64,000 bases of DNA from positions 1 to 64,000 of the forward strand of contig NZ_JAASRW010000002.1 in NCBI RefSeq assembly GCF_011761355.1, read 5' to 3'. The notes beneath the pieces are model-generated. The model searched no databases, had not been told where the DNA came from, and was given only the letters and a program-made list of their open reading frames with translations. The number at the start of each line of letters is the position of its first letter. Positions within the stretch are counted from its first letter, which is position 1. The DNA comes from Paenibacillus lupini. Lineage in GTDB: Bacteria > Bacillota > Bacilli > Paenibacillales > Paenibacillaceae. The position numbers were made by a program, and so were the translations under genes. Below, one piece after another: positions 1-64,000 of this stretch.

Positions 1-94
1 AAGACCCCTTGAAGACGACGAGGTTGATAGGTTCGGGGTGGAAGCACAGCAATGTGTGGAGCTGACGAATACTAATCGGTCGAGGGCTTATCCT
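1..94 (+). rRNA. 23S ribosomal RNA, 3' end (partial)
   Basis: The first ~94 bases are the conserved 3' end of 23S rRNA, with the helix-forming stretch GACGAATACTAATCGGTCGA followed by GGGCTTATCC. The gene enters from the left edge of the window and ends near base 94; the exact 3' end is estimated from the Firmicutes consensus. No 5S rRNA follows before the terminator at 183. Confidence 0.96.
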
Positions 95-455
95 AAAAAA
101 TCTTGCGTGTTAATCGCAAGTGATATAAATTGCTTAAGTTTCATTCATTCGCATCCAGTTTTCAAGGCGCAAGCCAAGAAAAGTCTGTCGCATTAGCGGC
201 AGGCCTTTTTGTTGTTTTAAGAGGCTTGAAGGAAAGTTAAAAGATATTAATAATCATTTCAACCCTCCGATAACTTAATAATAATACGAATTATATATTA
301 AATAACGAGTATATTCATGGAAGAACATCATAGAATGAGAATTATATTAGAACAGATTAGAATATTCTAGTTAATTATGATGTTCAGGATAGTTATGGTA
401 TACTCGTGAGCCCAAGAACAACTTAGGCTATTTACATTCTGGAGGGATTTGCTTG
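95..455. other. Post-rRNA spacer without 5S gene
   Basis: This spacer holds the rRNA operon terminator and then ~240 bases of AT-rich sequence leading to the hydrolase gene. I see no 5S rRNA (no match to its typical start TTTGGTGACGATAGCGG) and no tRNA. An extended -10 element (TGG then TATACT at 399-404) is a possible promoter for the next gene, although its -35 is poor; a sporulation sigma factor may be used instead. Confidence 0.6.
183..212 (+). terminator. rRNA operon terminator
   Basis: A 9-bp stem (183-191 pairing with 196-204, with G-U pairs) around a 4-base loop is followed by a T-rich run TTTTTGTTGTTTT. It lies directly after the 23S 3' flank, so it most likely ends the rRNA transcript. 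Confidence 0.75.
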
Positions 456-1094
456 ATGAAACGAAAGTTAGGATTACTTGCTTTAACGATGCTGATGGCA
501 TCGATCTTCTGTCTGCCATTTCAGGCTTCAGCCGCATCATTAACCGTAGGCAGCAAAGGTAGTGAGGTTGGAGATTTACAGGAAAGACTCTACATGCTGG
601 ACTATTATAAAGGTTCAATTACAAAATACTTTAGCGCTTCGACGAAATCGGCTGTTGCAGCCTTTCAAAAGGGAGCAGGCCTGAAAGCTGATGGTGTTGC
701 GGGTTCCGTTACGCTGCATGCACTGCATAAAGTTACGGTTGACCGCTCCGACTTATCTCGAATGGCGAGAGTCGTGAATGCAGAGGCGAAAGGCGAAAGC
801 TATAAAGGGAAAATCGCCGTAGCTGCTGTTATTTTGAATCGGACCAAGGCTAATGGTTTCCCAGGTACAATTCGCGGCGTTATTTTTGCACCTAGCGCTT
901 TCAGCGTAGTGAGTAACGGACAGTTCTGGGATATGCCAACAGTCAGTGCACTAGATGCATCAAAGGATGCTGCGAAGCGCATAGATCCAACGCGTGGAGC
1001 ATTGTATTTTTACAACCCTAAACTTACAGATTCCAAGTGGATGAAGTCTCGTCCAGTAACAGTGAAGATCGGGAATCATGTCTTTACGAAGTAA
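456..1094 (+). CDS. SleB/CwlJ-type cell-wall hydrolase with peptidoglycan-binding domain
   Basis: A secreted 212-residue protein. A signal peptide (MKRKLGLLALT, hydrophobic core, cut near AFQASA-A around residue 26) is followed by a PG_binding_1 domain (about residues 30-90, SKGSEVGDLQERLYMLDYY) and a Hydrolase_2 domain (about 100-212). The Hydrolase_2 features seen are MARVVNAEAKGE, with the glutamate expected to be catalytic in SleB, and VILNR. This is the usual order and size of SleB-like spore-cortex lytic enzymes, which cut muramic-lactam cortex during germination; vegetative homologues also exist. GGAGGG at 441-446 favours ATG 456 over the adjacent TTG 453. It stands alone, between the rRNA terminator and a bidirectional terminator. 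Assignment to sleB itself rather than a paralogue cannot be made from this sequence. Confidence 0.88.
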   Translation: MKRKLGLLALTMLMASIFCLPFQASAASLTVGSKGSEVGDLQERLYMLDYYKGSITKYFSASTKSAVAAFQKGAGLKADGVAGSVTLHALHKVTVDRSDLSRMARVVNAEAKGESYKGKIAVAAVILNRTKANGFPGTIRGVIFAPSAFSVVSNGQFWDMPTVSALDASKDAAKRIDPTRGALYFYNPKLTDSKWMKSRPVTVKIGNHVFTK

Positions 1095-1098
1095 ATAG

Positions 1099-1139
1099 AA
1101 AGGGCCTGTCGTTACGATTATCGTAATGACAGGCCCTTT
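1099..1139. terminator. Bidirectional terminator between hydrolase and mntH
   Basis: A long inverted repeat, AAAGGGCCTGTC paired with GACAGGCCCTTT, has A and T runs at its ends. It sits between two convergent genes and can serve both. Confidence 0.9.
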
Positions 1140-1142
1140 GTT

Positions 1143-2489
1143 TTATCCGAAGAAGGTTTTGTACAGCAGGTAGATATTCAGTCCAATAATGATAATTGCT
1201 ACGAACCAGGCTAGCAGCTTAACCCAGAGTGGATTAACGAACTTGCCCATCTTCTTCTTATCGCTGGTGAATTGAATGAGCGGAATAACGGCAAAAGAGA
1301 GCTGGAATGACAAGATAATCTGGCTTAAGATCAGTAGATCCGTTGTACCACTTTCTCCGTATATGGCTGTTACAATAACGGCTGGAATAACGGCGATGAG
1401 CCGTGTAATCAAGCGGCGGAGCCAGGCGGCAATCCGAATGTTCAGGAATCCCTCCATGACGATCTGGCCGGCTAGAGTGCCCGTTAAGGTCGAGTTTTGA
1501 CCGGATGCAAGTAGAGCAACTCCAAACAAGACCGAGCCAACAGCTGTTCCAAGCAAAGGTGTCAACAAATCATAAGCCTCGCTAATGTCAGCTACCTCAG
1601 TCATGCCCGCTTTGTTAAAGGTTGCAGCAGAGATGATCAGAATGGCAGCATTGATAAACAGGGCAAAGAACAAAGCAATTGTAGAATCCCATGTTGCATA
1701 TTTTATCGCTTCACGTTTACCAAGCTCTGTTTGCTCGATGCGCCTAGTTTGAACGATAGAGGAATGCAGATACAGGTTATGCGGCATCACCGTTGCACCG
1801 AGAATACCGATCGCAATGTAAAGCATAGTTGGATCCATTATGATGTGATGACTAGGAATAAATCCGGCAAATAAGGCGGATGTGTCTGGCTTAGCGAAGA
1901 AAATCTCCGTAATAAAACACGCACCAATCGTGAAAATAAGAACGATAACCAAGGTCTCAATATAACGGAAGCCTTTGTTCTGAAGCAGCAGTACGATAAA
2001 GACATCAAGTACGGTTATAATAACGCCATATATGATCGGGATTCCGAATAATAAATTTAACGCAATGGCTGAGCCAATAACCTCGGCTAAGTCACAAGCT
2101 GCAATCGCAAGCTCACACAAGATCCAGAGTCCGAAAACGACTGGTTTACTGTAATGATCGCGGCAAGCCTGCGCCAAGTCCCGGCCTGTTACAATCCCAA
2201 GTCTGCCTGCCAATGCCTGTAGAAGGACCGCCATCAGATTGGAAATAAGGATAACAGACAGTAAGGTGTAGCCAAACATGGCGCCTCCTGCAATATCTGT
2301 GGCCCAGTTCCCTGGATCCATGTAGCCTACCGCAACCAAGTAACCCGGTCCTGCGAAGGCGAGAAATTTTTTGAGCCATGAGCCTTTCATTGGAATGCGA
2401 AGCGAGCCATGTACCTCGGGGAGAGAAGGTTGAGAGCCTTTTGTTCTCCAAGCATCATCTTGCGAGCCTGTAGCGGATGGTCCTACCAT
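1143..2489 (-). CDS. mntH: Nramp-family Mn(II)/divalent metal importer MntH
   Basis: A 448-residue polytopic membrane protein of the Nramp (SLC11) family, which imports Mn2+ (and Fe2+) with protons. The metal-site signature GYMDPGNWATD lies in the first membrane segment, and TVMPHNLYLHS is the second signature (TM6). The family transport motif and about 11 hydrophobic segments follow; the length is normal. The start is ATG 2489, preceded by AGAGGTGA at a good distance. Upstream are a TTGACA-16-TACAAT promoter and two MntR-like boxes, so Mn-dependent repression is likely. It stands alone in its transcription unit. Confidence 0.95.
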   Translation of the reverse strand: MVGPSATGSQDDAWRTKGSQPSLPEVHGSLRIPMKGSWLKKFLAFAGPGYLVAVGYMDPGNWATDIAGGAMFGYTLLSVILISNLMAVLLQALAGRLGIVTGRDLAQACRDHYSKPVVFGLWILCELAIAACDLAEVIGSAIALNLLFGIPIIYGVIITVLDVFIVLLLQNKGFRYIETLVIVLIFTIGACFITEIFFAKPDTSALFAGFIPSHHIIMDPTMLYIAIGILGATVMPHNLYLHSSIVQTRRIEQTELGKREAIKYATWDSTIALFFALFINAAILIISAATFNKAGMTEVADISEAYDLLTPLLGTAVGSVLFGVALLASGQNSTLTGTLAGQIVMEGFLNIRIAAWLRRLITRLIAVIPAVIVTAIYGESGTTDLLILSQIILSFQLSFAVIPLIQFTSDKKKMGKFVNPLWVKLLAWFVAIIIIGLNIYLLYKTFFG

Positions 2490-2526
2490 CGTGAATCACC
2501 TCTTGTCTTTTCCTTAGACTAATAAT

Positions 2527-2542
2527 GTTGCCTTAGTGCAAC
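2527..2542. promoter_or_regulatory. MntR-like operator box (distal)
   Basis: GTTGCCTTAGTGCAAC is a near-perfect inverted repeat (GTTGC/GCAAC) and resembles the B. subtilis MntR box (TTTGCCTTAAGG type). It lies 38 bases before the mntH start, in its leader. A 7-bp palindrome, ACATACA/TGTATGT, lies just beyond at 2562-2579. Confidence 0.6.
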
Positions 2543-2608
2543 TTATTTTGTAAAAAAAACCACATACATAGGTGTATGTAGGAATGTTCTGAATGTTGCT
2601 TTAAATTT

Positions 2609-2636
2609 ATTGTACCAGTGCAACTTTTTTTGTCAA
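2609..2636 (-). promoter_or_regulatory. mntH promoter with overlapping MntR-like box
   Basis: On the minus strand TTGACA (2636-2631), a 16-base spacer and TACAAT (2614-2609) form a good sigma-A promoter. The sequence GTACCAGTGCAAC (2612-2624) shares AGTGCAACTT with the box at 2527 and overlaps the -10. That is where an MntR repressor would block polymerase. Confidence 0.6.
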
Positions 2637-2763
2637 TGACAACTTTTTCGTGAAGATCATAAAGATCATATATAGTGATGGATTAATGGGACTTGTGTGG
2701 TTGCAGTTATACTGCCCCATTATGTTAATCAATACTCTATGTAAGTGATGTATAAGCAAAAGA

Positions 2764-2790
2764 CTGCTCCGCTTGGGAACAGCCTTAACT
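2764..2790 (-). terminator. Weak terminator after small acidic gene
   Basis: Minus-strand hairpin CTGTTCC/GGAGCAG with a 5-base loop, followed by TCTTTTGCTT. It lies just beyond the stop of the 67-residue gene. Confidence 0.45.
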
Positions 2791-2793
2791 TGA

Positions 2794-2997
2794 TTAGTCG
2801 TGTTTATGAGTAGGAAGCTCCTCATAGTGGCTATCAAATGATTCTTGAACATGATCGACGATTTCTTCAACAGCATCGCTGACCATATCCAGAGGTCCTG
2901 AGCTTTCGTGGTTCTTTGGCGTATTAATACCTGCAACGGTATTGGATGTTTCATTATACATCTCGTTATATTCATCATCGTGCTTCTTTTTACTCAT
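2794..2997 (-). CDS. Small acidic hypothetical protein (67 aa)
   Basis: A hydrophilic 67-residue protein starting MSKKKHDDEYNEMYN and ending HYEELPTHKHD. It has no membrane segment or signal peptide and no family I recognise; it is rich in Asp, Glu and His. The start is ATG 2997, with AAAGGAGG ten bases upstream; the longer frame from 3024 would bury this ribosome site inside the gene, so I reject it. Small acidic proteins of this kind are common in sporulating Bacilli, but nothing here shows a function. It is divergent from sigK. Confidence 0.7.
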   Translation of the reverse strand: MSKKKHDDEYNEMYNETSNTVAGINTPKNHESSGPLDMVSDAVEEIVDHVQESFDSHYEELPTHKHD

Positions 2998-3124
2998 TTT
3001 AGACAGCCTCCTTTTGCACGTCACTCTGCTACTGGTCTTGAGGTAGTTTACCCGATTTGAGGAAAAGCCAAACAGATGTCATTCGACGAATTTCTACGTA
3101 CATGCACTTCTAGGCCGTGGCCTA

Positions 3125-3132
3125 CATACAAT
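3125..3132 (+). promoter_or_regulatory. Sigma-E-like -10 element upstream of sigK
   Basis: CATACAAT matches the sigma-E -10 consensus (CATACANT), 72 bases before the sigK start. In B. subtilis sigK is transcribed by sigma-E RNA polymerase in the mother cell. I cannot find a good -35 at the expected spacing, so this rests on the -10 alone. Confidence 0.4.
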
Positions 3133-3204
3133 GTAGAACCGACTTCATCGTGAACCAGTGGTATGTCATGCCCCTGGTAATCCAGCTTATGGGGGTGCAG
3201 GAAT

Positions 3205-3903
3205 ATGGGACTGTTTGCTGCAATTGCTTTGTTCATTAAGCAGCTTTCGCTGCTCGTATCGTACGTGAAAAATAATGCTTTTCCGCAGCCGCTTCATGAA
3301 GAGGAAGAGATGAAGCATCTGCAGTTGATGGCAGAGGGCAATGCGCATTCGCGCAATCTGTTGATTGAACATAATTTGAGGTTAGTCGCGCACATTGTAA
3401 AAAAATTCGACAACACCGGGGAAGACCTTGAGGATCTGATCTCGATTGGCACGATTGGGCTTATCAAAGCAATCGAGAGTTTTCAGACAGGTAAGGGGAC
3501 GAAGCTCGCGACATTCGCCGCTCGTTGTATTGAGAATGAAATACTTATGCATTTGCGCTCTTTGAAGAAGACTAGGAAAGACGTTTCTTTGCATGACCCT
3601 ATTGGTACGGACAAAGAAGGCAATGAAATTACATTGATCGACATCCTCGGCACAGAAGCCGACGACGTTGTTGACCGGGTGCAGCTGAAGATCGAGAAGA
3701 GCAAGATCTACCGCAACCTCGATATACTCGATGAGCGGGAGCAGGAAGTGATCCGCGGCAGGTTTGGCCTGGATCATGGTGGGGATGAGCGGACGCAGAG
3801 GGAGATTGCGAAGGAGCTTGGTATCAGCCGGAGTTATGTTTCGCGGATTGAGAAAAGGGCGTTGATGAAGCTTTATCATGAGTTTTATAAGGCGAAGAAG
3901 TGA
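3205..3903 (+). CDS. sigK: RNA polymerase sporulation sigma factor SigK (intact copy)
   Basis: A 232-residue sigma-70 family protein matching sigma-K along its whole length. It has a short hydrophobic pro-region ([20 protein letters not shown]) that SpoIVFB would remove, then the [11 protein letters not shown] stretch typical of sigma-K, region 2 ([19 protein letters not shown], then [20 protein letters not shown]) and region 4 ([20 protein letters not shown]). Sigma-K directs late mother-cell transcription during sporulation. A GGGGGTGCAGGA ribosome site precedes ATG 3205. In many sporulators sigK is interrupted by a skin element; here it is uninterrupted, but its last 171 codons and terminator are duplicated at 24964-25564, and a scrap of its 3' end recurs at 34223. 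Confidence 0.96.
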
Positions 3904-3991
3904 CCTTATGATACTGAAGCAAAAGGACGCCATCGAGATGATCTCACTCGATCCGTCCTTTTTTTGCTTGTTTTTGAGCTTCAGATGCCGA
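3391..3991 (+). repeat. 601-bp direct repeat, copy 1 (sigK 3' part plus terminator)
   Basis: This block is repeated at 24964-25564 with a constant offset of 21573. The first ~130 bp differ at many synonymous positions, the middle has a cluster of five differences (copy 1 near 3621-3657), and the last ~335 bp through the terminator are identical as far as GCTTCAGATGCCGA, where similarity stops abruptly. Confidence 0.95.
3922..3965 (+). terminator. sigK terminator (copy 1)
   Basis: AAAGGACG pairs with CGTCCTTT around an inner ATCGAG/CTCGAT stem, followed by a T run. The same structure is present behind the second sigK copy. Confidence 0.88.
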
Positions 3992-4000
3992 CTAGGCTGG

Positions 4001-4204
4001 ATGCGTATAAAAGTCCCCGCTAGGAAACGATCGATTTACAAAGCAGAGCTACTTATATCTATGGAAGAAATGGATCCGGAATTTTCACTAACAGTTGAGG
4101 GGTTGGTGGCCATTTTAATTATTGATATGGTGAATGAATCGAGGAAAGGCTACAACAATAAATATGTTCAGCGGCTAATTGGACAGCTTAGAGAAGCGAG
4201 GTAA
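4001..4204 (+). CDS. Hypothetical protein fragment (67 aa)
   Basis: An open frame starting MRIKVPARKRSIYKAELL and ending VQRLIGQLREAR, directly after the end of the sigK repeat block. Composition looks protein-like (amphipathic, basic ends, central DPEFSLTVEGLVAILIID), but there is no clear ribosome site and I recognise no family. It may be the 3' remnant of a longer gene cut by the recombination junction at 3991. It heads a run of decayed fragments. Confidence 0.35.
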   Translation: MRIKVPARKRSIYKAELLISMEEMDPEFSLTVEGLVAILIIDMVNESRKGYNNKYVQRLIGQLREAR

Positions 4205-4235
4205 GGATTAAAGCGTGCGTGTCATTGTTTCGTCC

Positions 4236-4257
4236 ATGGGTAACTTTAGTTACCCAT
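4236..4257. terminator. Possible hairpin terminator
   Basis: ATGGGTAAC pairs perfectly with GTTACCCAT around a TTTA loop. The downstream run is only mixed A/T, so termination is uncertain. Confidence 0.4.
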
Positions 4258-4284
4258 TAATTTATCGAAGAGATAAATAATTAC

Positions 4285-4614
4285 GTGACCTAAAGGACTA
4301 TATACGACTAAAGGAACTTCCTGACCAAGAGTATCAATACATGATTAAGCGTATGGAAGGCATTAACTCTTTTTGATATTAATTACTACGAGAAAATTAC
4401 TTTACAGAACATTTTACACCTTCAGCATCACTTCGGAGTTAGTTATATTCAAACTGTACGGATGTTGAATAAATTTCATATCTTATCCGACATTCAGATG
4501 ACCAAATTTAAATCGTATAGCACAAAAGAAGATCCACAGCATCTAATTTTATTAACTCAAGAGTCCATCCAACTCTTCACGTATACCGTCCTAATTCATG
4601 GAAAGTATAGTTGA
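4285..4614 (+). pseudogene. Frameshifted remnant resembling an ImmA/IrrE-type protein C-terminus
   Basis: Two frames join near 4372. One gives LKELPDQEYQYMIKRMEG and the next gives FDINYYEKITLQNILHLQ, then HHFGVSYIQTVRMLNKFHIL, ending at TGA 4612. The pattern 'L..LQ..FGVS...T.RMLN...IL' is like the region after the HExxH site in ImmA/IrrE metallopeptidases, which cleave repressors of mobile elements. No HExxH region is present, so only a tail would remain. The family assignment is by eye and weak; that it is broken coding sequence is firmer. It would fit a former mobile element in this zone. Confidence 0.4.
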
Positions 4615-4721
4615 TAACATTCATAATAATCGATTGACTTCAAGAAAAGTTATGCATCTTGAAAATCTATTAAGTATCCCCCTCATAGATATAATACCTG
4701 AAAAGAAACAGGGGAAAGAGG

Positions 4722-4913
4722 ATGAATAGTAAGTCTGTTGTTATTTCTGGTACAGATATTTTAGGGCATATTATTATTGGTGGTATCTTCAATGTGCTTG
4801 TGCCGAATGTTATAGAAGAGATTTACATAACTCCTCAGATTGAAAAAGAGTTTCCATCAATTGAATTTTTTATAACTCGTTTCTGTACCTCTGTCAATAA
4901 ATTAGACACATAA
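4722..4913 (+). pseudogene. PIN-domain-like N-terminal fragment (63 aa)
   Basis: The frame starts behind GGGGAAAGAGG and reads MNSKSVVISGTDILGHIIIG, then NVLVPNVIEEIYITPQIEKE. This resembles the first strand-helix unit of a PIN ribonuclease (usually 'VISDTDIL'), but the first acidic residue of that motif is Gly here and the protein stops at 63 residues, about half of a PIN domain. It runs into an IS3-type transposase tail 12 bases later, so truncation by an insertion is plausible. The PIN assignment is tentative. Confidence 0.4.
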
Positions 4914-4924
4914 AACCGAGAGAA

Positions 4925-5000
4925 TTAGGCCGCAGTACGGTGCATACGTTCGTATTGATTAGGTGTGTGATACCCTATGGAAGAATGGATTCCTTCACGG
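4925..5000 (-). mobile_element. IS3-family (IS150-like) transposase C-terminal remnant
   Basis: Read on the minus strand, 24 codons encode REGIHSSIGYHTPNQYERMH followed by RTAA and a stop. The 'HSSIGYHTPNQYE' motif is the conserved end of the integrase (rve) domain in IS3/IS150 OrfB proteins. Everything upstream is lost, and at 5000 the sequence switches to an unrelated gene fragment. No inverted repeats can be assigned. Confidence 0.8.
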
Positions 5001-5003
5001 CCA

Positions 5004-5504
5004 TAATTGGGATTCGTACACGCTCGGCAAGCATTGGTACCAGCATCTGCCCTACGGTCAAGTCTGTACGGCGGAGACGCAGGCGTACTTAAACTTCGCG
5101 CAAGTAACGAGCCATATGAGCAGTTATAAACCGGACGATTGGCAAACCAAAAACGAGTGGGTGCGCACGTACCTCAATCCGTACCGTGAGTGGATCGGCG
5201 CGCAAATTAGAGCGGACGCCTGAGGTTGCGGGCCAGCCGGAGCTTGCGTTCATCGCGGCCATGATTGGGGCGGCTTTCACCGAAACCGATAACGAGCGGA
5301 TCATTGCCATCGGCCTTGGCCAAATTCCGTCTACCTGCAGGCTTGCCGCCGACATTCAGCAGGCGGTAGACATTGCCCGCAGCGTCAAGGACCGGCTGAA
5401 GCTGGTAGATGAAATATGGCGCACATTCAACCATTACCCATCCCGTCCATACGAATAACAATGTCGCCTTAGTTGCCGTATCGCTCATCGGTTCCTTCCG
5501 GTAA
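5004..5504 (+). pseudogene. Decayed ADP-ribosylglycohydrolase family protein
   Basis: Three consecutive frames make one degraded protein. Frame one reads KHWYQHLPYGQVCTAETQAY and then NPYREWIGAQIRADA with a stop at 5221. Frame two (after a shift and probable internal loss) reads PELAFIAAMIGAAF and GLGQIPSTCRLA. Frame three near 5440 reads HPVHTNNNVALVAVSLIGSF and stops at 5502. 'NP(Y/F)REWIGAQIRAD', 'AAMIAAAF' and 'VHTNNNVALVA' are signatures of the DraG/ADP-ribosylglycohydrolase superfamily found in sugar-catabolic gene clusters. The 5' end is replaced by the IS3 remnant. It has at least two frameshifts and no intact metal site, so it cannot be functional. Confidence 0.85.
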
Positions 5505-5548
5505 AAACAAGCACACACGAGCGAATCATCGTTCATGTGTGCTTGTTT
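5505..5548. terminator. Bidirectional terminator
   Basis: AAACAAGCACACA (5505-5517) pairs perfectly with TGTGTGCTTGTTT (5536-5548). It lies between the pseudogene and the convergent DUF4127 gene. Confidence 0.85.
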
Positions 5549-5561
5549 GGTTATATCGCGG

Positions 5562-7139
5562 CTATTCGGCCGCCACTTCCTCCCGGCTCTCCAGCCGGAC
5601 ATGAAAACCAACCTCGAACATCCGTTTCCAAGGCATTCGAAGGTCGCAGAGCTGAATCCGCTCCGGCTGCAAGTCCTTCAAATATTTGCTGGTAAATACG
5701 GTAAGCATGGATCTTACAAGCTCAACGACCTGATCGTACTGGCCGGAGATGTCGAAATAGGTACCTCCGATTGCCGGAAGATGGGCGGTATGAATCTGAG
5801 ATCGAGCGATCGATTGATATCCCCAGTCTTCAACCAGGCGCTGAATGTAGAACTCCCGGCTGTACCGTCCTCGCGCCTCGCTGTCCGCCTGCGGCTGCCG
5901 CATATAATAACTTTCAATAATTCCATGGGCAATGACCGTTCCAAGGGTATTGCCGGATGTATTCCAGCCGGCATAGGCATGGATGGAACCGAGTAGCCCG
6001 AGGGTTGATAGGGATTGCATGAGCGAATGATCGCTCCCGTTCAATGTGGCTACGTCCGCCAGTGCAACGGCCTTGCCTTTGCCCAGATATCGCCGGAGTG
6101 CCGTCGTAAACTCACGGGGATTGATCTCGGAGAAATACGAACGATGCCGTTCACAAACCGGAGTCGAGCCGCCGGCGATGGCATTCTGTCCGTTTGCAGG
6201 CGAATGAACCATAAGAATGAGGTCGGCTTCGCTTGCGGAATCACCGATGAACCCGCCGGCTGCGGTGACGTGCGCTTTGACGCTTTCGCCGAGCGTACGG
6301 TCCTCGAGACTTGGAATGATGGAAGGGCCAAGCGTGGAGGAGTATCGGACATACAGCTCCGGCTCGAAATGATGGAGATCGCAGAAAACCCGGCTCATCA
6401 AGGTACAGCCTGCTTCGTCCGCTCCCGGATAGATATGGATGCGGTCATTCAAATTCAGGCTGTCGGCTAGCGCGATCAGGTTGTTTCGTTCGGAGGCGGT
6501 GAAGCCGAATTCGGCGTTGTCGTCGAGCGGGATAATGAGCATGTCAAGCACGTTCTCTTGAACGAGCATGATGGAGGCTTCATTGACTGCCGCATTCACG
6601 CTTCGGCGGTTCAAATGCTCTTCAAGCACAAGAGTTGGAATGGCTTTCTGTACATGATCCCAATCGGCTTGCTCGGAAGTCTGGAGTGGATGATGGGTTC
6701 TTTTGTCCTGTAACCAAGAATACTGATAGATTAGCTTTCCGTACTGCGCATAGTAGGAAGGCTCCTCGTCGTCGCTGTCGTAGGAAGGCGTGCGCATGAT
6801 CAAGTTCGTGCCGAAGATTTTAAGGGAAGGACAGGCGGCTTTCAGTTCGCGGAGCAACTGCAGCTTGGCTAATGCCTCTTCTTGCGTAAAATGATGCAGC
6901 CGCGAGGGCACGATGCCGCCATAGACGAGCATGTCGATCGAGACGATCAGCGCCTCCGCGTCCTCCGCAGCGCCGAGCAGCCACTGCTCGATTGCGGTAT
7001 GCTCAGCTGGTTGTTTCTTCTGACCGAGTATGCGGATGGAAGGGGAGTTAACGGTCATACCGGCAAGTCGTGCCAGCTCAAGCGGGTATTGTACATTGCA
7101 AGGTCTCTCATCTAAAGGTAAATAAGCAACCTGGAACAT
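5562..7139 (-). CDS. DUF4127 family protein
   Basis: A 525-residue cytosolic-looking protein starting MFQVAYLPLDERPCNVQYPL. The opening 'YLPLDERPCN' and the later ALIVSIDMLVYGGIVPSR and LDDNAEFGFTASERNNL stretches are hallmarks of the DUF4127 family, whose activity I do not know. Family members often sit in carbohydrate clusters. ATG 7139 has GGAGG nine bases upstream; the longer reading from TTG 7154 overlaps that ribosome site. It is transcribed divergently from nanE, sharing a 160-bp control region, and is high in GC like the rest of the island. A processing role for an acidic or amino sugar is a guess from context only. Confidence 0.85.
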   Translation of the reverse strand: MFQVAYLPLDERPCNVQYPLELARLAGMTVNSPSIRILGQKKQPAEHTAIEQWLLGAAEDAEALIVSIDMLVYGGIVPSRLHHFTQEEALAKLQLLRELKAACPSLKIFGTNLIMRTPSYDSDDEEPSYYAQYGKLIYQYSWLQDKRTHHPLQTSEQADWDHVQKAIPTLVLEEHLNRRSVNAAVNEASIMLVQENVLDMLIIPLDDNAEFGFTASERNNLIALADSLNLNDRIHIYPGADEAGCTLMSRVFCDLHHFEPELYVRYSSTLGPSIIPSLEDRTLGESVKAHVTAAGGFIGDSASEADLILMVHSPANGQNAIAGGSTPVCERHRSYFSEINPREFTTALRRYLGKGKAVALADVATLNGSDHSLMQSLSTLGLLGSIHAYAGWNTSGNTLGTVIAHGIIESYYMRQPQADSEARGRYSREFYIQRLVEDWGYQSIARSQIHTAHLPAIGGTYFDISGQYDQVVELVRSMLTVFTSKYLKDLQPERIQLCDLRMPWKRMFEVGFHVRLESREEVAAE

Positions 7140-7236
7140 ATGAATTTCCTCCAATACCGAATTGTGGAAGCCTATTTATTATAGCATCCAAATAAAAGAG
7201 AATATATCCAAAAACAATTAAATAAAAAAACAATTC

Positions 7237-7291
7237 TTCCATTAGCGGCGGGACGGTGTTATGATGGTTACAAATACCAGTAACTGTTACT
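7237..7291 (+). promoter_or_regulatory. nanE promoter region with 13-bp palindrome
   Basis: A -10 TATGAT (7260-7265) with a weak -35 TTCCAT 17 bases upstream precedes a perfect palindrome AGTAACTGTTACT at 7279-7291. The palindrome lies where a repressor would cover the transcription start; the RpiR regulator encoded downstream is the obvious candidate. A further GTTAC at 7267-7271 extends the repeat pattern. Confidence 0.45.
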
Positions 7292-7315
7292 TCCATAGCC
7301 AAAGGAGCGGATAGG

Positions 7316-8014
7316 ATGAAACGATCGCTCATTAAGAAGCTGCAAAACGGATGTATCGTCTCGTGCCAGGCGTTAGAGCATGAGCCTCTGTTTGGATCCG
7401 ACATTATGAGCGCTATGGCAGTTGCAGCCGAAAAAGGCGGTGCGGCGGCGATTCGGGCCAATACGCCGAAGGATGTAGCGTCGATTAAACAACGCTGCTC
7501 GCTGCCGGTCATCGGTTTATATAAGAAGAACTATCCGGACAGCCAAATCTACATTACGCCGACGATGAGAGAAGTCGAGGAGCTGGCCGCCGCCGGAGCC
7601 GATCTAATCGCACTGGATGCAACCGATCAGCATAGACCGGGCGGGCAAGACTTTTCTGCGCTTCTTGAGCAGATTCGGAGCACGTTTCCAGATATTCCGA
7701 TTGTAGCCGATGTCTCGACCTATGAAGAAGGCGTTCGGGCGATGGAGCTTAAGGTCGACGTCGTGTCAACGACGATGTCCGGCTACACGCCTTACAGCAC
7801 CCAGATGGAAGGGCCGGACATTGAGCTGGTAGAACGGCTGGCGGGATTGAGCGATGTGCCGGTTCTGGCTGAAGGCCGGATTTGGACCGTAGATGATATG
7901 ATTCGGTGCTTCGAAGCCGGGGCTTACGGAGTTGTCGTCGGCACTGCGATTACGAGGCCGCAGGAGATTACGAGAAGATTCGTCAGAGCAATCCACAAAC
8001 GTGTTAACAATTAA
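7316..8014 (+). CDS. nanE: N-acetylmannosamine-6-phosphate 2-epimerase NanE
   Basis: A 232-residue TIM-barrel enzyme, full length for NanE, which converts ManNAc-6-P to GlcNAc-6-P. Typical segments are IVSCQALEHEPLFGSDIMSA, the catalytic-lysine stretch LPVIGLYKKNYPDSQIYITP, DLIALDATDQHRPGG, VDVVSTTMSGYTPYS and the catalytic-glutamate stretch PVLAEGRIWT. It is first in a rightward operon (nanE, rpiR, ROK kinase, phosphoesterase), and together with the ROK kinase makes a ManNAc route. No N-acetylneuraminate lyase (nanA) is in the cluster, so the ManNAc may not come from sialic acid. ATG 7316 follows AAAGGAGCGG. Confidence 0.94.
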   Translation: MKRSLIKKLQNGCIVSCQALEHEPLFGSDIMSAMAVAAEKGGAAAIRANTPKDVASIKQRCSLPVIGLYKKNYPDSQIYITPTMREVEELAAAGADLIALDATDQHRPGGQDFSALLEQIRSTFPDIPIVADVSTYEEGVRAMELKVDVVSTTMSGYTPYSTQMEGPDIELVERLAGLSDVPVLAEGRIWTVDDMIRCFEAGAYGVVVGTAITRPQEITRRFVRAIHKRVNN

Positions 8015-8163
8015 ACTCATCCCCCCGCTTATTCCTTACTATGCTCTTAAATAGAGGAGTTTTCTTCCGAGATTATCCGGCTAGAGTGGAATATCCCTTG
8101 CGAGTACAGCGCCTATCATCTATTCTTTCATTAATAAACGGAAATGAACAAGGGAGAGAAATA

Positions 8164-9033
8164 ATGAAAAAAGTGCGCAAATTTAATAATTCCACCAATA
8201 CGCTGCTCTTGATATCAAGCGTGTATTCCTCGATGACCAAAGCGGAGAAAAAGGTCGCCGACGCGGTGCAGAACAATCCGGAAGAGGCCGTTCTTGCCAC
8301 GGTTACGGATTTGGCGGAGACGGCCGGGGTTGGCGAAACGTCGGTCATTCGGTTCTGCCGAACGCTTGGCTTTCGCGGCTATCATGACTTCAAGCTATCC
8401 ATCGCACAGGATCTGGTCAATATGCCGAGCTATACCAGCGGCGAAATCGATGATGAAGACGAACCGATGGAAATTGCCCGCAAAGTGACGCTCAACAATG
8501 AGAATGTTCTGAAGGGCACGCTTGATCTGCTGGACCTGGAACAGATTGATCAGGCGGTATCATCGATATTAGGCGCGAAGCAGATTTATATTTACGGCGT
8601 CGGATCTTCGGGCATTACCGCGCTGGATGCCCATTATCGGCTCATGCGTCTGGGCTTCAAGGTGGAAGCGCAGCGCGATGCCCACATCATTGCGATGTCA
8701 GCCGCGCTAGTAGATAAGGAAGACGTGGTCATTGGCATTTCGACCTCTGGCAGCACGAAGGATCTTGTCGATCCGATCAAGCAGGCGAAGAGTAATGGCG
8801 CTACCGTCATTTGTCTGACCAGTCATGCGAGGTCGCCGATTACGAACTATGCGGATACCGTGCTGCTCATTCCATCACGGGAAATGCCCTTTCAGGGAGG
8901 CGCACTGTCGACCAAAATGGCACAAATTCACATGCTGGACATCTTGTCGACCATTATCACATCGAAGAAGAAAAGCGAAACAAGCGATTCGATCACGAGA
9001 ACAGCGAATGCGGTAGCGGATAAGCTCTACTAG
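8164..9033 (+). CDS. MurR/RpiR-family transcriptional regulator
   Basis: A 289-residue regulator. The N-terminal HTH_6 domain (about 1-80) includes KAEKKVADAVQNNPEEAVLA and GVGETSVIRFCRTLGFRGYH; the C-terminal SIS sugar-phosphate-binding domain (about 115-250) includes IYIYGVGSSGITALDAHYRL and DVVIGISTSGSTKDLVDPIK. Such regulators usually sense a phosphosugar such as ManNAc-6-P or GlcNAc-6-P. ATG 8164 follows AGGGAGAG; the longer frame from 8041 lacks a ribosome site. It lies 150 bases behind nanE and is likely to control the island through the palindrome at 7279. Confidence 0.92.
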   Translation: MKKVRKFNNSTNTLLLISSVYSSMTKAEKKVADAVQNNPEEAVLATVTDLAETAGVGETSVIRFCRTLGFRGYHDFKLSIAQDLVNMPSYTSGEIDDEDEPMEIARKVTLNNENVLKGTLDLLDLEQIDQAVSSILGAKQIYIYGVGSSGITALDAHYRLMRLGFKVEAQRDAHIIAMSAALVDKEDVVIGISTSGSTKDLVDPIKQAKSNGATVICLTSHARSPITNYADTVLLIPSREMPFQGGALSTKMAQIHMLDILSTIITSKKKSETSDSITRTANAVADKLY

Positions 9034-9068
9034 AGCGGGACCGCTGCCTTGCCGCGAGGGGGATAAGG

Positions 9069-10031
9069 ATGCTGGAGCTGTCGGTAGGCGTGGATATCGG
9101 CGGGACGAAAATTCATGCTGCCTTGGTAGACGGACAGGGACGTATCTATGTGGAGGAGAAATTGCCGACAGATTCCGCGAAGGGGGCGGACAGCGTGATG
9201 GAGCGGGTGCTGCAGAGTATTGAGCGCATGCTGGATTCGGCCCCTCGCGCGGCGCAATCCGCTGCGATCCAAGGAATCGGCATCGGCAGCGCAGGGCAGA
9301 TTGATTTTTCCACCGGTACCGTTGCATTTGCGGTCGATACGTTGCCCGGGTGGACGGGAACCCGGATTAAGGCAAGAACAGCGGAGCGGTTTCCCGATTT
9401 ACCTGTTATCGTGGATAACGACGTCAATTGTGCAGCTGTCGCCGAGCAGCGGATTGGAGCGGCAAGCGGGCTGCGCAATTTTATTTGCCTGGCGCTTGGA
9501 ACCGGAATCGGCGGCGCTATTATCGCGGACGGCAAGCTGGTACGCGGCACATATGGCGGGGCAGGCGAATTGGGTCATGTGTCCGTCGATTTTAACGGCC
9601 CCCGATGCTCCTGCGGTAACCGCGGCTGTCTGGAGCTTTATGCTTCCGGCCCTGGAATTGCGAGAATCGCCAGAGAGGGCTCCTTCTCGTTCGCGGATTC
9701 GCGGCAAGTCATAGAAGCTTGGCTGGCGGGAGATTCTCAGGCGAACCAAGTCATGGATATCGTGATCAGGGCGTTAGCTTCGGGCATAAGCGGCTTTATC
9801 CATACGTTCAATCCGGAAGCGGTCATTATCGGCGGCGGCGTAGCGGAGGCAGGCGAGCGATTCCTTCATTCCATCCGGCAAGAAACGGAGCGGCGAACCT
9901 CTGCGGCGATGTGGAAGGCCGTGCAGCTGGAGCCGGCCGCCGCGGGCAACCATGCCGGTGTGATCGGTGCCGCCCTGCAGATGTGGCACTACTCTGTATT
10001 AGAATTACGGGGCGAGGGGGGAGCGGGATGA
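9069..10031 (+). CDS. ROK-family sugar kinase (ManNAc/glucose kinase type)
   Basis: A 320-residue ROK kinase. The ATP-binding motif VGVDIGGTKIHAAL is at residues 6-19, the sugar site and catalytic aspartate are in VDNDVNCAAVAEQ, the phosphate loop is LALGTGIGGAII, and the zinc-binding motif is GPRCSCGNRGCLELYASG with the preceding ELGH. In this context N-acetylmannosamine is the most likely substrate (NanK role), but ROK kinases cannot be told apart by sequence alone. Its stop overlaps the start of the phosphoesterase gene (ATGA, 10028-10031), so the two are translationally coupled. Confidence 0.9.
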   Translation: MLELSVGVDIGGTKIHAALVDGQGRIYVEEKLPTDSAKGADSVMERVLQSIERMLDSAPRAAQSAAIQGIGIGSAGQIDFSTGTVAFAVDTLPGWTGTRIKARTAERFPDLPVIVDNDVNCAAVAEQRIGAASGLRNFICLALGTGIGGAIIADGKLVRGTYGGAGELGHVSVDFNGPRCSCGNRGCLELYASGPGIARIAREGSFSFADSRQVIEAWLAGDSQANQVMDIVIRALASGISGFIHTFNPEAVIIGGGVAEAGERFLHSIRQETERRTSAAMWKAVQLEPAAAGNHAGVIGAALQMWHYSVLELRGEGGAG

Positions 10032-10894
10032 TTCGTTTTGCCGTCATGTCCGACATCCATGTTCAAGATTGGGATCTGGAGTCCCAGGATCGTCTCATCT
10101 CGGCGCTTCTTGATTATGGAAGTCTGCCGCAGCCGCCGTCCGTGATTGTCATCAATGGGGATCTTACCGAGGGACATGATGAGGATTATTCGACCTTGCT
10201 CCGATTACTGGCAGCTCATGCGCCTTGTCCTGTCTATGTGACCATTGGCAACCACGAGTACTATCGCATGTGGTATCAACAATTGCCTTCGCGCAAGTGG
10301 TCGATGGATACGTTCCCGAATGGCTGGTCCTCAAGGCAAGCGCTGAAGCTGTTTCTGGACCGTTTCCAGCTGCATGCCCCCTATTATGATAAATGGCTTC
10401 ACGGTTATCACTTTATTTTTCTCGGAGGGGAATGCTATCGGGATGACGCCGAAGGGATGACCGAGCATGCATGGCTGAGCGATGACCAGCTGGCGTTTCT
10501 GGGGCAGAAGCTTCTGGAGAACAGCGGTGAATCCGAAGCAGGGTCTCGCAAGCCAGTGTTCGTGTTCCTGCACCAGCCGCTTGAAGAGGTCATGCAGCGG
10601 GAGCGCCTGGAACGGCTGCTGTCCGCCCATCCGGAAGTCATTTTGTTTGCGGGGCACACGCATCATCAGCTGTTAAACCGCGGAACCTATCTGGCAGGAC
10701 AAGGCGGCTTCGCAAGGTTGAACAGCTCCTCCATTCGCCGGCCTTGGAGCGAGCTGGATGTTCCTCTTTCAGGTTCGATCAGCGAAAGCCTATTGGTGGA
10801 AGTTAGAGATGGCGAGGTCCGAATGAAAGGCCGGCGTCATGATAAACGGGCGTGGCTGGCGCAAGCAAGCTTCATACAAAGTGCAGCGCCATAA
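10028..10894 (+). CDS. Calcineurin-like metallophosphoesterase
   Basis: A 288-residue cytosolic phosphoesterase with the full set of metal motifs: MSDIHVQDWD, INGDLTEGHDEDY, TIGNHEYYR, FVFLHQPLEE and LFAGHTHHQLL. It hydrolyses phosphomono- or diesters; the substrate is unknown. It overlaps the ROK kinase gene by four bases. Its place after a sugar kinase suggests a sugar-phosphate or phosphodiester substrate in the same pathway. The upstream in-frame extension to 9719 lies inside the ROK gene and is rejected. Confidence 0.88.
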   Translation: MIRFAVMSDIHVQDWDLESQDRLISALLDYGSLPQPPSVIVINGDLTEGHDEDYSTLLRLLAAHAPCPVYVTIGNHEYYRMWYQQLPSRKWSMDTFPNGWSSRQALKLFLDRFQLHAPYYDKWLHGYHFIFLGGECYRDDAEGMTEHAWLSDDQLAFLGQKLLENSGESEAGSRKPVFVFLHQPLEEVMQRERLERLLSAHPEVILFAGHTHHQLLNRGTYLAGQGGFARLNSSSIRRPWSELDVPLSGSISESLLVEVRDGEVRMKGRRHDKRAWLAQASFIQSAAP

Positions 10895-10973
10895 GGTGGA
10901 TAAGGCTGCCGTCCGTCTGAGAAAAGAGAATTATACCGTTAATTATTGTTCCGGTGAAGAAATTTACTTTATT

Positions 10974-10985
10974 AAGGAGGTGATC
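10974..10985 (+). promoter_or_regulatory. Orphan perfect Shine-Dalgarno sequence
   Basis: AAGGAGGTGATC is a perfect 12-base complement of the 16S 3' end, but no ordinary gene starts behind it. TTG at 10994 opens only a 9-codon frame. It may belong to a leader peptide, or be a remnant from rearrangement, in the 230-bp gap before the large hydrolase gene. Confidence 0.4.
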
Positions 10986-11126
10986 GGTCTCCATTGCCCG
11001 CTGTATCTTTCAACCTCAACTAGATCCCCATATGACTCCAGAAAATGACCGCACATATCTTCGCTTCCGCATTTATCGCCTGCCTGAAGATCGGAACCAT
11101 TGTACAAATAAGGAGGTAGTACGGAT

Positions 11127-13874
11127 TTGAACAAAAAACCGCTGCTCTCATGTTTGTTATCGATTATTTTTCTTTTCACTTCGCTTGGGACGGCTGCCGC
11201 GGCCGATCCATCTGCAGAAACCCCGCAATTACAGGTCGAAGGCAAGGATCCGCTTGCGGTTCAGCTGGTCGATCAGGATCGGACAACGGACTCGCTTGCG
11301 ATTTTTACCCGGAACTATGGTAATGCAACGAAGCCTTTTGACACCGCTACTACGGAATATCTCGTTATTGGTGATATTGTAGCATCCGTCAATACGGTTG
11401 GGGCCAAAGGCACCTACATTCCGCCGAACGGTTATGTCATCTCCGCATCCGGTACGATGCAGGCCGCTTTGTCAGAGGTGACGGTCGGGCAAATTGTAAC
11501 GACAACCTCGATCAATATCCCGGTGCTGCCGAATCAATATTTCTCCGTAGGTGGCGTAACGACCGCGATTACGGAGACGAACACGGTACGCGGAGCCGGC
11601 GCTGCCATCTTGTATACACCGGAATACGGCGCCTCGACCCAAACCAATCCGTGGGGTATGGAGCTCACCGTTGTGGACGGCATCGTCACACATGTGGCCG
11701 AGAATACCTACCCGAACGACAATGATTCGCCGATTCCAGCGGGCGGCGCGGTTCTTTCCATTCAGAGCGGGAATGCATCCTATGACTTGTTAGTCGGTAA
11801 GGTAAAAGCCGGCGATACGATCGAAATGGTGATCGGCAGCCCTCAATATCTGGCTTCCGCTGCGACCTTCGATGTCGTAAACCCGAAAACGTGTACGGAT
11901 AATCCGGCCGGCTGCGACGTGGACGGCACACCCTTCCCTGGCTACAGGGGCGCCGACCAGTTAATTATCTATGACAGCACCTACGGCGATCGAACCGGCA
12001 CGAACGGCTGGGGGAACGAGATCGCGATCAATGCCGGCGGCTTCGTCATCTCGAACGGCAGCAATGATACCGTGATTCCGCAGGGCGGTTATGTACTGTC
12101 CGGTCACGGGATTCAGCGCGAATGGCTGAATAACAATGCGCCGGTCGGGGCCAAAGTGGCGATTAACTGGGCGACGAAACGAGTGACTGTTATTTTTACG
12201 CCGGAGTCTTATCTGGATAAAGCGGCGATCAACATTGCGGTGGCCGAAGCGCAGATCACGCAGTCCAAACGGGAATTCCGTGATGTGCCGTATGCCCAGA
12301 TCGAAGCGAAGCTGTCCGAAGATAAAGCGCTGTTCGAGGAAGCCAAGCAGGTGTTGGCGGAGAATGGGATCGATGCTGCGCTTGATCTGCTCCAATCCCT
12401 GAATGTCGAGTTGACGAACACGATGTATCTGAACTTTGAATCGAACAAAGTGGAAACGCGCGGCATTTGGCTCCGTCCGAAGGAAACGAGCGTCGAACAG
12501 GTGCGCAGCAATGTGGCGAAGCTCAAGGCGATCAACATTAACGCCATCTATCTCGAAACATGGTGGGACGGTTATACGACCTGGCCGATCCAAATGAGTG
12601 ATGATAAAGGGAAGTTGACCGAGCTCAATCCGATGTATAACGGTTTTGACGTCCTTCAGGCTTATATCGACGAAGGGAAGAAAGCAGGCATTGAAATTCA
12701 TGCCTGGGTCGAAAACTTCTTCGCGGGCGGACCATCGGTGGTCAACCATCCGGAATGGCGGCTGACGACGCGGGACGGAACGGATTATGAAGTAGGCGGA
12801 GGCGGCGTGCCATGGTATTGGCTGAATCCGGCGCTCCCGCAGACACGGGATTTTGTATCGAATGTCTATAAGGATCTGCTGACGAAATATGATGTGGCAT
12901 CCCTGCATCTGGACTATGCCCGTTATCCGGGGTCAGGCGATTATTCGAATGACTTTGGCTACGACGACTATACACGCGGGGAATTCAAAAAGATATACGG
13001 TGAGGCAAATGATCCGATCAATCTTCATCCTGGCGATGGCCAGATGTGGAGTAATTGGCTTCAGTTCCGTGCGAACATCATTAACACATGGGTCGAGCGC
13101 GTCGTGCAGGAAGCGCATCATATCAAGCCGGACCTGCAAATTACGGCATCCGTATGGCCGAATTACGAGGATGCGCCGGACTCTCATGCGCAGCAGACCA
13201 AATACTGGCTCGATCATAATCTGATCGACGAATTGTTCCATATGTCGTATGCGTCAGGAACCTCCGTCGTCATCGATGATCTGAACAAGACGCTGGATAT
13301 TGCCAAAGACCATGCGCTCGTTTCTTCCGGGATCGACAGCTTCCAGGGGAATCCGGTCTCGGCGGTGCTGGACCAAGCGAAAGAAACGGTGCAGAACGGC
13401 GCTGTCGGCAACGCCTTGTTCGAATTCGAAGGCCTCTTCAACTATGGCTATGACGAGCCGCTTAAGCTCGGCGTGTTCCGCAATGAAGCGGTGAAGCCGG
13501 ATTACCGGTATACGCTGCCGTTCTCGACGCTGTTTACGGAGATGATCCGCAAGATCAACGAGATTTATGTGCCGTTCGGCGGGATTAGTAAGTCTGATGC
13601 GGACAAAATCGTGAAGGAGCTTGAATCATCGGCGCGCAAGCTCGAGAAGGATTCTGCGATGAGCAGAAGCGCAGCGAATACCGTGACTAACGCGATCAAG
13701 AAAATTGAGAAAGAGCTGGACAAGAGCGCTTTCGTCAATCCGGATGCTGCGGCACGCATGAAACGTGACCTTCATGTTGCCCAGACGATGGTGAACGTCT
13801 ATCTTGCCAAGCAGCAGAAGGGGAATGGCAGCGAAGGAAACGGAATGGAAGGGCTGACGAGTGATGAAAATTAG
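11127..13874 (+). CDS. Large secreted GHL10/DUF187-type glycoside hydrolase with triplicated N-terminal repeat
   Basis: A 915-residue exported protein. The signal peptide (MNKKPLLSCLLSIIFLFTS, cut near AAAA-D) is followed by three similar units at about 55-125, 157-235 and 277-346 of the type 'LxIYTxxYGxxTxTNxWGxE...IPxxGYVLSxxG', a helical linker (355-435), the GHL10 (DUF187) barrel (about 442-800) with TRGIWLRPKETSVEQV, INAIYLETWWDG, IEIHAWVENFFAG and ASLHLDYARYPG, and a helical tail rich in Lys and Glu. GHL10 proteins such as B. subtilis YngK are predicted hydrolases; the substrate is not fixed. The start is TTG 11127 with AAGGAGG ten bases upstream. Its end overlaps the following gene by 11 bases. 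Confidence 0.85.
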   Translation: MNKKPLLSCLLSIIFLFTSLGTAAAADPSAETPQLQVEGKDPLAVQLVDQDRTTDSLAIFTRNYGNATKPFDTATTEYLVIGDIVASVNTVGAKGTYIPPNGYVISASGTMQAALSEVTVGQIVTTTSINIPVLPNQYFSVGGVTTAITETNTVRGAGAAILYTPEYGASTQTNPWGMELTVVDGIVTHVAENTYPNDNDSPIPAGGAVLSIQSGNASYDLLVGKVKAGDTIEMVIGSPQYLASAATFDVVNPKTCTDNPAGCDVDGTPFPGYRGADQLIIYDSTYGDRTGTNGWGNEIAINAGGFVISNGSNDTVIPQGGYVLSGHGIQREWLNNNAPVGAKVAINWATKRVTVIFTPESYLDKAAINIAVAEAQITQSKREFRDVPYAQIEAKLSEDKALFEEAKQVLAENGIDAALDLLQSLNVELTNTMYLNFESNKVETRGIWLRPKETSVEQVRSNVAKLKAININAIYLETWWDGYTTWPIQMSDDKGKLTELNPMYNGFDVLQAYIDEGKKAGIEIHAWVENFFAGGPSVVNHPEWRLTTRDGTDYEVGGGGVPWYWLNPALPQTRDFVSNVYKDLLTKYDVASLHLDYARYPGSGDYSNDFGYDDYTRGEFKKIYGEANDPINLHPGDGQMWSNWLQFRANIINTWVERVVQEAHHIKPDLQITASVWPNYEDAPDSHAQQTKYWLDHNLIDELFHMSYASGTSVVIDDLNKTLDIAKDHALVSSGIDSFQGNPVSAVLDQAKETVQNGAVGNALFEFEGLFNYGYDEPLKLGVFRNEAVKPDYRYTLPFSTLFTEMIRKINEIYVPFGGISKSDADKIVKELESSARKLEKDSAMSRSAANTVTNAIKKIEKELDKSAFVNPDAAARMKRDLHVAQTMVNVYLAKQQKGNGSEGNGMEGLTSDEN

Positions 13875-14709
13875 CCTCAGTATGTGGAGCGTGCACAAAT
13901 ATTGGTACGCCGGGCAATGGAGCGTCATCGACTTTCTGGAATATGCGGCGACGACGAAAGCGCAAGGGGTCGAGCTGCTCAGCGTTTTCTGGCGCGACCG
14001 CGATCAGGAGCTTCCTCAGATTCTAGCCGCAGCAGAGCGGCTTGGCCTGGAGATTGCCTGCTTCTGCGCGTGCAACAATTTTGCCGTCGAAGGAACTATG
14101 GAACGCGCCAAGCAGCTGAAGGAAGTGACGGATGCGATCGACAGCGCCGTGGCACTCGGAACCCGTATCGTTCGGGTGTTCTCCGGCGACCTGCCATACG
14201 ACGGCTCCATGGATGTCGCGACCGGGATGAAGTATGTCAAGGAAGGCCTCCGCGCCTCCGCAGCTTACGCTAAGACGAAAGGCGTCATCCTTTGTCTGGA
14301 GAACCATGGCGTATTCGCCGGCCGAAGCGACCAGGTGATGTCGGTCATTACGGAGATCGGTTCGCCCCATCTGAGAAGCACGTTTGACTGCGGGAATTTT
14401 CTACTCGTCGATCAGCCTCCGAATGAAGCGGTTCATGAGCTGATTGATGTGATCGGCCATGTTCACGTGAAGGATTTCAAGTATATCGAAGGGGAAACGA
14501 CGGCTGTCGTCTACCAGTCGCTCGGCGGCAAACGCTATGTCGGTACGGTTGCAGGCGAAGGCGACGTTCAGCTGCCATATCTTCTCGCACAGATCGCCGA
14601 TCACGGTTATCCGGGCTGGTTATCGGTCGAATTTGAGGGCAGCGAGGAACCGACCGAAGGGTCGATGCGTTCGGTGGACTATGTGAGCGGACTGCTGGAT
14701 AGACTTTGA
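13864..14709 (+). CDS. Sugar phosphate isomerase/epimerase-like TIM-barrel protein
   Basis: A 281-residue protein of the xylose-isomerase-like (AP_endonuc_2) superfamily. Metal-binding positions are seen in VILCLENHGVF (Glu), STFDCGNFLL (Asp), VIGHVHVKDFKY (His) and WLSVEFEGSEEP (Glu). The family isomerises or epimerises sugars and sugar acids. It overlaps the GHL10 gene by 11 bases (ATG 13864; GTG 13861 is an alternative), so the two are coupled and the enzyme probably acts on the product of that hydrolase. A perfect hairpin terminator follows. Confidence 0.88.
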   Translation: MKISLSMWSVHKYWYAGQWSVIDFLEYAATTKAQGVELLSVFWRDRDQELPQILAAAERLGLEIACFCACNNFAVEGTMERAKQLKEVTDAIDSAVALGTRIVRVFSGDLPYDGSMDVATGMKYVKEGLRASAAYAKTKGVILCLENHGVFAGRSDQVMSVITEIGSPHLRSTFDCGNFLLVDQPPNEAVHELIDVIGHVHVKDFKYIEGETTAVVYQSLGGKRYVGTVAGEGDVQLPYLLAQIADHGYPGWLSVEFEGSEEPTEGSMRSVDYVSGLLDRL

Positions 14710-14751
14710 GAACCTGATAGAACCTGATAGAAACCGTCTCGTTCAGCAAGA

Positions 14752-14791
14752 AAAGAGCCGGACCGAGGCGATCGCCTCGGTCCGGCTCTTT
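14752..14791. terminator. Perfect 40-nt palindromic bidirectional terminator
   Basis: A 20+20 inverted repeat (AAAGAGCCGGACCGAGGCGA and its exact complement), with terminal A and T runs, lies between the convergent isomerase and FAD-oxidoreductase genes. Confidence 0.92.
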
Positions 14792-14801
14792 ACGATTGCT
14801 G

Positions 14802-16379
14802 CTATAACGGAGACATTACGGGCCATGCCCGCTCGATCCCTTCTTGATCGAGCAAGGACTGGAAGTCTGCCAGATGGACTGCGCTCGCGCGCACGTCGTG
14901 CGGCGTCGTTCCGGTTCGTTTGCAGTAGGCGGCCAGATACCCGGCCGCCTCGCCGATATTCCATTCGACGGGATGGAGCCGGTAGCAGCCGTTCGTAATA
15001 TGGGTCGTGCCAATGTTCTTACAGGCGGGCAGCAGGTTTCTCACCCGGATGGGAATGAGGCTGCCCAGCGGAATTTGAAACGGAAGGCTCGATATGTCCA
15101 GAAACGTATTTCCGCCCGTGGTCGGGTGGAGGTCAATCCGGTAAGCGCCAATGCCGACCGAGTCGGCGAACAGCTCGGCAGCAGCGCCCTGCCTTGCTTC
15201 CGCACCGATATGCTGCTCCAGTACCGTGAACTCGGAGCGGATCCGACGCGACTCCCGTATATAGGGAGCCATGGCCAGTCCATCTTGTGTGCCAACGACA
15301 TCACGCCGGAGCCGTAGGCCTGGATAACCGGCTTTGCCATCCGTCCTGGGCGCTTCCGTCTGCATCCAATAGAGAAGGGAAAGGCTGAGCTGCTTCGCCG
15401 CTTCCAAATGCCGCTCACGCTCCTCCTCGCTCACATCGATGATAGAGCCGAGCCAATAATCGTTCTGCGGCCAGTTAATGAGCGACGTGTCGCCGGAGAA
15501 CGTGCCCGGGACAAAGTTATTGCGGTCCGTAATGCGGCGGTAATGAAAAAAGGGAAACCGGCCCGAGCCGTCCGGCAGCAGAGTGACTTGAACGGGCTGA
15601 AGCGAAATCGGCTGCGGATAGGTCCAGCTAAGCATCTTTTCCGGCCAAAACTCGGCTTGATAGGAACGCCAGAACGCATAATCTCGCGGCCGGTCAATGA
15701 TGTGAGATTCGCCTTCTATGTGTTCGACCGTATAGCAATAGGTGAAAGCCTGCATATTCTGCGGCTCTGCGGGGCCGGCAAGCGCATGGGGCTCTTCCGT
15801 TTCTTCTCTCGATTCGGCTCCCGTCACGTATTCAACCCCGGCAAGCGGAAGGACGTCTCCGCATTCGGTTGCATCAATGAAGGTTGGCGCGGAGAGGTGA
15901 AGCTTATCGCCGGTTAACGTGTGGTTGACGGTGACGCCTCGAATCGAGTCGCCGTCTGTTTCCGCACCAGTGATGCGATAGTGGTTGAGAACGGTGATCC
16001 GCCCGCTATGGATATAGGGTGCCAGCATCTCTTCCAGCACGGCAAGACCGACGCGCGGATCAAAGCAAAGCCGGCTAACGTTGCCGTTGCCGGGATTCAG
16101 CCGGTCGTTTGCGGCAGCTTCCCGAGAGAGCGGAAAGTTGCGCCGGTAATAATCGCGTACGCGATTGCGGAACTGCCGGTAGCTTCGGGTGCAGCCGAAC
16201 GATTCGATCCATCTGTGCTCATCGGGAGGGACAGCTTGGCTCGTCAGCTGACCGCCGATCCAGGCGGTTTCTTCCGTCATGAGTACCTGAAGTCCCATCT
16301 TGGCTGCGGCAAGGGCGGCCGTGCAGCCGCCGATACCGCCCCCGATGATGACGAGATCGCTTGTTAATTCTCGATTCAT
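14802..16379 (-). CDS. FAD-dependent oxidoreductase (FAD_oxidored family)
   Basis: A 525-residue flavoprotein. The dinucleotide site LVIIGGGIGGCTAALAAAKM is at about residues 9-28 and is followed by WIGGQLTSQAVPPDEHRWIE; a second conserved block is FIDATECGDVLPLAGVEYVT. These are typical of the PF12831 family found in bacterial glycan and sugar-acid clusters; the substrate is unknown. It is cotranscribed leftward with the Gfo/Idh gene (24-base gap) and is divergent from the ABC transporter. Two oxidoreductases in one unit suggest an oxidation-based (NAD/FAD) step in glycan breakdown. Confidence 0.85.
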   Translation of the reverse strand: MNRELTSDLVIIGGGIGGCTAALAAAKMGLQVLMTEETAWIGGQLTSQAVPPDEHRWIESFGCTRSYRQFRNRVRDYYRRNFPLSREAAANDRLNPGNGNVSRLCFDPRVGLAVLEEMLAPYIHSGRITVLNHYRITGAETDGDSIRGVTVNHTLTGDKLHLSAPTFIDATECGDVLPLAGVEYVTGAESREETEEPHALAGPAEPQNMQAFTYCYTVEHIEGESHIIDRPRDYAFWRSYQAEFWPEKMLSWTYPQPISLQPVQVTLLPDGSGRFPFFHYRRITDRNNFVPGTFSGDTSLINWPQNDYWLGSIIDVSEEERERHLEAAKQLSLSLLYWMQTEAPRTDGKAGYPGLRLRRDVVGTQDGLAMAPYIRESRRIRSEFTVLEQHIGAEARQGAAAELFADSVGIGAYRIDLHPTTGGNTFLDISSLPFQIPLGSLIPIRVRNLLPACKNIGTTHITNGCYRLHPVEWNIGEAAGYLAAYCKRTGTTPHDVRASAVHLADFQSLLDQEGIERAWPVMSPL

Positions 16380-16402
16380 ACGTATACCTCCAAGCGGATG
16401 GG

Positions 16403-17464
16403 TTAATCGAAGCGAACTTCACGGCCGGAAGAAGCGGACTCATAGATGCCGCACAGCATTTTCATCATCTCCACGCCATCCTGGACAGGGCTTAACGTTT
16501 CCTTGCGCCCAAGGCAGCTGTCGACGAAGTGGTCGATTTCGCTTTGGAAGCCGGCGTTAAAATCAAAGGATAAATTGTCCACTTGCGGCTGCAGGTTCAC
16601 GATGGTGTTGTATTTCTCGCCGACGATCGCAAGCTTAGGCTCGATTTCGGCGCCGCCTTTGTCGCCGTAAATTTTGACCGTCAGCTCGTCTTCCTTGGCG
16701 TGAAGCGTGAAACTGACGTCTACGAGCAGGGATGCGCCGCCTTCGAAGCGAATTAGAGCATTGGCAGAATCTTCCACGTTATTATTCCTGGCATCGTAAT
16801 CCGCCGCTTTATAGAAAGATAAATGTTGAATATGGCTTCTGTTGCCAAGCTGGTGATAGGTATTGCCGCTGATGGAAACCACCTTGGGCCTGCCCATCAA
16901 ATACCAGCACAAGTCGATAATATGCACACCAAGATCGATGAGCGGACCGCCGCCGGAGCGCTCCTTGTCCGAGAACCAGCCGCCGGGATTGCCTAGACGG
17001 CGTAGACAGGTTGCTTTGGCAAAGTAGATGCTGCCGAGCTCGCCGTGATCGATAAATTGCTTCAAGATGGCAGTATTGGAGGCGTAACGGCGCACGAAGC
17101 CAACCTGGAGCAGCTTGCCGCTTCGCTCCACGGCCTCTTGAACGAGCAGTGCTTCAGCCAGCGTCTTGCATAGCGGTTTCTCGACAAGAACATGCTTGCC
17201 CGCATCAAGTGCGGCGATACTGATCGGAGCGTGGCTGTTATTCCAGGTGCAAATACTGATCGCATCGAGCTCGGCCTTGGCGAGCATTTGCTGGTAATCG
17301 GTGAAGATGTACTTCGCGCCGAACTGCTGCGCTTTATCCTGCGCACGGTTCTCGTTTAAATCACAAACAGCAGTGATGTCGACGTCTTTATTCCTGGCAT
17401 ACGACTGCAAGTGCATGTTTGAAATTGAGCCGGCCCCGACAATTCCGACCTTCAGCTTTCCCAT
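16403..17464 (-). CDS. Gfo/Idh/MocA-family NAD(P)-dependent oxidoreductase
   Basis: A 353-residue dehydrogenase. The Rossmann motif VGIVGAGSISNMHLQSYARN is at the start, the catalytic-lysine motif is HVLVEKPLCKT near residue 95, and the substrate histidine/aspartate motif is DLGVHIIDLCWYLMG. Family members oxidise sugars, inositols or amino-sugars, and some use redox to cleave glycosidic bonds. It is first in the leftward operon with the FAD oxidoreductase. It is divergent from the solute-binding protein gene across a 370-base control region. Confidence 0.92.
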   Translation of the reverse strand: MGKLKVGIVGAGSISNMHLQSYARNKDVDITAVCDLNENRAQDKAQQFGAKYIFTDYQQMLAKAELDAISICTWNNSHAPISIAALDAGKHVLVEKPLCKTLAEALLVQEAVERSGKLLQVGFVRRYASNTAILKQFIDHGELGSIYFAKATCLRRLGNPGGWFSDKERSGGGPLIDLGVHIIDLCWYLMGRPKVVSISGNTYHQLGNRSHIQHLSFYKAADYDARNNNVEDSANALIRFEGGASLLVDVSFTLHAKEDELTVKIYGDKGGAEIEPKLAIVGEKYNTIVNLQPQVDNLSFDFNAGFQSEIDHFVDSCLGRKETLSPVQDGVEMMKMLCGIYESASSGREVRFD

Positions 17465-17836
17465 TCTTTAGCCTCCTCCATAATTTGCGCAATTACCCAT
17501 CCTTTACTAGCTATTCTTTGCACGCGTGGAATATTCCTTCAGATTTTTTCAAAAAAAAGAAATAAATTTCCTAAAATGTATTGACTCTCTCATTCGCTCC
17601 ATTTAACATTAAGATAGGAAAAAGGTGGAAACTCAAATCTGCGAACCGCTTCTTACACACCGTGAATTCAGGCAGCCGGAGGTTCGTAAACGGCAGGAAT
17701 GCCCGCATTCCTGCTCCTGATGCGATCATCGTAAAGGGGGCGAGTCCAGCGCATTTGGAAGCTTTTTGCACACTTCATGGAGGTTAGAGGTTACAAGGCC
17801 GGTTCATAATCTAGCGTAAAGAAGGGGAGCTCATAG
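17465..17836. other. Divergent control region of the island
   Basis: 372 bases between the Gfo/Idh gene (leftward) and the binding-protein gene (rightward). It contains one clear rightward promoter (next entry) and AAATTTCCT/AGGAAA half-sites around it. The small open frames here lack ribosome sites and I take none as genes. Confidence 0.6.
17581..17609 (+). promoter_or_regulatory. Sigma-A-like promoter for the sugar ABC transporter
   Basis: TTGACT (17581-17586), a 17-base spacer and TAACAT (17604-17609). It leaves a ~220-base leader before the binding-protein gene. Confidence 0.55.
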
Positions 17837-19219
17837 ATGGAGCGTACAATCCGTAAGTCTGCCACGATCCTTGCCGTTACGATGATGATGTCTTCGCTGC
17901 TTGCAGCTTGCAGCGGTTCGAACAATACCCCCGATAACACCAAACAGAATGCTGAGGCAACGCCGAGTGCCGCGTCGAATAACACGAAGGAAGAGGGCGA
18001 GGGCAGCAAGCAGGAGCCCGAGAAGAAAGAGCCGGTTGAGCTTAGCTTCTGGACGATCTCGCTCAGCCCGAACTTCGACGACTATATCAATGGACGCATT
18101 AAAGTGTTTGAAGATCAGAACCCCGGCATTACCGTCAAATGGACCGACCTGCCATACGGCGCCATGGAGAACAAGCTTCTTACCTCCATCGCAGGCGGGA
18201 AATCTCCGGACGTCGTCAATCTGAATACCGGCATGACGATGACGCTTGCCGGCAAGAACGCCCTCGTCGACCTTAACGCAGAAGCGACCGAAGAACAACG
18301 CTCCATCTACTTCGAAGACCTCTACAACTCGACCAAGCTTGGCAATAGCGCCTATGCTTTCCCATGGTATTATGGACTCTCCGTCTTTGCGTATAACAAG
18401 AAAATCTATGAGGATGCCGGACTTGATCCGAACAAGCCGCCAACTACGATGGAAGAGCTGAAGCAGCAAGCCATCACCATCAAAGAAAAGACCGGCAAAT
18501 ACGGCTTTGTCCCAAGCTATAATCCGCCTGCGGATTTCTACTTCCAGGGCGTGCCGATCATCAGCGAGGACAAAACCAAAATTATCGTCAATACGCCGGA
18601 AGCGCTCGCTTGGGCGAAATGGAGCAAGGAGCTCTACGATAAGGGCATCGTTCCGAAGGAAAGCATCAGTGCGGATGCCAACTACGCGACGGATAAATAC
18701 CAGTCCGGCCAAATCGCGACGCTGATCACCGGCGCACAGTTCCTCAACCGTGTGAAGACGAATGCGAAGAATATCTATGACCAAACGCTCGTCGCCAAGA
18801 TGCCTTCCCTCAAGCCAGGCGGCAAGTATCAAGCGGGCCTCATGAACGTCGTTGTTCCTACCATGAGCAAGAATCATCCGGAGGCCATCGCATTCGCGAA
18901 CTTTATTACGAATGACGAGTCTCAGTTAGCGTTTGCGAAGATCGTCAACATCCTGCCTTCGACCAAGAAAGCGGCTGCGGATCCTTTCTTCACGGAAGCA
19001 GGGACCGATTCGGAGTCGATGGCCAAGGTCATCACCGCCCAAATGGCCTCGCAGGCACAAGACTTCTCGCTTGGCATCCGTAATGAGGGCGAAGTGCTGG
19101 ACTTCCTGTGGAAGGGCTGGCAGGCGATGCTGACTGGGAAGGAAACGCCGGAGGAAATGCTGAAGAACGCAGAGGAGAACATGCAGAAGAAGCTCGATGA
19201 GATTAATGCGGAGAACTGA
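17837..19219 (+). CDS. Sugar ABC transporter substrate-binding lipoprotein (SBP_bac_1)
   Basis: A 460-residue lipoprotein. The signal sequence ends in the lipobox SLLAACSG (Cys at about residue 25), then comes a Ser/Asn/Glu-rich linker and the extracellular solute-binding family 1 fold (ELSFWTISLSPNFDDYINGR; AYAFPWYYGLSVFAYNKKIY; ANYATDKYQSGQIATLITGA). It captures an oligosaccharide outside the membrane for the two permeases that follow. ATG 17837 follows AAGGGGAG. It belongs to the GC-rich island and probably imports the glycan released by the GHL10 hydrolase. Confidence 0.93.
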   Translation: MERTIRKSATILAVTMMMSSLLAACSGSNNTPDNTKQNAEATPSAASNNTKEEGEGSKQEPEKKEPVELSFWTISLSPNFDDYINGRIKVFEDQNPGITVKWTDLPYGAMENKLLTSIAGGKSPDVVNLNTGMTMTLAGKNALVDLNAEATEEQRSIYFEDLYNSTKLGNSAYAFPWYYGLSVFAYNKKIYEDAGLDPNKPPTTMEELKQQAITIKEKTGKYGFVPSYNPPADFYFQGVPIISEDKTKIIVNTPEALAWAKWSKELYDKGIVPKESISADANYATDKYQSGQIATLITGAQFLNRVKTNAKNIYDQTLVAKMPSLKPGGKYQAGLMNVVVPTMSKNHPEAIAFANFITNDESQLAFAKIVNILPSTKKAAADPFFTEAGTDSESMAKVITAQMASQAQDFSLGIRNEGEVLDFLWKGWQAMLTGKETPEEMLKNAEENMQKKLDEINAEN

Positions 19220-19292
19220 TTTGCTAAGTTTCTTAAGGGAGCGGGCGCTAAGCCCGCTCTTACCTGACAGCTGAAGCGAAAGGAGGGTGGGG

Positions 19293-20189
19293 ATGGCGGC
19301 ATCCAAGGAACGGAAGCGGCGGTACCGGTTCGCGTATATGATGCTGACACCAGGCGTGATTCTGCTCATCGTATTTACCTTTTATCCGGTTATTTACGGC
19401 CTGCCCCTGGCATTCACGAACTATTCCGCCGTTGATACGACGGACTGGGTCGGATTCAAAAACTTCGATAAAGCATTCCACGACCCAGATTTCTGGATCT
19501 CTCTTAAAAATTCGCTCCTCTATGTCATCGTCGTCCCGGTCATTCAGATTCTATCGATTCTTATGGCCGTACTGGTGAATAACAAGCTTCGTTTCGTGCA
19601 GTTCTTCCGGGTCGCCTATTTCATTCCTGTCGTCACCTCGATGGTTGCGGCGGCGATCGCCTGGAAGTGGGTGTTCGAAGAGCAGGGAATCTTGAACTAC
19701 TTTCTTGAAACCTTAGGCGTAATCGATGAGCCGATCTCCTTCATGGCCGAACCGAAGCTGGCGCTTTATGGCGTCATGTGCGTCACGATCTGGAAGGGCC
19801 TTGGCTACTACATGATGATTTATTTGGCGGGCTTGCAGTCGATCCCGTCCGAGCTTCAGGAGGCAGCCCGTATTGACGGTGCCGGCTGGCTGCAGGTAAT
19901 CTGGCGCATTACGATCCCGCTGCTGATGCCTTTTGTCTTGTTATGTTCCTTAATGTCCGTCATGGGCGCCATTCGCGTATTTGACGAGATATTCGTCATG
20001 CATGGGCCGAAAGGGGACCCCGTATCGTCAACACTCGTCACCAGCGTTTATACCTACAAGCTGGCTTTCCAGGACTTTAACTTCGGTTATTCGGCTGCAG
20101 TCGGTCTAGTCGTATCACTGCTCATTATGGTCCTGACGATCCTGCTGTTCCGTTATACGCGAAAAGGAGGGCTGACCTATTATGAGTGA
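19293..20189 (+). CDS. Sugar ABC transporter permease (MalF-like)
   Basis: A 298-residue membrane protein with six membrane segments. The EAA loop reads SELQEAARIDGAGWLQVIWR, matching family-1 carbohydrate permeases, which contact the shared ATPase. AGGAGG at 19281-19286 sets ATG 19293 rather than GTG 19287, which would be too close. It lies 73 bases after the binding-protein gene and overlaps the next permease by eight bases. Confidence 0.93.
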   Translation: MAASKERKRRYRFAYMMLTPGVILLIVFTFYPVIYGLPLAFTNYSAVDTTDWVGFKNFDKAFHDPDFWISLKNSLLYVIVVPVIQILSILMAVLVNNKLRFVQFFRVAYFIPVVTSMVAAAIAWKWVFEEQGILNYFLETLGVIDEPISFMAEPKLALYGVMCVTIWKGLGYYMMIYLAGLQSIPSELQEAARIDGAGWLQVIWRITIPLLMPFVLLCSLMSVMGAIRVFDEIFVMHGPKGDPVSSTLVTSVYTYKLAFQDFNFGYSAAVGLVVSLLIMVLTILLFRYTRKGGLTYYE

Positions 20190-21066
20190 AGCCGCCTCCC
20201 TGGCATCGCCGGAGCGTGACCGCAGTCGAACGAGGAAGAGAAGGTTTGCGAAGAAGCTCATCGCGCCCCTCATCCTTTACCCGCTGCTTATCCTGACCGC
20301 GCTGATTTGTCTGGGGCCGTTCCTTTGGCTGCTCTCGACCGCGCTCAAAACAGGCGATAACGTATACGCTTTCCCGCCGCAGTTTATTCCGAACCCGATC
20401 ACGTTCGATAATTTCATCGATGTCTTCAATATTATGCCGTTGTGGCATTATATCTGGAATACGGTCTATATGACCGTGCTGGGAGTCGGTCTTAACCTGC
20501 TCTTGTGTACGATTACGGCTTATCCGCTTGCGCGCATTTCGTTCCCGGGCCGCAGTTTTATCTTCTATGCGATTGTCAGCACGATGATTCTGCCGAATGC
20601 GGCTGGGATGATCGTCAACTTTATCATTATCAACAAGTTCGGCTTATACAACTCGATGCTCGGCGTCGTGCTTCCTTCTGCGATCAGTGTGTTTAATATT
20701 TTTCTGCTCCGGCAGGCGTTTATTACGATTCCGAACGATATGGAGCATTCCGCGCGTGTGGATGGCGCCGGTGAATTCCGGATTTTTCTCATCATCATGC
20801 TGCCGATGATCCGCCCGGCCGTGGCAACCGTTCTCATCTTCGACTTTATGGCCTTCTGGAACAGTCTGATCTGGCCGGTAATTGTATTCGACGATCAAAG
20901 CAAGTATCCGCTTGGCCCGGCCCTTCAATATCTTAATGGCACGCTGGCGTATAACTTCCCTTATATCGCGGCCGGTACGATTATATCGATTCTGCCGATT
21001 GTCATCATCTTCCTGTTCCTCCAAAAGCAATTTATTAACGGCATGGTCGGCGCGGTGAAGGGTTAG
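20182..21066 (+). CDS. Sugar ABC transporter permease (MalG-like)
   Basis: A 294-residue partner permease with a basic N-terminus (RDRSRTRKRRFAKK), six membrane segments and the EAA loop motif IPNDMEHSARVDGAGEFRIF. It overlaps the upstream permease gene by eight bases, so the two are coupled. No ATPase gene follows; a genome-wide MsmX-type ATPase probably energises it, as in B. subtilis. Confidence 0.93.
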   Translation: MSEAASLASPERDRSRTRKRRFAKKLIAPLILYPLLILTALICLGPFLWLLSTALKTGDNVYAFPPQFIPNPITFDNFIDVFNIMPLWHYIWNTVYMTVLGVGLNLLLCTITAYPLARISFPGRSFIFYAIVSTMILPNAAGMIVNFIIINKFGLYNSMLGVVLPSAISVFNIFLLRQAFITIPNDMEHSARVDGAGEFRIFLIIMLPMIRPAVATVLIFDFMAFWNSLIWPVIVFDDQSKYPLGPALQYLNGTLAYNFPYIAAGTIISILPIVIIFLFLQKQFINGMVGAVKG

Positions 21067-21078
21067 CGCACACAAAGA

Positions 21079-21117
21079 AACTGCCTGTTATCATTCGAAT
21101 AATGACGACAGGCAGTT
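21079..21117. terminator. Bidirectional terminator
   Basis: AACTGCCTGT pairs with ACAGGCAGTT, with an inner TCATT/AATGA extension. It separates the permease from the convergent N-acetyltransferase. Confidence 0.88.
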
Positions 21118-21132
21118 CTTGTATTTAAACGA

Positions 21133-21903
21133 CTAGTCCAGCTTGATCCCAAAGTGCTGGCGTAACGCTTCCTTGTATGCTTCGTCCGATTGGGGCGTGA
21201 ACACGTTGACCCCATCTTGGGCAAACAGACGGAATTCCTTCCCGGCCACCGTGTTCCGGCCCTCCCGGGTGCGGATGGCTACCATCTCTGCCTTCGTAAA
21301 GATTGAGTCCGGCGCATGCTCGCACCAATAGCTGGCCATGATGTAATCCTTCGACAGCTGCGGCTCCTCCGTGAATGAATAGAGCCGGCACCAATCTCCA
21401 TGCTTCAGTTCGCACAGCATCCAGCCGTAGTAAGGGTCTTTGTCCAATCGGTAAGTTTCATCGCCCTGCCGGTGCGGAAGCCCCTCGACCATGGCGACTG
21501 GCCGACGGGGAACGATGCCGCCGACGCCAACGTCACATAAATAGGTTTGGTCCCCGGCTTCAACCTTCAGCACTTGATGGCGGCGTTTCGGAGGAGGGGA
21601 CGGCTCGTCGCGCCAAAAGCGGGCGAACAGATCGGTTACAGGGTATCCCAGCTCGCGCAGCAGCCATCCGAACAGCGCGTTCAACTCGAAGCAATAACCT
21701 CCGCGCCGCCTGACGACAATTTTATCGAATAGGTGATCGATCTCAAGCGAGATCGGCACGCCGCGCACAATGTCCAAATTCTCATAAGGCACGGCGTGAA
21801 GATGACAGTCCTGCAGATCTGCGAGCGCTTGAGCGCTTCTGTCCAGCGGTCTGTCATAGCCGATTCGATCTAAATAGAGCTGAACCTTGCTTTTCACGTC
21901 CAT
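21133..21903 (-). CDS. Arylamine N-acetyltransferase (NAT)
   Basis: A 256-residue NAT enzyme that transfers acetyl groups from acetyl-CoA to arylamines or hydrazines. The catalytic triad is visible as Cys71 in VRRRGGYCFELN, His109 in RRHQVLKV and Asp124 in YLCDVGVGGIVPRRP; the N-terminal HLHAVPYENLDI is also typical. Length and order are normal. It has its own leftward transcription unit, and its high GC matches the island, so it may have arrived with it. I see no functional link to the sugar genes. Confidence 0.93.
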   Translation of the reverse strand: MDVKSKVQLYLDRIGYDRPLDRSAQALADLQDCHLHAVPYENLDIVRGVPISLEIDHLFDKIVVRRRGGYCFELNALFGWLLRELGYPVTDLFARFWRDEPSPPPKRRHQVLKVEAGDQTYLCDVGVGGIVPRRPVAMVEGLPHRQGDETYRLDKDPYYGWMLCELKHGDWCRLYSFTEEPQLSKDYIMASYWCEHAPDSIFTKAEMVAIRTREGRNTVAGKEFRLFAQDGVNVFTPQSDEAYKEALRQHFGIKLD

Positions 21904-22003
21904 ATTTCCGTTCTCCTCCCTTAAGACTAGTTTAGATCTAGTTTAACTCAAGCTTGTCATGAGGGGTGACAGTTGTTGTCGAACGAGCCGGTGGAATTAA
22001 AAA

Positions 22004-22035
22004 AGATGACCTTGATGTAGAAGGTCATCTCTTGG
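22004..22035 (-). terminator. Terminator for leftward transcription
   Basis: AGATGACCTT pairs with AAGGTCATCT; on the minus strand the stem is followed by a T run (TCTTTTTT). It would end a leftward transcript coming from about 22.3 kb. Confidence 0.65.
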
Positions 22036-22273
22036 CTGCTTAATTCCGCGGTGATGTATTTAAACTGTTCGCTTGGTGACGAACAGAGATGGGAATGGGA
22101 TTTTTGCTGTCGAAGGTACGGCTGTGAGGATTGTGGCAGTAGCGGATATAGAGAGCGCTGGGTGGATGGTGAACTTCGTAGATTATCCTGCGCTGGTTAT
22201 GGCATGAATATGCATGAAGTGGGACAAGCAGCTTTGTTACGTTAACGGGCAGAATATTTCAGCTTCTCCTGGA

Positions 22274-22405
22274 TTAGCAGAGTATAGCTGCTTTCGCGAG
22301 GTTGATCATAAAAGCAATGAAAGACATAATCAATTGTACTACCCCAGCACCATTTAATCGGTCCATTACATTTCTCTTAGTACGGAGTTCATCAAGTTCT
22401 CTCAT
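22274..22405 (-). CDS. Small possible Spo0E-like / membrane-tailed peptide (43 aa)
   Basis: A minus-strand frame reading MRELDELRTKRNVMDRLNGA with a hydrophobic tail (VVQLIMSFIAFMI). In-frame sequence before the ATG reads NSFDLISEPV, so the line 'FDLISEPVMRELDELRTKRN' loosely resembles the Spo0E phosphatase motif (SxELDxLI), but the key Ser is Met. Tail and motif together do not fit Spo0E well. It may be a remnant. Low confidence. Confidence 0.25.
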   Translation of the reverse strand: MRELDELRTKRNVMDRLNGAGVVQLIMSFIAFMINLAKAAILC

Positions 22406-22844
22406 AACTGGCTCGCTGATCAGATCAAAACTATTGACGAGGCGTAGTTGAACTCATTTGGGATCGACGTGAAGTCGAAGTCGTGTCGAAGCACGTACAC
22501 GTAAAGCTGCAGGCCGAAACATCGTAATGGCTATTGCGGATCGGGTCAAGCTATAAAAATCATGTCAAGTCCCTGGTTAATTTCCTTGAGACGTTTGGAT
22601 ACGAGTTGACAATATCCGATCATCTCATTCGGTCAGAAAGGGTCGTTTACAACATTAAGTCTCCGGTGAAAAAAGTAATAGACTGACTCCAATATTATAG
22701 CAGCGTTAGCGGCCCAAGATCTTATAAATAGGTATTGGGCTGCGGCATTAAACGTGCAGGTTAGTTAAAGAAGTATACAGTGGAAGAGATTGAGAGGAAG
22801 GGATTAGCTAATTCTTATTGATGTTATGATATGGGTGAATCTCA

Positions 22845-23723
22845 ATGGGAAATTTTACGGCGTTAGAACGAGTTATGGGCGATGCTTTATTAAAAAATAA
22901 CCTTCTTTTCTATGAACAGGTCTATACAAAAACCGAAGTCAGTTATTTTATTTTTGATATTGTTGTTTATGGGGAAACCTATAAAATTGTTGTAGAATGT
23001 GATGGTCCCTTTCATAATTCAGAACACCAACAAATAAAAGACAGTCTTCGCGATCTGTGGACGATCCAAAACGGAATTCAATCCGTTCTCCGATTCGAAC
23101 AATTTGAAATATATCGAGATGTACAAAAGTGCATCGAAAAGATAAAAAAAGAGCTCCACGCGCTTGATGCTGCCCTTTGCCATGACAAATCAAGAGTCGA
23201 AAAAATAGCAAAGGAAAAGCGCGAGCTTATCTTAAGAAATCGAGAAAGATATTCGGAAAGTCCATATTCCAATAAACGTGTACAAATATGGAGAGCCGAG
23301 GATGCTGAGCGTAAAAGACAACGAAATTGGATGGAAACACATGCGGTTTCACGCAGTACTGGAAACCTCATAACTCTACCACCGAAGTTTCCTGAAAATA
23401 ACTATCCAAATTATGAGGCAGCATACAAAAACACATCTATTACAAATGACCAGGTTAAACCTCGAAGTATAGAGCAGCAAATCCCGAATGGTGAACAATC
23501 CGTATTACTAGAAATGAAAAAATTAGCCCAACCACAAAAAAGACTGTTGATGAAATTCATCAAAAATAGCAATAAAGACGGGATCTGTACTTATCGTGGC
23601 AACTTAATCGATATCCAAGATTTTATCAAACAAGGATTTATTGTTCCAAATCGTATGAATCAAGTAACCTTCTTCGTGCTTCCTAACACACCCTATCTAT
23701 TCAAAGCATTAAAAAACGGATAA
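22845..23723 (+). CDS. DUF559/Vsr-like PD-(D/E)XK nuclease-fold protein
   Basis: A 292-residue protein. The N-terminal third fits the DUF559 endonuclease-like fold: FIFDIVVYGETYKIVVECDG carries the expected Asp39 and Glu51 followed by PFHN (His57), then KDSLRDLWTIQNGIQSVLRF. The middle is charged and helical (KSRVEKIAKEKRELILRNRE). The C-terminus (about 220-292, QKRLLMKFIKNS... FIKQGFIVPNRMNQ) may be a small winged-helix domain. DUF559 proteins are linked to DNA repair, mobile elements and restriction. The ATG 22845 start lacks a strong ribosome site. It is AT-rich, unlike the island next door, and surrounded by decayed fragments. Confidence 0.65.
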   Translation: MGNFTALERVMGDALLKNNLLFYEQVYTKTEVSYFIFDIVVYGETYKIVVECDGPFHNSEHQQIKDSLRDLWTIQNGIQSVLRFEQFEIYRDVQKCIEKIKKELHALDAALCHDKSRVEKIAKEKRELILRNRERYSESPYSNKRVQIWRAEDAERKRQRNWMETHAVSRSTGNLITLPPKFPENNYPNYEAAYKNTSITNDQVKPRSIEQQIPNGEQSVLLEMKKLAQPQKRLLMKFIKNSNKDGICTYRGNLIDIQDFIKQGFIVPNRMNQVTFFVLPNTPYLFKALKNG

Positions 23724-23976
23724 TCAAAATAGAAACAAATGATTATTGCCTCCAGTAAAGAGATCCGATTTCGAATTGTCCTCAAGGCGGTAGGCGCTAG
23801 AAATTCAAGCTGGCAAAACACAACAGGATTGAACTAACTGGGAACGATAGGCGAAGAAATAGCAGGAAGAAGTTGCCGGCACTAATCGGCAGCTTTTTTA
23901 CGTTAATGAACAGTATTGCGTAAGTCGATGTCAAATATATGAATTTAAAAGTTTATTGGTGTTTTGGGGGAATCGC
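23724..23976. other. Spacer with terminator
   Basis: About 250 bases with no gene. It contains the hairpin at 23871-23900 and an AT-rich lead-in to a truncated P-loop frame. Confidence 0.5.
23871..23900 (+). terminator. Terminator after the nuclease gene
   Basis: An 8-bp stem AGTTGCCG/CGGCAGCT (one G-U pair) followed by TTTTTT. Confidence 0.7.
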
Positions 23977-24093
23977 ATGCAGAAGGATTGCAAATTGATT
24001 TTGGTCGAAGGGTTGTGCGGCACGGGGAAATCTACGTTGGCGGAGCGATTGCATCAGTACTTGGTTAACAACTTCTCGAATAATACAAATTAG
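23977..24093 (+). pseudogene. Truncated P-loop kinase fragment (38 aa)
   Basis: The frame reads MQKDCKLILVEGLCGTGKST followed by LAERLHQYL and stops at 24091. The Walker A motif (GLCGTGKST) is intact, but the rest of a nucleoside/nucleotide kinase-like domain is missing. It starts behind TTTTGGGGG. It is probably the 5' end of a gene cut by rearrangement. Confidence 0.65.
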
Positions 24094-24175
24094 ATATTTT
24101 AAACTCCCGATATAAGATTAGGACTGGATGGTGAGCCATAATGAATCGAGTGTATGAATAAACAGGCCAATAATC

Positions 24176-24777
24176 ATGAATGAACCGATGGCAACTATGT
24201 TTGTGTTCGCCGGAATAACGGCAGCGGAAAAAAGTACAATCCGTAATCTTATTATCGATCGACTTGGTGTAAGTGTAAATATAGACCCTGATGCCTTAAC
24301 TCGAGGTATTGATAGTGAAAATCCCGAGCGTAGTAAAGTATCAGCGGGGAAAGACGCAATTAAACTTGTAAGAGAATGCATATTACATCGGCGAGATTTT
24401 ACAGTTGAGACTACACTTGTCAGGTGGCAATGTCATTCGCCAAATGCGTGGAGCGAAATGGCTTCGAAGTCATTATGTTTTATGTAGGACTAGGTGATGT
24501 TCGTCTTAACATTGAACGTGTTGCAGCTCGGGTTCGAAATGCGGTCATCATATTGAATCAGCTGATATTTTTAAGGCGTCATCATACCTCATTGAAAAAT
24601 TTACTTAAACACCTGAACCTCATTGATCATTTGATTGTTATAGATAATAGCAGCACCGAAGGCGAGATTATGCTGGAAGCTGATCGGGAAACCATAAAAA
24701 ATTATGAGAAATTGTTACCTGAGTGGGTACAGAATATTGATTCTCACTTAAAGACTAGAAATAATGATCTTAATTAG
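24176..24777 (+). pseudogene. Frameshifted zeta-toxin-like / AAA-type kinase
   Basis: Spread over several frames. The first reads MFVFAGITAAEKSTIRNLII, then VNIDPDALTRGI and FTVETTL, and shifts near 24420. The next reads FEVIMFYVGLGDVRLNIERV plus AARVR, shifts again near 24540 (a GHHIESADIF frame), and resumes with RRHHTSLKNLLKHLNLIDHL and IVIDNSS. The order 'P-loop, NIDPD, E.TL, YVGL, ERVAxRV, GGHxIxxxDI, RR...SL.NL, DNS' is the zeta-type kinase family. The P-loop itself has decayed (GITAAEKST; the G before K is lost). It is therefore non-functional. No epsilon-type antitoxin gene is visible. Confidence 0.8.
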
Positions 24778-24818
24778 CCGATTACTACTGTCTGCAGACA
24801 GCTAATCGGTTAATTTTT
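24778..24818 (+). terminator. Hairpin terminator after zeta-like pseudogene
   Basis: CCGATTA pairs with TAATCGG, enclosing a second perfect palindrome CTGTCTGCAGACAG. The T-rich sequence TTAATTTTTATTTG follows. Confidence 0.65.
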
Positions 24819-24824
24819 ATTTGT

Positions 24825-24961
24825 AATTACATCGGATCGTGGTACCACAGGTTAGGATTAAAGTTTTACTCGAAAAGAAATTTGCCATGAGATGAACCCA
24901 GTTGGGCGTCCTCGCATAGATTTAATTTATAGTTATAGACTAGAAATTACATCGGATCGTG
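24825..24961. repeat. 17-bp direct repeat pair before the truncated sigK copy
   Basis: AATTACATCGGATCGTG occurs at 24825-24841 and again at 24945-24961, 120 bases apart. The second copy abuts the exact point where similarity to intact sigK begins (24964). This looks like a duplication made during a recombination event. The 100 bases between hold no recognisable gene. Confidence 0.85.
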
Positions 24962-24963
24962 TT

Positions 24964-25476
24964 CACATTGTCAAAAAATTCGATAACACAGGTGAGGATT
25001 TAGAGGATCTGATCTCCATCGGAACGATTGGTTTGATTAAAGCGATCGAAAGCTTTCAAACAGGAAAAGGAACAAAATTGGCTACTTTTGCCGCTCGCTG
25101 TATTGAGAATGAAATACTTATGCATTTGCGCTCTTTGAAGAAGACTAGGAAAGACGTTTCTTTGCATGACCCTATTGGTACGGACAAAGAAGGTAATGAA
25201 ATTACCTTGATCGATATTCTCGGCACTGAAGCCGACGACGTTGTTGACCGGGTGCAGCTGAAGATCGAGAAGAGCAAGATCTACCGCAACCTCGATATAC
25301 TCGATGAGCGGGAGCAGGAAGTGATCCGCGGCAGGTTTGGCCTGGATCATGGTGGGGATGAGCGGACGCAGAGGGAGATTGCGAAGGAGCTTGGTATCAG
25401 CCGGAGTTATGTTTCGCGGATTGAGAAAAGGGCGTTGATGAAGCTTTATCATGAGTTTTATAAGGCGAAGAAGTGA
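24964..25476 (+). pseudogene. sigK: 5'-truncated second copy of sigK
   Basis: From [20 protein letters not shown] to the end, the 170-residue product is identical to the intact SigK at 3205. The DNA differs at many synonymous sites in the first ~130 bp and is then nearly identical. It lacks the pro-region, the [11 protein letters not shown] segment and part of region 2 (the core-binding part), so it could not make a normal sigma factor. An open frame continues upstream to 24892 ([17 protein letters not shown]), but that sequence is unrelated. It retains region 4 and the sigK terminator. Confidence 0.93.
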
Positions 25477-25494
25477 CCTTATGATACTGAAGCA

Positions 25495-25538
25495 AAAGGA
25501 CGCCATCGAGATGATCTCACTCGATCCGTCCTTTTTTT
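25495..25538 (+). terminator. sigK terminator (copy 2)
   Basis: Identical to the hairpin at 3922-3965: AAAGGACG/CGTCCTTT with an inner ATCGAG/CTCGAT stem and a T run. Confidence 0.88.
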
Positions 25539-25615
25539 GCTTGTTTTTGAGCTTCAGATGCCGATTTGAACCAGTCAATGGCTCAAAAAAATAAAAGAAA
25601 ATACTTTATTCCACT

Positions 25616-25660
25616 TTGCATAAAAGTGAAAATCTGATACCATATAGAATATAGTCTATA
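25616..25660 (+). promoter_or_regulatory. cysDN promoter and 18-bp palindrome
   Basis: TTGCAT (25616-25621), a 16-base spacer and TACCAT (25638-25643) are a plausible promoter. Right behind it, TATAGA and TCTATA form an inverted repeat at 25643-25660 around ATATAG, a likely operator for a sulfur regulator. I cannot match it to a known box. Confidence 0.45.
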
Positions 25661-25693
25661 GATTTAGTAAGGATTAAAGGGAGGCACTTTTTC

Positions 25694-26617
25694 ATGGACA
25701 ATTTGATGCTTGATTCCATAGATGCAACAACACATCTGGATCAACTCGAGGCTGAAGCGATTTATATTATTCGAGAAGTAGCGGCGGAATGTGAAAATCC
25801 CGTGATGTTGTACTCGATCGGTAAGGATAGCTCTGTGATGCTGCATTTGGCGCTGAAAGCATTTTATCCAGAGAAGCCGCCGTTTCCTTTCCTGCATATC
25901 GATACAACGTGGAAGTTCAAAGAGATGATTGAATTCCGCGACCGCAAGGCGAAAGAATTCGGAATCAAAATGCTTGTTCACTCCAATCAGGAAGGGATCG
26001 AGCAAGGGATCAACCCATTTGATCATGGTTCCGCATATACGGATATTATGAAAACCCAAGCCCTGAAGCAAGGCTTGGACAAATATGGATTTACAGCTGC
26101 TTTTGGCGGCGGAAGACGTGATGAGGAAAAATCACGTGCGAAGGAGCGGATTTTCTCGTTCCGTAATAAGAATCATGCCTGGGATCCGAAAAATCAGCGG
26201 CCGGAAATGTGGAAGCTTTTCAACACCAGAATTAATAAGGGTGAAAGCATGCGCGTATTCCCGATTTCCAACTGGACGGAGAAAGATATCTGGCAATACA
26301 TTCGCAGAGAGAACATTGATATTGTGCCCCTCTACTTTGCGAAAGAACGGCCTGTCGTCAACCGTGATGGGCAGATGATTATGATAGATGATGAGCGTAT
26401 GAAGCTCGAGCCAGGTGAGAAGATTGAAATGGCAAAGATGCGGTTCCGCACATTAGGCTGCTATCCGCTGACTGGCGGTGCCCCGTCAGAGGCGGATACG
26501 CTGGATGCTATCATTGAAGAAACGCTTGGTGCGGTATCCTCCGAACGGACAACAAGGGTAATCGACCAGGAAGAAGCAGGAAGTATGGAAAGACGCAAAC
26601 GGGAGGGCTATTTCTAA
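25694..26617 (+). CDS. cysD: Sulfate adenylyltransferase subunit 2 (CysD)
   Basis: A 307-residue ATP sulfurylase small subunit of the PAPS-reductase-like fold, which adenylates sulfate to APS with CysN. The PP-loop is [20 protein letters not shown]; other blocks are [57 protein letters not shown] and [20 protein letters not shown]. It is full length for the family. GGGAGG lies upstream of ATG 25694. It lies one base before cysN, so the two are coupled. It follows the truncated sigK copy directly. Confidence 0.96.
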
Positions 26618-26618
26618 G

Positions 26619-28280
26619 ATGAAGAGTCTGCTTAAGTTTATTACTTGTGGAAGTGTGGATGACGGAAAATCCACCTTGATTGGACATATGCTTTATGAGG
26701 CTAAGCTCTTGTTCGCCGACCAGGAGAGAGCGCTCGAGCTGGACAGCAGGCTGGGCAGCCGTGGCGGCAAAATTGACTACTCCTTGCTTCTTGACGGGCT
26801 GATGGCGGAACGTGAGCAGGGGATTACGATTGACGTGGCATATCGGTATTTTACGACGGATAACCGTTCGTTCATTGTAGCGGATACGCCAGGGCATGAA
26901 GAATATACACGCAACATGGCCGTAGGCGCATCCTTTGCTGATCTTGCCGTTATTCTGGTGGACGCTACCAAAGGGATTATTACTCAAACGAAGCGTCATA
27001 CCCGAATTTGCGCCCTTATGGGGATTAAGCATCTGGTTTTGGCAGTAAACAAAATGGATTTGGTGGATTTTGATTCGGATAAATTTGATGAAATTAAAGA
27101 GGAATTCTCTCGCATTACCACTGAATTCCGGTTTGAGAGCATTCAGGTAATCCCTGTTTCTGCAACAGAAGGGGATAACATTACGAAGAAATCGCCTAAT
27201 ACGCCTTGGTACAAGGGGCTTGCTTTGCTGCCGTATTTGGAGAGTGTTGATGTTCATGCAAGCGATGAAGTGAAGCCATTCATGATGCCCATTCAGCGGG
27301 TATGCCGACCGGACCATACCTTCCGCGGATTCCAAGGCCAGATTGAAGCCGGCAGCATCGCAGTTGGCGATGAACTGATAACTCTGCCTAGCCATGAGAA
27401 GGCGAAGGTTAAACGAATCTTAGTCACAGATCAAGACAGGAATTCAGCTCATGCGGGACAACCTGTCACTATTCAATTAGATCGTGAAGTCGACGTTTCA
27501 CGCGGTTGTGTGTTTACGAAGGACAATCAGCTTCAAGAAGCCGACAGCTTTAGCGCCACGATTCTATGGATGGATGATTCTGTCCTGACGCCGGGCAAAG
27601 ATGTTCTGGTGAAAGTAGGTACGAAGATTCTTCCTGGTACTGTGACGGCAATTAATTACAAAATTGATGTGAATACAGGCAATACGGTTACAGCCGATCA
27701 TGTGGTTAAGAATGAATTGGCTAAATGTGAAATTTCATTATCGGATGGTATTGTGTTTGATAAGTTTGAAAAAAATAAAAGCATCGGTGGATTTATTCTC
27801 ATCGATCGTGTAACTAATATGACATCAGCTTGCGGCGTCATTGATGAAGCTCTTCAAAGCTCTTACAGTGTTGACCGAATGGATACGGAAATCACCAGAG
27901 ATGTTCGTGCCCAGCAAAAAGGGCAGCAGCCATTAACGATTTGGCTTACTGGTTCCGTTGTGGGCAATACGGCTATTGCGAAAGAAGTCGAGAAAAAGTT
28001 GGTAGCGAGAGGCTATCATACGATGCTGATCGATAACAACTCAGGTGAATCTGTGCGGCAACTCGCGGCTTATGCCACATTGCTAAACGATGCGGGACTT
28101 ATTGTACTGGTACCGGCCGGTTCTACGAACGACAACGACCAGGCCATTGCGCAAGAAATCATTGGTCAAGCCTTTTTGCCAATCGAGGCTGCTATCAACA
28201 GCTCTTCGATCGAGGAAGCGGCAAAAGATATCGTAAAGCGTGTTGTGAAGGCTCTCATTCCAGATAGTTATACCATATAA
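26619..28280 (+). CDS. cysN: Sulfate adenylyltransferase subunit 1 (CysN) with degenerate APS-kinase-like C-terminal domain
   Basis: A 553-residue protein. The N-terminal ~430 residues are an EF-Tu-like GTPase: G1 TCGSVDDGKSTLIGHMLYE, G3 VADTPGHEEYTRNMAVGASF and G4 LAVNKMDLVD, plus two beta-barrel domains. GTP hydrolysis by CysN drives APS formation on CysD. Residues from about 436 resemble CysC (APS kinase): PLTIWLTG at the first strand, KKLVARGYHTMLID and LNDAGLIVLVPAGS. The P-loop that should follow TG is SVVGNTAIAKE instead of LSGAGKST, and the DGDNVR motif reads DNNSGESVR. The domain is about 120 residues instead of ~190. A kinase activity is therefore unlikely; a structural role or decay are the alternatives. 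Confidence 0.93.
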   Translation: MKSLLKFITCGSVDDGKSTLIGHMLYEAKLLFADQERALELDSRLGSRGGKIDYSLLLDGLMAEREQGITIDVAYRYFTTDNRSFIVADTPGHEEYTRNMAVGASFADLAVILVDATKGIITQTKRHTRICALMGIKHLVLAVNKMDLVDFDSDKFDEIKEEFSRITTEFRFESIQVIPVSATEGDNITKKSPNTPWYKGLALLPYLESVDVHASDEVKPFMMPIQRVCRPDHTFRGFQGQIEAGSIAVGDELITLPSHEKAKVKRILVTDQDRNSAHAGQPVTIQLDREVDVSRGCVFTKDNQLQEADSFSATILWMDDSVLTPGKDVLVKVGTKILPGTVTAINYKIDVNTGNTVTADHVVKNELAKCEISLSDGIVFDKFEKNKSIGGFILIDRVTNMTSACGVIDEALQSSYSVDRMDTEITRDVRAQQKGQQPLTIWLTGSVVGNTAIAKEVEKKLVARGYHTMLIDNNSGESVRQLAAYATLLNDAGLIVLVPAGSTNDNDQAIAQEIIGQAFLPIEAAINSSSIEEAAKDIVKRVVKALIPDSYTI

Positions 28281-28324
28281 AAATAAAAGCGCCGAAAAGT
28301 CCTAAGGACTATATCGACACTCTT

Positions 28325-28358
28325 AGAGCACTGTTAACGCAGTGCTCTTTTTTTATTT
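28325..28358 (+). terminator. cysDN terminator
   Basis: A perfect 9-bp stem AGAGCACTG/CAGTGCTCT with a 6-base loop, followed by TTTTTTTATT. Confidence 0.93.
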
Positions 28359-28469
28359 CAAAGATATAATCCCATTCCTTACTAACTTAGCAAAGAATGG
28401 ACGATGACTTTATCCAACCTCTGGATTCTCGTTTTTACATAACATCGCTACAATTGAGACCAAAGGCTT

Positions 28470-28498
28470 TTGCCACATTTTACAAAAGTATCTATGAT
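28470..28498 (+). promoter_or_regulatory. Promoter for the PrsW-toxin gene
   Basis: TTGCCA (28470-28475), a 17-base spacer and TATGAT (28493-28498), a strong sigma-A match, 177 bases before the GTG start. Confidence 0.6.
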
Positions 28499-28674
28499 AA
28501 TGGTATTGCGCAAGGAATAAGTTAGTTACATGTTGTTGTAGGGTGGCAACGTTGTAAACTTCTGCTCTGACCGATCGGTGACCTACATGAATGCATTTTT
28601 TTAGTCATGGCCGGACCGTCGTTATGGGAGACGTCCTGCACGCACGAGGTCGGCCTTCAAGGGAGGCGGCCGTA

Positions 28675-30822
28675 GTGAATACGTTCTGGGCCATTCGAAC
28701 AGGAATTCGGGATTTCTTTGAGAACATATATGGAATTTGTAGAGCTTGGATGTTGAAATATCCGTTTTTTAAAAAGGCGTATATGATTTATTCTTGGTTG
28801 TCGTTAAGCTTGTTAGTTATAAGCTTGTTCTTCGTTGAAGAAACGCGTACCATGTTGGTTCAATATTTATGGTCGTTTTATGTGCTGCTGCAATTTTGGT
28901 TTCTGTGCCGAAGCAAAACCTTGCCGTGGAAGCAAAGCGTTTGGTTCGTCCTGGCTGGCATATTTATTGTCGTACCGTTCACAACGCTTACGGTCAATAC
29001 TCTCCACGCGCTTTTCGGCGGAAATACGTCAGACACTTGGTCCATGGCCTTTATCACGCCATTATTCGAAGAATTGTGGAAGCTTCTCCCGCTTTTCTTC
29101 TTCCTGTTGTTCGCGCGTCGAGCTTCCGCCTTAAGTTTAAGTGACTACACGCTCATCGGTGCCGCGACCGGCGTTGGTTTTCAACTGATGGAGGAGCTTT
29201 CTCGTAGGTGGCTGAATACCGGCGTTCTTGCTGATAAGTTTGGCTATAGCTTTACGATGTTAGGCGGCGAAACGATTCATTGGGACTTTTTCTCCCTGTT
29301 TCCCGGACGTTTCGAAGAGAGTCTGTTTCCGTCTCAAATGAGCGTCAGTCATCCCGTACATACCGCTATGATCGCACTTGCGTGCGGAATGGCCTATCGG
29401 CTGCGGTCAAAACTGACAAATTGGGTTTTTCTATTCCCGGTTATCATTTTGCTTTGGGCGATCCTGGATCACGCGGCTTATAACGGCCAATACAAGCTGC
29501 CAGATTGGGTTTTTCAGGTTAGTGACTGGACCGGCAATGGTTATAAAACGCAGTCGACATTTCTGCTGATGCTAGCCGCTTCACTCATTCTAGATTACTG
29601 GTCATTGAATAAAGTGCGTCAACACCTTCCGAGGCTGCCGAACGAGCCGTTACTCAATCCGTTCTCTGAGCTTTGGAACATGATATCCGCCCTTTTCCTG
29701 GGTCGAGGGAAATTCGGTTATTGGCTTGGCTTCTACAGGGGACGGCGGGAGCTTGGATTTCATTTGCTTTATGGTAATGAGGAAGCCGCCGGCAGACAGG
29801 AGCATGTCCGGGAGAGGATGAAGGCTTATTATCAGGTGCTTACTGGACTTGCTGTAGTTGTGCTTGTTGTATCTCTGTTCGCAGGTATGGATGCCTACTA
29901 CTCGGGTGGCGATGAAACGGCTTGCTTCGCCTGTATGTTCGATTCCTTGCAAAATTGGTGGGATCGGCTGGCATGGTACGAGCAAGGTGCGATTCTATTA
30001 GGAGCACTTGCACTAGCTTTGCTGTTTGTCGAGTTTTGGCCGGCTGTTGGCATTGCGTTAACTGCGTCGGGAATCGCCGGCAGCGGCCATGAGATTGCTG
30101 GCTATATCCGCGATCCCAAAAAGCTGTTGACGCCTGAAAATGCGATCTCAGTGGCTATCGGTGTTATATTAAGCCGAATCCCATTCGGCCGAGCACTCGG
30201 ATGGCTGGGGAAGAAAGGGCGACGTTACACCCGTAAGCTCCTCGACAAGCTAGGCTCACGGAAGCCGGATGTTGATGTGCCGGGTAAACCTCCCAAGCAC
30301 GATGGGAATGGTCCCGACAATCATCCGGATGAGCCGCAGAAGCCGGATGAAGATACGCCAAATAAGGACCATGTCGATGAGGGGACGGGTACAACGGAAC
30401 CAACACTTCCTGAAGGCGGAAGTCCTAGGGGCAGGTATGAAACCCCTGATCCTAATGAACCGATTCCAATAACTCTGCAAAATAATGCGGCAGATTTATT
30501 GGCAAACAAAGGTTACGATATTGAAATGCTGCCGGCTACAAAGGGAGGAAATGGTTACGGTATTAAACCAACATCGAATCCCGATTTTCTAATAGACGGA
30601 AAGGCCTTTGACTGCTATTCTCCAGCGACACCTAAAGTGAGAAATATATGGCAAACGGTTGTGAATAAGACTGAGCAACAGGCAAGTCGAATTGTATTGA
30701 ACTTAGATTCGTACGAAGGCTCAATGGATGAGTTGTATTCACAATTTAATAATTATGAGATTCCAACGTTAGACGAGTTAATGATTATTAAAGACGGACA
30801 AATTATGAGATTGAAACCATAG
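28675..30822 (+). CDS. PrsW-type intramembrane protease fused to a CdiA-CT-like tRNase toxin domain
   Basis: A 715-residue protein. Residues ~35-330 hold eight or so membrane segments with the PrsW/CPBP glutamic-protease motifs: PLFEELWKLLPL (EExxK), GFQLMEELSRR, HPVHTAMIALACGM and ILDHAAYN. Two further hydrophobic segments lie near 390-470. A Pro/Asp/Lys-rich spacer (about 540-600) leads to the last ~115 residues: NNAADLLANKGYDIEMLPAT, SNPDFLIDGKAFDCYSPATP, VNKTEQQASRIVLNLDS and LDELMIIKDGQIMRLK. This pattern matches the C-terminal tRNA-nuclease domain of CdiA-type polymorphic toxins. GGGAGG sits eight bases before GTG 28675, which I prefer to ATG 28591. The 3' end is AT-richer than the protease part, as expected of swapped toxin tips. 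The next gene is a likely immunity partner. Confidence 0.85.
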   Translation: MNTFWAIRTGIRDFFENIYGICRAWMLKYPFFKKAYMIYSWLSLSLLVISLFFVEETRTMLVQYLWSFYVLLQFWFLCRSKTLPWKQSVWFVLAGIFIVVPFTTLTVNTLHALFGGNTSDTWSMAFITPLFEELWKLLPLFFFLLFARRASALSLSDYTLIGAATGVGFQLMEELSRRWLNTGVLADKFGYSFTMLGGETIHWDFFSLFPGRFEESLFPSQMSVSHPVHTAMIALACGMAYRLRSKLTNWVFLFPVIILLWAILDHAAYNGQYKLPDWVFQVSDWTGNGYKTQSTFLLMLAASLILDYWSLNKVRQHLPRLPNEPLLNPFSELWNMISALFLGRGKFGYWLGFYRGRRELGFHLLYGNEEAAGRQEHVRERMKAYYQVLTGLAVVVLVVSLFAGMDAYYSGGDETACFACMFDSLQNWWDRLAWYEQGAILLGALALALLFVEFWPAVGIALTASGIAGSGHEIAGYIRDPKKLLTPENAISVAIGVILSRIPFGRALGWLGKKGRRYTRKLLDKLGSRKPDVDVPGKPPKHDGNGPDNHPDEPQKPDEDTPNKDHVDEGTGTTEPTLPEGGSPRGRYETPDPNEPIPITLQNNAADLLANKGYDIEMLPATKGGNGYGIKPTSNPDFLIDGKAFDCYSPATPKVRNIWQTVVNKTEQQASRIVLNLDSYEGSMDELYSQFNNYEIPTLDELMIIKDGQIMRLKP

Positions 30823-30839
30823 TCATAGGGGTGGAAAGT

Positions 30840-31274
30840 ATGTTTTGTTCTTTTTACTTTGGAGGCAGCTCTGAATTTAGTGAATTTAAGAAAACGATTA
30901 TAAGACTGCTGCAAGGCGGCGAGATTGTTGACACGGATGATAATCTCACAGTATCTTGTGATGGATTTACGCTTTCCATAAAAGAAGGTGGGCATGGTGT
31001 GAGGTTTGCCAGTGAAGATCATCGTATTGAATTGAAATTTAATGTTTATATTGACGTTATTGTTTCCTATACGAATTGGGCACAAGAGTTAATGGCTTTT
31101 ATTGGTGAATTGCTTCGCTCTAGGGATGGGGATTGTATTCTCGAGTTGAATGATAAACCGATCCTATTGCGAAAAGATCATGTTGTAACTGTAGATGAAA
31201 AGAAATTGAGTGGAGCAAAAGGGTTTCCTTTTCATGAATTAGGTATTGAATATCAAATAGGAGATATTGCTTGA
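30840..31274 (+). CDS. Probable immunity protein for the upstream toxin
   Basis: A 144-residue soluble acidic protein starting MFCSFYFGGSSEFSEFKKTI. It has no membrane segment, signal or catalytic motif. It starts 17 bases after the toxin stop, behind AGGGGTGG, and the pair is closed by a strong terminator; that arrangement is standard for polymorphic toxin-immunity modules. I do not recognise a named immunity family with certainty; the fold looks alpha/beta (SDGFTLSIKEGGHGVRF, then VYIDVIVSYTNWAQELMAFI). The function is inferred from position. Confidence 0.7.
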   Translation: MFCSFYFGGSSEFSEFKKTIIRLLQGGEIVDTDDNLTVSCDGFTLSIKEGGHGVRFASEDHRIELKFNVYIDVIVSYTNWAQELMAFIGELLRSRDGDCILELNDKPILLRKDHVVTVDEKKLSGAKGFPFHELGIEYQIGDIA

Positions 31275-31312
31275 GTGAACTATTAATTCACCTTGACTCC
31301 ATACAAAAGTTA

Positions 31313-31342
31313 AAAACCCTTGGGTATCAAGGGTTTTTTTTG
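31313..31342 (+). terminator. Terminator of the toxin-immunity operon
   Basis: A 10-bp stem AAAACCCTTG/CAAGGGTTTT with a 5-base loop and an eight-T run. It may also serve the convergent DMT gene. Confidence 0.92.
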
Positions 31343-31359
31343 TTTGAACAAGATAACTT

Positions 31360-32220
31360 CTAGCCCCAAAAACTAATCGTGAGAATTCCTATTAAAATGA
31401 CAACCGAGCACAATATCCGTAAAGTGCCCTGCTTCTCTTTAAGGACGACAATACCTAGAAACGTGGCAAATACGGTTCCAATTTCACGCATTGGGGAGAT
31501 ATGGGCAACGGGTGCGTACTTCATTGCGAATAGGAACAATAAATACGATCCTGGATTGAGAATTGCTCCGAGTAAAATGATCCTACTGTTTAATTTCCAT
31601 TCCATACGTAGTTGTTTGGAGGCTATAACGGTTGGTGTCAATGCCGCGACGAAACCGATATTAGTCACCTCAAGTAAAGAGATCGCTGAAATATGTTCAA
31701 GGTTGAGCTTATCTACGAAGACATAGCAGGTTGTGCATAAGCCAACACAAAGCGCCATAAAGAAAGGTTTAACGGACCCTATGGAAGCTGAACGTGATCT
31801 TACTCTGGTGAAAATGCCGCTGAGTGAAACGAAACCAATGACCATACAAAGCAGTCCAATCCATCCATATACCGATAAGGATTCACGAAGGAACAGGACA
31901 CCAATAATGGGAACGAATAAAGTACTGGTACCTCTCATAATGGGATAGATTTGCGACAAATCACCCATGTTGTAGGTACGTGCTAACAAGAGAGAATAAA
32001 CGGCCTGCAAGCATGCAGATAACAGCAGAAGGCTGTAGGACGATAAGGATAAAGGATGAAGCCATAATTCTCTTATTAAATATGGAAGAAGAACGATGGT
32101 GGTTACCATAAGGATGGACCATAAGAAGACGCTTTTGTTATGACTGCTTTTTGTGAATAAACTCCAAATGGCATGTGCTAAGCCAGAAGCGATGACTAGC
32201 AGCGTAGCGACGATGATCAA
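31360..32220 (-). CDS. EamA/DMT-superfamily transporter
   Basis: A 286-residue membrane protein with about ten membrane segments in two EamA halves. Typical segments are ASGLAHAIWSLFTKSS at the start, the mid-protein YPIMRGTSTLFVPIIGVLFL, and SPMREIGTVFATFLGIVVLK near the end. DMT carriers export or import small metabolites; the substrate is not predictable. The start is TTG 32220 with GGAGG seven bases upstream; the nearby ATG is followed at once by a stop in another frame. It follows the phosphoesterase gene after 15 bases in the same operon. Confidence 0.88.
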   Translation of the reverse strand: MIIVATLLVIASGLAHAIWSLFTKSSHNKSVFLWSILMVTTIVLLPYLIRELWLHPLSLSSYSLLLLSACLQAVYSLLLARTYNMGDLSQIYPIMRGTSTLFVPIIGVLFLRESLSVYGWIGLLCMVIGFVSLSGIFTRVRSRSASIGSVKPFFMALCVGLCTTCYVFVDKLNLEHISAISLLEVTNIGFVAALTPTVIASKQLRMEWKLNSRIILLGAILNPGSYLLFLFAMKYAPVAHISPMREIGTVFATFLGIVVLKEKQGTLRILCSVVILIGILTISFWG

Positions 32221-32235
32221 ACCATTACCTCCAAG

Positions 32236-33189
32236 TTAAGTACCAGGGATGTGTTCAGGCTGCTCGGTAATGACTGTGCCGTCAGCAAGTCGCAGCCACG
32301 TCTCGAAGCTACGCTCGTCTTCTCGGAGTCGGATCATTCTTGCGCCTCGTTGAAAACCCTCTTTTCCATATGTGTTATAGCCGCTGGCTCTGCCGTAACA
32401 TAGACGAATCCCATGCAGGTCGCCCCAATAATCGTTAATATGATCATGGCCAACGAAGGTTCCTACGATATCGCCCATCTCAAGCATAGCTGCAAATAGT
32501 CCTGAGTTCACTTGGCTGCTGGAGACACTAGCCTCATAAAAGTGCCCATAACAGGTTTTGGTGTCCCACACCTCTTGATATTCTGGGAAGGGAATATGGA
32601 AGAAAGCGAGAGATGGCAAAGGCTGTTCAGTTGAAGTATCTCGAATCTGCAGAGATTCTTTCTTGTACCATTCAATCTGATCGCTGCGAACCCAATCATA
32701 TCCTTCAATAAGGGAAACGGGTGAATAAGCACCTGAATCAAAAAAGTAAAGGTTGAATTTGCTTTGCCCTGCAGCATTTTGAATGGACAGCCGGTAATTC
32801 CCTTCTCCGCTAATCTCTACCGGGCCCCTCTGGGTAACCGTATGGGGATATTCCAGAACGGCATGGATGAGCTCTTCTCTCGTAATGAACGATTCCGTGT
32901 CATGATTGCCGAACACGATAGCCCATGGAATCCCGCGAGTCTCTACGGAGTGGACTGCTTCTCGCAATGCACCTAATGGGTCCTCGCACATGAGATCACC
33001 TGGGGCTACCTCACCGGTATAGATTACATCACCCGTGAAAACCACAAGATCCGGCTGTTCAGCATCGAGGATTTCCTCCATGAGACGGCGTGTCATCTGA
33101 TCTAGCTCGCCGTTATCTTTCCAATGTAAATCCGTGAATTGCGCAATCGTAAAGGTGTGATTCTCGCGAAAGACGAGTGAATGTGGCAA
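32236..33189 (-). CDS. Calcineurin-like metallophosphoesterase
   Basis: A 317-residue phosphoesterase with the metal motifs AQFTDLHWKDNGE, VVFTGDVIYTGEV, AIVFGNHDTESF, FFHIPFPEYQEVWD and GTFVGHDHINDYWG. It has no signal peptide, so it acts in the cytosol on an unknown phosphoester. The start is TTG 33189 behind GGAGGGC. It is first in a leftward operon with a DMT transporter and divergent from a DeoR-family gene, through paired repeat-bearing promoters, so a phosphosugar-responsive control is likely. Confidence 0.9.
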   Translation of the reverse strand: MPHSLVFRENHTFTIAQFTDLHWKDNGELDQMTRRLMEEILDAEQPDLVVFTGDVIYTGEVAPGDLMCEDPLGALREAVHSVETRGIPWAIVFGNHDTESFITREELIHAVLEYPHTVTQRGPVEISGEGNYRLSIQNAAGQSKFNLYFFDSGAYSPVSLIEGYDWVRSDQIEWYKKESLQIRDTSTEQPLPSLAFFHIPFPEYQEVWDTKTCYGHFYEASVSSSQVNSGLFAAMLEMGDIVGTFVGHDHINDYWGDLHGIRLCYGRASGYNTYGKEGFQRGARMIRLREDERSFETWLRLADGTVITEQPEHIPGT

Positions 33190-33217
33190 GATAAGCCCTC
33201 CATGTTTGTATTTAATG

Positions 33218-33267
33218 ATGTTGTAACTATTCTTTAATTATGTTGAATTGTGTTGTATTCATGTTGT
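33218..33267. promoter_or_regulatory. Four phased TGTTG operator repeats (leftward promoter)
   Basis: TGTTG occurs at 33219, 33241, 33251 and 33262, spaced 22, 10 and 11 bases, that is about two, one and one helical turns. They begin ten bases past the leftward -10, covering the transcription start and leader. Tandem, helically phased repeats are typical of DeoR-family operators. Confidence 0.7.
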
Positions 33268-33276
33268 TTTATGAAA

Positions 33277-33305
33277 ATTGTAGCGCCGCTAAATCAGACT
33301 GTCAA
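33277..33305 (-). promoter_or_regulatory. Sigma-A promoter for phosphoesterase-DMT operon
   Basis: Minus strand: TTGACA (33305-33300), a 17-base spacer and TACAAT (33282-33277). Near-consensus. Confidence 0.78.
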
Positions 33306-33351
33306 CCAGAAATTCTGATAATGTCCGCTGCAAGAGGAATCAGCTGATGAG

Positions 33352-33380
33352 TTGACATCCTGTAACCCTGCTTCTAAAAT
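33352..33380 (+). promoter_or_regulatory. Sigma-A promoter for deoR-family gene
   Basis: TTGACA (33352-33357), a 17-base spacer and TAAAAT (33375-33380). Near-consensus, pointing away from the leftward promoter. Confidence 0.78.
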
Positions 33381-33387
33381 GATGAAA

Positions 33388-33404
33388 ACAACACAAAACA
33401 ACAT
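33388..33404. promoter_or_regulatory. Two phased ACAACA operator repeats (rightward promoter)
   Basis: ACAACA at 33388 and 33398, ten bases apart, starts eight bases past the rightward -10. In the direction of transcription they read AAAACAACA, exactly as on the leftward side, so one regulator can control both promoters, including its own. Confidence 0.7.
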
Positions 33405-33439
33405 TAATAGGATGAAATCAGTCAAGTAGGAGGCCCCTG

Positions 33440-34210
33440 ATGTCATTAACATTTGAAGATCGCAGGATGACGATTCTGAATCATTTGGAAATGGAAGGAA
33501 AAGTGCAGGTGCATCACCTGTCTGAGCTGCTCAGCGTTTCAACGGAAACGGTGCGGCGGGATTTGGATCGACTGGAGAAGGAGGGCAAGCTTCGCAAGGT
33601 GTACGGGGGCGCGGTCAAAATGCGCATGGAGCTTGTCGAGCCGCCTTTTCTGAAGCGGACCCAGATGATGAAGACAGAGAAAATGTCCATTGGTAAGCTG
33701 GCGGCTTCCTTAATTAAAGACGGTGAAACGATTATGGTGGATACCGGAACGACGACAATTGAGATTTTGCCTTATTTAAAGGATCGAACGAACATTACCT
33801 TGATCACGCACTCGGTCCCGGTACTTAATTTAGCAATGGAAACGTTTCGTGGGAAAATTATTTTTGCAGGCGGGGAAGTAAATCAAGAGTACCAAGCGAC
33901 AACAGGCTCCCTGACCGATCAGATACTGGATCAATTTAAAGTGAACAAAGCGTTTATTTCGGTGGGCGGCATTTCACTTGTAGATGGCATTACGGACTAC
34001 CATTTAGCTGAAGCGACCATCTCGCGGAAAATGATGCAGCGGGCGGAAGAGTCTATTGTGGTTGCGGATCACTCCAAATTTGGGATGTCCACGTTTTCCA
34101 GAGTATCGAGGCTGGAGGAGATTTCAATGCTGATCACGGATGCAGGTTGCTCCAAGGAATGGGTAGATACGATGGAAGCGCTTGGTATCGAGGTGCGAAT
34201 TAGCGAGTAG
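33440..34210 (+). CDS. DeoR-family transcriptional repressor
   Basis: A 256-residue regulator. The N-terminal DeoR HTH reads FEDRRMTILNHLEMEGKVQV and LSVSTETVRRDLDRLEKEGK, then LRKVYGGAV; the C-terminal sensor domain (about 75-235) includes IMVDTGTTTIEILPYLKD, GGISLVDGITDYHLAEATIS and VVADHSKFGMSTF. Such proteins bind a phosphosugar and release DNA. GTAGGAGGCC precedes ATG 33440. It probably represses itself and the divergent phosphoesterase-DMT operon. Its stop lies 12 bases before a scrap of sigK sequence. Confidence 0.93.
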   Translation: MSLTFEDRRMTILNHLEMEGKVQVHHLSELLSVSTETVRRDLDRLEKEGKLRKVYGGAVKMRMELVEPPFLKRTQMMKTEKMSIGKLAASLIKDGETIMVDTGTTTIEILPYLKDRTNITLITHSVPVLNLAMETFRGKIIFAGGEVNQEYQATTGSLTDQILDQFKVNKAFISVGGISLVDGITDYHLAEATISRKMMQRAEESIVVADHSKFGMSTFSRVSRLEEISMLITDAGCSKEWVDTMEALGIEVRISE

Positions 34211-34222
34211 GATTTGAAGTAG

Positions 34223-34250
34223 TATCATGAGTTTTATAAGGCGAAGAAGT
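34223..34250 (+). repeat. Third remnant of the sigK 3' end (28 bp)
   Basis: 28 bases are identical to 3874-3901 and 25447-25474, encoding YHEFYKAKK plus the first base of the stop codon. Similarity extends weakly upstream (a TGAAG three bases further on, as in sigK), reading LK[17 protein letters not shown] in frame. It lies just after the deoR stop and before its terminator. It looks like an attachment-site-like scar or the residue of a further sigK copy. Confidence 0.9.
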
Positions 34251-34274
34251 AGCTCATAAAAATGATAAGAATGG

Positions 34275-34318
34275 CAAAAGACAATCCTCTTCGGCAATGG
34301 GAAGAGGGTTGTCTTTTG
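34275..34318 (+). terminator. Terminator after deoR
   Basis: CAAAAGACAATCCTCTTC pairs with GAAGAGGGTTGTCTTTTG (one G-U pair) around an 8-base loop. Confidence 0.88.
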
Positions 34319-34741
34319 TATTGCGCTATAAAAACCACCTGAGGTATGTACGGACAAACCTACCTACCTACAATTACTGAGGTATATTGTCAATTCTTGA
34401 GCAGGTTGTTTCTCTCCTATCTTGGATGTAAAATTTCGTTGAAATCAAAAAGTTGTAGCTTTAAATCAATTTTAAAAGGTGCTCATTGTCTGCTTGTAGA
34501 TCTAGATCGGTCAATACATTAATTTCTTAAAAAGGTAAAGAAATGCTTTTGTATGTAAAAAGATGAACATTGATTTTTTGTTTGATGTTATTTTGAGTCT
34601 CGATATGGTTTGACATTAAATAAATGCGAAAAAATCTATACTTTTTAAGTAAAAAAAAACATCGATTAAAAATAACAATTACTTTAAGGTGAGCACAGGT
34701 TCAAATCAAAGTTAGATGTAACCAAAAGAGGAGGCAACAAA
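34319..34741. other. AT-rich control region before the GH43 genes
   Basis: About 420 bases with no gene. A TTGACA at 34610 and TATACT at 34637 are both present but 21 bases apart, too far for a standard promoter. A CTGAGGTATRT motif occurs twice (34340-34350, 34378-34388) with similar flanks and could be a regulator site. Confidence 0.4.
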
Positions 34742-35161
34742 ATGATTAGGAAGTCATTAGCAATTTTGTTAGCGGTTACATTGTTGGTGTTCATAGTACC
34801 ACGCCAACAAGTATTCGCTGCGCAGCAGGATGATACGACCTTTGAAAATCCGTTAATATGGGCGGATGTTCCGGATCCTGATGTCATTCGAGTAGGTGAT
34901 ACCTATTACATGACGAGTACAACGATGCATATGAATCCTGGTGTTCCTATCATGAAATCTAATGATTTGGTCCATTGGGAAATCGTCAATTATGTGTATG
35001 ACATCCTAGCAGATGAAGATGAGCAAACTCTTCGAAATGGAAAAAATGATTACAGTAAAGGCTCATGGGCAAGCAGCATTCGTTATCATGAAGGCAAATA
35101 TTACATTGCGTTTGCTTCATACAACACAGGTAAAACTTACATCTATCAAACATCGGATTGA
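34742..35161 (+). pseudogene. N-terminal fragment of a secreted GH43 beta-xylosidase-type enzyme
   Basis: 139 residues: a signal peptide (MIRKSLAILLAVTLLVFIVP, cut near VFA-AQ) and the first blades of a GH43 catalytic domain, FENPLIWADVPDPDVIRVGD, TYYMTSTTMHMNPGVPIMKS and SKGSWASSIRYHEGKYY. The catalytic-base Asp (DVPDPDVI) is present, but the frame stops at 35159 after TYIYQTSD; a full domain needs ~300 residues. The family type (xylosidase-like 'WADVPDPDVIRVGDTYYMTSTTMHMNPG') differs from the GH43 that follows. It looks like the 5' part of one gene joined by deletion to the 3' part of another. Confidence 0.82.
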
Positions 35162-37539
35162 AGCTATTCGATACCGAAGCACTTGCGAAAATTCCCGGCT
35201 ATTCGAACCCGCTCATCAGCCATAAGCTTGGAGCTGATCCGTTCGCTATGGTGTATGACGGTAGAGTCTACATCTATATGTCTAGTGATGAATTCGAGTA
35301 TGACGGCAATGGAAATGTAAAGGACAATTCGTTCAGCAATTTAAATCGAGTATTCGTCATTTCCTCCGATGATATGGTTAACTGGACCGATCATGGCGCA
35401 ATTCCAGTAGCTGGACCAAATGGCATTGCTAACTGGGCAACCTTCTCTTGGGCGCCTGCAGCTGCGCATAAGAAGATTAACGGAGTGGATAAGTTTTTCC
35501 TTTATTTTGCAAACGGTGCAGGGGGCATAGGAGTGCTCACGGCAGACAGCCCAATTGGTCCATGGACCGATCCGCTTGGCAAGCCGCTTGTATCGGGCAA
35601 CACGCCTGGCGTACCTGGTGTCGTATGGCTGTTTGATCCGGCAGTATTGGTAGATGATGATGGAGCTGGCTACTTGTACTTCGGGGGAGGAATTCCAGGA
35701 GATCCAAATCCTTCAGCTGAACAAATCGCCCATCCGAACACGGCCAGAGTCATAAAGCTAGGTGATGATATGGTCAGCACGGTTGGCTCGGCAGAAAAGA
35801 TCGACGCACCCTACATGTTCGAGGATTCCGGCATTCATAAATTTAACGGCAAATATTATTATACCTATTGCTCGAATTTTGCAGGTACACATCCGGAAGG
35901 AACGCCACCTGCAGGTGAAATCGCGTATATGGTAAGCGACAATCCAATGGGGCCATTTACTTACGTTGGACCCATTCTAAAAAATCCGGGTGTATTTTTC
36001 GGAGTAGGCGGCAATAACCATCATTCCATCTTTGAATTTAATAACGAATGGTACATCACTTACCATGCTCAAACCGTCAGCAAAGCGATGATTGGGGATG
36101 GGAAAGGATACCGTTCTACGCATATCAACAAAGTGGAGTTCTATGAGAATGGTCATATCAAAGATATTAAAGCGGATATGAAAGGGGTATCCCAGCTTGC
36201 TAATCTGAATCCTTATACAAGAACGGAAGCGGAAACGATTGCCTGGAATGCAGGCATCGCTACGGAGAAGTCAGAGGCACCAGGAAACCCTGTTGAAGAG
36301 ATTAATCTGGATGTTACGAATGTGAATAAGGGAGACTGGCTAGCGGTAGCAAACGCTGACTTTGGGACAGATGGAGCAGCGACCTTCGAAGCGAATGTTG
36401 CTTCCACCAGTGGGGGCAAAATCGAAATTCGAGTAGACAGTCCAATCGGCGACGTCATTGGCACGCTGGATGTCCAGTCTACTGGTGGAGCACAGCAATG
36501 GAAGCTCTTGAAGACCGAAGTCACGAATGTGACAGGCGTTCATAATATCTTCTTTATGTTCAGTGGTGAAGAGGACAATCTATTTCAAATCGATTATTGG
36601 AAGTTTACTTCAAAGAATCCAACGTCACCAGTAATTCCAATAGAATCCATCAGCCTTGCAGATGCTCCAGCCTCAATGAAGTTGAACGGTCAAGTAACGG
36701 TAAATGCTGCACTCGCTCCGGCAAATGCAACAAGCCCTGTCTACAAATGGGAAGCAAGTGGTGCGATCAGCATCGCTGGAGCTGACAATCAAGCAGCCGT
36801 TACGATTAAGGGTGTATCTGCAGGTTCTGGCAAGCTGAAGTTGACAGTTACAGCTGGCGGTGTGCAGAAGCAGGTGGAAGGAAATATTACCGTAACGAAG
36901 GATAGTGACAGTAGCAATAATGGAAATCCAGGTACGACTACAACAGAACCGTCGAATCCTGATGAGCCATCAACAGTTTCTGTATTTTCCGATCTGAAAG
37001 GCTATTCTTGGGCGGAAGAAGCTATAAACGCTTTGGCGAAAATAGGTGTCATTAATGGAACATCTAGTACAACATTTGAACCAAGCCGCAGTGTGACGAG
37101 AGCTGAATTCGTAACGCTGCTGGTCAGAGCGATGGGGCTGAAAGCCGATGTAACAGACAATTTTGTCGATGTACCGGCTAATGCGTATTATTATGAAGCA
37201 TTAGGTGTAGTCAAGCAGCTTGGTATCGCGCTGGGGTCTGGAGACAATGCATTCCACCCGAATGCTACCATTTCCAGACAAGATATGATGGTGCTTGTAG
37301 CACGGGTACTTGAAATGACGAATAATGAGCAGTTGGATGGTAATGCAGCTGACCTGAGCGGTTTCACCGATAAGGACAAGATTGCTGATTATGCAGCAGA
37401 AGCACTAGCGGCGTTAGTGAAGGAAGGTATTGTAACGGGAAGCGGGAACGGGAGGCTTAATCCGCAAGGTACGGCAACTAGAGCCGAAGCGGCCGTTATG
37501 ATTTACCGTATACTGAATGTGTATGGCCTAACACAATAA
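35158..37539 (+). CDS. GH43 arabinoxylan-degrading enzyme with CBM6-like, Ig-like and three SLH domains (lacks own signal peptide)
   Basis: 793 residues from TTG 35158. The GH43 five-blade domain (about 15-310) has NPLISHKLGADPFAMVYDGR (catalytic Asp), FSWAPAAAHK, WLFDPAVLVDDDGAGYLYFG and GTPPAGEIAYMVSDNPMGPF. A CBM6-type module follows (about 350-480, ARTEAETIAW... ), then a bacterial Ig-like unit, a Ser/Pro linker and three SLH domains (about 610-793; FSDLKGYSWAEEAINALAKI and TRAEFVTLL; SRQDMMVLVA; TRAEAAVMI) that bind pyruvylated wall polymer. A wall-anchored protein needs export, yet the start overlaps the stop of the upstream fragment (TTGA) and carries no signal or ribosome site. Either the upstream frame and this one are one broken gene, or expression needs a frameshift. 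It is highly similar to the GH43 at 61163. Confidence 0.85.
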   Translation: MKLFDTEALAKIPGYSNPLISHKLGADPFAMVYDGRVYIYMSSDEFEYDGNGNVKDNSFSNLNRVFVISSDDMVNWTDHGAIPVAGPNGIANWATFSWAPAAAHKKINGVDKFFLYFANGAGGIGVLTADSPIGPWTDPLGKPLVSGNTPGVPGVVWLFDPAVLVDDDGAGYLYFGGGIPGDPNPSAEQIAHPNTARVIKLGDDMVSTVGSAEKIDAPYMFEDSGIHKFNGKYYYTYCSNFAGTHPEGTPPAGEIAYMVSDNPMGPFTYVGPILKNPGVFFGVGGNNHHSIFEFNNEWYITYHAQTVSKAMIGDGKGYRSTHINKVEFYENGHIKDIKADMKGVSQLANLNPYTRTEAETIAWNAGIATEKSEAPGNPVEEINLDVTNVNKGDWLAVANADFGTDGAATFEANVASTSGGKIEIRVDSPIGDVIGTLDVQSTGGAQQWKLLKTEVTNVTGVHNIFFMFSGEEDNLFQIDYWKFTSKNPTSPVIPIESISLADAPASMKLNGQVTVNAALAPANATSPVYKWEASGAISIAGADNQAAVTIKGVSAGSGKLKLTVTAGGVQKQVEGNITVTKDSDSSNNGNPGTTTTEPSNPDEPSTVSVFSDLKGYSWAEEAINALAKIGVINGTSSTTFEPSRSVTRAEFVTLLVRAMGLKADVTDNFVDVPANAYYYEALGVVKQLGIALGSGDNAFHPNATISRQDMMVLVARVLEMTNNEQLDGNAADLSGFTDKDKIADYAAEALAALVKEGIVTGSGNGRLNPQGTATRAEAAVMIYRILNVYGLTQ

Positions 37540-37550
37540 TTTTTCTTATA

Positions 37551-37590
37551 TCCCCGAGCTGGAAACATTAGCTGGGGATTGTTTTTTTGT
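37551..37590 (+). terminator. Terminator after GH43-SLH gene
   Basis: TCCCC(G)AGCT pairs with AGCTGGGGA across a 9-base loop, followed by TTGTTTTTTTG. Confidence 0.85.
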
Positions 37591-37681
37591 TTTTAAACCA
37601 TCTAAGAATAGATCAATAATCAATGAGGATAGGTCATTGTTTTGAATAATTAGATATTCTATACTAACTTCAATAAGAACA

Positions 37682-37697
37682 ATGAAAGCGCTACCAA
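37682..37697. promoter_or_regulatory. cre-like catabolite control site
   Basis: ATGAAAGCGCTACCAA matches the CcpA cre consensus (WTGNNARCGNWWWCAW) at all but one fixed position. It lies 127 bases before the first permease gene. Confidence 0.6.
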
Positions 37698-37823
37698 ATG
37701 TGAATAGAAGGAGTATTAAATCATTTTTCACAGAGGGGAGCGTCTATTATTTTGAGCCTTAAGCATTGATTTCTGAATATTAATAATTATAAATTAATTT
37801 AAATAATCAGGTGGTGTAAAACG

Positions 37824-38741
37824 ATGCGAATTCCTTACAACAAGAGTAGAACTTCATTTATAAAATTTCTATACATACTGCCATTTATGATCTTACTTGG
37901 TATCTTTGCCTACTACCCTCTTTATGGATGGGTATATGCATTCTTTGACTATACGCCTCCCATTCCTCTATCTCAGTCGCCCTTTGTAGGTCTAAAGTGG
38001 TTTCGTTCTTTGGTCGAAAACCAAGTGAAAATAGATCAACTTCTTCAAATTATAAAAAACACGTTTGGCATGAGCGGCTTAAATCTACTTTTCTCCTGGC
38101 TTCCCATGGTCTTTGCCATATTCTTGACAGAGATTAAAGCGGTCCGATTCCGGAAGTTTATACAGACGGTAACGACCCTTCCAAACTTTATCAGCTGGGT
38201 ATTGGTTTATTCTTTGGCGTTTTCCATGTTCTCTAGTGAAGGGATCATTAATGGCCTCCTGAAGATGTTTGGATTTATCGATTCTCCGATTTTATTTCTT
38301 CAAAACTCCGACCACGTTTGGATTACGATGTGGATGTGGTCGACTTGGAAAGCATTAGGCTGGTCCGCCATTTTGTATATTGCGGCAATTATGGGGATAG
38401 ATGATTCTCTTTATGAAGCCGCCCATGTTGACGGTGCGACGCGAATGCAGATTATTTGGTATGTGGTATTGCCAAGCATGCTGCCAACGTATTTTGTTTT
38501 ATTGATGCTGCAAATTGCGAGCTTCCTGAATAATGGTCTGGAACAATATTTCGTGTTTCAGAATGCTTTTAACAAAGATACGATACAGGCTTTGGACTTA
38601 TATGTATACAACCTGGCAATGGGCGGCGGCAGCTATTCCGTTTCGGTCGCAATCAGTATGCTGAAGAGCTTGATTAGCGTGGTGCTTCTCTTTTCTGTGA
38701 ACAAATTATCCAAATTGCTAAGAGGAGAGAGCATCGTATGA
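37824..38741 (+). CDS. Oligosaccharide ABC transporter permease (LplB-type)
   Basis: A 305-residue membrane protein with six membrane segments. The EAA loop reads DDSLYEAAHVDGATRMQIIW, and the N-terminus FIKFLYILPFMILLGIFAYY is like the LplB/UgpA family. AGGTGGTG precedes ATG 37824. It overlaps the next permease gene by four bases (ATGA). With the two following genes it forms an importer for large oligosaccharides such as aldouronates or arabinoxylo-oligosaccharides; no ATPase is encoded nearby. Confidence 0.92.
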   Translation: MRIPYNKSRTSFIKFLYILPFMILLGIFAYYPLYGWVYAFFDYTPPIPLSQSPFVGLKWFRSLVENQVKIDQLLQIIKNTFGMSGLNLLFSWLPMVFAIFLTEIKAVRFRKFIQTVTTLPNFISWVLVYSLAFSMFSSEGIINGLLKMFGFIDSPILFLQNSDHVWITMWMWSTWKALGWSAILYIAAIMGIDDSLYEAAHVDGATRMQIIWYVVLPSMLPTYFVLLMLQIASFLNNGLEQYFVFQNAFNKDTIQALDLYVYNLAMGGGSYSVSVAISMLKSLISVVLLFSVNKLSKLLRGESIV

Positions 38742-39649
38742 GTAAAGTGAAAGTACAGACTAGCACCACAGACAAAATGATTTCTGTCTTGATCTATACG
38801 GTGTTTTCCCTGTTTGCTCTTATATGTGTGTATCCCTTTTATTCCATTATCATTAACACCATTAGTGCGAACGATATTAGTGCTAGAGGCGATGTTGTAT
38901 TTTTCCCTAAGCATATTCATTTCCAGAACTATCTGGATGTATTTAAAATACCTGGATTATGGGACGCTGCTGTCATATCTCTAAGCAGAACGTTAATAGG
39001 TACAACTTTGACAGTCGGCGCATCCGCTTTTCTGGGCTTTATGTTTACCCAGGAGGATATGTGGGGGAGAAGATTCTGGTATCGATTTACGGTCGTTACG
39101 ATGTTCTTTAATGCCGGGGTTATTCCATGGTATTTGACGATGAGATCTTTGCATCTAACCAATAACTTTTTGGCTTATATCCTGCCTACAATCGTAGCTC
39201 CCTTTTTCATCATTCTTGTAAAGACCTTTGTAGAATCGACACCAAAGGAATTGCAGCAGGCGGCAAGCATTGACGGCGCCGGCATTATGACTCTCTTTTT
39301 CAGAATCATGCTGCCTATAAGCAAGCCTATACTAGCAACCGTTGCTATATTCTCGGCCGTAGATCAGTGGAATTCCTTTCAGGACACGCTGCTTCTGGTT
39401 ACGGACAGCAAGCTTTATAGCTTGCAGTTTATTCTCTTTAACTATATCAATCAGGCAAGCTCCTTATCTACCATGGTCAACCTGCAAAATGCCGGTTCAA
39501 CAGCCATGGCAAGCTTGGCCACAAAGCAGACCACGACTTCTATTCGCATGACCGTTACCATTATTGTTGTGGCGCCAATTTTACTGATTTATCCAATATT
39601 CCAAAGATTCTTCGTAAAGGGAGTTATGATCGGTGCAGTGAAAGGTTAA
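38738..39649 (+). CDS. Oligosaccharide ABC transporter permease (YtcP-type)
   Basis: A 303-residue permease of the YtcP/LplC type with six membrane segments and EAA loop TPKELQQAASIDGAGIMTLF. The C-terminus ends VKGVMIGAVKG, which is typical of this family. It is coupled to the LplB-type gene by an ATGA overlap and followed after 42 bases by the binding protein. Confidence 0.92.
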   Translation: MSKVKVQTSTTDKMISVLIYTVFSLFALICVYPFYSIIINTISANDISARGDVVFFPKHIHFQNYLDVFKIPGLWDAAVISLSRTLIGTTLTVGASAFLGFMFTQEDMWGRRFWYRFTVVTMFFNAGVIPWYLTMRSLHLTNNFLAYILPTIVAPFFIILVKTFVESTPKELQQAASIDGAGIMTLFFRIMLPISKPILATVAIFSAVDQWNSFQDTLLLVTDSKLYSLQFILFNYINQASSLSTMVNLQNAGSTAMASLATKQTTTSIRMTVTIIVVAPILLIYPIFQRFFVKGVMIGAVKG

Positions 39650-39691
39650 CTTGCGCCATTATAATACATGAAATGATTCGGGGGGATGTAA

Positions 39692-41467
39692 ATGAAGAGC
39701 AGCAATAAAAAATGGACGTTGTTATCGGCTGCAGGTATCTTCTTGTTGTCGACAACATTAGCTGGGTGTCAGAACGCTTCCAATCCATCGCCAAGTACGT
39801 CATCAGAGCCTAGTAATGGGACGGGCACATCGCAGTCCGGCAAAGGGATCGATCACAGCAAGCCGCTGACCGTTACCGTTTACGATAATGCGGCCAATTA
39901 CCAAGGAGAGCAGACGGGCTGGTACGGAAAGCTTATCAAGGATAAGTTTAATATCACGCTTAACATTCTCGCTCCACAGGTTGCTGGAGATCAGCTGTAT
40001 AAGACAAGAACAGCAGCAGGGAATTTGGGTGACCTCCTGATTGTTGATAACAGTCAGCTGGAAGAGTTAATTCCCGCAGGTCTAGTGATGGATATCACGG
40101 ATAAGGTAAACAACACGAAATATCTGTCCAAATACGTAGATAATCATTTTAAACCTTTCAACGCGGCTTTCGATAAGGTGAACCCGGATGGGAAAATTTA
40201 CGCCATGCCGACTTTTGAAGCCGATACTTCTCCAACAACATTTTCGGAAGAAATTCCTTATTCCAGCCCCATTATGCCATGGGATTATTACAAAGGAGTA
40301 GGAGCTCCCAAGCTCAATAACTTGACCGATCTTCTGAATGTATTGAAAGAAATGCAGAAGAAATACCCTGCTACGCCAGATGGCAAAAAAATCGTTCCGA
40401 TTACCTTATGGAAGGATTGGGATGGCGGGAGTATGGAAAATGCAAGATGGTTAAGTAACTGGTACGGCTATGAGCAGCCAGACGGAACATCGACCATTCA
40501 ATTGAATGCAAAAGGGGACATCGTTCCGCTTATAGATGATAACAGTATGTACAAGAAGATATTACAATTCTATTTTACAGCCAATCAGATGGGTCTTGTT
40601 GATCCCGACTCTGCCTCGCAGGATTGGAACAAGGTCTCAGAAAAGCTGACCAACAAGCAGGTTCTTCTCTTGTGGTACTCCTGGCAGAGAGGTTTCTATA
40701 ACTCTATCGAAAGAGGCAAAAACGGTGATGGTAATGTGGCAGTTCCGATTGCCGACACTCATATTATTCAGAGCAGCGATGCTTATTATGGGAATGGTAG
40801 AGTATTCGCCATTGGTTCAAAAGCAAAGGAACCGGAGAGAATTATGGAATTGCTTGATTGGATGGCTTCGCCTGAAGGCTTGCGCTATTATACAAACGGC
40901 TTTGAAGGCTTTAATTACGAGAAGACTGCAGATGGCAAGTTGAAGCTTACCGAAATAGGGCAAACCGCCTTCCAAAAAAACACTCCGGTTCCTGATCAGT
41001 ACGGAGGCGGCGGATACCAGGACGGACAAAGCAAGATTAACAGTATGATTATGAGTGATTTTGTCGTCGATCCGGATACAGGGGAATTTTATAACAGCAC
41101 TTATTGGAGCTCAACTATCGAGGCAAACAAAACGGCACTCACTACAGACTGGCAGAATACCTATAACGCAGAAAATGCAACCGAGTATTACATGAAAAAC
41201 AATATGATTGATATCGTGCCAAATATCAATACAAGTCTTGGAAGTGATTCGTCAGATATTAAGAACAAACGCAGCCAGATTTCGGATTATGTAAAAAATA
41301 CATCCTGGAAGATGGTATTCGCTAAGAGCCAAGCTGAATTCGATCAGTTATGGACAAAGATGAAGAGCGATGTAGTAGGACTTGGTTGGAATGATGTTGT
41401 TGCTGTTGATACAGAAAAAGCTCAAAAAATCGTAAAAATGCGTGCCGATGCAACAGCTGGCAAGTAA
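39692..41467 (+). CDS. Oligosaccharide-binding lipoprotein (LplA-type)
   Basis: A 591-residue lipoprotein. The signal sequence has lipobox TLAGCQN (Cys near 26) and is followed by a Ser/Pro/Thr linker and a large two-lobe binding domain (LTVTVYDNAANYQGEQTGWY; IMPWDYYKGVGAPKLNNLTD; VDPDTGEFYNSTYWSSTIEA). The size, above 550 residues, is typical of the LplA group rather than the maltose-type group seen at 17837. CGGGGGGATG precedes the start. Confidence 0.92.
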   Translation: MKSSNKKWTLLSAAGIFLLSTTLAGCQNASNPSPSTSSEPSNGTGTSQSGKGIDHSKPLTVTVYDNAANYQGEQTGWYGKLIKDKFNITLNILAPQVAGDQLYKTRTAAGNLGDLLIVDNSQLEELIPAGLVMDITDKVNNTKYLSKYVDNHFKPFNAAFDKVNPDGKIYAMPTFEADTSPTTFSEEIPYSSPIMPWDYYKGVGAPKLNNLTDLLNVLKEMQKKYPATPDGKKIVPITLWKDWDGGSMENARWLSNWYGYEQPDGTSTIQLNAKGDIVPLIDDNSMYKKILQFYFTANQMGLVDPDSASQDWNKVSEKLTNKQVLLLWYSWQRGFYNSIERGKNGDGNVAVPIADTHIIQSSDAYYGNGRVFAIGSKAKEPERIMELLDWMASPEGLRYYTNGFEGFNYEKTADGKLKLTEIGQTAFQKNTPVPDQYGGGGYQDGQSKINSMIMSDFVVDPDTGEFYNSTYWSSTIEANKTALTTDWQNTYNAENATEYYMKNNMIDIVPNINTSLGSDSSDIKNKRSQISDYVKNTSWKMVFAKSQAEFDQLWTKMKSDVVGLGWNDVVAVDTEKAQKIVKMRADATAGK

Positions 41468-41492
41468 TGATTCGATTGAAGGGAGAATGAAC

Positions 41493-43031
41493 ATGCTTAG
41501 AGTTGTAAAAGTGGAAAATGGGATGGTACAAGGGCTGCCGGCGGCAGATCCCCGAATTACGAGTTTTAAAGGAATTCCTTTTGCCGCTCCGCCAATAGGA
41601 GAGAATCGCTGGCGTGCCCCTCAGCCGGCCAATGATTGGGATGGCGTACGAAAAGCCTACGAATATTCGCCTATTCCGTTACAAGTCAGACAGGAACTCG
41701 ATGATAATAATATCTATACACGGGAATGGGCGGTAGAGCCGGACATTGCCATGAATGAGGATTGTCTCTACTTAAACGTATGGACTCCGGCTAAAAGTAC
41801 GGATGAACAGCTGCCGGTATTCGTCTGGTATTTTGGCGGTGGCTTGCAGGTTGGCCATCCATCTGAAATGGAGTTCGATGGCGAACGTATTGCCCGAAGA
41901 GGTATCGTGGTTGTTACCATCAATTATCGGCTGAATGCATTTGGATTTCTATGCCACCCTGAAATTACGGCAGAAGCGTCGGATGCCCCCGCTAACTTCG
42001 GCCACCTCGATCAGCAGGCCGCTACAAGATGGGTCAAACGTAATATTGCTGCTTTCGGCGGAGATCCGCAAAATATGACGATTGGCGGACAATCTGCTGG
42101 AGGCGGCAGTGTGATGAGCCAGCTGACCTCACCTCAGAACAGTGAACTTTTTCAAAGAGCGATTGTTCAAAGCGGATTGTTCACCCAGCTATACCCGAAC
42201 CCAGGAATGCCAAGGTTTCTCCGTACGTTGGAGGAAGCCGAAAAGGAAGGCATACAGTTCTTTTCCTTTCTTGGAGTAGCCTCACTTGAAGAAGCACGAA
42301 GCCTTGATGCCGACTATTTACGTGACAAGATCGTGGAATATAAAGCCTTTTGGGGGACAGTCGTAGATCATAAATTCAGCGTAGGGAATTCGTTTGATCT
42401 ATTCCTTCAAAACAAGCGTTTGCAGGTACCGGTCATGCTTGGCCATACATCATCTGAATTTTTCAGTGTTCCGCTAGCGGTATCCTTAGTAGAGTTTCAA
42501 GAGATGGCCGTCAATCTGTTCGGTGACAACGCCAAGACGTTCTTGGAGCTATGCGATTATTCAACAGGCAACCTTGAAGAAGCTATTAAAAAAGCTTCGG
42601 TAAGCGGAATCGAATATGCCATCCGGATTGCAGGGCAGGCAAACTCTGACACCGGGGCGAATACACGTCTTTATTATTACAATTTCGATGCAGAGATTCC
42701 AGGATGGGATAATCCGGGAACGTTTCATTCGGTAGATCTTTGGTTCTTCTTTGAGACTCTTGCCAAATGCTGGCGGCCTTTTGTCGGCAAGCATTACGAT
42801 CTGGCCCGTCAGATGTGCAATTATTGGGCGAACTTCATCCGTGAAGGAGATCCGAACGGCAAAGATTCTACGGGAGAGGATTTGCCGCGTTGGGAGCCTT
42901 ATACGCCTGATGCACCTTACGGCATGAAGTTCGCGGATCAAGCTGAGTTTGCCAGGGAACAGCCTAATGATAGGATGAAATTCCTCGTAGGACAATTTTT
43001 TAAGGAGAATCAATTGATTTCGACGGAATGA
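41493..43031 (+). CDS. Type-B carboxylesterase
   Basis: A 512-residue alpha/beta hydrolase of the carboxylesterase-B family. It shows ITSFKGIPFAAPPIGENRWR at the start, CLYLNVWTPAK, the oxyanion region WYFGGGLQVG and the nucleophile motif TIGGQSAGGGSVMSQL; the His is expected in the GTFHSVDLWFFFE region. AAGGGAG at 41479 favours ATG 41493 over ATG 41487. In this locus it probably removes acetyl or feruloyl groups from xylo-oligosaccharides taken up by the transporter; that substrate is inference. There is no signal peptide. Its 3' end overlaps the convergent AraC gene by 32 bases. Confidence 0.9.
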   Translation: MLRVVKVENGMVQGLPAADPRITSFKGIPFAAPPIGENRWRAPQPANDWDGVRKAYEYSPIPLQVRQELDDNNIYTREWAVEPDIAMNEDCLYLNVWTPAKSTDEQLPVFVWYFGGGLQVGHPSEMEFDGERIARRGIVVVTINYRLNAFGFLCHPEITAEASDAPANFGHLDQQAATRWVKRNIAAFGGDPQNMTIGGQSAGGGSVMSQLTSPQNSELFQRAIVQSGLFTQLYPNPGMPRFLRTLEEAEKEGIQFFSFLGVASLEEARSLDADYLRDKIVEYKAFWGTVVDHKFSVGNSFDLFLQNKRLQVPVMLGHTSSEFFSVPLAVSLVEFQEMAVNLFGDNAKTFLELCDYSTGNLEEAIKKASVSGIEYAIRIAGQANSDTGANTRLYYYNFDAEIPGWDNPGTFHSVDLWFFFETLAKCWRPFVGKHYDLARQMCNYWANFIREGDPNGKDSTGEDLPRWEPYTPDAPYGMKFADQAEFAREQPNDRMKFLVGQFFKENQLISTE

Positions 43032-43821
43032 CCGGTATGTCCTGAGCCTCTTCGAAAGAGTCGATATGCATTTGGAATTTTCGCGGCGAATAACCGGTTA
43101 CTTGTTTGAATTGCCGGCAGAAATGTTCTACATTTTGATAGCCGCACCGATAAGCAACTTCGGTAATGGTTTGAGAGCCATGAAATAAATATTCTTTGGC
43201 TAGACGAATTCGGCTGCTGATGACATCCTCTATGCAGGAAATACCAAAGGTCTTTTTGTAAATGGTCTGCAGATAGCCCGGGCTGATTCGGAGGGAATCC
43301 GCCATTTTCGGCACCGTCCAGTGATCGCCCGGGTTGCTCTGAATAGCCGCTCGTAGTCTTAATAAATCGTAATATTGTGTCGTAAAGCCATCATGGCAAT
43401 AGGACTCTAATAGCTTATTGAACAACGTATGGAGTAGATAATCTATGGAGGATTTCTTGTAATCTTTATTAAAATTATGCTCAATAACTAGCAGCTCGAA
43501 CAGCTTGTGGCAATAGTCCGGATCATCCAAAGAAAATGGAATGCCAAATGGAAGCGATGTTTTTGAAACGAACGGCTCGTCCGATTCAAAGCGGATCCAG
43601 TTGTTTACATATTTATCAGCGCAGGCTTGATAATAGATTTTTTGTTGTGCTTGGTAGAGGATTGCGCTGTGGGGCGGGTATTTTTTGAGTTCACCATTAA
43701 CCCAGAATTGAGCGGGGGTCTTAGTGATGACCAGAAGCCAGCAGTGATGGCCTTGAGGAATATCAAATATAAAATTGCTTGCGTGCGTAGCATCGCATTC
43801 CACATAGTGAATATGATTCAT
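43000..43821 (-). CDS. AraC-family transcriptional regulator (cupin type)
   Basis: A 273-residue regulator. The N-terminal sugar-binding cupin (about 1-150) is followed by two C-terminal HTHs: VPKMADSLRISPGYLQTIYK and TITEVAYRCGYQNVEHFCRQ, ending FKQVTGYSPRKF. It is convergent with the esterase gene and divergent from a second esterase gene at 44040, which it may control. ATG 43821 is preceded by AAAGGAGAGAC. Confidence 0.92.
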   Translation of the reverse strand: MNHIHYVECDATHASNFIFDIPQGHHCWLLVITKTPAQFWVNGELKKYPPHSAILYQAQQKIYYQACADKYVNNWIRFESDEPFVSKTSLPFGIPFSLDDPDYCHKLFELLVIEHNFNKDYKKSSIDYLLHTLFNKLLESYCHDGFTTQYYDLLRLRAAIQSNPGDHWTVPKMADSLRISPGYLQTIYKKTFGISCIEDVISSRIRLAKEYLFHGSQTITEVAYRCGYQNVEHFCRQFKQVTGYSPRKFQMHIDSFEEAQDIPVIPSKSIDSP

Positions 43822-43944
43822 CTCATTTTGTCTCTCCTTTTACATGCTGTATATTCCCATTATTCCGTTCATAATGACAGGGGGCTCCCTCAAATATACA
43901 AAAAAGGAATTAGTAATTTAAGTAAAAAACAGCCTATAACTTGT

Positions 43945-43960
43945 ACGGTAATTAAACCGT
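43945..43960. promoter_or_regulatory. ACGGT/ACCGT palindrome in the AraC-esterase divergent region
   Basis: ACGGT and ACCGT form an inverted repeat around AATTAA in the 218-base gap between the AraC gene and the 44040 esterase. A candidate AraC operator; a TTTTT run after it means a hairpin is also possible. Confidence 0.35.
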
Positions 43961-44039
43961 TTTTAACAGGTTGTTGTCAATGAGCTGGAGATGCTACTTT
44001 ATTTTATAATAGAAAGATTTAGAGAGGGGAAAGGCAAAT

Positions 44040-44810
44040 ATGTTTCTCGAATCAGCTCCACCTGGCTATGACCAGTATAGGGAGGACATTCCTCATGGTC
44101 ATATAGGGACAGTCGAATATGAATCGGGCACGGTTGGCAGCAAACGCAGCTGTATGATTTACACACCTCCTGGGTATACAAAGGAGCTAAAGTATAATGT
44201 CTTGTATCTCTTGCACGGGATTGGCGGAGATGAGACGGAATGGTATAAACATGGTGCTCCGCAAGTGATTCTAGATAATTTATTTGCTGATAATAAGCTC
44301 TCACCTATGATCGTGGTTCTCCCGAATGGGCGTGCGATGAAAAATGATCGGGCGGAGGGAGATATATTTGCCCCTGATAAAATAAAAGCATTCGAAACGT
44401 TTGAATCTGATTTGCTCCATGACCTAATTCCTTTTGTAGAGTCGCATTACCCTGTCTTTACTGGCTCTGAGAACCGCGCATTAGCCGGCCTATCCATGGG
44501 AGGCGGGCAATCTTTAAATATGGGGTTTAATAATCCTGATTATTTTGAATGGGTAGGGGCATTTTCTGCCGCGCCAAATACAAGAGATCCCGAGCAATTG
44601 CTGCCTTATCCGGAGAAATCGACAGCGCAGCTGCGTCTGCTGTGGTTGTCTTGTGGTGTGCTTGATGAGCTGAAGCATGTCAGCGACAGAACTCACGCCT
44701 TTCTGAAGCAGGAGAATATTTCACATCTCTGGTATGAGGAAAGCGGAGGACATGACTGGCCGGTCTGGAAAAATGATTTGTACCATTTCTCCCAGCTAAT
44801 CTTCAGATAA
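44040..44810 (+). CDS. Esterase D/feruloyl-esterase-like alpha/beta hydrolase
   Basis: A 256-residue hydrolase. The motifs are VLYLLHGIGGDETEWYKHG (oxyanion loop), ALAGLSMGGGQSLNMG (nucleophile Ser) and YEESGGHDWPVWKND (His). This pattern matches the Esterase/PF00756 group that includes bacterial feruloyl and acetyl-xylan esterases. There is no signal peptide, so it acts on imported, esterified oligosaccharides. GGGAAAGG precedes ATG 44040. It is a single gene closed by a strong terminator. Confidence 0.88.
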   Translation: MFLESAPPGYDQYREDIPHGHIGTVEYESGTVGSKRSCMIYTPPGYTKELKYNVLYLLHGIGGDETEWYKHGAPQVILDNLFADNKLSPMIVVLPNGRAMKNDRAEGDIFAPDKIKAFETFESDLLHDLIPFVESHYPVFTGSENRALAGLSMGGGQSLNMGFNNPDYFEWVGAFSAAPNTRDPEQLLPYPEKSTAQLRLLWLSCGVLDELKHVSDRTHAFLKQENISHLWYEESGGHDWPVWKNDLYHFSQLIFR

Positions 44811-44825
44811 TACGATAGAACAAGT

Positions 44826-44861
44826 AATCGGGGCAGCTACCTTGTAGCGGTTGCCCCGATT
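44826..44861. terminator. Bidirectional terminator
   Basis: AATCGGGGCA pairs perfectly with TGCCCCGATT. It separates the esterase from the convergent GH5 gene. Confidence 0.88.
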
Positions 44862-44867
44862 GTTATG

Positions 44868-46574
44868 TTAGTTGATCTTCACCAGCTGCCACTGCTGATT
44901 CAGGTTGCCCCGATACAAATTCTGTTGAATCAAAGCATTGTTAGCTGTGGAAGAATTGGCAACTTCAACCGCTTTATTGCTGTTCACGTTGATCATGCTC
45001 CAATACCCGTTGCTCAGCTTGATGAGCCGGAACTGCTGCGGGGTATTATTGTAATCCGACATAAGCTGAATGGCTTCTCCATTGTTTTTTGTGCCGTTGC
45101 GTACATCCATGACTTTGCTGTCGGGCGAGCTGACGCTCTGGAGCTTGTAGTAATTGTTATAGGTGCCCTGATCCGAGATAACCCACTGCTGAGCGGTTGC
45201 GCCATTGTCTGTGTATTGCTGTAGCTGCAGAGCGTTTGTGTTTGCCCCGCCAGGCACTTCTAACGCTTTGCCGGAAGCCCGGTTAATAATTTTGTAGGTC
45301 GATCCGGACTGTATGCCATTCCAGATTCCGTTCCATGGATGCAGCTGTGCCCGCTCATAATACCATTCGAATATAAATCGGGCCATGCCGTCCCTCGCCG
45401 TATTGCCGTCATACTTCAATCCGGCCGTAGGATCTGCAAAGGAGCTTCTTGTACCTGGCTCCAGCAGGAAGCCGTTCATATGAACGGCGATGCTGACATT
45501 ACCCGCCGCAGTAAAGATTGCTTTCGTATTCTTGCCAAAGCCTTCATTGGAACCGTTGAACAGATCCCAATAGGAAGAGTCTCCTGTTAATGTCTTGAAC
45601 CAAGTCGTCTCCGTAATATTGATTGGATAACTGTTGGCACATGGCTTGATGGTATCATCCCAGATCTGCTGCAGAGCTGCATAATTATCATGGGCACCAT
45701 AACCGGGATACCAGTGAACGGCATAACCGTAATTGTTGAGCGGATCAGTCAGCGGGTAAGAAGCGCATAGTTGATAATATTGATCCCATCCAAGTCCTGA
45801 CGCCCAGATTACATTATCTGCTCCGTTATTGCGGATCGTTGAGATGATCGAGTTCTGGAACGTCTTAAGAGAATTCCAGTAGGCAACGAAGTCGCTTTGG
45901 GCAGGGTTGCCGCCCCAAGAACCGTTGGCATTAGCTTGGACCGGTTCATTGATGAGCTCGAACATGACATTGTCCGCACTCTTGATGGCCGTCTGGGAGG
46001 ACAGATAACCCCAGATTTGATTGAATTTGTCTAGATTAGCCTGTGTAGTCGCTTGGTTATTCAGAATGGTGAAGTCAAGTCCAAGCGTGACATATACTCC
46101 CTTGGTCTTGGCGTAGTTAATGAACGGAATGATAACATCCTGAGTGACGGACTGTAAGCCTGCAAAATTGTAGGTACCGGCCGCCACATCGCCCATGTCC
46201 TCACGATCAATGAACAGGCGGACCTGGTTCATATACCAGCCATGATTGTTGCCATATTTATTTGATGTGCTGGTAAAGGTATCAGTAATGTCCTTCAGGT
46301 ATGCCAGAACTGCCGCATGTCTGTTCCCGCCATACTGATCTAGGTAGTAGCTGCTGTCCTGATACGTCCAGTATGAACCGGAAGGCTGATGCCAACCGCT
46401 CAGCAGTACAGGCTGACCGCTGCTGTTCACAAGCTGATTGCCGCTTACATGAAGCTTGGACATGTTCATTCCTGACCATGCTTTCGCCGGATTACTGTTC
46501 ATCAGGGATGGCGTTAATATAAGGGCCACCAGTGTGAACAGCTTCAGAATCCAGCTTGACTTGCTCTTTCTCAT
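44868..46574 (-). CDS. Secreted GH5 endoglycanase with ricin-type lectin (RICIN/CBM13-like) domain
   Basis: A 568-residue secreted enzyme. The signal peptide (MRKSKSSWILKLFTLVALIL, cut near KAW) is followed by a GH5 barrel (about 35-410) with acid/base Glu in NVMFELINEPVQAN and nucleophile Glu in YPINITETTWFKTL, then a ricin-B-type repeat domain (about 425-568) with QxW-like motifs (TAQQWVIS, TPQQFRLI, LNQQWQLVKI). It likely cuts cellulose, mannan or xylan chains outside the cell; the exact GH5 subfamily cannot be told here. The start is ATG 46574 behind GGAGTTGGG. A cre-like site lies upstream at 46713. Confidence 0.92.
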   Translation of the reverse strand: MRKSKSSWILKLFTLVALILTPSLMNSNPAKAWSGMNMSKLHVSGNQLVNSSGQPVLLSGWHQPSGSYWTYQDSSYYLDQYGGNRHAAVLAYLKDITDTFTSTSNKYGNNHGWYMNQVRLFIDREDMGDVAAGTYNFAGLQSVTQDVIIPFINYAKTKGVYVTLGLDFTILNNQATTQANLDKFNQIWGYLSSQTAIKSADNVMFELINEPVQANANGSWGGNPAQSDFVAYWNSLKTFQNSIISTIRNNGADNVIWASGLGWDQYYQLCASYPLTDPLNNYGYAVHWYPGYGAHDNYAALQQIWDDTIKPCANSYPINITETTWFKTLTGDSSYWDLFNGSNEGFGKNTKAIFTAAGNVSIAVHMNGFLLEPGTRSSFADPTAGLKYDGNTARDGMARFIFEWYYERAQLHPWNGIWNGIQSGSTYKIINRASGKALEVPGGANTNALQLQQYTDNGATAQQWVISDQGTYNNYYKLQSVSSPDSKVMDVRNGTKNNGEAIQLMSDYNNTPQQFRLIKLSNGYWSMINVNSNKAVEVANSSTANNALIQQNLYRGNLNQQWQLVKIN

Positions 46575-46712
46575 TAATACCCAACTCCTTTGATATTCGG
46601 TTGTATGTGAAATCTAGGAAGTACAGGGATACCCCGCAAATATACAGCGGTCGGCGCGGCGTCAGCTAAGTAGGAGGCAGCTCTAAGAAGGGGGATTCAT
46701 GTGGGGATGCAA

Positions 46713-46728
46713 TTGAATACGCTTGCAA
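46713..46728. promoter_or_regulatory. cre-like site upstream of GH5
   Basis: TTGAATACGCTTGCAA fits the cre consensus with two mismatches. It lies 140 bases upstream of the leftward GH5 gene. Confidence 0.45.
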
Positions 46729-46849
46729 GAACGAGTTTACTACTTGGGAACAGGTGATGAACACCTGTCTAATTATGGGGCTTAACCCGCTTAACGATAT
46801 AACAGCGGCAGGCAGCCCGAACGGTTGTACAGTCATTTTTCTGCTCAAC

Positions 46850-46901
46850 AAGTAAACAACGGGTAAGGAAATAAAGAGATGTGTAAAGAGATGTGTATTG
46901 T
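46850..46901 (+). repeat. 36-bp shared element, copy 1, with internal tandem duplication
   Basis: AAGTAAACAACGGGTAA followed by AAAGAGATGTGTA recurs at 55804 with two mismatches. Here the AAAGAGATGTGTA unit is present twice in tandem and ends ATTGT. It lies ~100 bases before the response-regulator gene, so it is probably a regulator-binding site or promoter core. Confidence 0.8.
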
Positions 46902-46939
46902 TTAACCCTACTGCTGGTCAGATAATTAAACATATCATC

Positions 46940-46955
46940 TCGAAAGCGGTTGCAT
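46940..46955. promoter_or_regulatory. cre-like site upstream of response regulator
   Basis: TCGAAAGCGGTTGCAT matches the cre consensus at all but two positions, 44 bases before the response-regulator start. Confidence 0.5.
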
Positions 46956-46998
46956 AGATTTCGTAAGCTGACTTCTTAATAAAGTGCAGGTGGTAATG

Positions 46999-48564
46999 AT
47001 GTACAAAGCGATAGTAGTGGATGACGAACCCTATATGCTGGAAGCCTGGGAAACGCTGATTGACTGGCAGGCGTTCGGCTATCAATTATGCGGGACGGCA
47101 AAAGATGGTGAAGAGGCGCTTGCTTTAATTAAAACAAACGAGCCGGATCTGGTTATGACCGACATTCAGATGCCCGTACTGGATGGGATTGAACTCGTAC
47201 GTGTGATGAAAGAGGAGCTTAGACTGGAAGCCCGGACCGTTATCGTAAGCGGTTATTCGGAATTTACCTATGCGCAGCAAGCGCTGCGATACCAGGTTGA
47301 TCATTATGTACTCAAGCCTTTAATGCTGAAGGAAATTCACAGCATCCTCACGGAACTGAAGGAGGAGCTGGATAAAGCGCGTTTAGCCAAGGAAGAAGTT
47401 AACAGAGAGAGAGCTGCGGTGGAAGCAGCCACAATTTTAAGACTAGCCAAATGCGGCGGAGCTGCTGCTGTTACTGCTGCTGAACGGCTGCTCGGATTAG
47501 AGGGGGATTCACAGGTAACCCTGCTAATGGCTGAATCTGCTAATCAGACGAATCGTAGCGGTGATCATTCTGAAGAAGAGGCTCTGTCCATTGCAGTCCG
47601 ACTCCAACAATATGTTAGTCATGTATTCCAAGACGACAGCATTCGGATGTGGCTGTTCGAAGATGGTCCGGAGCGTGCGGGACTACTGATCGTGAATGAA
47701 CAGCTGGAGCAGGAGAAATGGGAGACAGCTCTATCACTTGTTGCAGCTGCGCAGCCAGTCTTGCTGGAAGAGCTGACGGTTTATAGCAGCGCGAGTTCTT
47801 GCAAGCTGTCAGAATTGCATGAGCTGTACAGCCAAATGTTAGCATCTCGCCGCAATACACAATTTTTCGTGAAATCCGGTCTTCAAGTATGTCGCAAACA
47901 TGAACAGGATAACTGCAAATTGGTGGACATAACAAGCATTGCTCAAGAGCTGCTTAGTCATATAGAAGCTGGTGATGCTGACCGCATACAGTCGACCGTT
48001 GATCGAATGCATGCAAGTTATGAAGGTACGCCATTCATGTACGGCTGGCTGCAAGGAGCTCTTGAGTATCTTTGTGGTGAACTGCTGCGCAGGTATGAGG
48101 AGGAGAAAGATGAGTCCTGCTGGCTGCTGAATTGGTGCAAGGAAACGACAGGTACAAAGTACTGGACAAGCGAGCGGCTTAAGGCGAAGTGTATGGAGGT
48201 ATCGGTGCATGTAAGGCACCGGAATGAACCAGCTCGTGCAGTGGAAAGAATCATTGCTGAAGCAATTACCTACTTGAAAAACCATTACCAGGAAAAGATG
48301 CAAATATTAGATGTGGCTGATCTGTTCCATCTGAATCCGGTTTATTTCGGGCAGCAGTTCAAACGTACGACAGGTTCCAGCTTTCATGATTTTATTCACA
48401 ATCTTCGCATTGACGAAGCGAAAAAGTTGATCAGGAGAACGGATTTGAGGCTTTCCGACATTGCCAGAATGCTCGGCTATCACAGTACGGAATATTTTAC
48501 CGTCAAATTTAAAGCGCTTACAGGGAAGCTGCCTTCCGCTTACAAAAATGCTTGTCAGAGGTGA
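46999..48564 (+). CDS. Response regulator with AraC-type output (YesN-like) 1
   Basis: A 521-residue regulator. The receiver domain (1-120) has YKAIVVDDEPYMLEAW, the phospho-Asp in PDLVMTDIQMPVLDG and HYVLKPLM. A long middle domain follows, then AraC HTHs at about 425-521 (ILDVADLFHLNPVYFGQQFK and LSDIARMLGYHSTEYFTVKF). AGGTGG favours ATG 46999. Its end overlaps the kinase gene region, so the two are coupled. It is predicted to activate neighbouring transporter and glycosidase genes when a sugar is sensed. Confidence 0.93.
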   Translation: MYKAIVVDDEPYMLEAWETLIDWQAFGYQLCGTAKDGEEALALIKTNEPDLVMTDIQMPVLDGIELVRVMKEELRLEARTVIVSGYSEFTYAQQALRYQVDHYVLKPLMLKEIHSILTELKEELDKARLAKEEVNRERAAVEAATILRLAKCGGAAAVTAAERLLGLEGDSQVTLLMAESANQTNRSGDHSEEEALSIAVRLQQYVSHVFQDDSIRMWLFEDGPERAGLLIVNEQLEQEKWETALSLVAAAQPVLLEELTVYSSASSCKLSELHELYSQMLASRRNTQFFVKSGLQVCRKHEQDNCKLVDITSIAQELLSHIEAGDADRIQSTVDRMHASYEGTPFMYGWLQGALEYLCGELLRRYEEEKDESCWLLNWCKETTGTKYWTSERLKAKCMEVSVHVRHRNEPARAVERIIAEAITYLKNHYQEKMQILDVADLFHLNPVYFGQQFKRTTGSSFHDFIHNLRIDEAKKLIRRTDLRLSDIARMLGYHSTEYFTVKFKALTGKLPSAYKNACQR

Positions 48565-48569
48565 CCGAT

Positions 48570-50354
48570 ATGGACGGCAGAAAGCCTGGGATTATTGGTA
48601 TTAATGATATCCCGCTGAAATACAAGTTCCTTCTTATTTATCTATTATGTGTGCTGCTTCCCATCGTAACGATTAACCTCTTCTTTTATCAACGGAATTC
48701 AGAAGATATTAAGATACGTGAGCAGGACAATTTGCGCAAATCGATAGAACGGGCGTCCGGTGAGCTGCTTGGCATGATTGACGAGAGCGTCGCGCTCAGT
48801 CGATCCATTGGCAGCGATGATTCGCTTTATGAGGTACTGGACCGGACTTATGATTCCCCCAGTGATTATTATGAGGTGTACAACGGATTACTGCGGGACC
48901 GGCTGACCCGTTATATGTCTGAGAATATTGTGGAGGCTCGTATTTATACAGGTAATCCTACGATTCAGACTGGTGCAAACTATTATGTGATGGACCATTC
49001 GGCTGATGAGGATTCCTGGATCAAGCCGCTTCAGCAATCTAATGGCAACATTATAGTAGCGGCCTATTACGAGAGTGCGGGATTTAGTCCTGGCAAACGA
49101 ATCAGCGTTATTAGCAAGATGAATACGTACACTTCATTTTCAAAGTACCCCAAATATTTACGTATTGACTTAAATGTAGATAAAATTAATCACATTCTTG
49201 ATCGTGAGCTGGACAGTCTACAGCTTCGTCTGATGGATGGCCGGAACCGGGTAGTTGCTGTTAGTAGTGGACTACAAAGTCCTGATTTGTCTAACCGGGA
49301 AGAGCTGCTAATTCAAGAGCCTGTGGCAAGCAGTGACTATACCATTGAACATACGCTGGGAGATGTCAGTTATGCAAAGGGATGGAAGCTCACAGGCATT
49401 GCAGATACGCGGCGGATAGACAAGCTGCTGGAGGATGCGCACCGCTCAATCATTTGGCTTGCTGTGATTAGCACGGTACTGCCGTCTTTACTTATATTTA
49501 TAATTTTCCGTTCCTATCATTATCGGGTGAAGAAGTTATCCAGACATATGCAGAAAGTAAGGAACGAGAAATTCGAGCTCATTGACATTAAGGAAGGCCG
49601 AGATGAAATTGGAGGTTTAATTCATACCTTTAATGTCATGACTGGCAAAATTACAACGCTGATTAATGATGTATATAAACTGGAGATTCGCCAGAAGAGT
49701 ATGGAACTTGAGCAGGTACGGACAGAGCTGTCGATGCTGCAAAGCCAGATGAACCCTCATTTCCTGTTCAATACCTTAAATGCACTGCTGATCGTCTGCA
49801 TGAAGAAAGGCTATTGCGAGGTAACAGAAATAATCAGTAATCTGTCGCTGTTAATGCGTCAGCTTCTGCGGAGCGCGGATGGTCTTGTGACGCTGGAGGA
49901 GGAACTTCAATTCACTACGATGTACCTGCAAATCGAGAAGTTCCGTTTTGGCGATCAGTTCGACTATCATTTTGAGATTGATCCGGAATCACTCTCCATG
50001 AAAATCCCAAGAATGAGCATTCAGCCGCTTGTCGAGAATGCTTGTAAGCATGGTTTACAGTTAAGAAAAGGGAACAGACGGATTCATGTTACCTCTAAGG
50101 TTAGCGACCGTGCTCTTGAAATCAAGGTAATCGATAATGGAGTCGGAATGGATGAGAGAAAGCTGCAGCAGCTGATGGATAGAGTAAGAAACGATCAGGA
50201 TATGGAGGGCCATGTCGGTATCCGCAATGTATACCGTAGATTAGAGCTGTTCTACCACGAGCATGTCCGTTTTCTGATCAGCAGTAATCCTGATAACGGA
50301 ACGGAAGCTGGATTCCACATTCCTTTATCCAAACTTGAGCCTGTAAAGGAATAG
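48570..50354 (+). CDS. Sensor histidine kinase (YesM-like) 1
   Basis: A 594-residue membrane kinase. Two membrane segments (about 15-35 and 290-310) bracket an extracellular sensor of ~250 residues. Then come HAMP, the His_kinase motif LQSQMNPHFLFNTLNAL (phospho-His), the N box PRMSIQPLVENACKHGLQ and the G box VIDNGVGMDE. AGAGGTGA lies five bases before ATG 48570; GTG 48561, which overlaps the upstream stop, is possible. It lies between two response-regulator genes, an unusual arrangement. Confidence 0.93.
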   Translation: MDGRKPGIIGINDIPLKYKFLLIYLLCVLLPIVTINLFFYQRNSEDIKIREQDNLRKSIERASGELLGMIDESVALSRSIGSDDSLYEVLDRTYDSPSDYYEVYNGLLRDRLTRYMSENIVEARIYTGNPTIQTGANYYVMDHSADEDSWIKPLQQSNGNIIVAAYYESAGFSPGKRISVISKMNTYTSFSKYPKYLRIDLNVDKINHILDRELDSLQLRLMDGRNRVVAVSSGLQSPDLSNREELLIQEPVASSDYTIEHTLGDVSYAKGWKLTGIADTRRIDKLLEDAHRSIIWLAVISTVLPSLLIFIIFRSYHYRVKKLSRHMQKVRNEKFELIDIKEGRDEIGGLIHTFNVMTGKITTLINDVYKLEIRQKSMELEQVRTELSMLQSQMNPHFLFNTLNALLIVCMKKGYCEVTEIISNLSLLMRQLLRSADGLVTLEEELQFTTMYLQIEKFRFGDQFDYHFEIDPESLSMKIPRMSIQPLVENACKHGLQLRKGNRRIHVTSKVSDRALEIKVIDNGVGMDERKLQQLMDRVRNDQDMEGHVGIRNVYRRLELFYHEHVRFLISSNPDNGTEAGFHIPLSKLEPVKE

Positions 50355-50368
50355 AAGGAGGCAAATAC

Positions 50369-51925
50369 ATGTATAAAGTACTGCTGGTAGATGACGAACC
50401 CATTGCAATTGAAGGCCTTGAGATGCTAATTAATTGGGCAGAGTATGGTTTTCATATTGAAGCCGCTTGTAATAATGGGGAGGATGCGATGAACCATATC
50501 CGGAATTACAAGCCGGATCTCGTCGTAACAGATATTCAAATGCCGGTCCTAAATGGACTGGAGCTGATTGAGCAGACTCGCACCATGGGCAATCATTCAA
50601 CGATGTTCGTTATTACAAGCGGATACAACAATTTCGACTATGCGAAGAGAGCGATTCGTCTTGGTGTTTCGCATTATTTGACAAAGCCTATTAATAGTAA
50701 GGAAGCTAATGCGGTACTGCTGCAATTGCAGGAGACGCTTGAGGAGCGGGAACGTCAACACCTAATTAAGGCCAGTGCAGACCGATGCGCAACTAAACGT
50801 GCATTATCACGGCTTCTGTTCAACAGAGTGGAGAAAGAGAGATTTGAGGCTAAAGAGCTGCTGCAGAGGGTTGCAGGACAGGTGGATGAATGGATCTGCA
50901 TGCAGCTTATTGCGGATGCTGAAAGTCTAGGTAATGCGCGTGAGGCAGCCCACCAGTTTTCTGTTCAGCAGGATTTGTGCTACTTGATTGATGGGGATAA
51001 GGATGAGCTGGGCCTGATAATCGGACTTCAGACATACGGCGAATCCGCTGACAGGCAAGGGCGCATATACGAGTATGCGGACCGGCTGCTGCAAACCGTG
51101 AAGAACAGGGTCCATGGAAAAGTCGGAATAGCGGTCGGCAGCAGCGCCAGCAGCCTGGATGAATTGTTCATGTCCTGGGAGAGCGCTGAGGAAGCCGGCC
51201 GTTTTTTATTTTTCAGCGAGACAGAGATTGTTCTCTGTGAAGATATCCAGGTAAGCCGATTCTCCAATGATTCCAGTTTTCTGAAAGCAGCGGATTCAAT
51301 TATTGAAATGCTGGAGAGTGGCGATGAGGGAGATTTGGAATTATCGATTCATGAGGCCTATTGTAATTTCAAGTCTAACCGAACAATTCCTGAACTAGTC
51401 AGTATCTTTTGTACCCAGGTTATGATGCGCTGTGCGGCTGTGTATAAGGAGCTTGGAGGTAATCCAGATGAACTGCTTGTTGGGTTCGGACAGAGGTTAA
51501 GTGCTTCAGGAAACGGGAATTTGTATGAAATGGCCGTTGCCTTGACCAGCTTTTGCCTGAAGAGCCAGAAGGCGATTCGGCTGTTACAAGAGAAGAATAC
51601 GGGCGGAACAGCGGTGAAGGTAGCAGAATTTCTTAATCAGAATTACAGGGATCCATTGACGATCAAAGATATTGCAGAACGCTTTTATATGAATCCGGTC
51701 TATCTGGGACAGCTGTTTGCGAAGAAATATGGCAAAGGAATTGTTGATTACATTCATGATCTGCGCATGGAGGAAGCTAAGCAGCAATTAGTCGAAACGG
51801 ATCAGGCCTTGTATATAATCGGAGAAAAGCTTGGCTACAGCAGCTATCAATATTTTATGAAGCAGTTTGAGAAGCGGGTGCTCATGAAGCCGGCAGATTA
51901 TAGGAGCCACTATAAAACCACTTAA
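50369..51925 (+). CDS. Response regulator with AraC-type output (YesN-like) 2
   Basis: A 518-residue regulator like its neighbour but distinct in sequence: VLLVDDEPIAIEGLEMLINW, PDLVVTDIQMPVLNGLEL and HYLTKPINSK in the receiver; a variable middle; and AraC HTHs near the end (IKDIAERFYMNPVYLGQLFA, then LGYSSYQYFMKQFEKRV). AAGGAGG precedes ATG 50369, 14 bases after the kinase stop. One kinase with two AraC-type partners suggests branched output, one perhaps for the operon that follows. Confidence 0.93.
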   Translation: MYKVLLVDDEPIAIEGLEMLINWAEYGFHIEAACNNGEDAMNHIRNYKPDLVVTDIQMPVLNGLELIEQTRTMGNHSTMFVITSGYNNFDYAKRAIRLGVSHYLTKPINSKEANAVLLQLQETLEERERQHLIKASADRCATKRALSRLLFNRVEKERFEAKELLQRVAGQVDEWICMQLIADAESLGNAREAAHQFSVQQDLCYLIDGDKDELGLIIGLQTYGESADRQGRIYEYADRLLQTVKNRVHGKVGIAVGSSASSLDELFMSWESAEEAGRFLFFSETEIVLCEDIQVSRFSNDSSFLKAADSIIEMLESGDEGDLELSIHEAYCNFKSNRTIPELVSIFCTQVMMRCAAVYKELGGNPDELLVGFGQRLSASGNGNLYEMAVALTSFCLKSQKAIRLLQEKNTGGTAVKVAEFLNQNYRDPLTIKDIAERFYMNPVYLGQLFAKKYGKGIVDYIHDLRMEEAKQQLVETDQALYIIGEKLGYSSYQYFMKQFEKRVLMKPADYRSHYKTT

Positions 51926-51958
51926 TTATGGGGGTTAAAAATCTAAAGTATGCGTATG

Positions 51959-51974
51959 TTGCAAGCGTATTCAT
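51959..51974. promoter_or_regulatory. Perfect cre site before the second LplABC transporter
   Basis: TTGCAAGCGTATTCAT matches the CcpA cre consensus (WTGNNARCGNWWWCAW) at every fixed position, 54 bases before the binding-protein start. Strong candidate for glucose repression. Confidence 0.75.
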
Positions 51975-52027
51975 TTCTTCATAATAAAGAAGCAAGGACA
52001 TAAGGAATTTAAAGGAGGAGCAATAAA

Positions 52028-53731
52028 ATGGGGGTAATGAAAAGAAAGACGCTGTTAACCACGATGTCGCTTACACTTGCACTTAGCTTGACACTTGCGG
52101 GCTGCAGCGGCAGTAATAACAACAATGGCAAAGAATCTCCGACAGCTTCAAGCAATGCATCTGGTTCCGCAAACACGGCAACGGATAAGAAAGAACAAAT
52201 TACGATTTCGGCCTTTTTGGGTGCACCAAGTCAGGCGCCTACAGCAGACAATCGGATCTACAAGAAGATTCAGGACGAGCTTGGAGTCAAGCTCAATATG
52301 GAAATCCTGGTCGGTGACTTACAGCAGAAGCTGGGCGTTATGATTGCTGGCGGCGAATATCCGGACCTGATTACGGCCGATACGAAGCTGGTTGCAGCAA
52401 AGGCGGTTATTCCGCTGGAGGATTTGATTGAGCAATATGCACCTAATCTGAAAGCACATTATGCTGATGTATGGAACAAGATGAAGGACTCCAGCGACGG
52501 TCATATTTATTGGCTGCCAAACTACGGTGTTCAGCAAGGCGAAGTTCATTCCAACTCCTATTCCGGTCCGGCCTTCTGGATTCAGAAAGATATATTGAAG
52601 GAAGCAGGCTACCCAACTCCGAAGACACTTGACGAATATCTTACTCTCATTCGCGATTATGCGGCCAAGCATCCGACAACAAGCGATGGTCAACCTACTA
52701 TTGGCTTCACAACTCTTGCATTCGACTGGCGGACCTTCGGGCTGCTGAATGCACCTGAGCATCTGACAGGACATCCGAATGACGGTGGTGTTGTGGTCGA
52801 TAACGGTGTAGCTTCCGTTTTCGCCGATAAGGATACTGCGAAGCGCTACTATAAAGAACTGAACGGCCTTTATAACGAAGGTCTGATGGATAAAGAGGCA
52901 TTTGTTCAGAACTACGATCAATACCTGGCCAAAATCTCGACCGGCCGCGTACTTGGCATGTTTGACCAGCACTGGAACTTCCAGGCGGGTGAAGATACGC
53001 TTGTTTCTCAGAACAAGATCGGTCAAACGTATGTTGGTTTCCCGCTTGTTTATGATGCTAGCACCAAAGATTATTATTGGGATCGTGCTTTGCCTAACTT
53101 GAATAACGGTTTTGGCATCAGCAAGGATGCCAAAGATCCGGTTGCAATTATTAAGTTCCTTGATGCCCTTATGAGCGAGGAATGGCAAAAAACGTTGTCA
53201 TGGGGTGAAGAAGGCGTTGACTATATGGTAGGCGATGATGGAAAGTTCTACCGTACCGAAGAACAACGTAAGCAGCAACAGGATCCTACTTGGAAGCTGG
53301 CAAACAAAGCAGAAGCTTTCTACGCGGCATCACCGAAGATGGAAGGCAGCTTCAGTGACGGTAATGCAACAGATGCTGGCAGCCAGCCACAGGAATTCTA
53401 TGATTCGCTTAAACCGGAAGATAAAGAACTGCTGGACGCTTACAAGTTCAAAACCTGGACAGATTTCTTCTCTTCACCGCCAGAAAACCGGGTTGACTAC
53501 CCAGCATGGCAGGTCGATCTGATTGACGGCTCGGACGCATCTGTTGCCAACAAGAAGATGACAGATTCATCGCTTAAGTTTTTGCCGAAAGCCATTATGG
53601 CGAAGCCTGAGAAGTTCGACGCAGTATGGCAAGAGTATGTCAACGACTATAAGAAAATTAACGTTAAGGCGTACGAAGACCGTATTAACGAGCAACTGCA
53701 ATGGCGGACTCAGAACTGGACGAGCAAATAA
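52028..53731 (+). CDS. Oligosaccharide-binding lipoprotein (LplA-type) 2
   Basis: A 567-residue lipoprotein with lipobox LTLAGCSG (Cys near 27), an Asn/Ser/Thr linker and an LplA-type binding domain (IRDYAAKHPTTSDGQPTIGF; GFGISKDAKDPVAIIKFLDA; NPxWKLANKAEAFYA-like region). AAAGGAGGAG precedes ATG 52028. It starts an operon with the two permeases that follow and lies just behind the two-component genes that presumably regulate it. Confidence 0.92.
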   Translation: MGVMKRKTLLTTMSLTLALSLTLAGCSGSNNNNGKESPTASSNASGSANTATDKKEQITISAFLGAPSQAPTADNRIYKKIQDELGVKLNMEILVGDLQQKLGVMIAGGEYPDLITADTKLVAAKAVIPLEDLIEQYAPNLKAHYADVWNKMKDSSDGHIYWLPNYGVQQGEVHSNSYSGPAFWIQKDILKEAGYPTPKTLDEYLTLIRDYAAKHPTTSDGQPTIGFTTLAFDWRTFGLLNAPEHLTGHPNDGGVVVDNGVASVFADKDTAKRYYKELNGLYNEGLMDKEAFVQNYDQYLAKISTGRVLGMFDQHWNFQAGEDTLVSQNKIGQTYVGFPLVYDASTKDYYWDRALPNLNNGFGISKDAKDPVAIIKFLDALMSEEWQKTLSWGEEGVDYMVGDDGKFYRTEEQRKQQQDPTWKLANKAEAFYAASPKMEGSFSDGNATDAGSQPQEFYDSLKPEDKELLDAYKFKTWTDFFSSPPENRVDYPAWQVDLIDGSDASVANKKMTDSSLKFLPKAIMAKPEKFDAVWQEYVNDYKKINVKAYEDRINEQLQWRTQNWTSK

Positions 53732-53824
53732 ACAGAAAATAGGATGACGTGCCGGAAGTAGAAGCAAGAAGGCTGCTTCCGGCAGTCACTCTATATGAAG
53801 GATTGGAACAAGGAGGAGAGAAAG

Positions 53825-54790
53825 ATGGCGAGTACCCCGGAGATAATGACATCAAAGCCGTCTGCGAAAGCCGGCACCAAGTTATCGGTAATGAAACGGA
53901 TGCGTGGCCAGAAGCAGCTCATGCTGATGTCGCTGCCTATAATGATTTACGTAGTTATTTTCTCTTATTACCCCATTTGGGGCTGGACTATGGCTTTTCA
54001 AAATTACAGTCCAGCAAAAAAATTCTCCGAGCAGCAATGGGTAGGTTTCAAGCAATTTATATTTTTGTTCAGTGATGAAACATTCCTGCGGGTTCTCCGC
54101 AACACGATTGGTATGAGCGTTATTAATATGGTGTTTGGTTTCGTAACAGCGATTGTATTTGCCATATTGCTTAATGAAATCAAGAACAAGCTGTATAAAC
54201 GCACCATACAGACCATTTCTTATCTGCCTCACTTCTTATCATGGATCATTGTAACTGGCATTGTTGCCAATACGCTGTCGGTAGATGGCGGGATCGTGAA
54301 TGATGTACTAATGAAGCTTGGCTTTATTAATGAACCAATTATGTGGCTGAGTAAGCCTCATTATTTCTGGGGAATCGTAGCTGGATCCCATGTATGGAAA
54401 GAAGTTGGTTGGAATGCCATTATCTATCTTGCGGCTATTACGTCCATCGATCCTTCCCTGTATGAAGCAGCGGAAATCGACGGGGCTAACCGATATAAGA
54501 AAATGATGCATATTACGCTTCCGGGTATCAAATCCATCGTTATTATTTTGCTAATTATGAACCTCGGTTGGATTCTTGAAGCGGGCTTTGAGGTCCAGTA
54601 CCTGTTAGGTAACGGGGTTGTTATAGACTGGTCGCAGACGATTGATATTTTCGTACTGAAGTATGGTTTGCAGCTCGGAAACTACTCGCTTGCGACAGCA
54701 GCAGGCATCTTCAAAACAGCCGTCAGTATTACTCTTATTTTTGCAGCTAATAAAATCGCCCAGCGTTTCGGCGAAGACAGACTGATATAG
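53825..54790 (+). CDS. Oligosaccharide ABC transporter permease (LplB-type) 2
   Basis: A 321-residue permease with a basic N-terminal tail, six membrane segments and EAA loop DPSLYEAAEIDGANRYKKMM. AAGGAGGAG at 53812 fixes ATG 53825; the longer frame from 53795 lacks a ribosome site. It is followed after 14 bases by its YtcP-type partner. Confidence 0.92.
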   Translation: MASTPEIMTSKPSAKAGTKLSVMKRMRGQKQLMLMSLPIMIYVVIFSYYPIWGWTMAFQNYSPAKKFSEQQWVGFKQFIFLFSDETFLRVLRNTIGMSVINMVFGFVTAIVFAILLNEIKNKLYKRTIQTISYLPHFLSWIIVTGIVANTLSVDGGIVNDVLMKLGFINEPIMWLSKPHYFWGIVAGSHVWKEVGWNAIIYLAAITSIDPSLYEAAEIDGANRYKKMMHITLPGIKSIVIILLIMNLGWILEAGFEVQYLLGNGVVIDWSQTIDIFVLKYGLQLGNYSLATAAGIFKTAVSITLIFAANKIAQRFGEDRLI

Positions 54791-54804
54791 GAGGGCAATC
54801 TGAA

Positions 54805-55710
54805 ATGAAAACAAAGCAGCTTCGAGCAGAACCGATTGTCTTCCATTCGTTTAATACCATTGTCATGATCTTGCTGGCTGTTGTTACCTTATATCCGTTT
54901 CTGAATACACTCGCTGTATCCTTTAATGCCGGTAATGATACGATTCGTGGAGGCATTTACTTATGGCCGCGCGTTTGGACACAGCAGAACTACACGGCCG
55001 TATTTGCAGGCGGAGCGATCTACCATGCTTTCTGGATCTCAGTAGCAAGAACAGTTATCGCCACGGTGCTCAGCTTATTCCTCACCTCTATGCTGGCCTA
55101 CACGGTAAGCAGGAAGGAGTACGTGTTCCGCAAGCCGATTACGATCATTATCGTGCTTACGATGTACTTTAATGCAGGACTGATCCCTTCTTACTTCCTA
55201 ATCAAGGATCTGCATCTCTTAAACAGCTTCTACGTCTATATTATTCCAGGACTGATCAGCGCCTTTAACATGATTGTCATCCGGACTTATATTCAGACTT
55301 TGCCGGAGGGACTAATTGAATCGGCGAAGATAGACGGTGCAGGCGATTTCCGTACCTTCATCTCTATTATTTTCCCGCTTTGCCAGCCTGTACTGGCGAC
55401 AGTCGCACTGTTCGTAGCAGTTGGGCAATGGAATTCTTGGTTTGATACATTCCTGTACGCCTCCTCGAAGGAGAATCTCAGCACTTTGCAATACGAGTTA
55501 ATGAAGTTGTTATCTTCTTCCATGTTCTCTAACAGCAATGCCGCTGTATCCAGCAGCGGAAGCGCGATGAACGCCGTACAAAACATGGTGACACCTGTGT
55601 CGATCCGGGCTGCGATTACGATCGTCTCTGCCTTGCCGATTCTCGTGGTATATCCGTTTATGCAAAAGTATTTCGTTCATGGCATGCAGCTTGGAAGCGT
55701 GAAGGAATAG
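54805..55710 (+). CDS. Oligosaccharide ABC transporter permease (YtcP-type) 2
   Basis: A 301-residue permease with six membrane segments and EAA loop LPEGLIESAKIDGAGDFRTF. The end VHGMQLGSVKE is typical of the family. GGAGGGC precedes ATG 54805. A terminator follows directly, so the transporter operon ends here. Confidence 0.92.
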   Translation: MKTKQLRAEPIVFHSFNTIVMILLAVVTLYPFLNTLAVSFNAGNDTIRGGIYLWPRVWTQQNYTAVFAGGAIYHAFWISVARTVIATVLSLFLTSMLAYTVSRKEYVFRKPITIIIVLTMYFNAGLIPSYFLIKDLHLLNSFYVYIIPGLISAFNMIVIRTYIQTLPEGLIESAKIDGAGDFRTFISIIFPLCQPVLATVALFVAVGQWNSWFDTFLYASSKENLSTLQYELMKLLSSSMFSNSNAAVSSSGSAMNAVQNMVTPVSIRAAITIVSALPILVVYPFMQKYFVHGMQLGSVKE

Positions 55711-55725
55711 TTTTAACTCGAAATG

Positions 55726-55758
55726 GCCGTGCGGGTATTACAACCTGCACGGCTTTTT
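55726..55758 (+). terminator. Terminator of transporter operon 2
   Basis: GCCGTGC pairs with GCACGGC (with an inner AGGTTG-like extension) followed by TTTTT. Confidence 0.9.
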
Positions 55759-55803
55759 GACTTGAACGCAGCCTGAAATTGCTGTACATTTCAAAGTATT
55801 AAA

Positions 55804-55839
55804 AAGTAAACAACGGGTAACGACATAAAGAGATGTGTA
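55804..55839 (+). repeat. 36-bp shared element, copy 2
   Basis: Matches 46850-46885 with two mismatches (AAGTAAACAACGGGTAA, then ATAAAGAGATGTGTA). It lies 82 bases before the next operon start, again at the head of an operon that encodes a two-component system. Confidence 0.8.
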
Positions 55840-55920
55840 TTGTATTATCAGGTGTCAACCAAGATAATGAATATCATACAGCTCGTCGCAGATGCGTCCG
55901 AGTGAAAAGGGGTAATCCTG

Positions 55921-57615
55921 TTGCGGATACCAAGGCCAAGGCCAAACAAGGCTAAGCTTATGCTTACAGCATTTATGTTTCTATCAACCTTAGCTGCATG
56001 TGACGAAGAAAACGCTGCCAACCCGCCGAAGGAGAAGGTCAGCAATCCCCCAGTAATAAGCGGTGACCCATCCTTCAGCCGATACGACCCTCCGATTGAG
56101 CTTTCCTTTGTAAGAGAAACAGGGGAAGGACTGGATAGCCTAATCAACAGCCTGCCCGGGGAAACCCTGGAGGATAATCGCTGGACCAGGCTGGATGAAG
56201 AGGCTCTTGGAATCAAGATCAAGTACGACTGGACAGCCAAAGGAGATTTATACCGTCAGAAGCTTGGCGCCTCTATTGCTTCAGGCAATATTCCGGATGT
56301 AGTGGCAGTGGATGCTCAGCAGCTCCGGGAGCTAAGCAATGCAGGACTGATCGAGGATTTGACGGATGTCTATGAACAATACGCTTCTTCCCTTACGAAG
56401 AGAGTACTCAGTGAGGAAGGTGATGGTCCATTTGAAACGGCAACGATTGACGGCAAGCTGATGGGCATTCCACAGACAAGTTCCTCCATTGAAGATGCCG
56501 ACTTGTTATGGATTAGAACAGACTGGCTGAATAGACTAGGGCTGAAACCGCCAACAACGATGCAGGAACTATTGACCATTTCGAAAGCGTTTACAGAGGA
56601 TGACCCTGATCACAACGGGAAAGACGATACCTTCGGAATTGCGGCAACCAAATATTTGGGAGACCCTGTTATGGGGCTTGTGGATCTTATGGCCGGGTAT
56701 GATGCATTTCCAAATATATGGATTAAGAATCAGCAGGGCAAACTTGTGTATGGAGGGATCCAGCCTGAGGTCAAAACAGCCTTGAAGGTCATTCAAGATA
56801 TGTACCGGCAAGGTCAGATTGATCCTGAATTTGCTCTAAAGGACGGAGAGAAAGCTAACAAGCTAATAGCATCAGGGAAGATTGGCATGATCTACGGTGA
56901 GCAATGGGCTTCCTTCCTGGTGCAAACTAGCCGTGATAGTAATCCGAACGCAGACTGGCAGGCTTACCCGATCGTGTCTGCTACTGGAGACGCAGCCAAA
57001 GTTCCACTTAAATTCAACACGAACACTTACTTCGTGGTCAAGAAAGGTTATGAGCATCCGGAGGCCATCGTCAAGCTGTTTAATCTGCATCTAGAGAAAA
57101 ACTGGGGACAAACAGCTGAGTATGAAAAGTATTACAACACGACCTATGCAGTATGGCAGCTATCACCGGTTACGCCGTCACCAACCCGCAAAAATCTGGA
57201 AGCGTTCCGTCAGATTGAGGCTGCCAACAGGAGCGGGAATAGTAATTTGATGAAGGATGAAGCCAAGTATATTAAAAAGAGAATGGATACTTATTTGTCT
57301 GGTAAGGATTCCGGTGAATCAGGCTGGGGCTGGCTGAAAACTTACGGTCCTACGGGAGCTTTCTCTATTATCGATCAATATGAAAAAAATGATCAGCTGC
57401 TGTACGAGAGTTTTGTAGGCGCTCCAACAGATACAATGATTGATAAACAGCAGATTCTAAGTGATTTGCGGAATGAAACCTACTTTAATATCATCTTGGG
57501 CAGACCTATCAACGAATTCGACCGTTTTGTAGATAACTGGTATAAAATGGGCGGAGACAAAATTACAGATGAGGTTAATCAGTGGTATGCGAAGCGCGAA
57601 AGCGGGAAACAGTGA
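55921..57615 (+). CDS. LplA-type sugar-binding lipoprotein linked to a two-component system
   Basis: A 564-residue lipoprotein from TTG 55921 (AAAAGGGG eight bases upstream). The lipobox is STLAACDE (Cys near 27). The binding domain has a calcium-loop-like DPDHNGKDDTFG and VPLKFNTNTYFVVKKGYEHP. No permease genes follow; instead a kinase and a response regulator do, in the same orientation. It may therefore be a sensor partner that presents sugar to the kinase rather than part of an importer. The alternative is that it shares the permeases upstream. Confidence 0.9.
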   Translation: MRIPRPRPNKAKLMLTAFMFLSTLAACDEENAANPPKEKVSNPPVISGDPSFSRYDPPIELSFVRETGEGLDSLINSLPGETLEDNRWTRLDEEALGIKIKYDWTAKGDLYRQKLGASIASGNIPDVVAVDAQQLRELSNAGLIEDLTDVYEQYASSLTKRVLSEEGDGPFETATIDGKLMGIPQTSSSIEDADLLWIRTDWLNRLGLKPPTTMQELLTISKAFTEDDPDHNGKDDTFGIAATKYLGDPVMGLVDLMAGYDAFPNIWIKNQQGKLVYGGIQPEVKTALKVIQDMYRQGQIDPEFALKDGEKANKLIASGKIGMIYGEQWASFLVQTSRDSNPNADWQAYPIVSATGDAAKVPLKFNTNTYFVVKKGYEHPEAIVKLFNLHLEKNWGQTAEYEKYYNTTYAVWQLSPVTPSPTRKNLEAFRQIEAANRSGNSNLMKDEAKYIKKRMDTYLSGKDSGESGWGWLKTYGPTGAFSIIDQYEKNDQLLYESFVGAPTDTMIDKQQILSDLRNETYFNIILGRPINEFDRFVDNWYKMGGDKITDEVNQWYAKRESGKQ

Positions 57616-57670
57616 ATGCCGGCCAAGAGTGTCCTATATATTCGTAAAATAGATCAACGGAGGTATTCTT

Positions 57671-59419
57671 TTGTTTAGACTGCCAGCTCATTCATGGCGC
57701 AATGCACTGTTTGTCAGGCTGATTATCACGAATCTGATTGTGATCCTGCCGATTATTTTACTAGGAGTTTATTTGTATAACTGGAGTTATACAAATGCGA
57801 GCAATGAAATATCGAAAAACACAACTGCCCAGCTTTCCTATTATCTGGAAGACTTGAATCATGAGATAGAATGGCTGGAAATTCAACAATATGATATTTT
57901 GCAGGACACGGACATGGTTAAACTAGCGGTTACCTGGGATTTGATGGACAATGCCGACAGGAAAGAAAGCATCGATTATTTGCTCCACCGTTTTACTTCC
58001 ATTAAAAACAGCAGCTCTTACATTAAAGATATTTATGTGCATGTACGTACCATCCAGAAGACTATCTCATCCAGTAATGGAGTTGACGATTTCAATCAAC
58101 GCAGCTTTGACTATTTCCGTACAGAAGTGGATAAGAAGCAGGTACGCCTGATCCGATGGGATAATTCGCTTCATTTAAGTGCTGCCAAATATGGCGGCAA
58201 GGAAGGAGATCCTTTATTTATTGTTCAGATTGAGCTGGATATGGACAAGCTTAAGGAATCCTTGCAGCAAATCAGTGTCTATCCCGAAAGCGGCTCTTTT
58301 CTAATCTCGAATAAAACCGGCTTTACACTAGCCAGCAACGATGGCACATCAGACGCCTTAGAGAGTTATGTATTTGCTGCGCTTCGTTCCAAAGATAATA
58401 CAATGGTCACGCGGTTAAATAATCGTAATTATCATCTGGATAAAGCCTACTCTGAGCCGCTCGGATTATCTGTCATCACCTATCTGCCTGAATCGGTTGT
58501 GAAGAAGCCGCTGAACGGATTTAATAACTGGGCTTGGGTGTTCGCACTGACCTCTTGCTGCGCAGTCGTTATTTATGCTTTATCTACCTATAAGTTTGTT
58601 CATAAGCCGCTGCTGCTGCTTGTACAGAGCTTCAGAAAGATGGAAGGAGGTGCATTGGACATTCATATTGACCATGAGCAGAAGGATGAATTCGGCTATT
58701 TGTATAACCGGTTCAACCAGATGATTAGGAAGCTGCAGACGCTGATCGACCAAGATTTCAAGCAAACAATGATGATGCAAAAGGCAGAGCTCAAGCAGCT
58801 TCAGTCCCAAATTAAACCACACTTTTTGTACAACAGCTTTTTTATTCTGAACTCATTGGCAAAAACAGGGGATTTAGAGCGCGTTGAGCTTTTCACGAAT
58901 ATGCTTGGTGAGTATTATCGGTTTATTACCCGCAACGGCGAGGATAATGTTCACTTATCGGAAGAGACTCGGCATTCCAGAATGTATACCGAAATTCAAA
59001 AGCTCCGATTCTCCAGAAGAATTAAGGTAGAATTCGATGAACTGCCTAAGGAGATGGAGCGGATTCGGGTGCCAAGACTGATTATACAGCCGATAATCGA
59101 AAACGCTTATGAGCATAGTCTCGAGAAAATGACAGATGAAGGCTTGCTCCGTGTATCTTTCGCTATGGATCAAGAGGAAGCAAGAATTGTGATTGAGAAT
59201 AACGGCGATAATCCGATCAGCGATACTCAGATTGAAGCCCTTCAAGCAAGATTAAACAGCAGAGGAGAATCCGGTGAAATGACCGGCATGATCAACATCC
59301 ATCGGCGTATTATGTTGACCTATGGAGAAGACAGCGGTCTGTCTCTGTCCAGAAGCGAGTTAAATGGCCTGAAGGTTGAGATTAGAATCAGGCTGAAAGG
59401 GGCCGGTGACATTGTATAG
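57671..59419 (+). CDS. Sensor histidine kinase (YesM-like) 2
   Basis: A 582-residue membrane kinase from TTG 57671 (GGAGGT upstream). Two membrane segments (about 17-37 and 285-305) flank an extracellular sensor; HAMP, LQSQIKPHFLYNSFFIL (phospho-His), the N box PRLIIQPIIENAYEHSLE and a reduced G box IENNGDNPIS follow. Unlike kinase 1, the ATP-lid glycines are sparse. It overlaps the response-regulator gene by 14 bases. Confidence 0.92.
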   Translation: MFRLPAHSWRNALFVRLIITNLIVILPIILLGVYLYNWSYTNASNEISKNTTAQLSYYLEDLNHEIEWLEIQQYDILQDTDMVKLAVTWDLMDNADRKESIDYLLHRFTSIKNSSSYIKDIYVHVRTIQKTISSSNGVDDFNQRSFDYFRTEVDKKQVRLIRWDNSLHLSAAKYGGKEGDPLFIVQIELDMDKLKESLQQISVYPESGSFLISNKTGFTLASNDGTSDALESYVFAALRSKDNTMVTRLNNRNYHLDKAYSEPLGLSVITYLPESVVKKPLNGFNNWAWVFALTSCCAVVIYALSTYKFVHKPLLLLVQSFRKMEGGALDIHIDHEQKDEFGYLYNRFNQMIRKLQTLIDQDFKQTMMMQKAELKQLQSQIKPHFLYNSFFILNSLAKTGDLERVELFTNMLGEYYRFITRNGEDNVHLSEETRHSRMYTEIQKLRFSRRIKVEFDELPKEMERIRVPRLIIQPIIENAYEHSLEKMTDEGLLRVSFAMDQEEARIVIENNGDNPISDTQIEALQARLNSRGESGEMTGMINIHRRIMLTYGEDSGLSLSRSELNGLKVEIRIRLKGAGDIV

Positions 59420-61052
59420 ACTGCTGATAGTTGATGATGAAGATATTATTACGGACTCACTGTACGAGGTTTTTCACCGGCTGATCCCAGAGAAGCTGGA
59501 TGTCTGCAAAGCCTATTCAGCCAAGGAAGCTTTGCAGTGGATGTCACGGACAAGGATAGATATCGTCCTGACTGATATTAGCATGCCAGGGATGAATGGT
59601 CTCGAGCTTTCCGATGAAATTCAAGCCTTCTGGCCCAGATGTAAAGTCATCTTCCTGACGGGATTCAGTGAGTTTGACTATGCCTATAAAGCGATTCAAA
59701 TGCCGAAGGTCAGATATTTGCTGAAGACAGAGGGCTACGATAAGGTTACGGCAACGGTGCAAGAAGTGATTCAGGAGATTGAGCATGAGAATCAGATGAG
59801 CAAAATGCTGGAGCAGTCGCGGGAGCAGCTCTATGCCCTAGAACAGATGGCACAAGGAGATTACATCCGTCACTTGCTTCAGGAAAGCTTAAATCTAGAA
59901 GAGACTCGGCTGATAGATGAATTCCGTAAAATGAACATCGGCCTTAATCCGGAATTGCCTGTGCTTCTGGTCATCGGACATTTATGTTATCCGGATGGTA
60001 CTACTTATATAGAAAAAAGCAGCTTGCTTACAAACGCAAGAATGATCTGGAATTCGTATTTGTCGGAGAAAACAAGGCATATCGGTATCCTAGATAAACA
60101 GGGTGATCCCTTATGGCTGCTTCAGCCTTCCGAGTCTGTCGATGAGAAGTTCTACAATCATCTAGTCCGTTATTTGGAAGGCACGCTGGAATTGATTCAA
60201 GAGACTTGCCTGCAATCTCTTGGACTGCCAATTGCCTTTACGATAAGCGGCACTCCCTGCGCCTGGAATGCGATGAACCGGCAGTACGAACGGCTCCGTC
60301 AGTTGCAGTTAATGAAGATTGATGGAGATGGAATGACCATTATTCTGACAGACCGCGGCGAGCAGTTAGAGGACTCCATAGAGCAGCTTCAAAGGAAAGA
60401 GGAGTGGCAAATCTCCTCTAAAGCAGAGATGCTTGCTGCATTTCTGGAAGCAGGCAAAGCAGACAAATTTGGGGAAATATTCGAAGAATTAAGCAAGAGC
60501 ATGCTGCAGGTTAACAGTCCTGTCAAACGAACCATTGAAGTGTATTATTCTATTGCCCTGGTTCTGCTCTCTTATATCAACCGTTCGGGGCTATGCCGTG
60601 AGATTCATGATTACAGCAAGCTGATGCGCTTGGATGAGCACTCTTCAATGAAAGAGGCAGTTTACTACTTGAAGCAGGTCAGTGATCAGCTGTTTCAAGT
60701 GAAAAGCTCAGAGAAGAAGGAAAACACATCCAGCGTCATTGGTAACATATGTGAGTATATCAATGAACATTTAAGCGAAGATCTGTCGCTTGTCCGGCTG
60801 GCAGAGATCAATTATTTCAATCCGTCTTATTTGTCCCGGTTTTTCAAACAGGAGTGCGGCGTCAATTTATCTGAATTCATAGATAATTGTCGTGTGAGAA
60901 GAGCAAAGGAGCTGCTGAAAGAGGATGACCTGAAGGTGCGGGAGGTTGCCGCTCTGGTTGGCTATGAGGCTGCCCACTCCTTTACAAGATTTTTTAAGAA
61001 GGCTACCGGCATGACACCGCAGGAATATCGGGACGCACTTACTCAAACTTGA
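59406..61052 (+). CDS. Response regulator with AraC-type output (YesN-like) 3
   Basis: A 548-residue regulator. Receiver: LLIVDDEDIITDSLYEVFHR, IDIVLTDISMPGMNG and VRYLLKTEGYDKV; the conserved Lys is followed by Thr rather than Pro, as in some members of this group. The C-terminal AraC HTHs are SLVRLAEINYFNPSYLSRFF and VREVAALVGYEAAHSFTRFF. GTG 59406 overlaps the kinase end; TTG 59412 is an alternative start. It is followed by the cytosolic GH43 gene, the probable target. Confidence 0.92.
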   Translation: MTLYRLLIVDDEDIITDSLYEVFHRLIPEKLDVCKAYSAKEALQWMSRTRIDIVLTDISMPGMNGLELSDEIQAFWPRCKVIFLTGFSEFDYAYKAIQMPKVRYLLKTEGYDKVTATVQEVIQEIEHENQMSKMLEQSREQLYALEQMAQGDYIRHLLQESLNLEETRLIDEFRKMNIGLNPELPVLLVIGHLCYPDGTTYIEKSSLLTNARMIWNSYLSEKTRHIGILDKQGDPLWLLQPSESVDEKFYNHLVRYLEGTLELIQETCLQSLGLPIAFTISGTPCAWNAMNRQYERLRQLQLMKIDGDGMTIILTDRGEQLEDSIEQLQRKEEWQISSKAEMLAAFLEAGKADKFGEIFEELSKSMLQVNSPVKRTIEVYYSIALVLLSYINRSGLCREIHDYSKLMRLDEHSSMKEAVYYLKQVSDQLFQVKSSEKKENTSSVIGNICEYINEHLSEDLSLVRLAEINYFNPSYLSRFFKQECGVNLSEFIDNCRVRRAKELLKEDDLKVREVAALVGYEAAHSFTRFFKKATGMTPQEYRDALTQT

Positions 61053-61162
61053 TCATATCCCATCATTCGAAACGAATCAGCTTATGCTTACGATGCAAGA
61101 ATCATCACGAATCGTCTAATCCTGACCATTTGTGTGATTATACTTTTAAGGAGGAATTACTA

Positions 61163-62593
61163 ATGGAAGAATTACAGGTTAAATTGACCAGCGCAGTAGG
61201 TAAAATATCGCCTCAAGGCAATCCGCTTGTCTCGCACAAGTTTGGAGCAGACCCATACGCTCTTGTATATGATGGACGTGTCTATCTGTATACGACAAAT
61301 GACGTGCTGGAATACAGCGAGGATGGCGCCGTGAAGGATAATACATACGGAAACATTAACAAGATCGGTGTTATTTCCTCTGCGGATCTAGTGAACTGGA
61401 CGGATCATGGCATTATTAATGTTGCAGGTCCAGATGGAGCGGCTAAATGGGCGACACAATCCTGGGCGCCTGCTATCGCTCATAAGGTCATTAATGGACA
61501 AGACAAGTTCTTCCTTTATTTTGCGAATAATGCAAGTGGAATAGGTGTACTCGAGGGAGACAGTCCAACAGGCCCTTGGAAGGATCCAATTGGTAAAGCG
61601 CTGATATTAAGATCGACACCTGGAGTTGAGAAGGTTACCTGGTTATTTGATCCGGCCGTGCTCGTGGACGATGATGGCAAGGCTTATATCTACTTTGGCG
61701 GAGGAGTGCCGGAAGGCAAGGATGAAAGACCGGATACAGCACGAGTCATGCAGCTCGGTGAAGATATGACCAGCGTAGTGGGCGAAGCACAGGTTATCTC
61801 GGCTCCGTTTATGTTCGAGGATGCAGGCATCAACAAATATAACGGCACTTATTACTATACGTATTGCTCAAACTTCTATAACGGCGTTCGTCCGGAGGGA
61901 AGCCCTCCAGCAGGAGAGATCGCCTATATGACCAGTGACAATCCAATGGGACCATGGACATATCGGGGAACGATTCTAAAAAATCCGGGGCATTTCTTCG
62001 GAGTAGGCGGCAACAACCATCACGTCATTTTCGCGTTTAAGGATGCCTGGTATATTGCCTATCATGCTCAGACTTTATCAAAAGCGATGGGGGTTCCGAA
62101 GGGTTATCGTTCCACGCATCTGAATGAGGTCAAATTCCAGGATGCCGACCAGTCCATTCAAGAAATTACGGCTAATTACGAAGGTGTTTCGCAAATGCAA
62201 TCTTTCAATCCATTTGAGCGCGTAGAAGCGGCAACGATTGGATGGAGTGCTGGAATTGCAACGGAGGCTTCTTCTGACGGCAGTGTGGCTGTAACAGATA
62301 TTGACAGTGGCGATTGGCTCGCATTGTCCAAGGTTGATTTTGACAGCAACGGCGCTTCCGGGTTTTCTGCATCTGTATCGGAATCAAGCTCGGCTGCAGT
62401 TATTGAGCTGCGGTTGGATGCGGCAGATGGCCAGTTAATTGGGACCTTGCAGATTCCTGCTGCAAAGATGGAGGCAGCTGAATATCACACTGAGGTAACT
62501 GGTGCCAATGGTATTCATGATTTGTACTTACTGTTCAAGGGCAAGCCTGGCAGCAAGCTGTTCAAGCTGCATAGCTGGCAGTTCAGCCAATAA
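61163..62593 (+). CDS. Cytosolic GH43 arabinofuranosidase/xylanolytic enzyme with CBM6-like module
   Basis: 476 residues from ATG 61163, with AAGGAGGAATTAC upstream. The GH43 domain (about 15-315) has NPLVSHKFGADPYALVYDGR (catalytic Asp), SWAPAIAHK, WLFDPAVLVDDDGKAYIYFG and GSPPAGEIAYMTSDNPMGPW. A CBM6-like module follows (about 345-476: RVEAATIGWSAGIATEASSD, ADGQLIGTLQIPA). It has no signal peptide or SLH domains, so it debranches imported arabinoxylo-oligosaccharides. It is closely similar over its whole length to the exported GH43 at 35158, differing mainly in location signals. Confidence 0.92.
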   Translation: MEELQVKLTSAVGKISPQGNPLVSHKFGADPYALVYDGRVYLYTTNDVLEYSEDGAVKDNTYGNINKIGVISSADLVNWTDHGIINVAGPDGAAKWATQSWAPAIAHKVINGQDKFFLYFANNASGIGVLEGDSPTGPWKDPIGKALILRSTPGVEKVTWLFDPAVLVDDDGKAYIYFGGGVPEGKDERPDTARVMQLGEDMTSVVGEAQVISAPFMFEDAGINKYNGTYYYTYCSNFYNGVRPEGSPPAGEIAYMTSDNPMGPWTYRGTILKNPGHFFGVGGNNHHVIFAFKDAWYIAYHAQTLSKAMGVPKGYRSTHLNEVKFQDADQSIQEITANYEGVSQMQSFNPFERVEAATIGWSAGIATEASSDGSVAVTDIDSGDWLALSKVDFDSNGASGFSASVSESSSAAVIELRLDAADGQLIGTLQIPAAKMEAAEYHTEVTGANGIHDLYLLFKGKPGSKLFKLHSWQFSQ

Positions 62594-62614
62594 GTATGGT
62601 TTTGTGAAGCAGAG

Positions 62615-62646
62615 GATCGCGGCAAGAAAGAGCCGCGGTCTTTTTT
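62615..62646 (+). terminator. Terminator after GH43 gene
   Basis: GATCGCGGC pairs with GCCGCGGTC (one G-U pair) around an 8-base loop, followed by TTTTTT. Confidence 0.9.
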
Positions 62647-62666
62647 GCAGGCCGGAAAGGATACGG

Positions 62667-63533
62667 ATGTTGATTATGAAGCAGATTCGAATCTTTGATA
62701 CCTTTAACAGTAGTCAGTTGATTTGCACCTACAGCGGTTATAAACCTGCCAATAGGCATAAGTGGGGGCCGGGCGTACGTGATATTTATGCTTTGCACTT
62801 CATTGTAAGCGGGAAGGGAACGCTGGAGACGCATAATCAGCGGTATCTGTTAACAGCAGGCGACAGCTTCATGATCTTTCCGCAAACGGAGATTCACTAC
62901 TATCCGGATCCGGAGGATCCTTGGGAGTATGTATGGATTGAGTTTAAGGGGGATGAAGCGAAGCGTTTAGTGGCGATGACGGAGCTTGAGCCGGATAAGC
63001 CAGTAGTCACTGTATGTAAGGTTGATTTAAAGCCGTATTTCCCTGTGGTGCCAGGTGCTGAAGCGAGACCTTTTGAGAAGATGAGAACAGAGGCGCAATT
63101 ACGTTTACTGCTCTCTTATTATGTGGAATTTTATCCAAGAGAATCTCCTTCGATCAATTACGTCCAGCTGGCGAAGGAATATATCATGATTAATTATTGG
63201 CGGACAACCTTAACCGTATCAGATATTGTCCATGCTGTCAGCCTGGAGCGCAGCTACCTGTTCCGCCTGTTCAAGGAAGCGGAAGGGATGTCTATATCAA
63301 GCTATTTGACTGCATACCGGATTGAACGAGCCTGCGAGCTGCTGAGGTCACCTGGATTGTCCATCAAGTCGGTCGCATGTTCGGTAGGTTACAAAGATCA
63401 GCTCTACTTTTCCAAGATATTTAAGAAAGCAGCGTCATATACGCCATCTGAATATATGACGCTGCATAGCCAAGACACGAATGCTTTAGCGGAAGAGGAC
63501 GCAGTTGCCGGATTCCCGGAAATATCGAATTAG
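62667..63533 (+). CDS. AraC-family transcriptional regulator (cupin type) 2
   Basis: A 288-residue regulator. The N-terminal cupin (RDIYALHFIVSGKGTLETHN, then AGDSFMIFPQTEIHYYPDPE) is followed by two HTHs (VSDIVHAVSLERSYLFRLFK and IKSVACSVGYKDQLYFSKIF). AAAGGA five bases before ATG 62667 decides the start; the longer frame from 62502 runs through the GH43 end and terminator. It is convergent with the GH27 gene unit and overlaps the small zinc-ribbon gene by 48 bases. Confidence 0.92.
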   Translation: MLIMKQIRIFDTFNSSQLICTYSGYKPANRHKWGPGVRDIYALHFIVSGKGTLETHNQRYLLTAGDSFMIFPQTEIHYYPDPEDPWEYVWIEFKGDEAKRLVAMTELEPDKPVVTVCKVDLKPYFPVVPGAEARPFEKMRTEAQLRLLLSYYVEFYPRESPSINYVQLAKEYIMINYWRTTLTVSDIVHAVSLERSYLFRLFKEAEGMSISSYLTAYRIERACELLRSPGLSIKSVACSVGYKDQLYFSKIFKKAASYTPSEYMTLHSQDTNALAEEDAVAGFPEISN

Positions 63534-63686
63534 CTTCTCGATAGGCTCACGTCCGCAGTCTAGTTTGACCCCCAAACAATCAATGCATAAAAAGTGCTGA
63601 GCTGTTCTGGAGACAAGCTTCATATAGATCGCTCTGTCATCTGCCTGAAGGGGAGCCTGACAGGCCTTGCAGTCTTTACTATTCAT
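63486..63686 (-). CDS. Small zinc-ribbon-like hypothetical protein (66 aa)
   Basis: 66 residues with two Cys pairs: MNSKDCKACQAPLQ and HFLCIDCLGVKLDCG, spaced like a zinc ribbon, then a helical tail (REPIEKLIRYFRESGNCVLF). I do not know the family's function; proteins of this design occur in Bacilli. It starts two bases after the alpha-galactosidase stop, so it is probably cotranslated. Its 3' end overlaps the AraC gene on the other strand by 48 bases, which lowers confidence slightly. Confidence 0.65.
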   Translation of the reverse strand: MNSKDCKACQAPLQADDRAIYMKLVSRTAQHFLCIDCLGVKLDCGREPIEKLIRYFRESGNCVLFR

Positions 63687-63688
63687 CT

Positions 63689-64000
63689 TTATTTGACAAG
63701 CTTCGCCCGTACAATCAGGCAGTCATGTGCCGGCACAACGGGAGCGAACCGTTCCTTGAACACGCCAAGCTCCTTATGCTCCCAGCAGTCGTACATAGAT
63801 AAGGAGAACCCGGAAGCGTAGGGAAGGCCGATATCCCAGAATTGCAGCGACAACTCTCGTTGACTATCGCTCAGATTAAAGAAGCCGATCGCTACGTCAC
63901 CGTCTGTAAGTACTTTTACCAGCATAAAGACATCCTCAGCATGGAACCATTGCGGCTCTGGCTTGATCCGGTAAGCCCCACGGCTCTCGATATCTTGATT
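63689..64000 (-). CDS. GH27 alpha-galactosidase, C-terminal end (partial)
   Basis: The minus-strand frame runs off the right edge and ends at 63689. The 103 visible residues include NQDIESRGAYRIKPEPQWF, VLTDGDVAIGFFNLSDSQRE and VFKERFAPVVPAHDCLIVRA. This is the C-terminal beta-sandwich typical of GH27 alpha-galactosidases ('DG.VAVGFFN' and 'V..HG..L.R'). The catalytic barrel is outside the window. It would remove alpha-galactosyl side chains and fits the hemicellulose theme. Confidence 0.8.
   Translation of the reverse strand, partial: NQDIESRGAYRIKPEPQWFHAEDVFMLVKVLTDGDVAIGFFNLSDSQRELSLQFWDIGLPYASGFSLSMYDCWEHKELGVFKERFAPVVPAHDCLIVRAKLVK

Follow-up and report, generated by a model that had tools for sequence, protein, structure and literature searches.

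The sigK locus of Paenibacillus lupini holds an intact sigK gene and, further along the same strand, a 5'-truncated second copy that is probably the attR scar of an insertion at codon ~66 by a large serine recombinase related to those of skin elements, with arrays of such copies built by repeated insertion. Judged by its sequence features, the 21.6 kb between the two copies appears to be the unit that opens an array of foreign DNA accumulated at sigK codon 66. Because a recombinase half-site lies at the copy boundary, matching elements split sigK in relatives and some elements carry a spare sigK, we regard this segment as neither a lone duplication nor a classic skin element. The window analyzed here is the whole stretch of 64,000 nucleotides, and its features are given in Table 1.

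Table 1. Features of the sigK region in the window
Feature	Position	Strand	Evidence
Intact sigK, 232 aa	3205-3903	+	ORF; NCBIfam SigK, E 3e-116
Repeat copy 1: sigK codon 63 to 88 bp past the stop, including terminator	3391-3991	+	
Inserted cargo, ~21 kb: sugar and amino-sugar genes, DUF559 protein, broken zeta-type toxin gene	3992-24946		
DUF4127 protein	5562-7154	-	Pfam, E 2e-150
Putative N-acetylmannosamine-6-phosphate 2-epimerase	7316-8014	+	NCBIfam, E 1e-85
ROK-family sugar kinase	9069-10031	+	NCBIfam ROK models, under cut-off of best model
Glycosyl-hydrolase-like GHL10 protein	11127-13874	+	Pfam, E 2e-35
DUF559 endonuclease-like protein	22845-23723	+	Pfam, E 2e-7
Zeta-toxin-like gene, broken, two frames	24176-24777	+	ORFs; nucleotide matches to relatives
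16-bp repeat of the half-site's left part (ATTACATCGGATCGTG)	24826-24841	+	
Putative attR: recombinase half-site (P arm) joined to sigK at GTCAA core	24947-24975	+	
Truncated sigK copy, 3' part, codons 63-232	24964-25476	+	Repeat search, base comparison, NCBIfam
sigK terminator, second copy	25477-25564	+	Base-by-base comparison
cysD, right-hand anchor of sigK region in relatives	25694-26617	+	NCBIfam, E 7e-156; positions in relatives
cysN	26619-28280	+	NCBIfam
PrsW-like membrane protein with CdiA C-terminal toxin domain	28591-30822	+	Pfam
Relic of further sigK 3' end, 36 bp	~34215-34252	+	E 7e-7

Two sigK copies and the DNA between them

A sequence-only reading of this DNA had placed an intact and a 5'-truncated sigK in direct orientation 21573 bp apart, both with the same terminator, and the repeat search and base comparison confirmed this arrangement. 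Positions 3391-3690 and 24964-25263 form a direct repeat of 88% identity, and base by base the similarity begins at codon 63 (3391/24964) and stops at 3991/25564, 88 bp past the stop codon. The codon-66 target site is unbroken in the intact gene. The copies differ at 35 bases, all of them silent, so no amino acid differs from codon 63 on. These differences are clustered: 30 fall within the 127 nucleotides of 3399-3525 and five in 3621-3654, with none in 3526-3620 or 3655-3991. The fully identical patches suggest that the copies have exchanged sequence; with 337 bp identical beside 127 bp at 76%, the two seem to recombine, and recombination between them could delete the 21.6 kb.

Sequence comparison with relatives did not tell the original copy from the derived one. 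Relative to the copy beside cysD in genome G031, the 3' part in the window differs and the DNA following the terminator is nearly identical. The notion that the cysD-side copy is the unchanged original 3' end of the host gene was unsupported in an aligned comparison with the cysD-side copies of G031 and G006. Besides the two window copies, a whole-genome search for sigK gave a sigE-like match on the contig that carries them and the 36-bp relic at 34215-34250. Of this relic, 28 bp match the sigK 3' end exactly, and it resembles the 3' terminus of a truncated G031 sigK (85% over 61 bp). The structure extends past 25564, and this relic and the att half-site described below add to what the sequence-only reading had recognized.

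No recombinase was recognized among the ORFs of 3992-24946, part of which were covered by the Pfam/NCBIfam scan, and the same observation in the sequence-only reading holds. Homologs of the DUF4127 protein occur in seven other genomes of 51 (E ≤ 1e-100, 46-51% identical). Relatives of the zeta module directly precede truncated sigK copies in G004, G005, G006, G007 and G010, and the relative in locus L074 matches Pfam Zeta_toxin (E 6e-8); the first part of the window gene alone matched no Pfam family. Derivation of the cargo from other sigK arrays was considered and dropped, as only the zeta module matches among the sigK stretches examined, with no nucleotide match at E ≤ 1e-8 outside 24144-24900. 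Beyond cysN, the PrsW-like/CdiA-CT gene sits in a stretch missing from the corresponding region of G031, in a gap between blocks.

A conserved half-site at the copy boundary

The truncated sigK is preceded, exactly at the gene junction, by a conserved half-site (TTACATCGGATCGTGTTCACATTGTCAA) common to recombinase-bearing elements. In G032 and in some other genera, sigK is interrupted at codon ~66 by elements whose last gene encodes a large serine recombinase, and the half-site matches the attR of these elements; that of G022 is a variant missed by our search pattern. The pattern occurs in 30 of 51 congeneric genomes, with 65 places in total, and its reversed control in none. Allowing up to four mismatches, the loci examined contain 68 half-sites, all 65 included, and 64 of these precede remains of sigK (53 identified automatically, 11 by visual inspection or from known positions). 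Consistently, 38 of the 48 non-full-length sigK matches in the genus, among those listed, start at residue 58-68, two split genes included.

In the window the attR side alone was detected, and the congener arrays yielded no attL; in these stretches 69 half-sites are in sense orientation and two antisense; one of these two is the attL of G032 and the other has three mismatches. Neither direct P.P' sites nor attL were found in those arrays beyond G032, thus no intermediate of the attL loss proposed below is seen in the genus. A search of the congener stretches for remains of the recombinase also found none, the units ending at the half-site with varied genes.

Rows of truncated sigK copies in Paenibacillus

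Truncated sigK units stand in rows in G001, G017, G031 and other genomes, where again only the attR side was found. Among the 16 genomes having both genes on one contig, 13 have sigK and cysD on the same strand, and the gap between them ranges widely, being 2.0, 4.0, 6.4, 18.8, 21.8, 31.1 and 41.7 kb in the smaller seven and 45.2, 45.8, 46.4, 50.1, 72.4 and 100.0 kb in the larger six. In G072, a sigK-type terminator without sigK coding sequence precedes cysD, 41.7 kb from sigK itself, and is 82% identical to the window's terminator copy over 81-93 bp. Among the genes on array units of relatives are defence genes (HerA-DUF4297, PrrC-like and Gabija-like) and one for an arsenic pump.

The layout is not genus-wide: 11 of 36 congeners carry a single full-length sigK with no truncated copy at E ≤ 1e-40; short relics nearby or decayed copies elsewhere occur in four of the 11. 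The intervening genes vary between species, contrary to the conservation of layout and genes across the genus that would have spoken against insertion. Blocks 95-99% identical are common to species whose core region is 78-90% identical, where the yardstick is one conserved region (spoIIG) in 12 genomes and applies to block pairs among these. The shared block is 97.7% identical between G012 and G021 (core 83.5%), 96.5% between G012 and G036 (core 78.4%) and 98.9% between G003 and G026 (core 81.9%). Block ends fall in sigK fragments (-60/+150 bp) in 24 of 49 cases, against 7.7 ± 2.9 expected and a maximum of 20 in 2000 shuffles.

Recombinase-bearing elements in relatives

In G022 and G032, sigK is split at codon ~66 and a serine recombinase of 579 and 547 aa, respectively, ends at attR; the G032 element has a 16-bp inverted repeat made up of its two inner ends. 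Against NCBIfam, both proteins match CcrB best (E 2e-40 and 5e-40), at 139 and 138 bits against a cut-off of 900. Of 392 genomes of the order, a profile built from the two proteins matched 45 at E ≤ 1e-60 and, within these, 27 at E ≤ 1e-160. In 12 of 29 retrieved loci the 3' end of the recombinase gene abuts sigK from residue 53-65 onward. Some elements carry a spare gene: G084 and G258 have a 5' sigK fragment with attL and then a complete sigK ~190-210 bp further in, and the order in G077 is 5' sigK fragment, recombinase, complete sigK, 3' part.

At E ≤ 1e-80 the recombinase is present in only two of 51 congeners, so the arrays must depend on an enzyme once present or supplied from outside. 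No G022-type recombinase was found in the window genome (G000) at this threshold; its single PF07508 match, on contig C6, scores 22.7 bits (cut-off 21.1). Other large serine recombinases exist in some array genomes; seven of 14 genomes, the window genome included, match PF07508. Among phages and plasmids, no codon-66 truncated sigK was recognized, the matches being to distant sigma genes or, on two Bacillus plasmids, to sigK at 77-78% identity. The half-site was absent, at up to four mismatches, from 28 viral loci with sigma-gene matches; many of these matches have limits near residues 112 and 136-145, that of L098 lies near 95, and L112 and L115 are distant relatives.

Origin of the array

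Foreign DNA would enter sigK at codon ~66 (core GTCAA) through a skin-related large serine recombinase, and the truncated copy would be the sigK 3' part left beyond the incoming DNA. The host would keep an intact gene if the incoming DNA brought sigK function of its own: a complete spare sigK, of the kind present in other genera, or a 3' part that fused to the resident 5' part. The attL side would then disappear; the simplest inferred route is a homologous crossover of the resident 5' part with the 5' end of the spare gene. Its loss would restore the target site, so that insertions could repeat and truncated copies accumulate in a row between sigK and cysD. An enzyme of the G032 type or similar presumably acted in trans on units lacking it; homologous recombination probably shuffles the units today, and they are presumably mobile at present.

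Circles bearing cargo and a 5'-truncated sigK could also have crossed into sigK over ~560 bp, with no recombinase at that step. This Campbell-type route, for which we would give somewhat less than an even chance, fits the window layout exactly, and it agrees with the patchwork of 337 identical bp beside 127 bp at 76%, with breakpoints scattered within sigK and with shared cargo that may stop beside a sigK copy while the copies themselves differ (G003-G026). However, it leaves unexplained the common start codon and half-site of most copies, joined to varied neighbors, and it may well be superimposed on a site-specific origin. The single Campbell insertion envisaged by the sequence-only reading is too simple, since many congeners have series of truncated copies that share this half-site. 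An integron-like system, in which attR-type sites (P arm and sigK 3' part) recombine directly with intact sigK and restore both, would account for the attR-type form of the array copies, for the lack of any attL found beside them and for the presence of one unit at different array positions in different species (G012 versus G021 and G036). Yet the recombinase is absent from most array genomes and known serine integrases usually do not pair attB with attR, and we find such a system unlikely.

The sequence-only reading had also raised a skin-like element. Its tie to sigK stands, since the boundary bears the half-site of a sigK-targeting serine recombinase, but a skin needing excision does not. 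A classic element, excised in the sporulating mother cell and decayed in the window, would share its gene and a related recombinase with the split sigK of G022, G032 and other genera; with sigK intact, neither attL nor recombinase found in the window, and the site at codon ~66 rather than at the codon ~112 of the skin-like splits in G041, G042, G051, G053 and G054, it deserves little credence. Developmental excision is therefore unsupported, and not needed either. Two copies within one contig of a draft genome might reflect chance segmental duplication or an assembly artefact, an idea made barely credible by the 35 base differences, none in protein, and by the recurrence of the structure in many assemblies, in some within one contig (e.g., G020 and G031).

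Discordance between sigK 5' and 3' phylogenies was tried as support for the site-specific origin and set aside, the results being mixed to contrary. Over 11 genomes, nt 200-699 track core distances better (Spearman 0.81) than nt 1-195 (0.54), and only nt 266-395 fail to follow them (0.15-0.17; intact genes). As a test of whether the 3' parts are foreign relative to the 5' parts, the outcome is rather contrary. Close-pair breakpoints are scattered in sigK, with one clean break near the site (G016/G030). Both the breakpoint and distance-correlation tests used intact genes, and one sigK tree retained ungapped copies of at least 450 nt (45 left), a filter that dropped most truncated copies from it.

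Relation to known elements

The skin of B. subtilis is a sigK-intervening element with a large serine recombinase. Cassette chromosomes of the SCC type use Ccr recombinases, insert at rlmH and form composite islands. The Paenibacillus arrays resemble SCC in their serine recombinase, single conserved dock gene, rows with and without recombinase and cargo common to species, but the relatives' recombinases score far under Ccr cut-offs, the target is the sporulation gene sigK rather than rlmH, and each insertion leaves a fragment of ~510 bp. The units may be akin to CIMEs and tandem ICE/IME accretions, in which att sites bound units without an integrase; here, however, only the attR side was found, no attL, and the repeat is part of a coding gene. 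In skin-Cd of C. difficile, the recombinase gene lies immediately 5' of the sigK 3' part (PMC5025042), a gene order shared by G022 and G032, and a prophage in sigK is described for Alicyclobacillus (PMC13141910). Skin elements and the arrays have in common a large serine recombinase that targets sigK; the window differs in its intact sigK, its attR alone and an insert in which no recombinase was found, and window-type insertions use codon ~66, accrete in rows and in some relatives bring a complete spare sigK. Elements in other sporulation genes are also known, namely gin in gerE, SP-beta in spsM and yin in yabG; gin has serine recombinases and no phage genes, the target genes are interrupted, and excision rebuilds the gene for gin and SP-beta (PMC5595907; PMC4191935; PMC10747680). 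We found no report of truncated sigK copies in Paenibacillus in the open-access literature.

Tentatively, and as a possibility rather than an expectation, sigK may be a genus-wide cassette dock, with units of sigK 3' part, cargo and half-site moving between Paenibacillus species as the gene stays working. If so, each arrival would replace the end of sigK, and metabolic and defence genes would thus be carried at an essential spore gene that remains functional. The known role of sigK-targeting elements is as DNA cut out for sporulation. The same kind of recombinase seems to have given rise to a second solution, in which the element supplies a spare sigK, or the end of the gene, and can therefore persist, turning the locus into a growing island. 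The sigK locus would then be a test case for the transition from interrupting to tolerated element, and the half-site a simple genomic marker of such islands.

Structure of the two sigK copies

The direct repeat of sigK, which the sequence-only reading had taken as the boundary of a skin-like or Campbell-type insert, was recovered by a repeat search of the window. Base-by-base comparison found the intact gene and the 5'-truncated copy alike from codon 63 up to 88 bp beyond the stop codon. All 35 differences between them, located in two patches, are silent, thus both sequences probably come from working genes. The patches of full identity suggest exchange of sequence between the two copies. The truncated copy ends 217 bp before cysD, and differs from its counterparts in the relatives G031 and G006, although the sequence that follows it is almost the same in G031. 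The sigK copies seem to have been overwritten by recombination, and the comparison singled out neither as the original.

The first divergent patch stops just before TTGAGAATGAAATAC, which contains AATGA, the core sequence of skin in B. subtilis; this proximity is possibly due to chance. At the att core, codon 65 is GTA in the intact sigK of the window's genome and G001, GTG in some others and GTC in most.

Coordinates of sigK-related features
Feature	Sequence	Position
Intact sigK	window	3205-3903 (+)
5'-truncated sigK	window	24964-25476 (+)
Repeated region	window	3391-3991 / 24964-25564
Patch with 30 differences	window	3399-3525
Patch with 5 differences	window	3621-3654
TTGAGAATGAAATAC	window	3526-3545 / 25099-25118
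DUF4127 gene	window	5562-7154
Zeta-toxin-like module	window	24176-24777
cysD	window	25694-26617
PrsW/CdiA_C protein and following small ORF	window	28591-31274
sigK 3'-end relic, 36 bp	window	34215
Frameshifted sigK with stop	G012, L050	4036-4708
sigK-splitting element, 13.8 kb	G101, L253	1238-15618
Defence-type genes in sigK-array units or elements	L046	3572-9894
	L050	4928-7231
	L258	14087-16767
Short PF07508 recombinase remnant	G020:C1	4507463-4507585
sigK 3' and 5' parts, opposite strands	G130:C1	1750296 and 1781558

Truncated sigK copies and the half-site across the genus

A sigK search of 60 relatives returned many 5'-truncated copies within the window's genus, often several in a row. The genus listing has 48 copies short of full length, of which 38 begin at residue 58-68; this count leaves out the gene of G012, which is 5'-complete yet frameshifted. 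The latter is the sole 5'-complete sigK found there, and represents a sequencing error or a broken gene. By match counts, 11 of 36 congeners (G001-G036) have a single full-length sigK plus a single further match (sigE-like where listed, which excludes G024), thus these 11 are without a truncated copy at E ≤ 1e-40. Short or decayed sigK fragments are nonetheless found in four of them (G010, G013, G014 and G018).

In front of the truncated copies, the DNA mostly shows no relation from one copy to another, except for about 25 bp at the junction with the consensus TTACATCGGNTYGTGTNCACAAYGTCAA, the left part of which is absent from the 17 intact sigK genes compared. Allowing three mismatches, this half-site pattern gave 65 matches in 30 of 51 genomes, and the reversed control gave none. 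Allowing four, 68 half-sites were found in the retrieved loci: an automatic test placed a sigK fragment after 53 of them, 11 further ones (in the window, L056 and nine other loci) were tied to a fragment by position or by eye, and those of L129, L130, L135 and L144 have only some 3 to 11 sigK-like residues. Exact matching against genome_contigs returned 17 stretches, all labelled Paenibacillus. The sigK-bounded insert is a real structure and more general than the earlier reading held.

Sharing of blocks between sigK and cysD

A cysD search gave matches in 21 of 51 genomes, and 16 of these have sigK on the same contig. For 13 of the 16, cysD lies downstream of sigK in the same orientation, at a distance of 2.0 to 100.0 kb (21.8 kb in the window); the distance exceeds 1 Mb in G010, G014 and G033. 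In G072, which has one full-length sigK, a sigK-type terminator without coding sequence precedes cysD. In the pairs measured, inter-copy blocks are 95-99% identical between species, compared to 78-90% for the spoIIG region, our yardstick of core-genome divergence. The block from the window half-site through cysDN is less striking, at 94.1% in G031 (core 87.3%) and 89.2% in G006 (core 76.4%). The 27 blocks have 49 internal ends, and 24 of them are inside sigK fragments (shuffles, 7.7 ± 2.9; maximum 20 in 2000). One 4.3-kb unit lies behind the intact sigK in G021 and G036 but behind a truncated copy in G012, where another unit comes in between.

Except for the zeta-type module at the right-hand end, the window cargo is not shared with the other retrieved sigK arrays, and the congeneric relatives of its DUF4127 gene are all distant. 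The PrsW/CdiA_C stretch is absent from the otherwise matching G031 region. The L253 element includes a gene for an ArsB arsenical pump, along with others that by eye appear metal-related. The defence types in L046, L050 and L258 comprise DUF4297-HerA, PrrC-like PDC-S06 and GajAB.

A serine recombinase at the sigK junction

The sigK genes of congeners G022 and G032 are genuinely split, with a 5' part to codon ~67, a 3' part from codon ~62 and a large serine recombinase gene whose 3' end runs into the sigK junction. The G032 attR differs from TTACATCGGNTYGTGTNCACAAYGTCAA at two positions, and that of G022 is a variant. The inner ends of the G032 element are TTCGTGTTCACAACGT and its inverted repeat, which fits the expectation for a serine-integrase attP. 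Both recombinases have Resolvase, Recombinase and zinc-ribbon domains; their scores against CcrB models are weak. When 392 genomes of the order were searched with a profile of the two, 45 had relatives at E ≤ 1e-60, 27 reaching 1e-160; the weaker 18 include the recombinases of G041, G042, G051, G053 and G054, where sigK is split near codon 112. The recombinase end is adjoined by sigK from residue 53-65 onward in 12 of 29 retrieved loci. When sigK was searched in 19 genomes (18 of the 27 strong matches, and G190), 11 lacked a full-length gene, and a 5' fragment was found for nine of the 11. A point against an origin of the arrays by this recombinase is its rarity in the genus (2 of 51 genomes), where other large serine recombinases are also present.

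Recombinases of a sister group are encoded just before a 5'-complete sigK, which is complete in L187 and L188 and cut by the locus end in L183, L185, L186, L189 and L198. The PF07508 remnant of G020 is found some 2.6 kb past a truncated copy. The sigK of G083 occupies three contigs (residues 2-68, 62-144 and 139-232), as if two elements sat within one gene, and G114 has an additional piece (residues 140-231). In proviral contigs (L101-L108, L110, L111 and others) the sigK match is interrupted around residues 136-145, which adds a break site to those at codons ~66 and ~112. The G130 layout looks as if an insertion had been followed by an inversion.

Origin of the array

Some elements carry a spare sigK. 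In G084 and G258, a 5' fragment with attL is followed ~190-210 bp on by a complete sigK; from there it is another 107 and 87 kb to the recombinase and attR, a gap probably filled by a single element. G077 has a 5' fragment with half-site, ~10 kb containing a second, inverse half-site, the recombinase and a complete sigK, then a degenerate half-site with a 3' part and more truncated copies. In G210, two 5' fragments lie left of the intact sigK and several 3' copies right of it. Because a complete spare sigK is a fresh target, insertions can nest, leaving truncated copies. A half-site search of the arrays found left-hand remains missing in the window's genus. Such remains may have been removed by recombination between the 5' part of the resident sigK and the 5' end of the spare gene, which would give exactly the window layout.

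Sequence comparison also gave results against this account: breakpoints inside intact sigK genes compared between genomes are scattered, and over 11 genomes the 3' part tracks core distance more closely (0.81) than the 5' part (0.54), thus it is not proven for individual genes that each unit supplied the 3' part. No description of accretion arrays at sigK was found in the mostly open-access literature searched. Most likely, the window segment is the first unit of such an array, built at a serine-recombinase site inside sigK, and the array is skin-related in origin and no longer skin-like in function.
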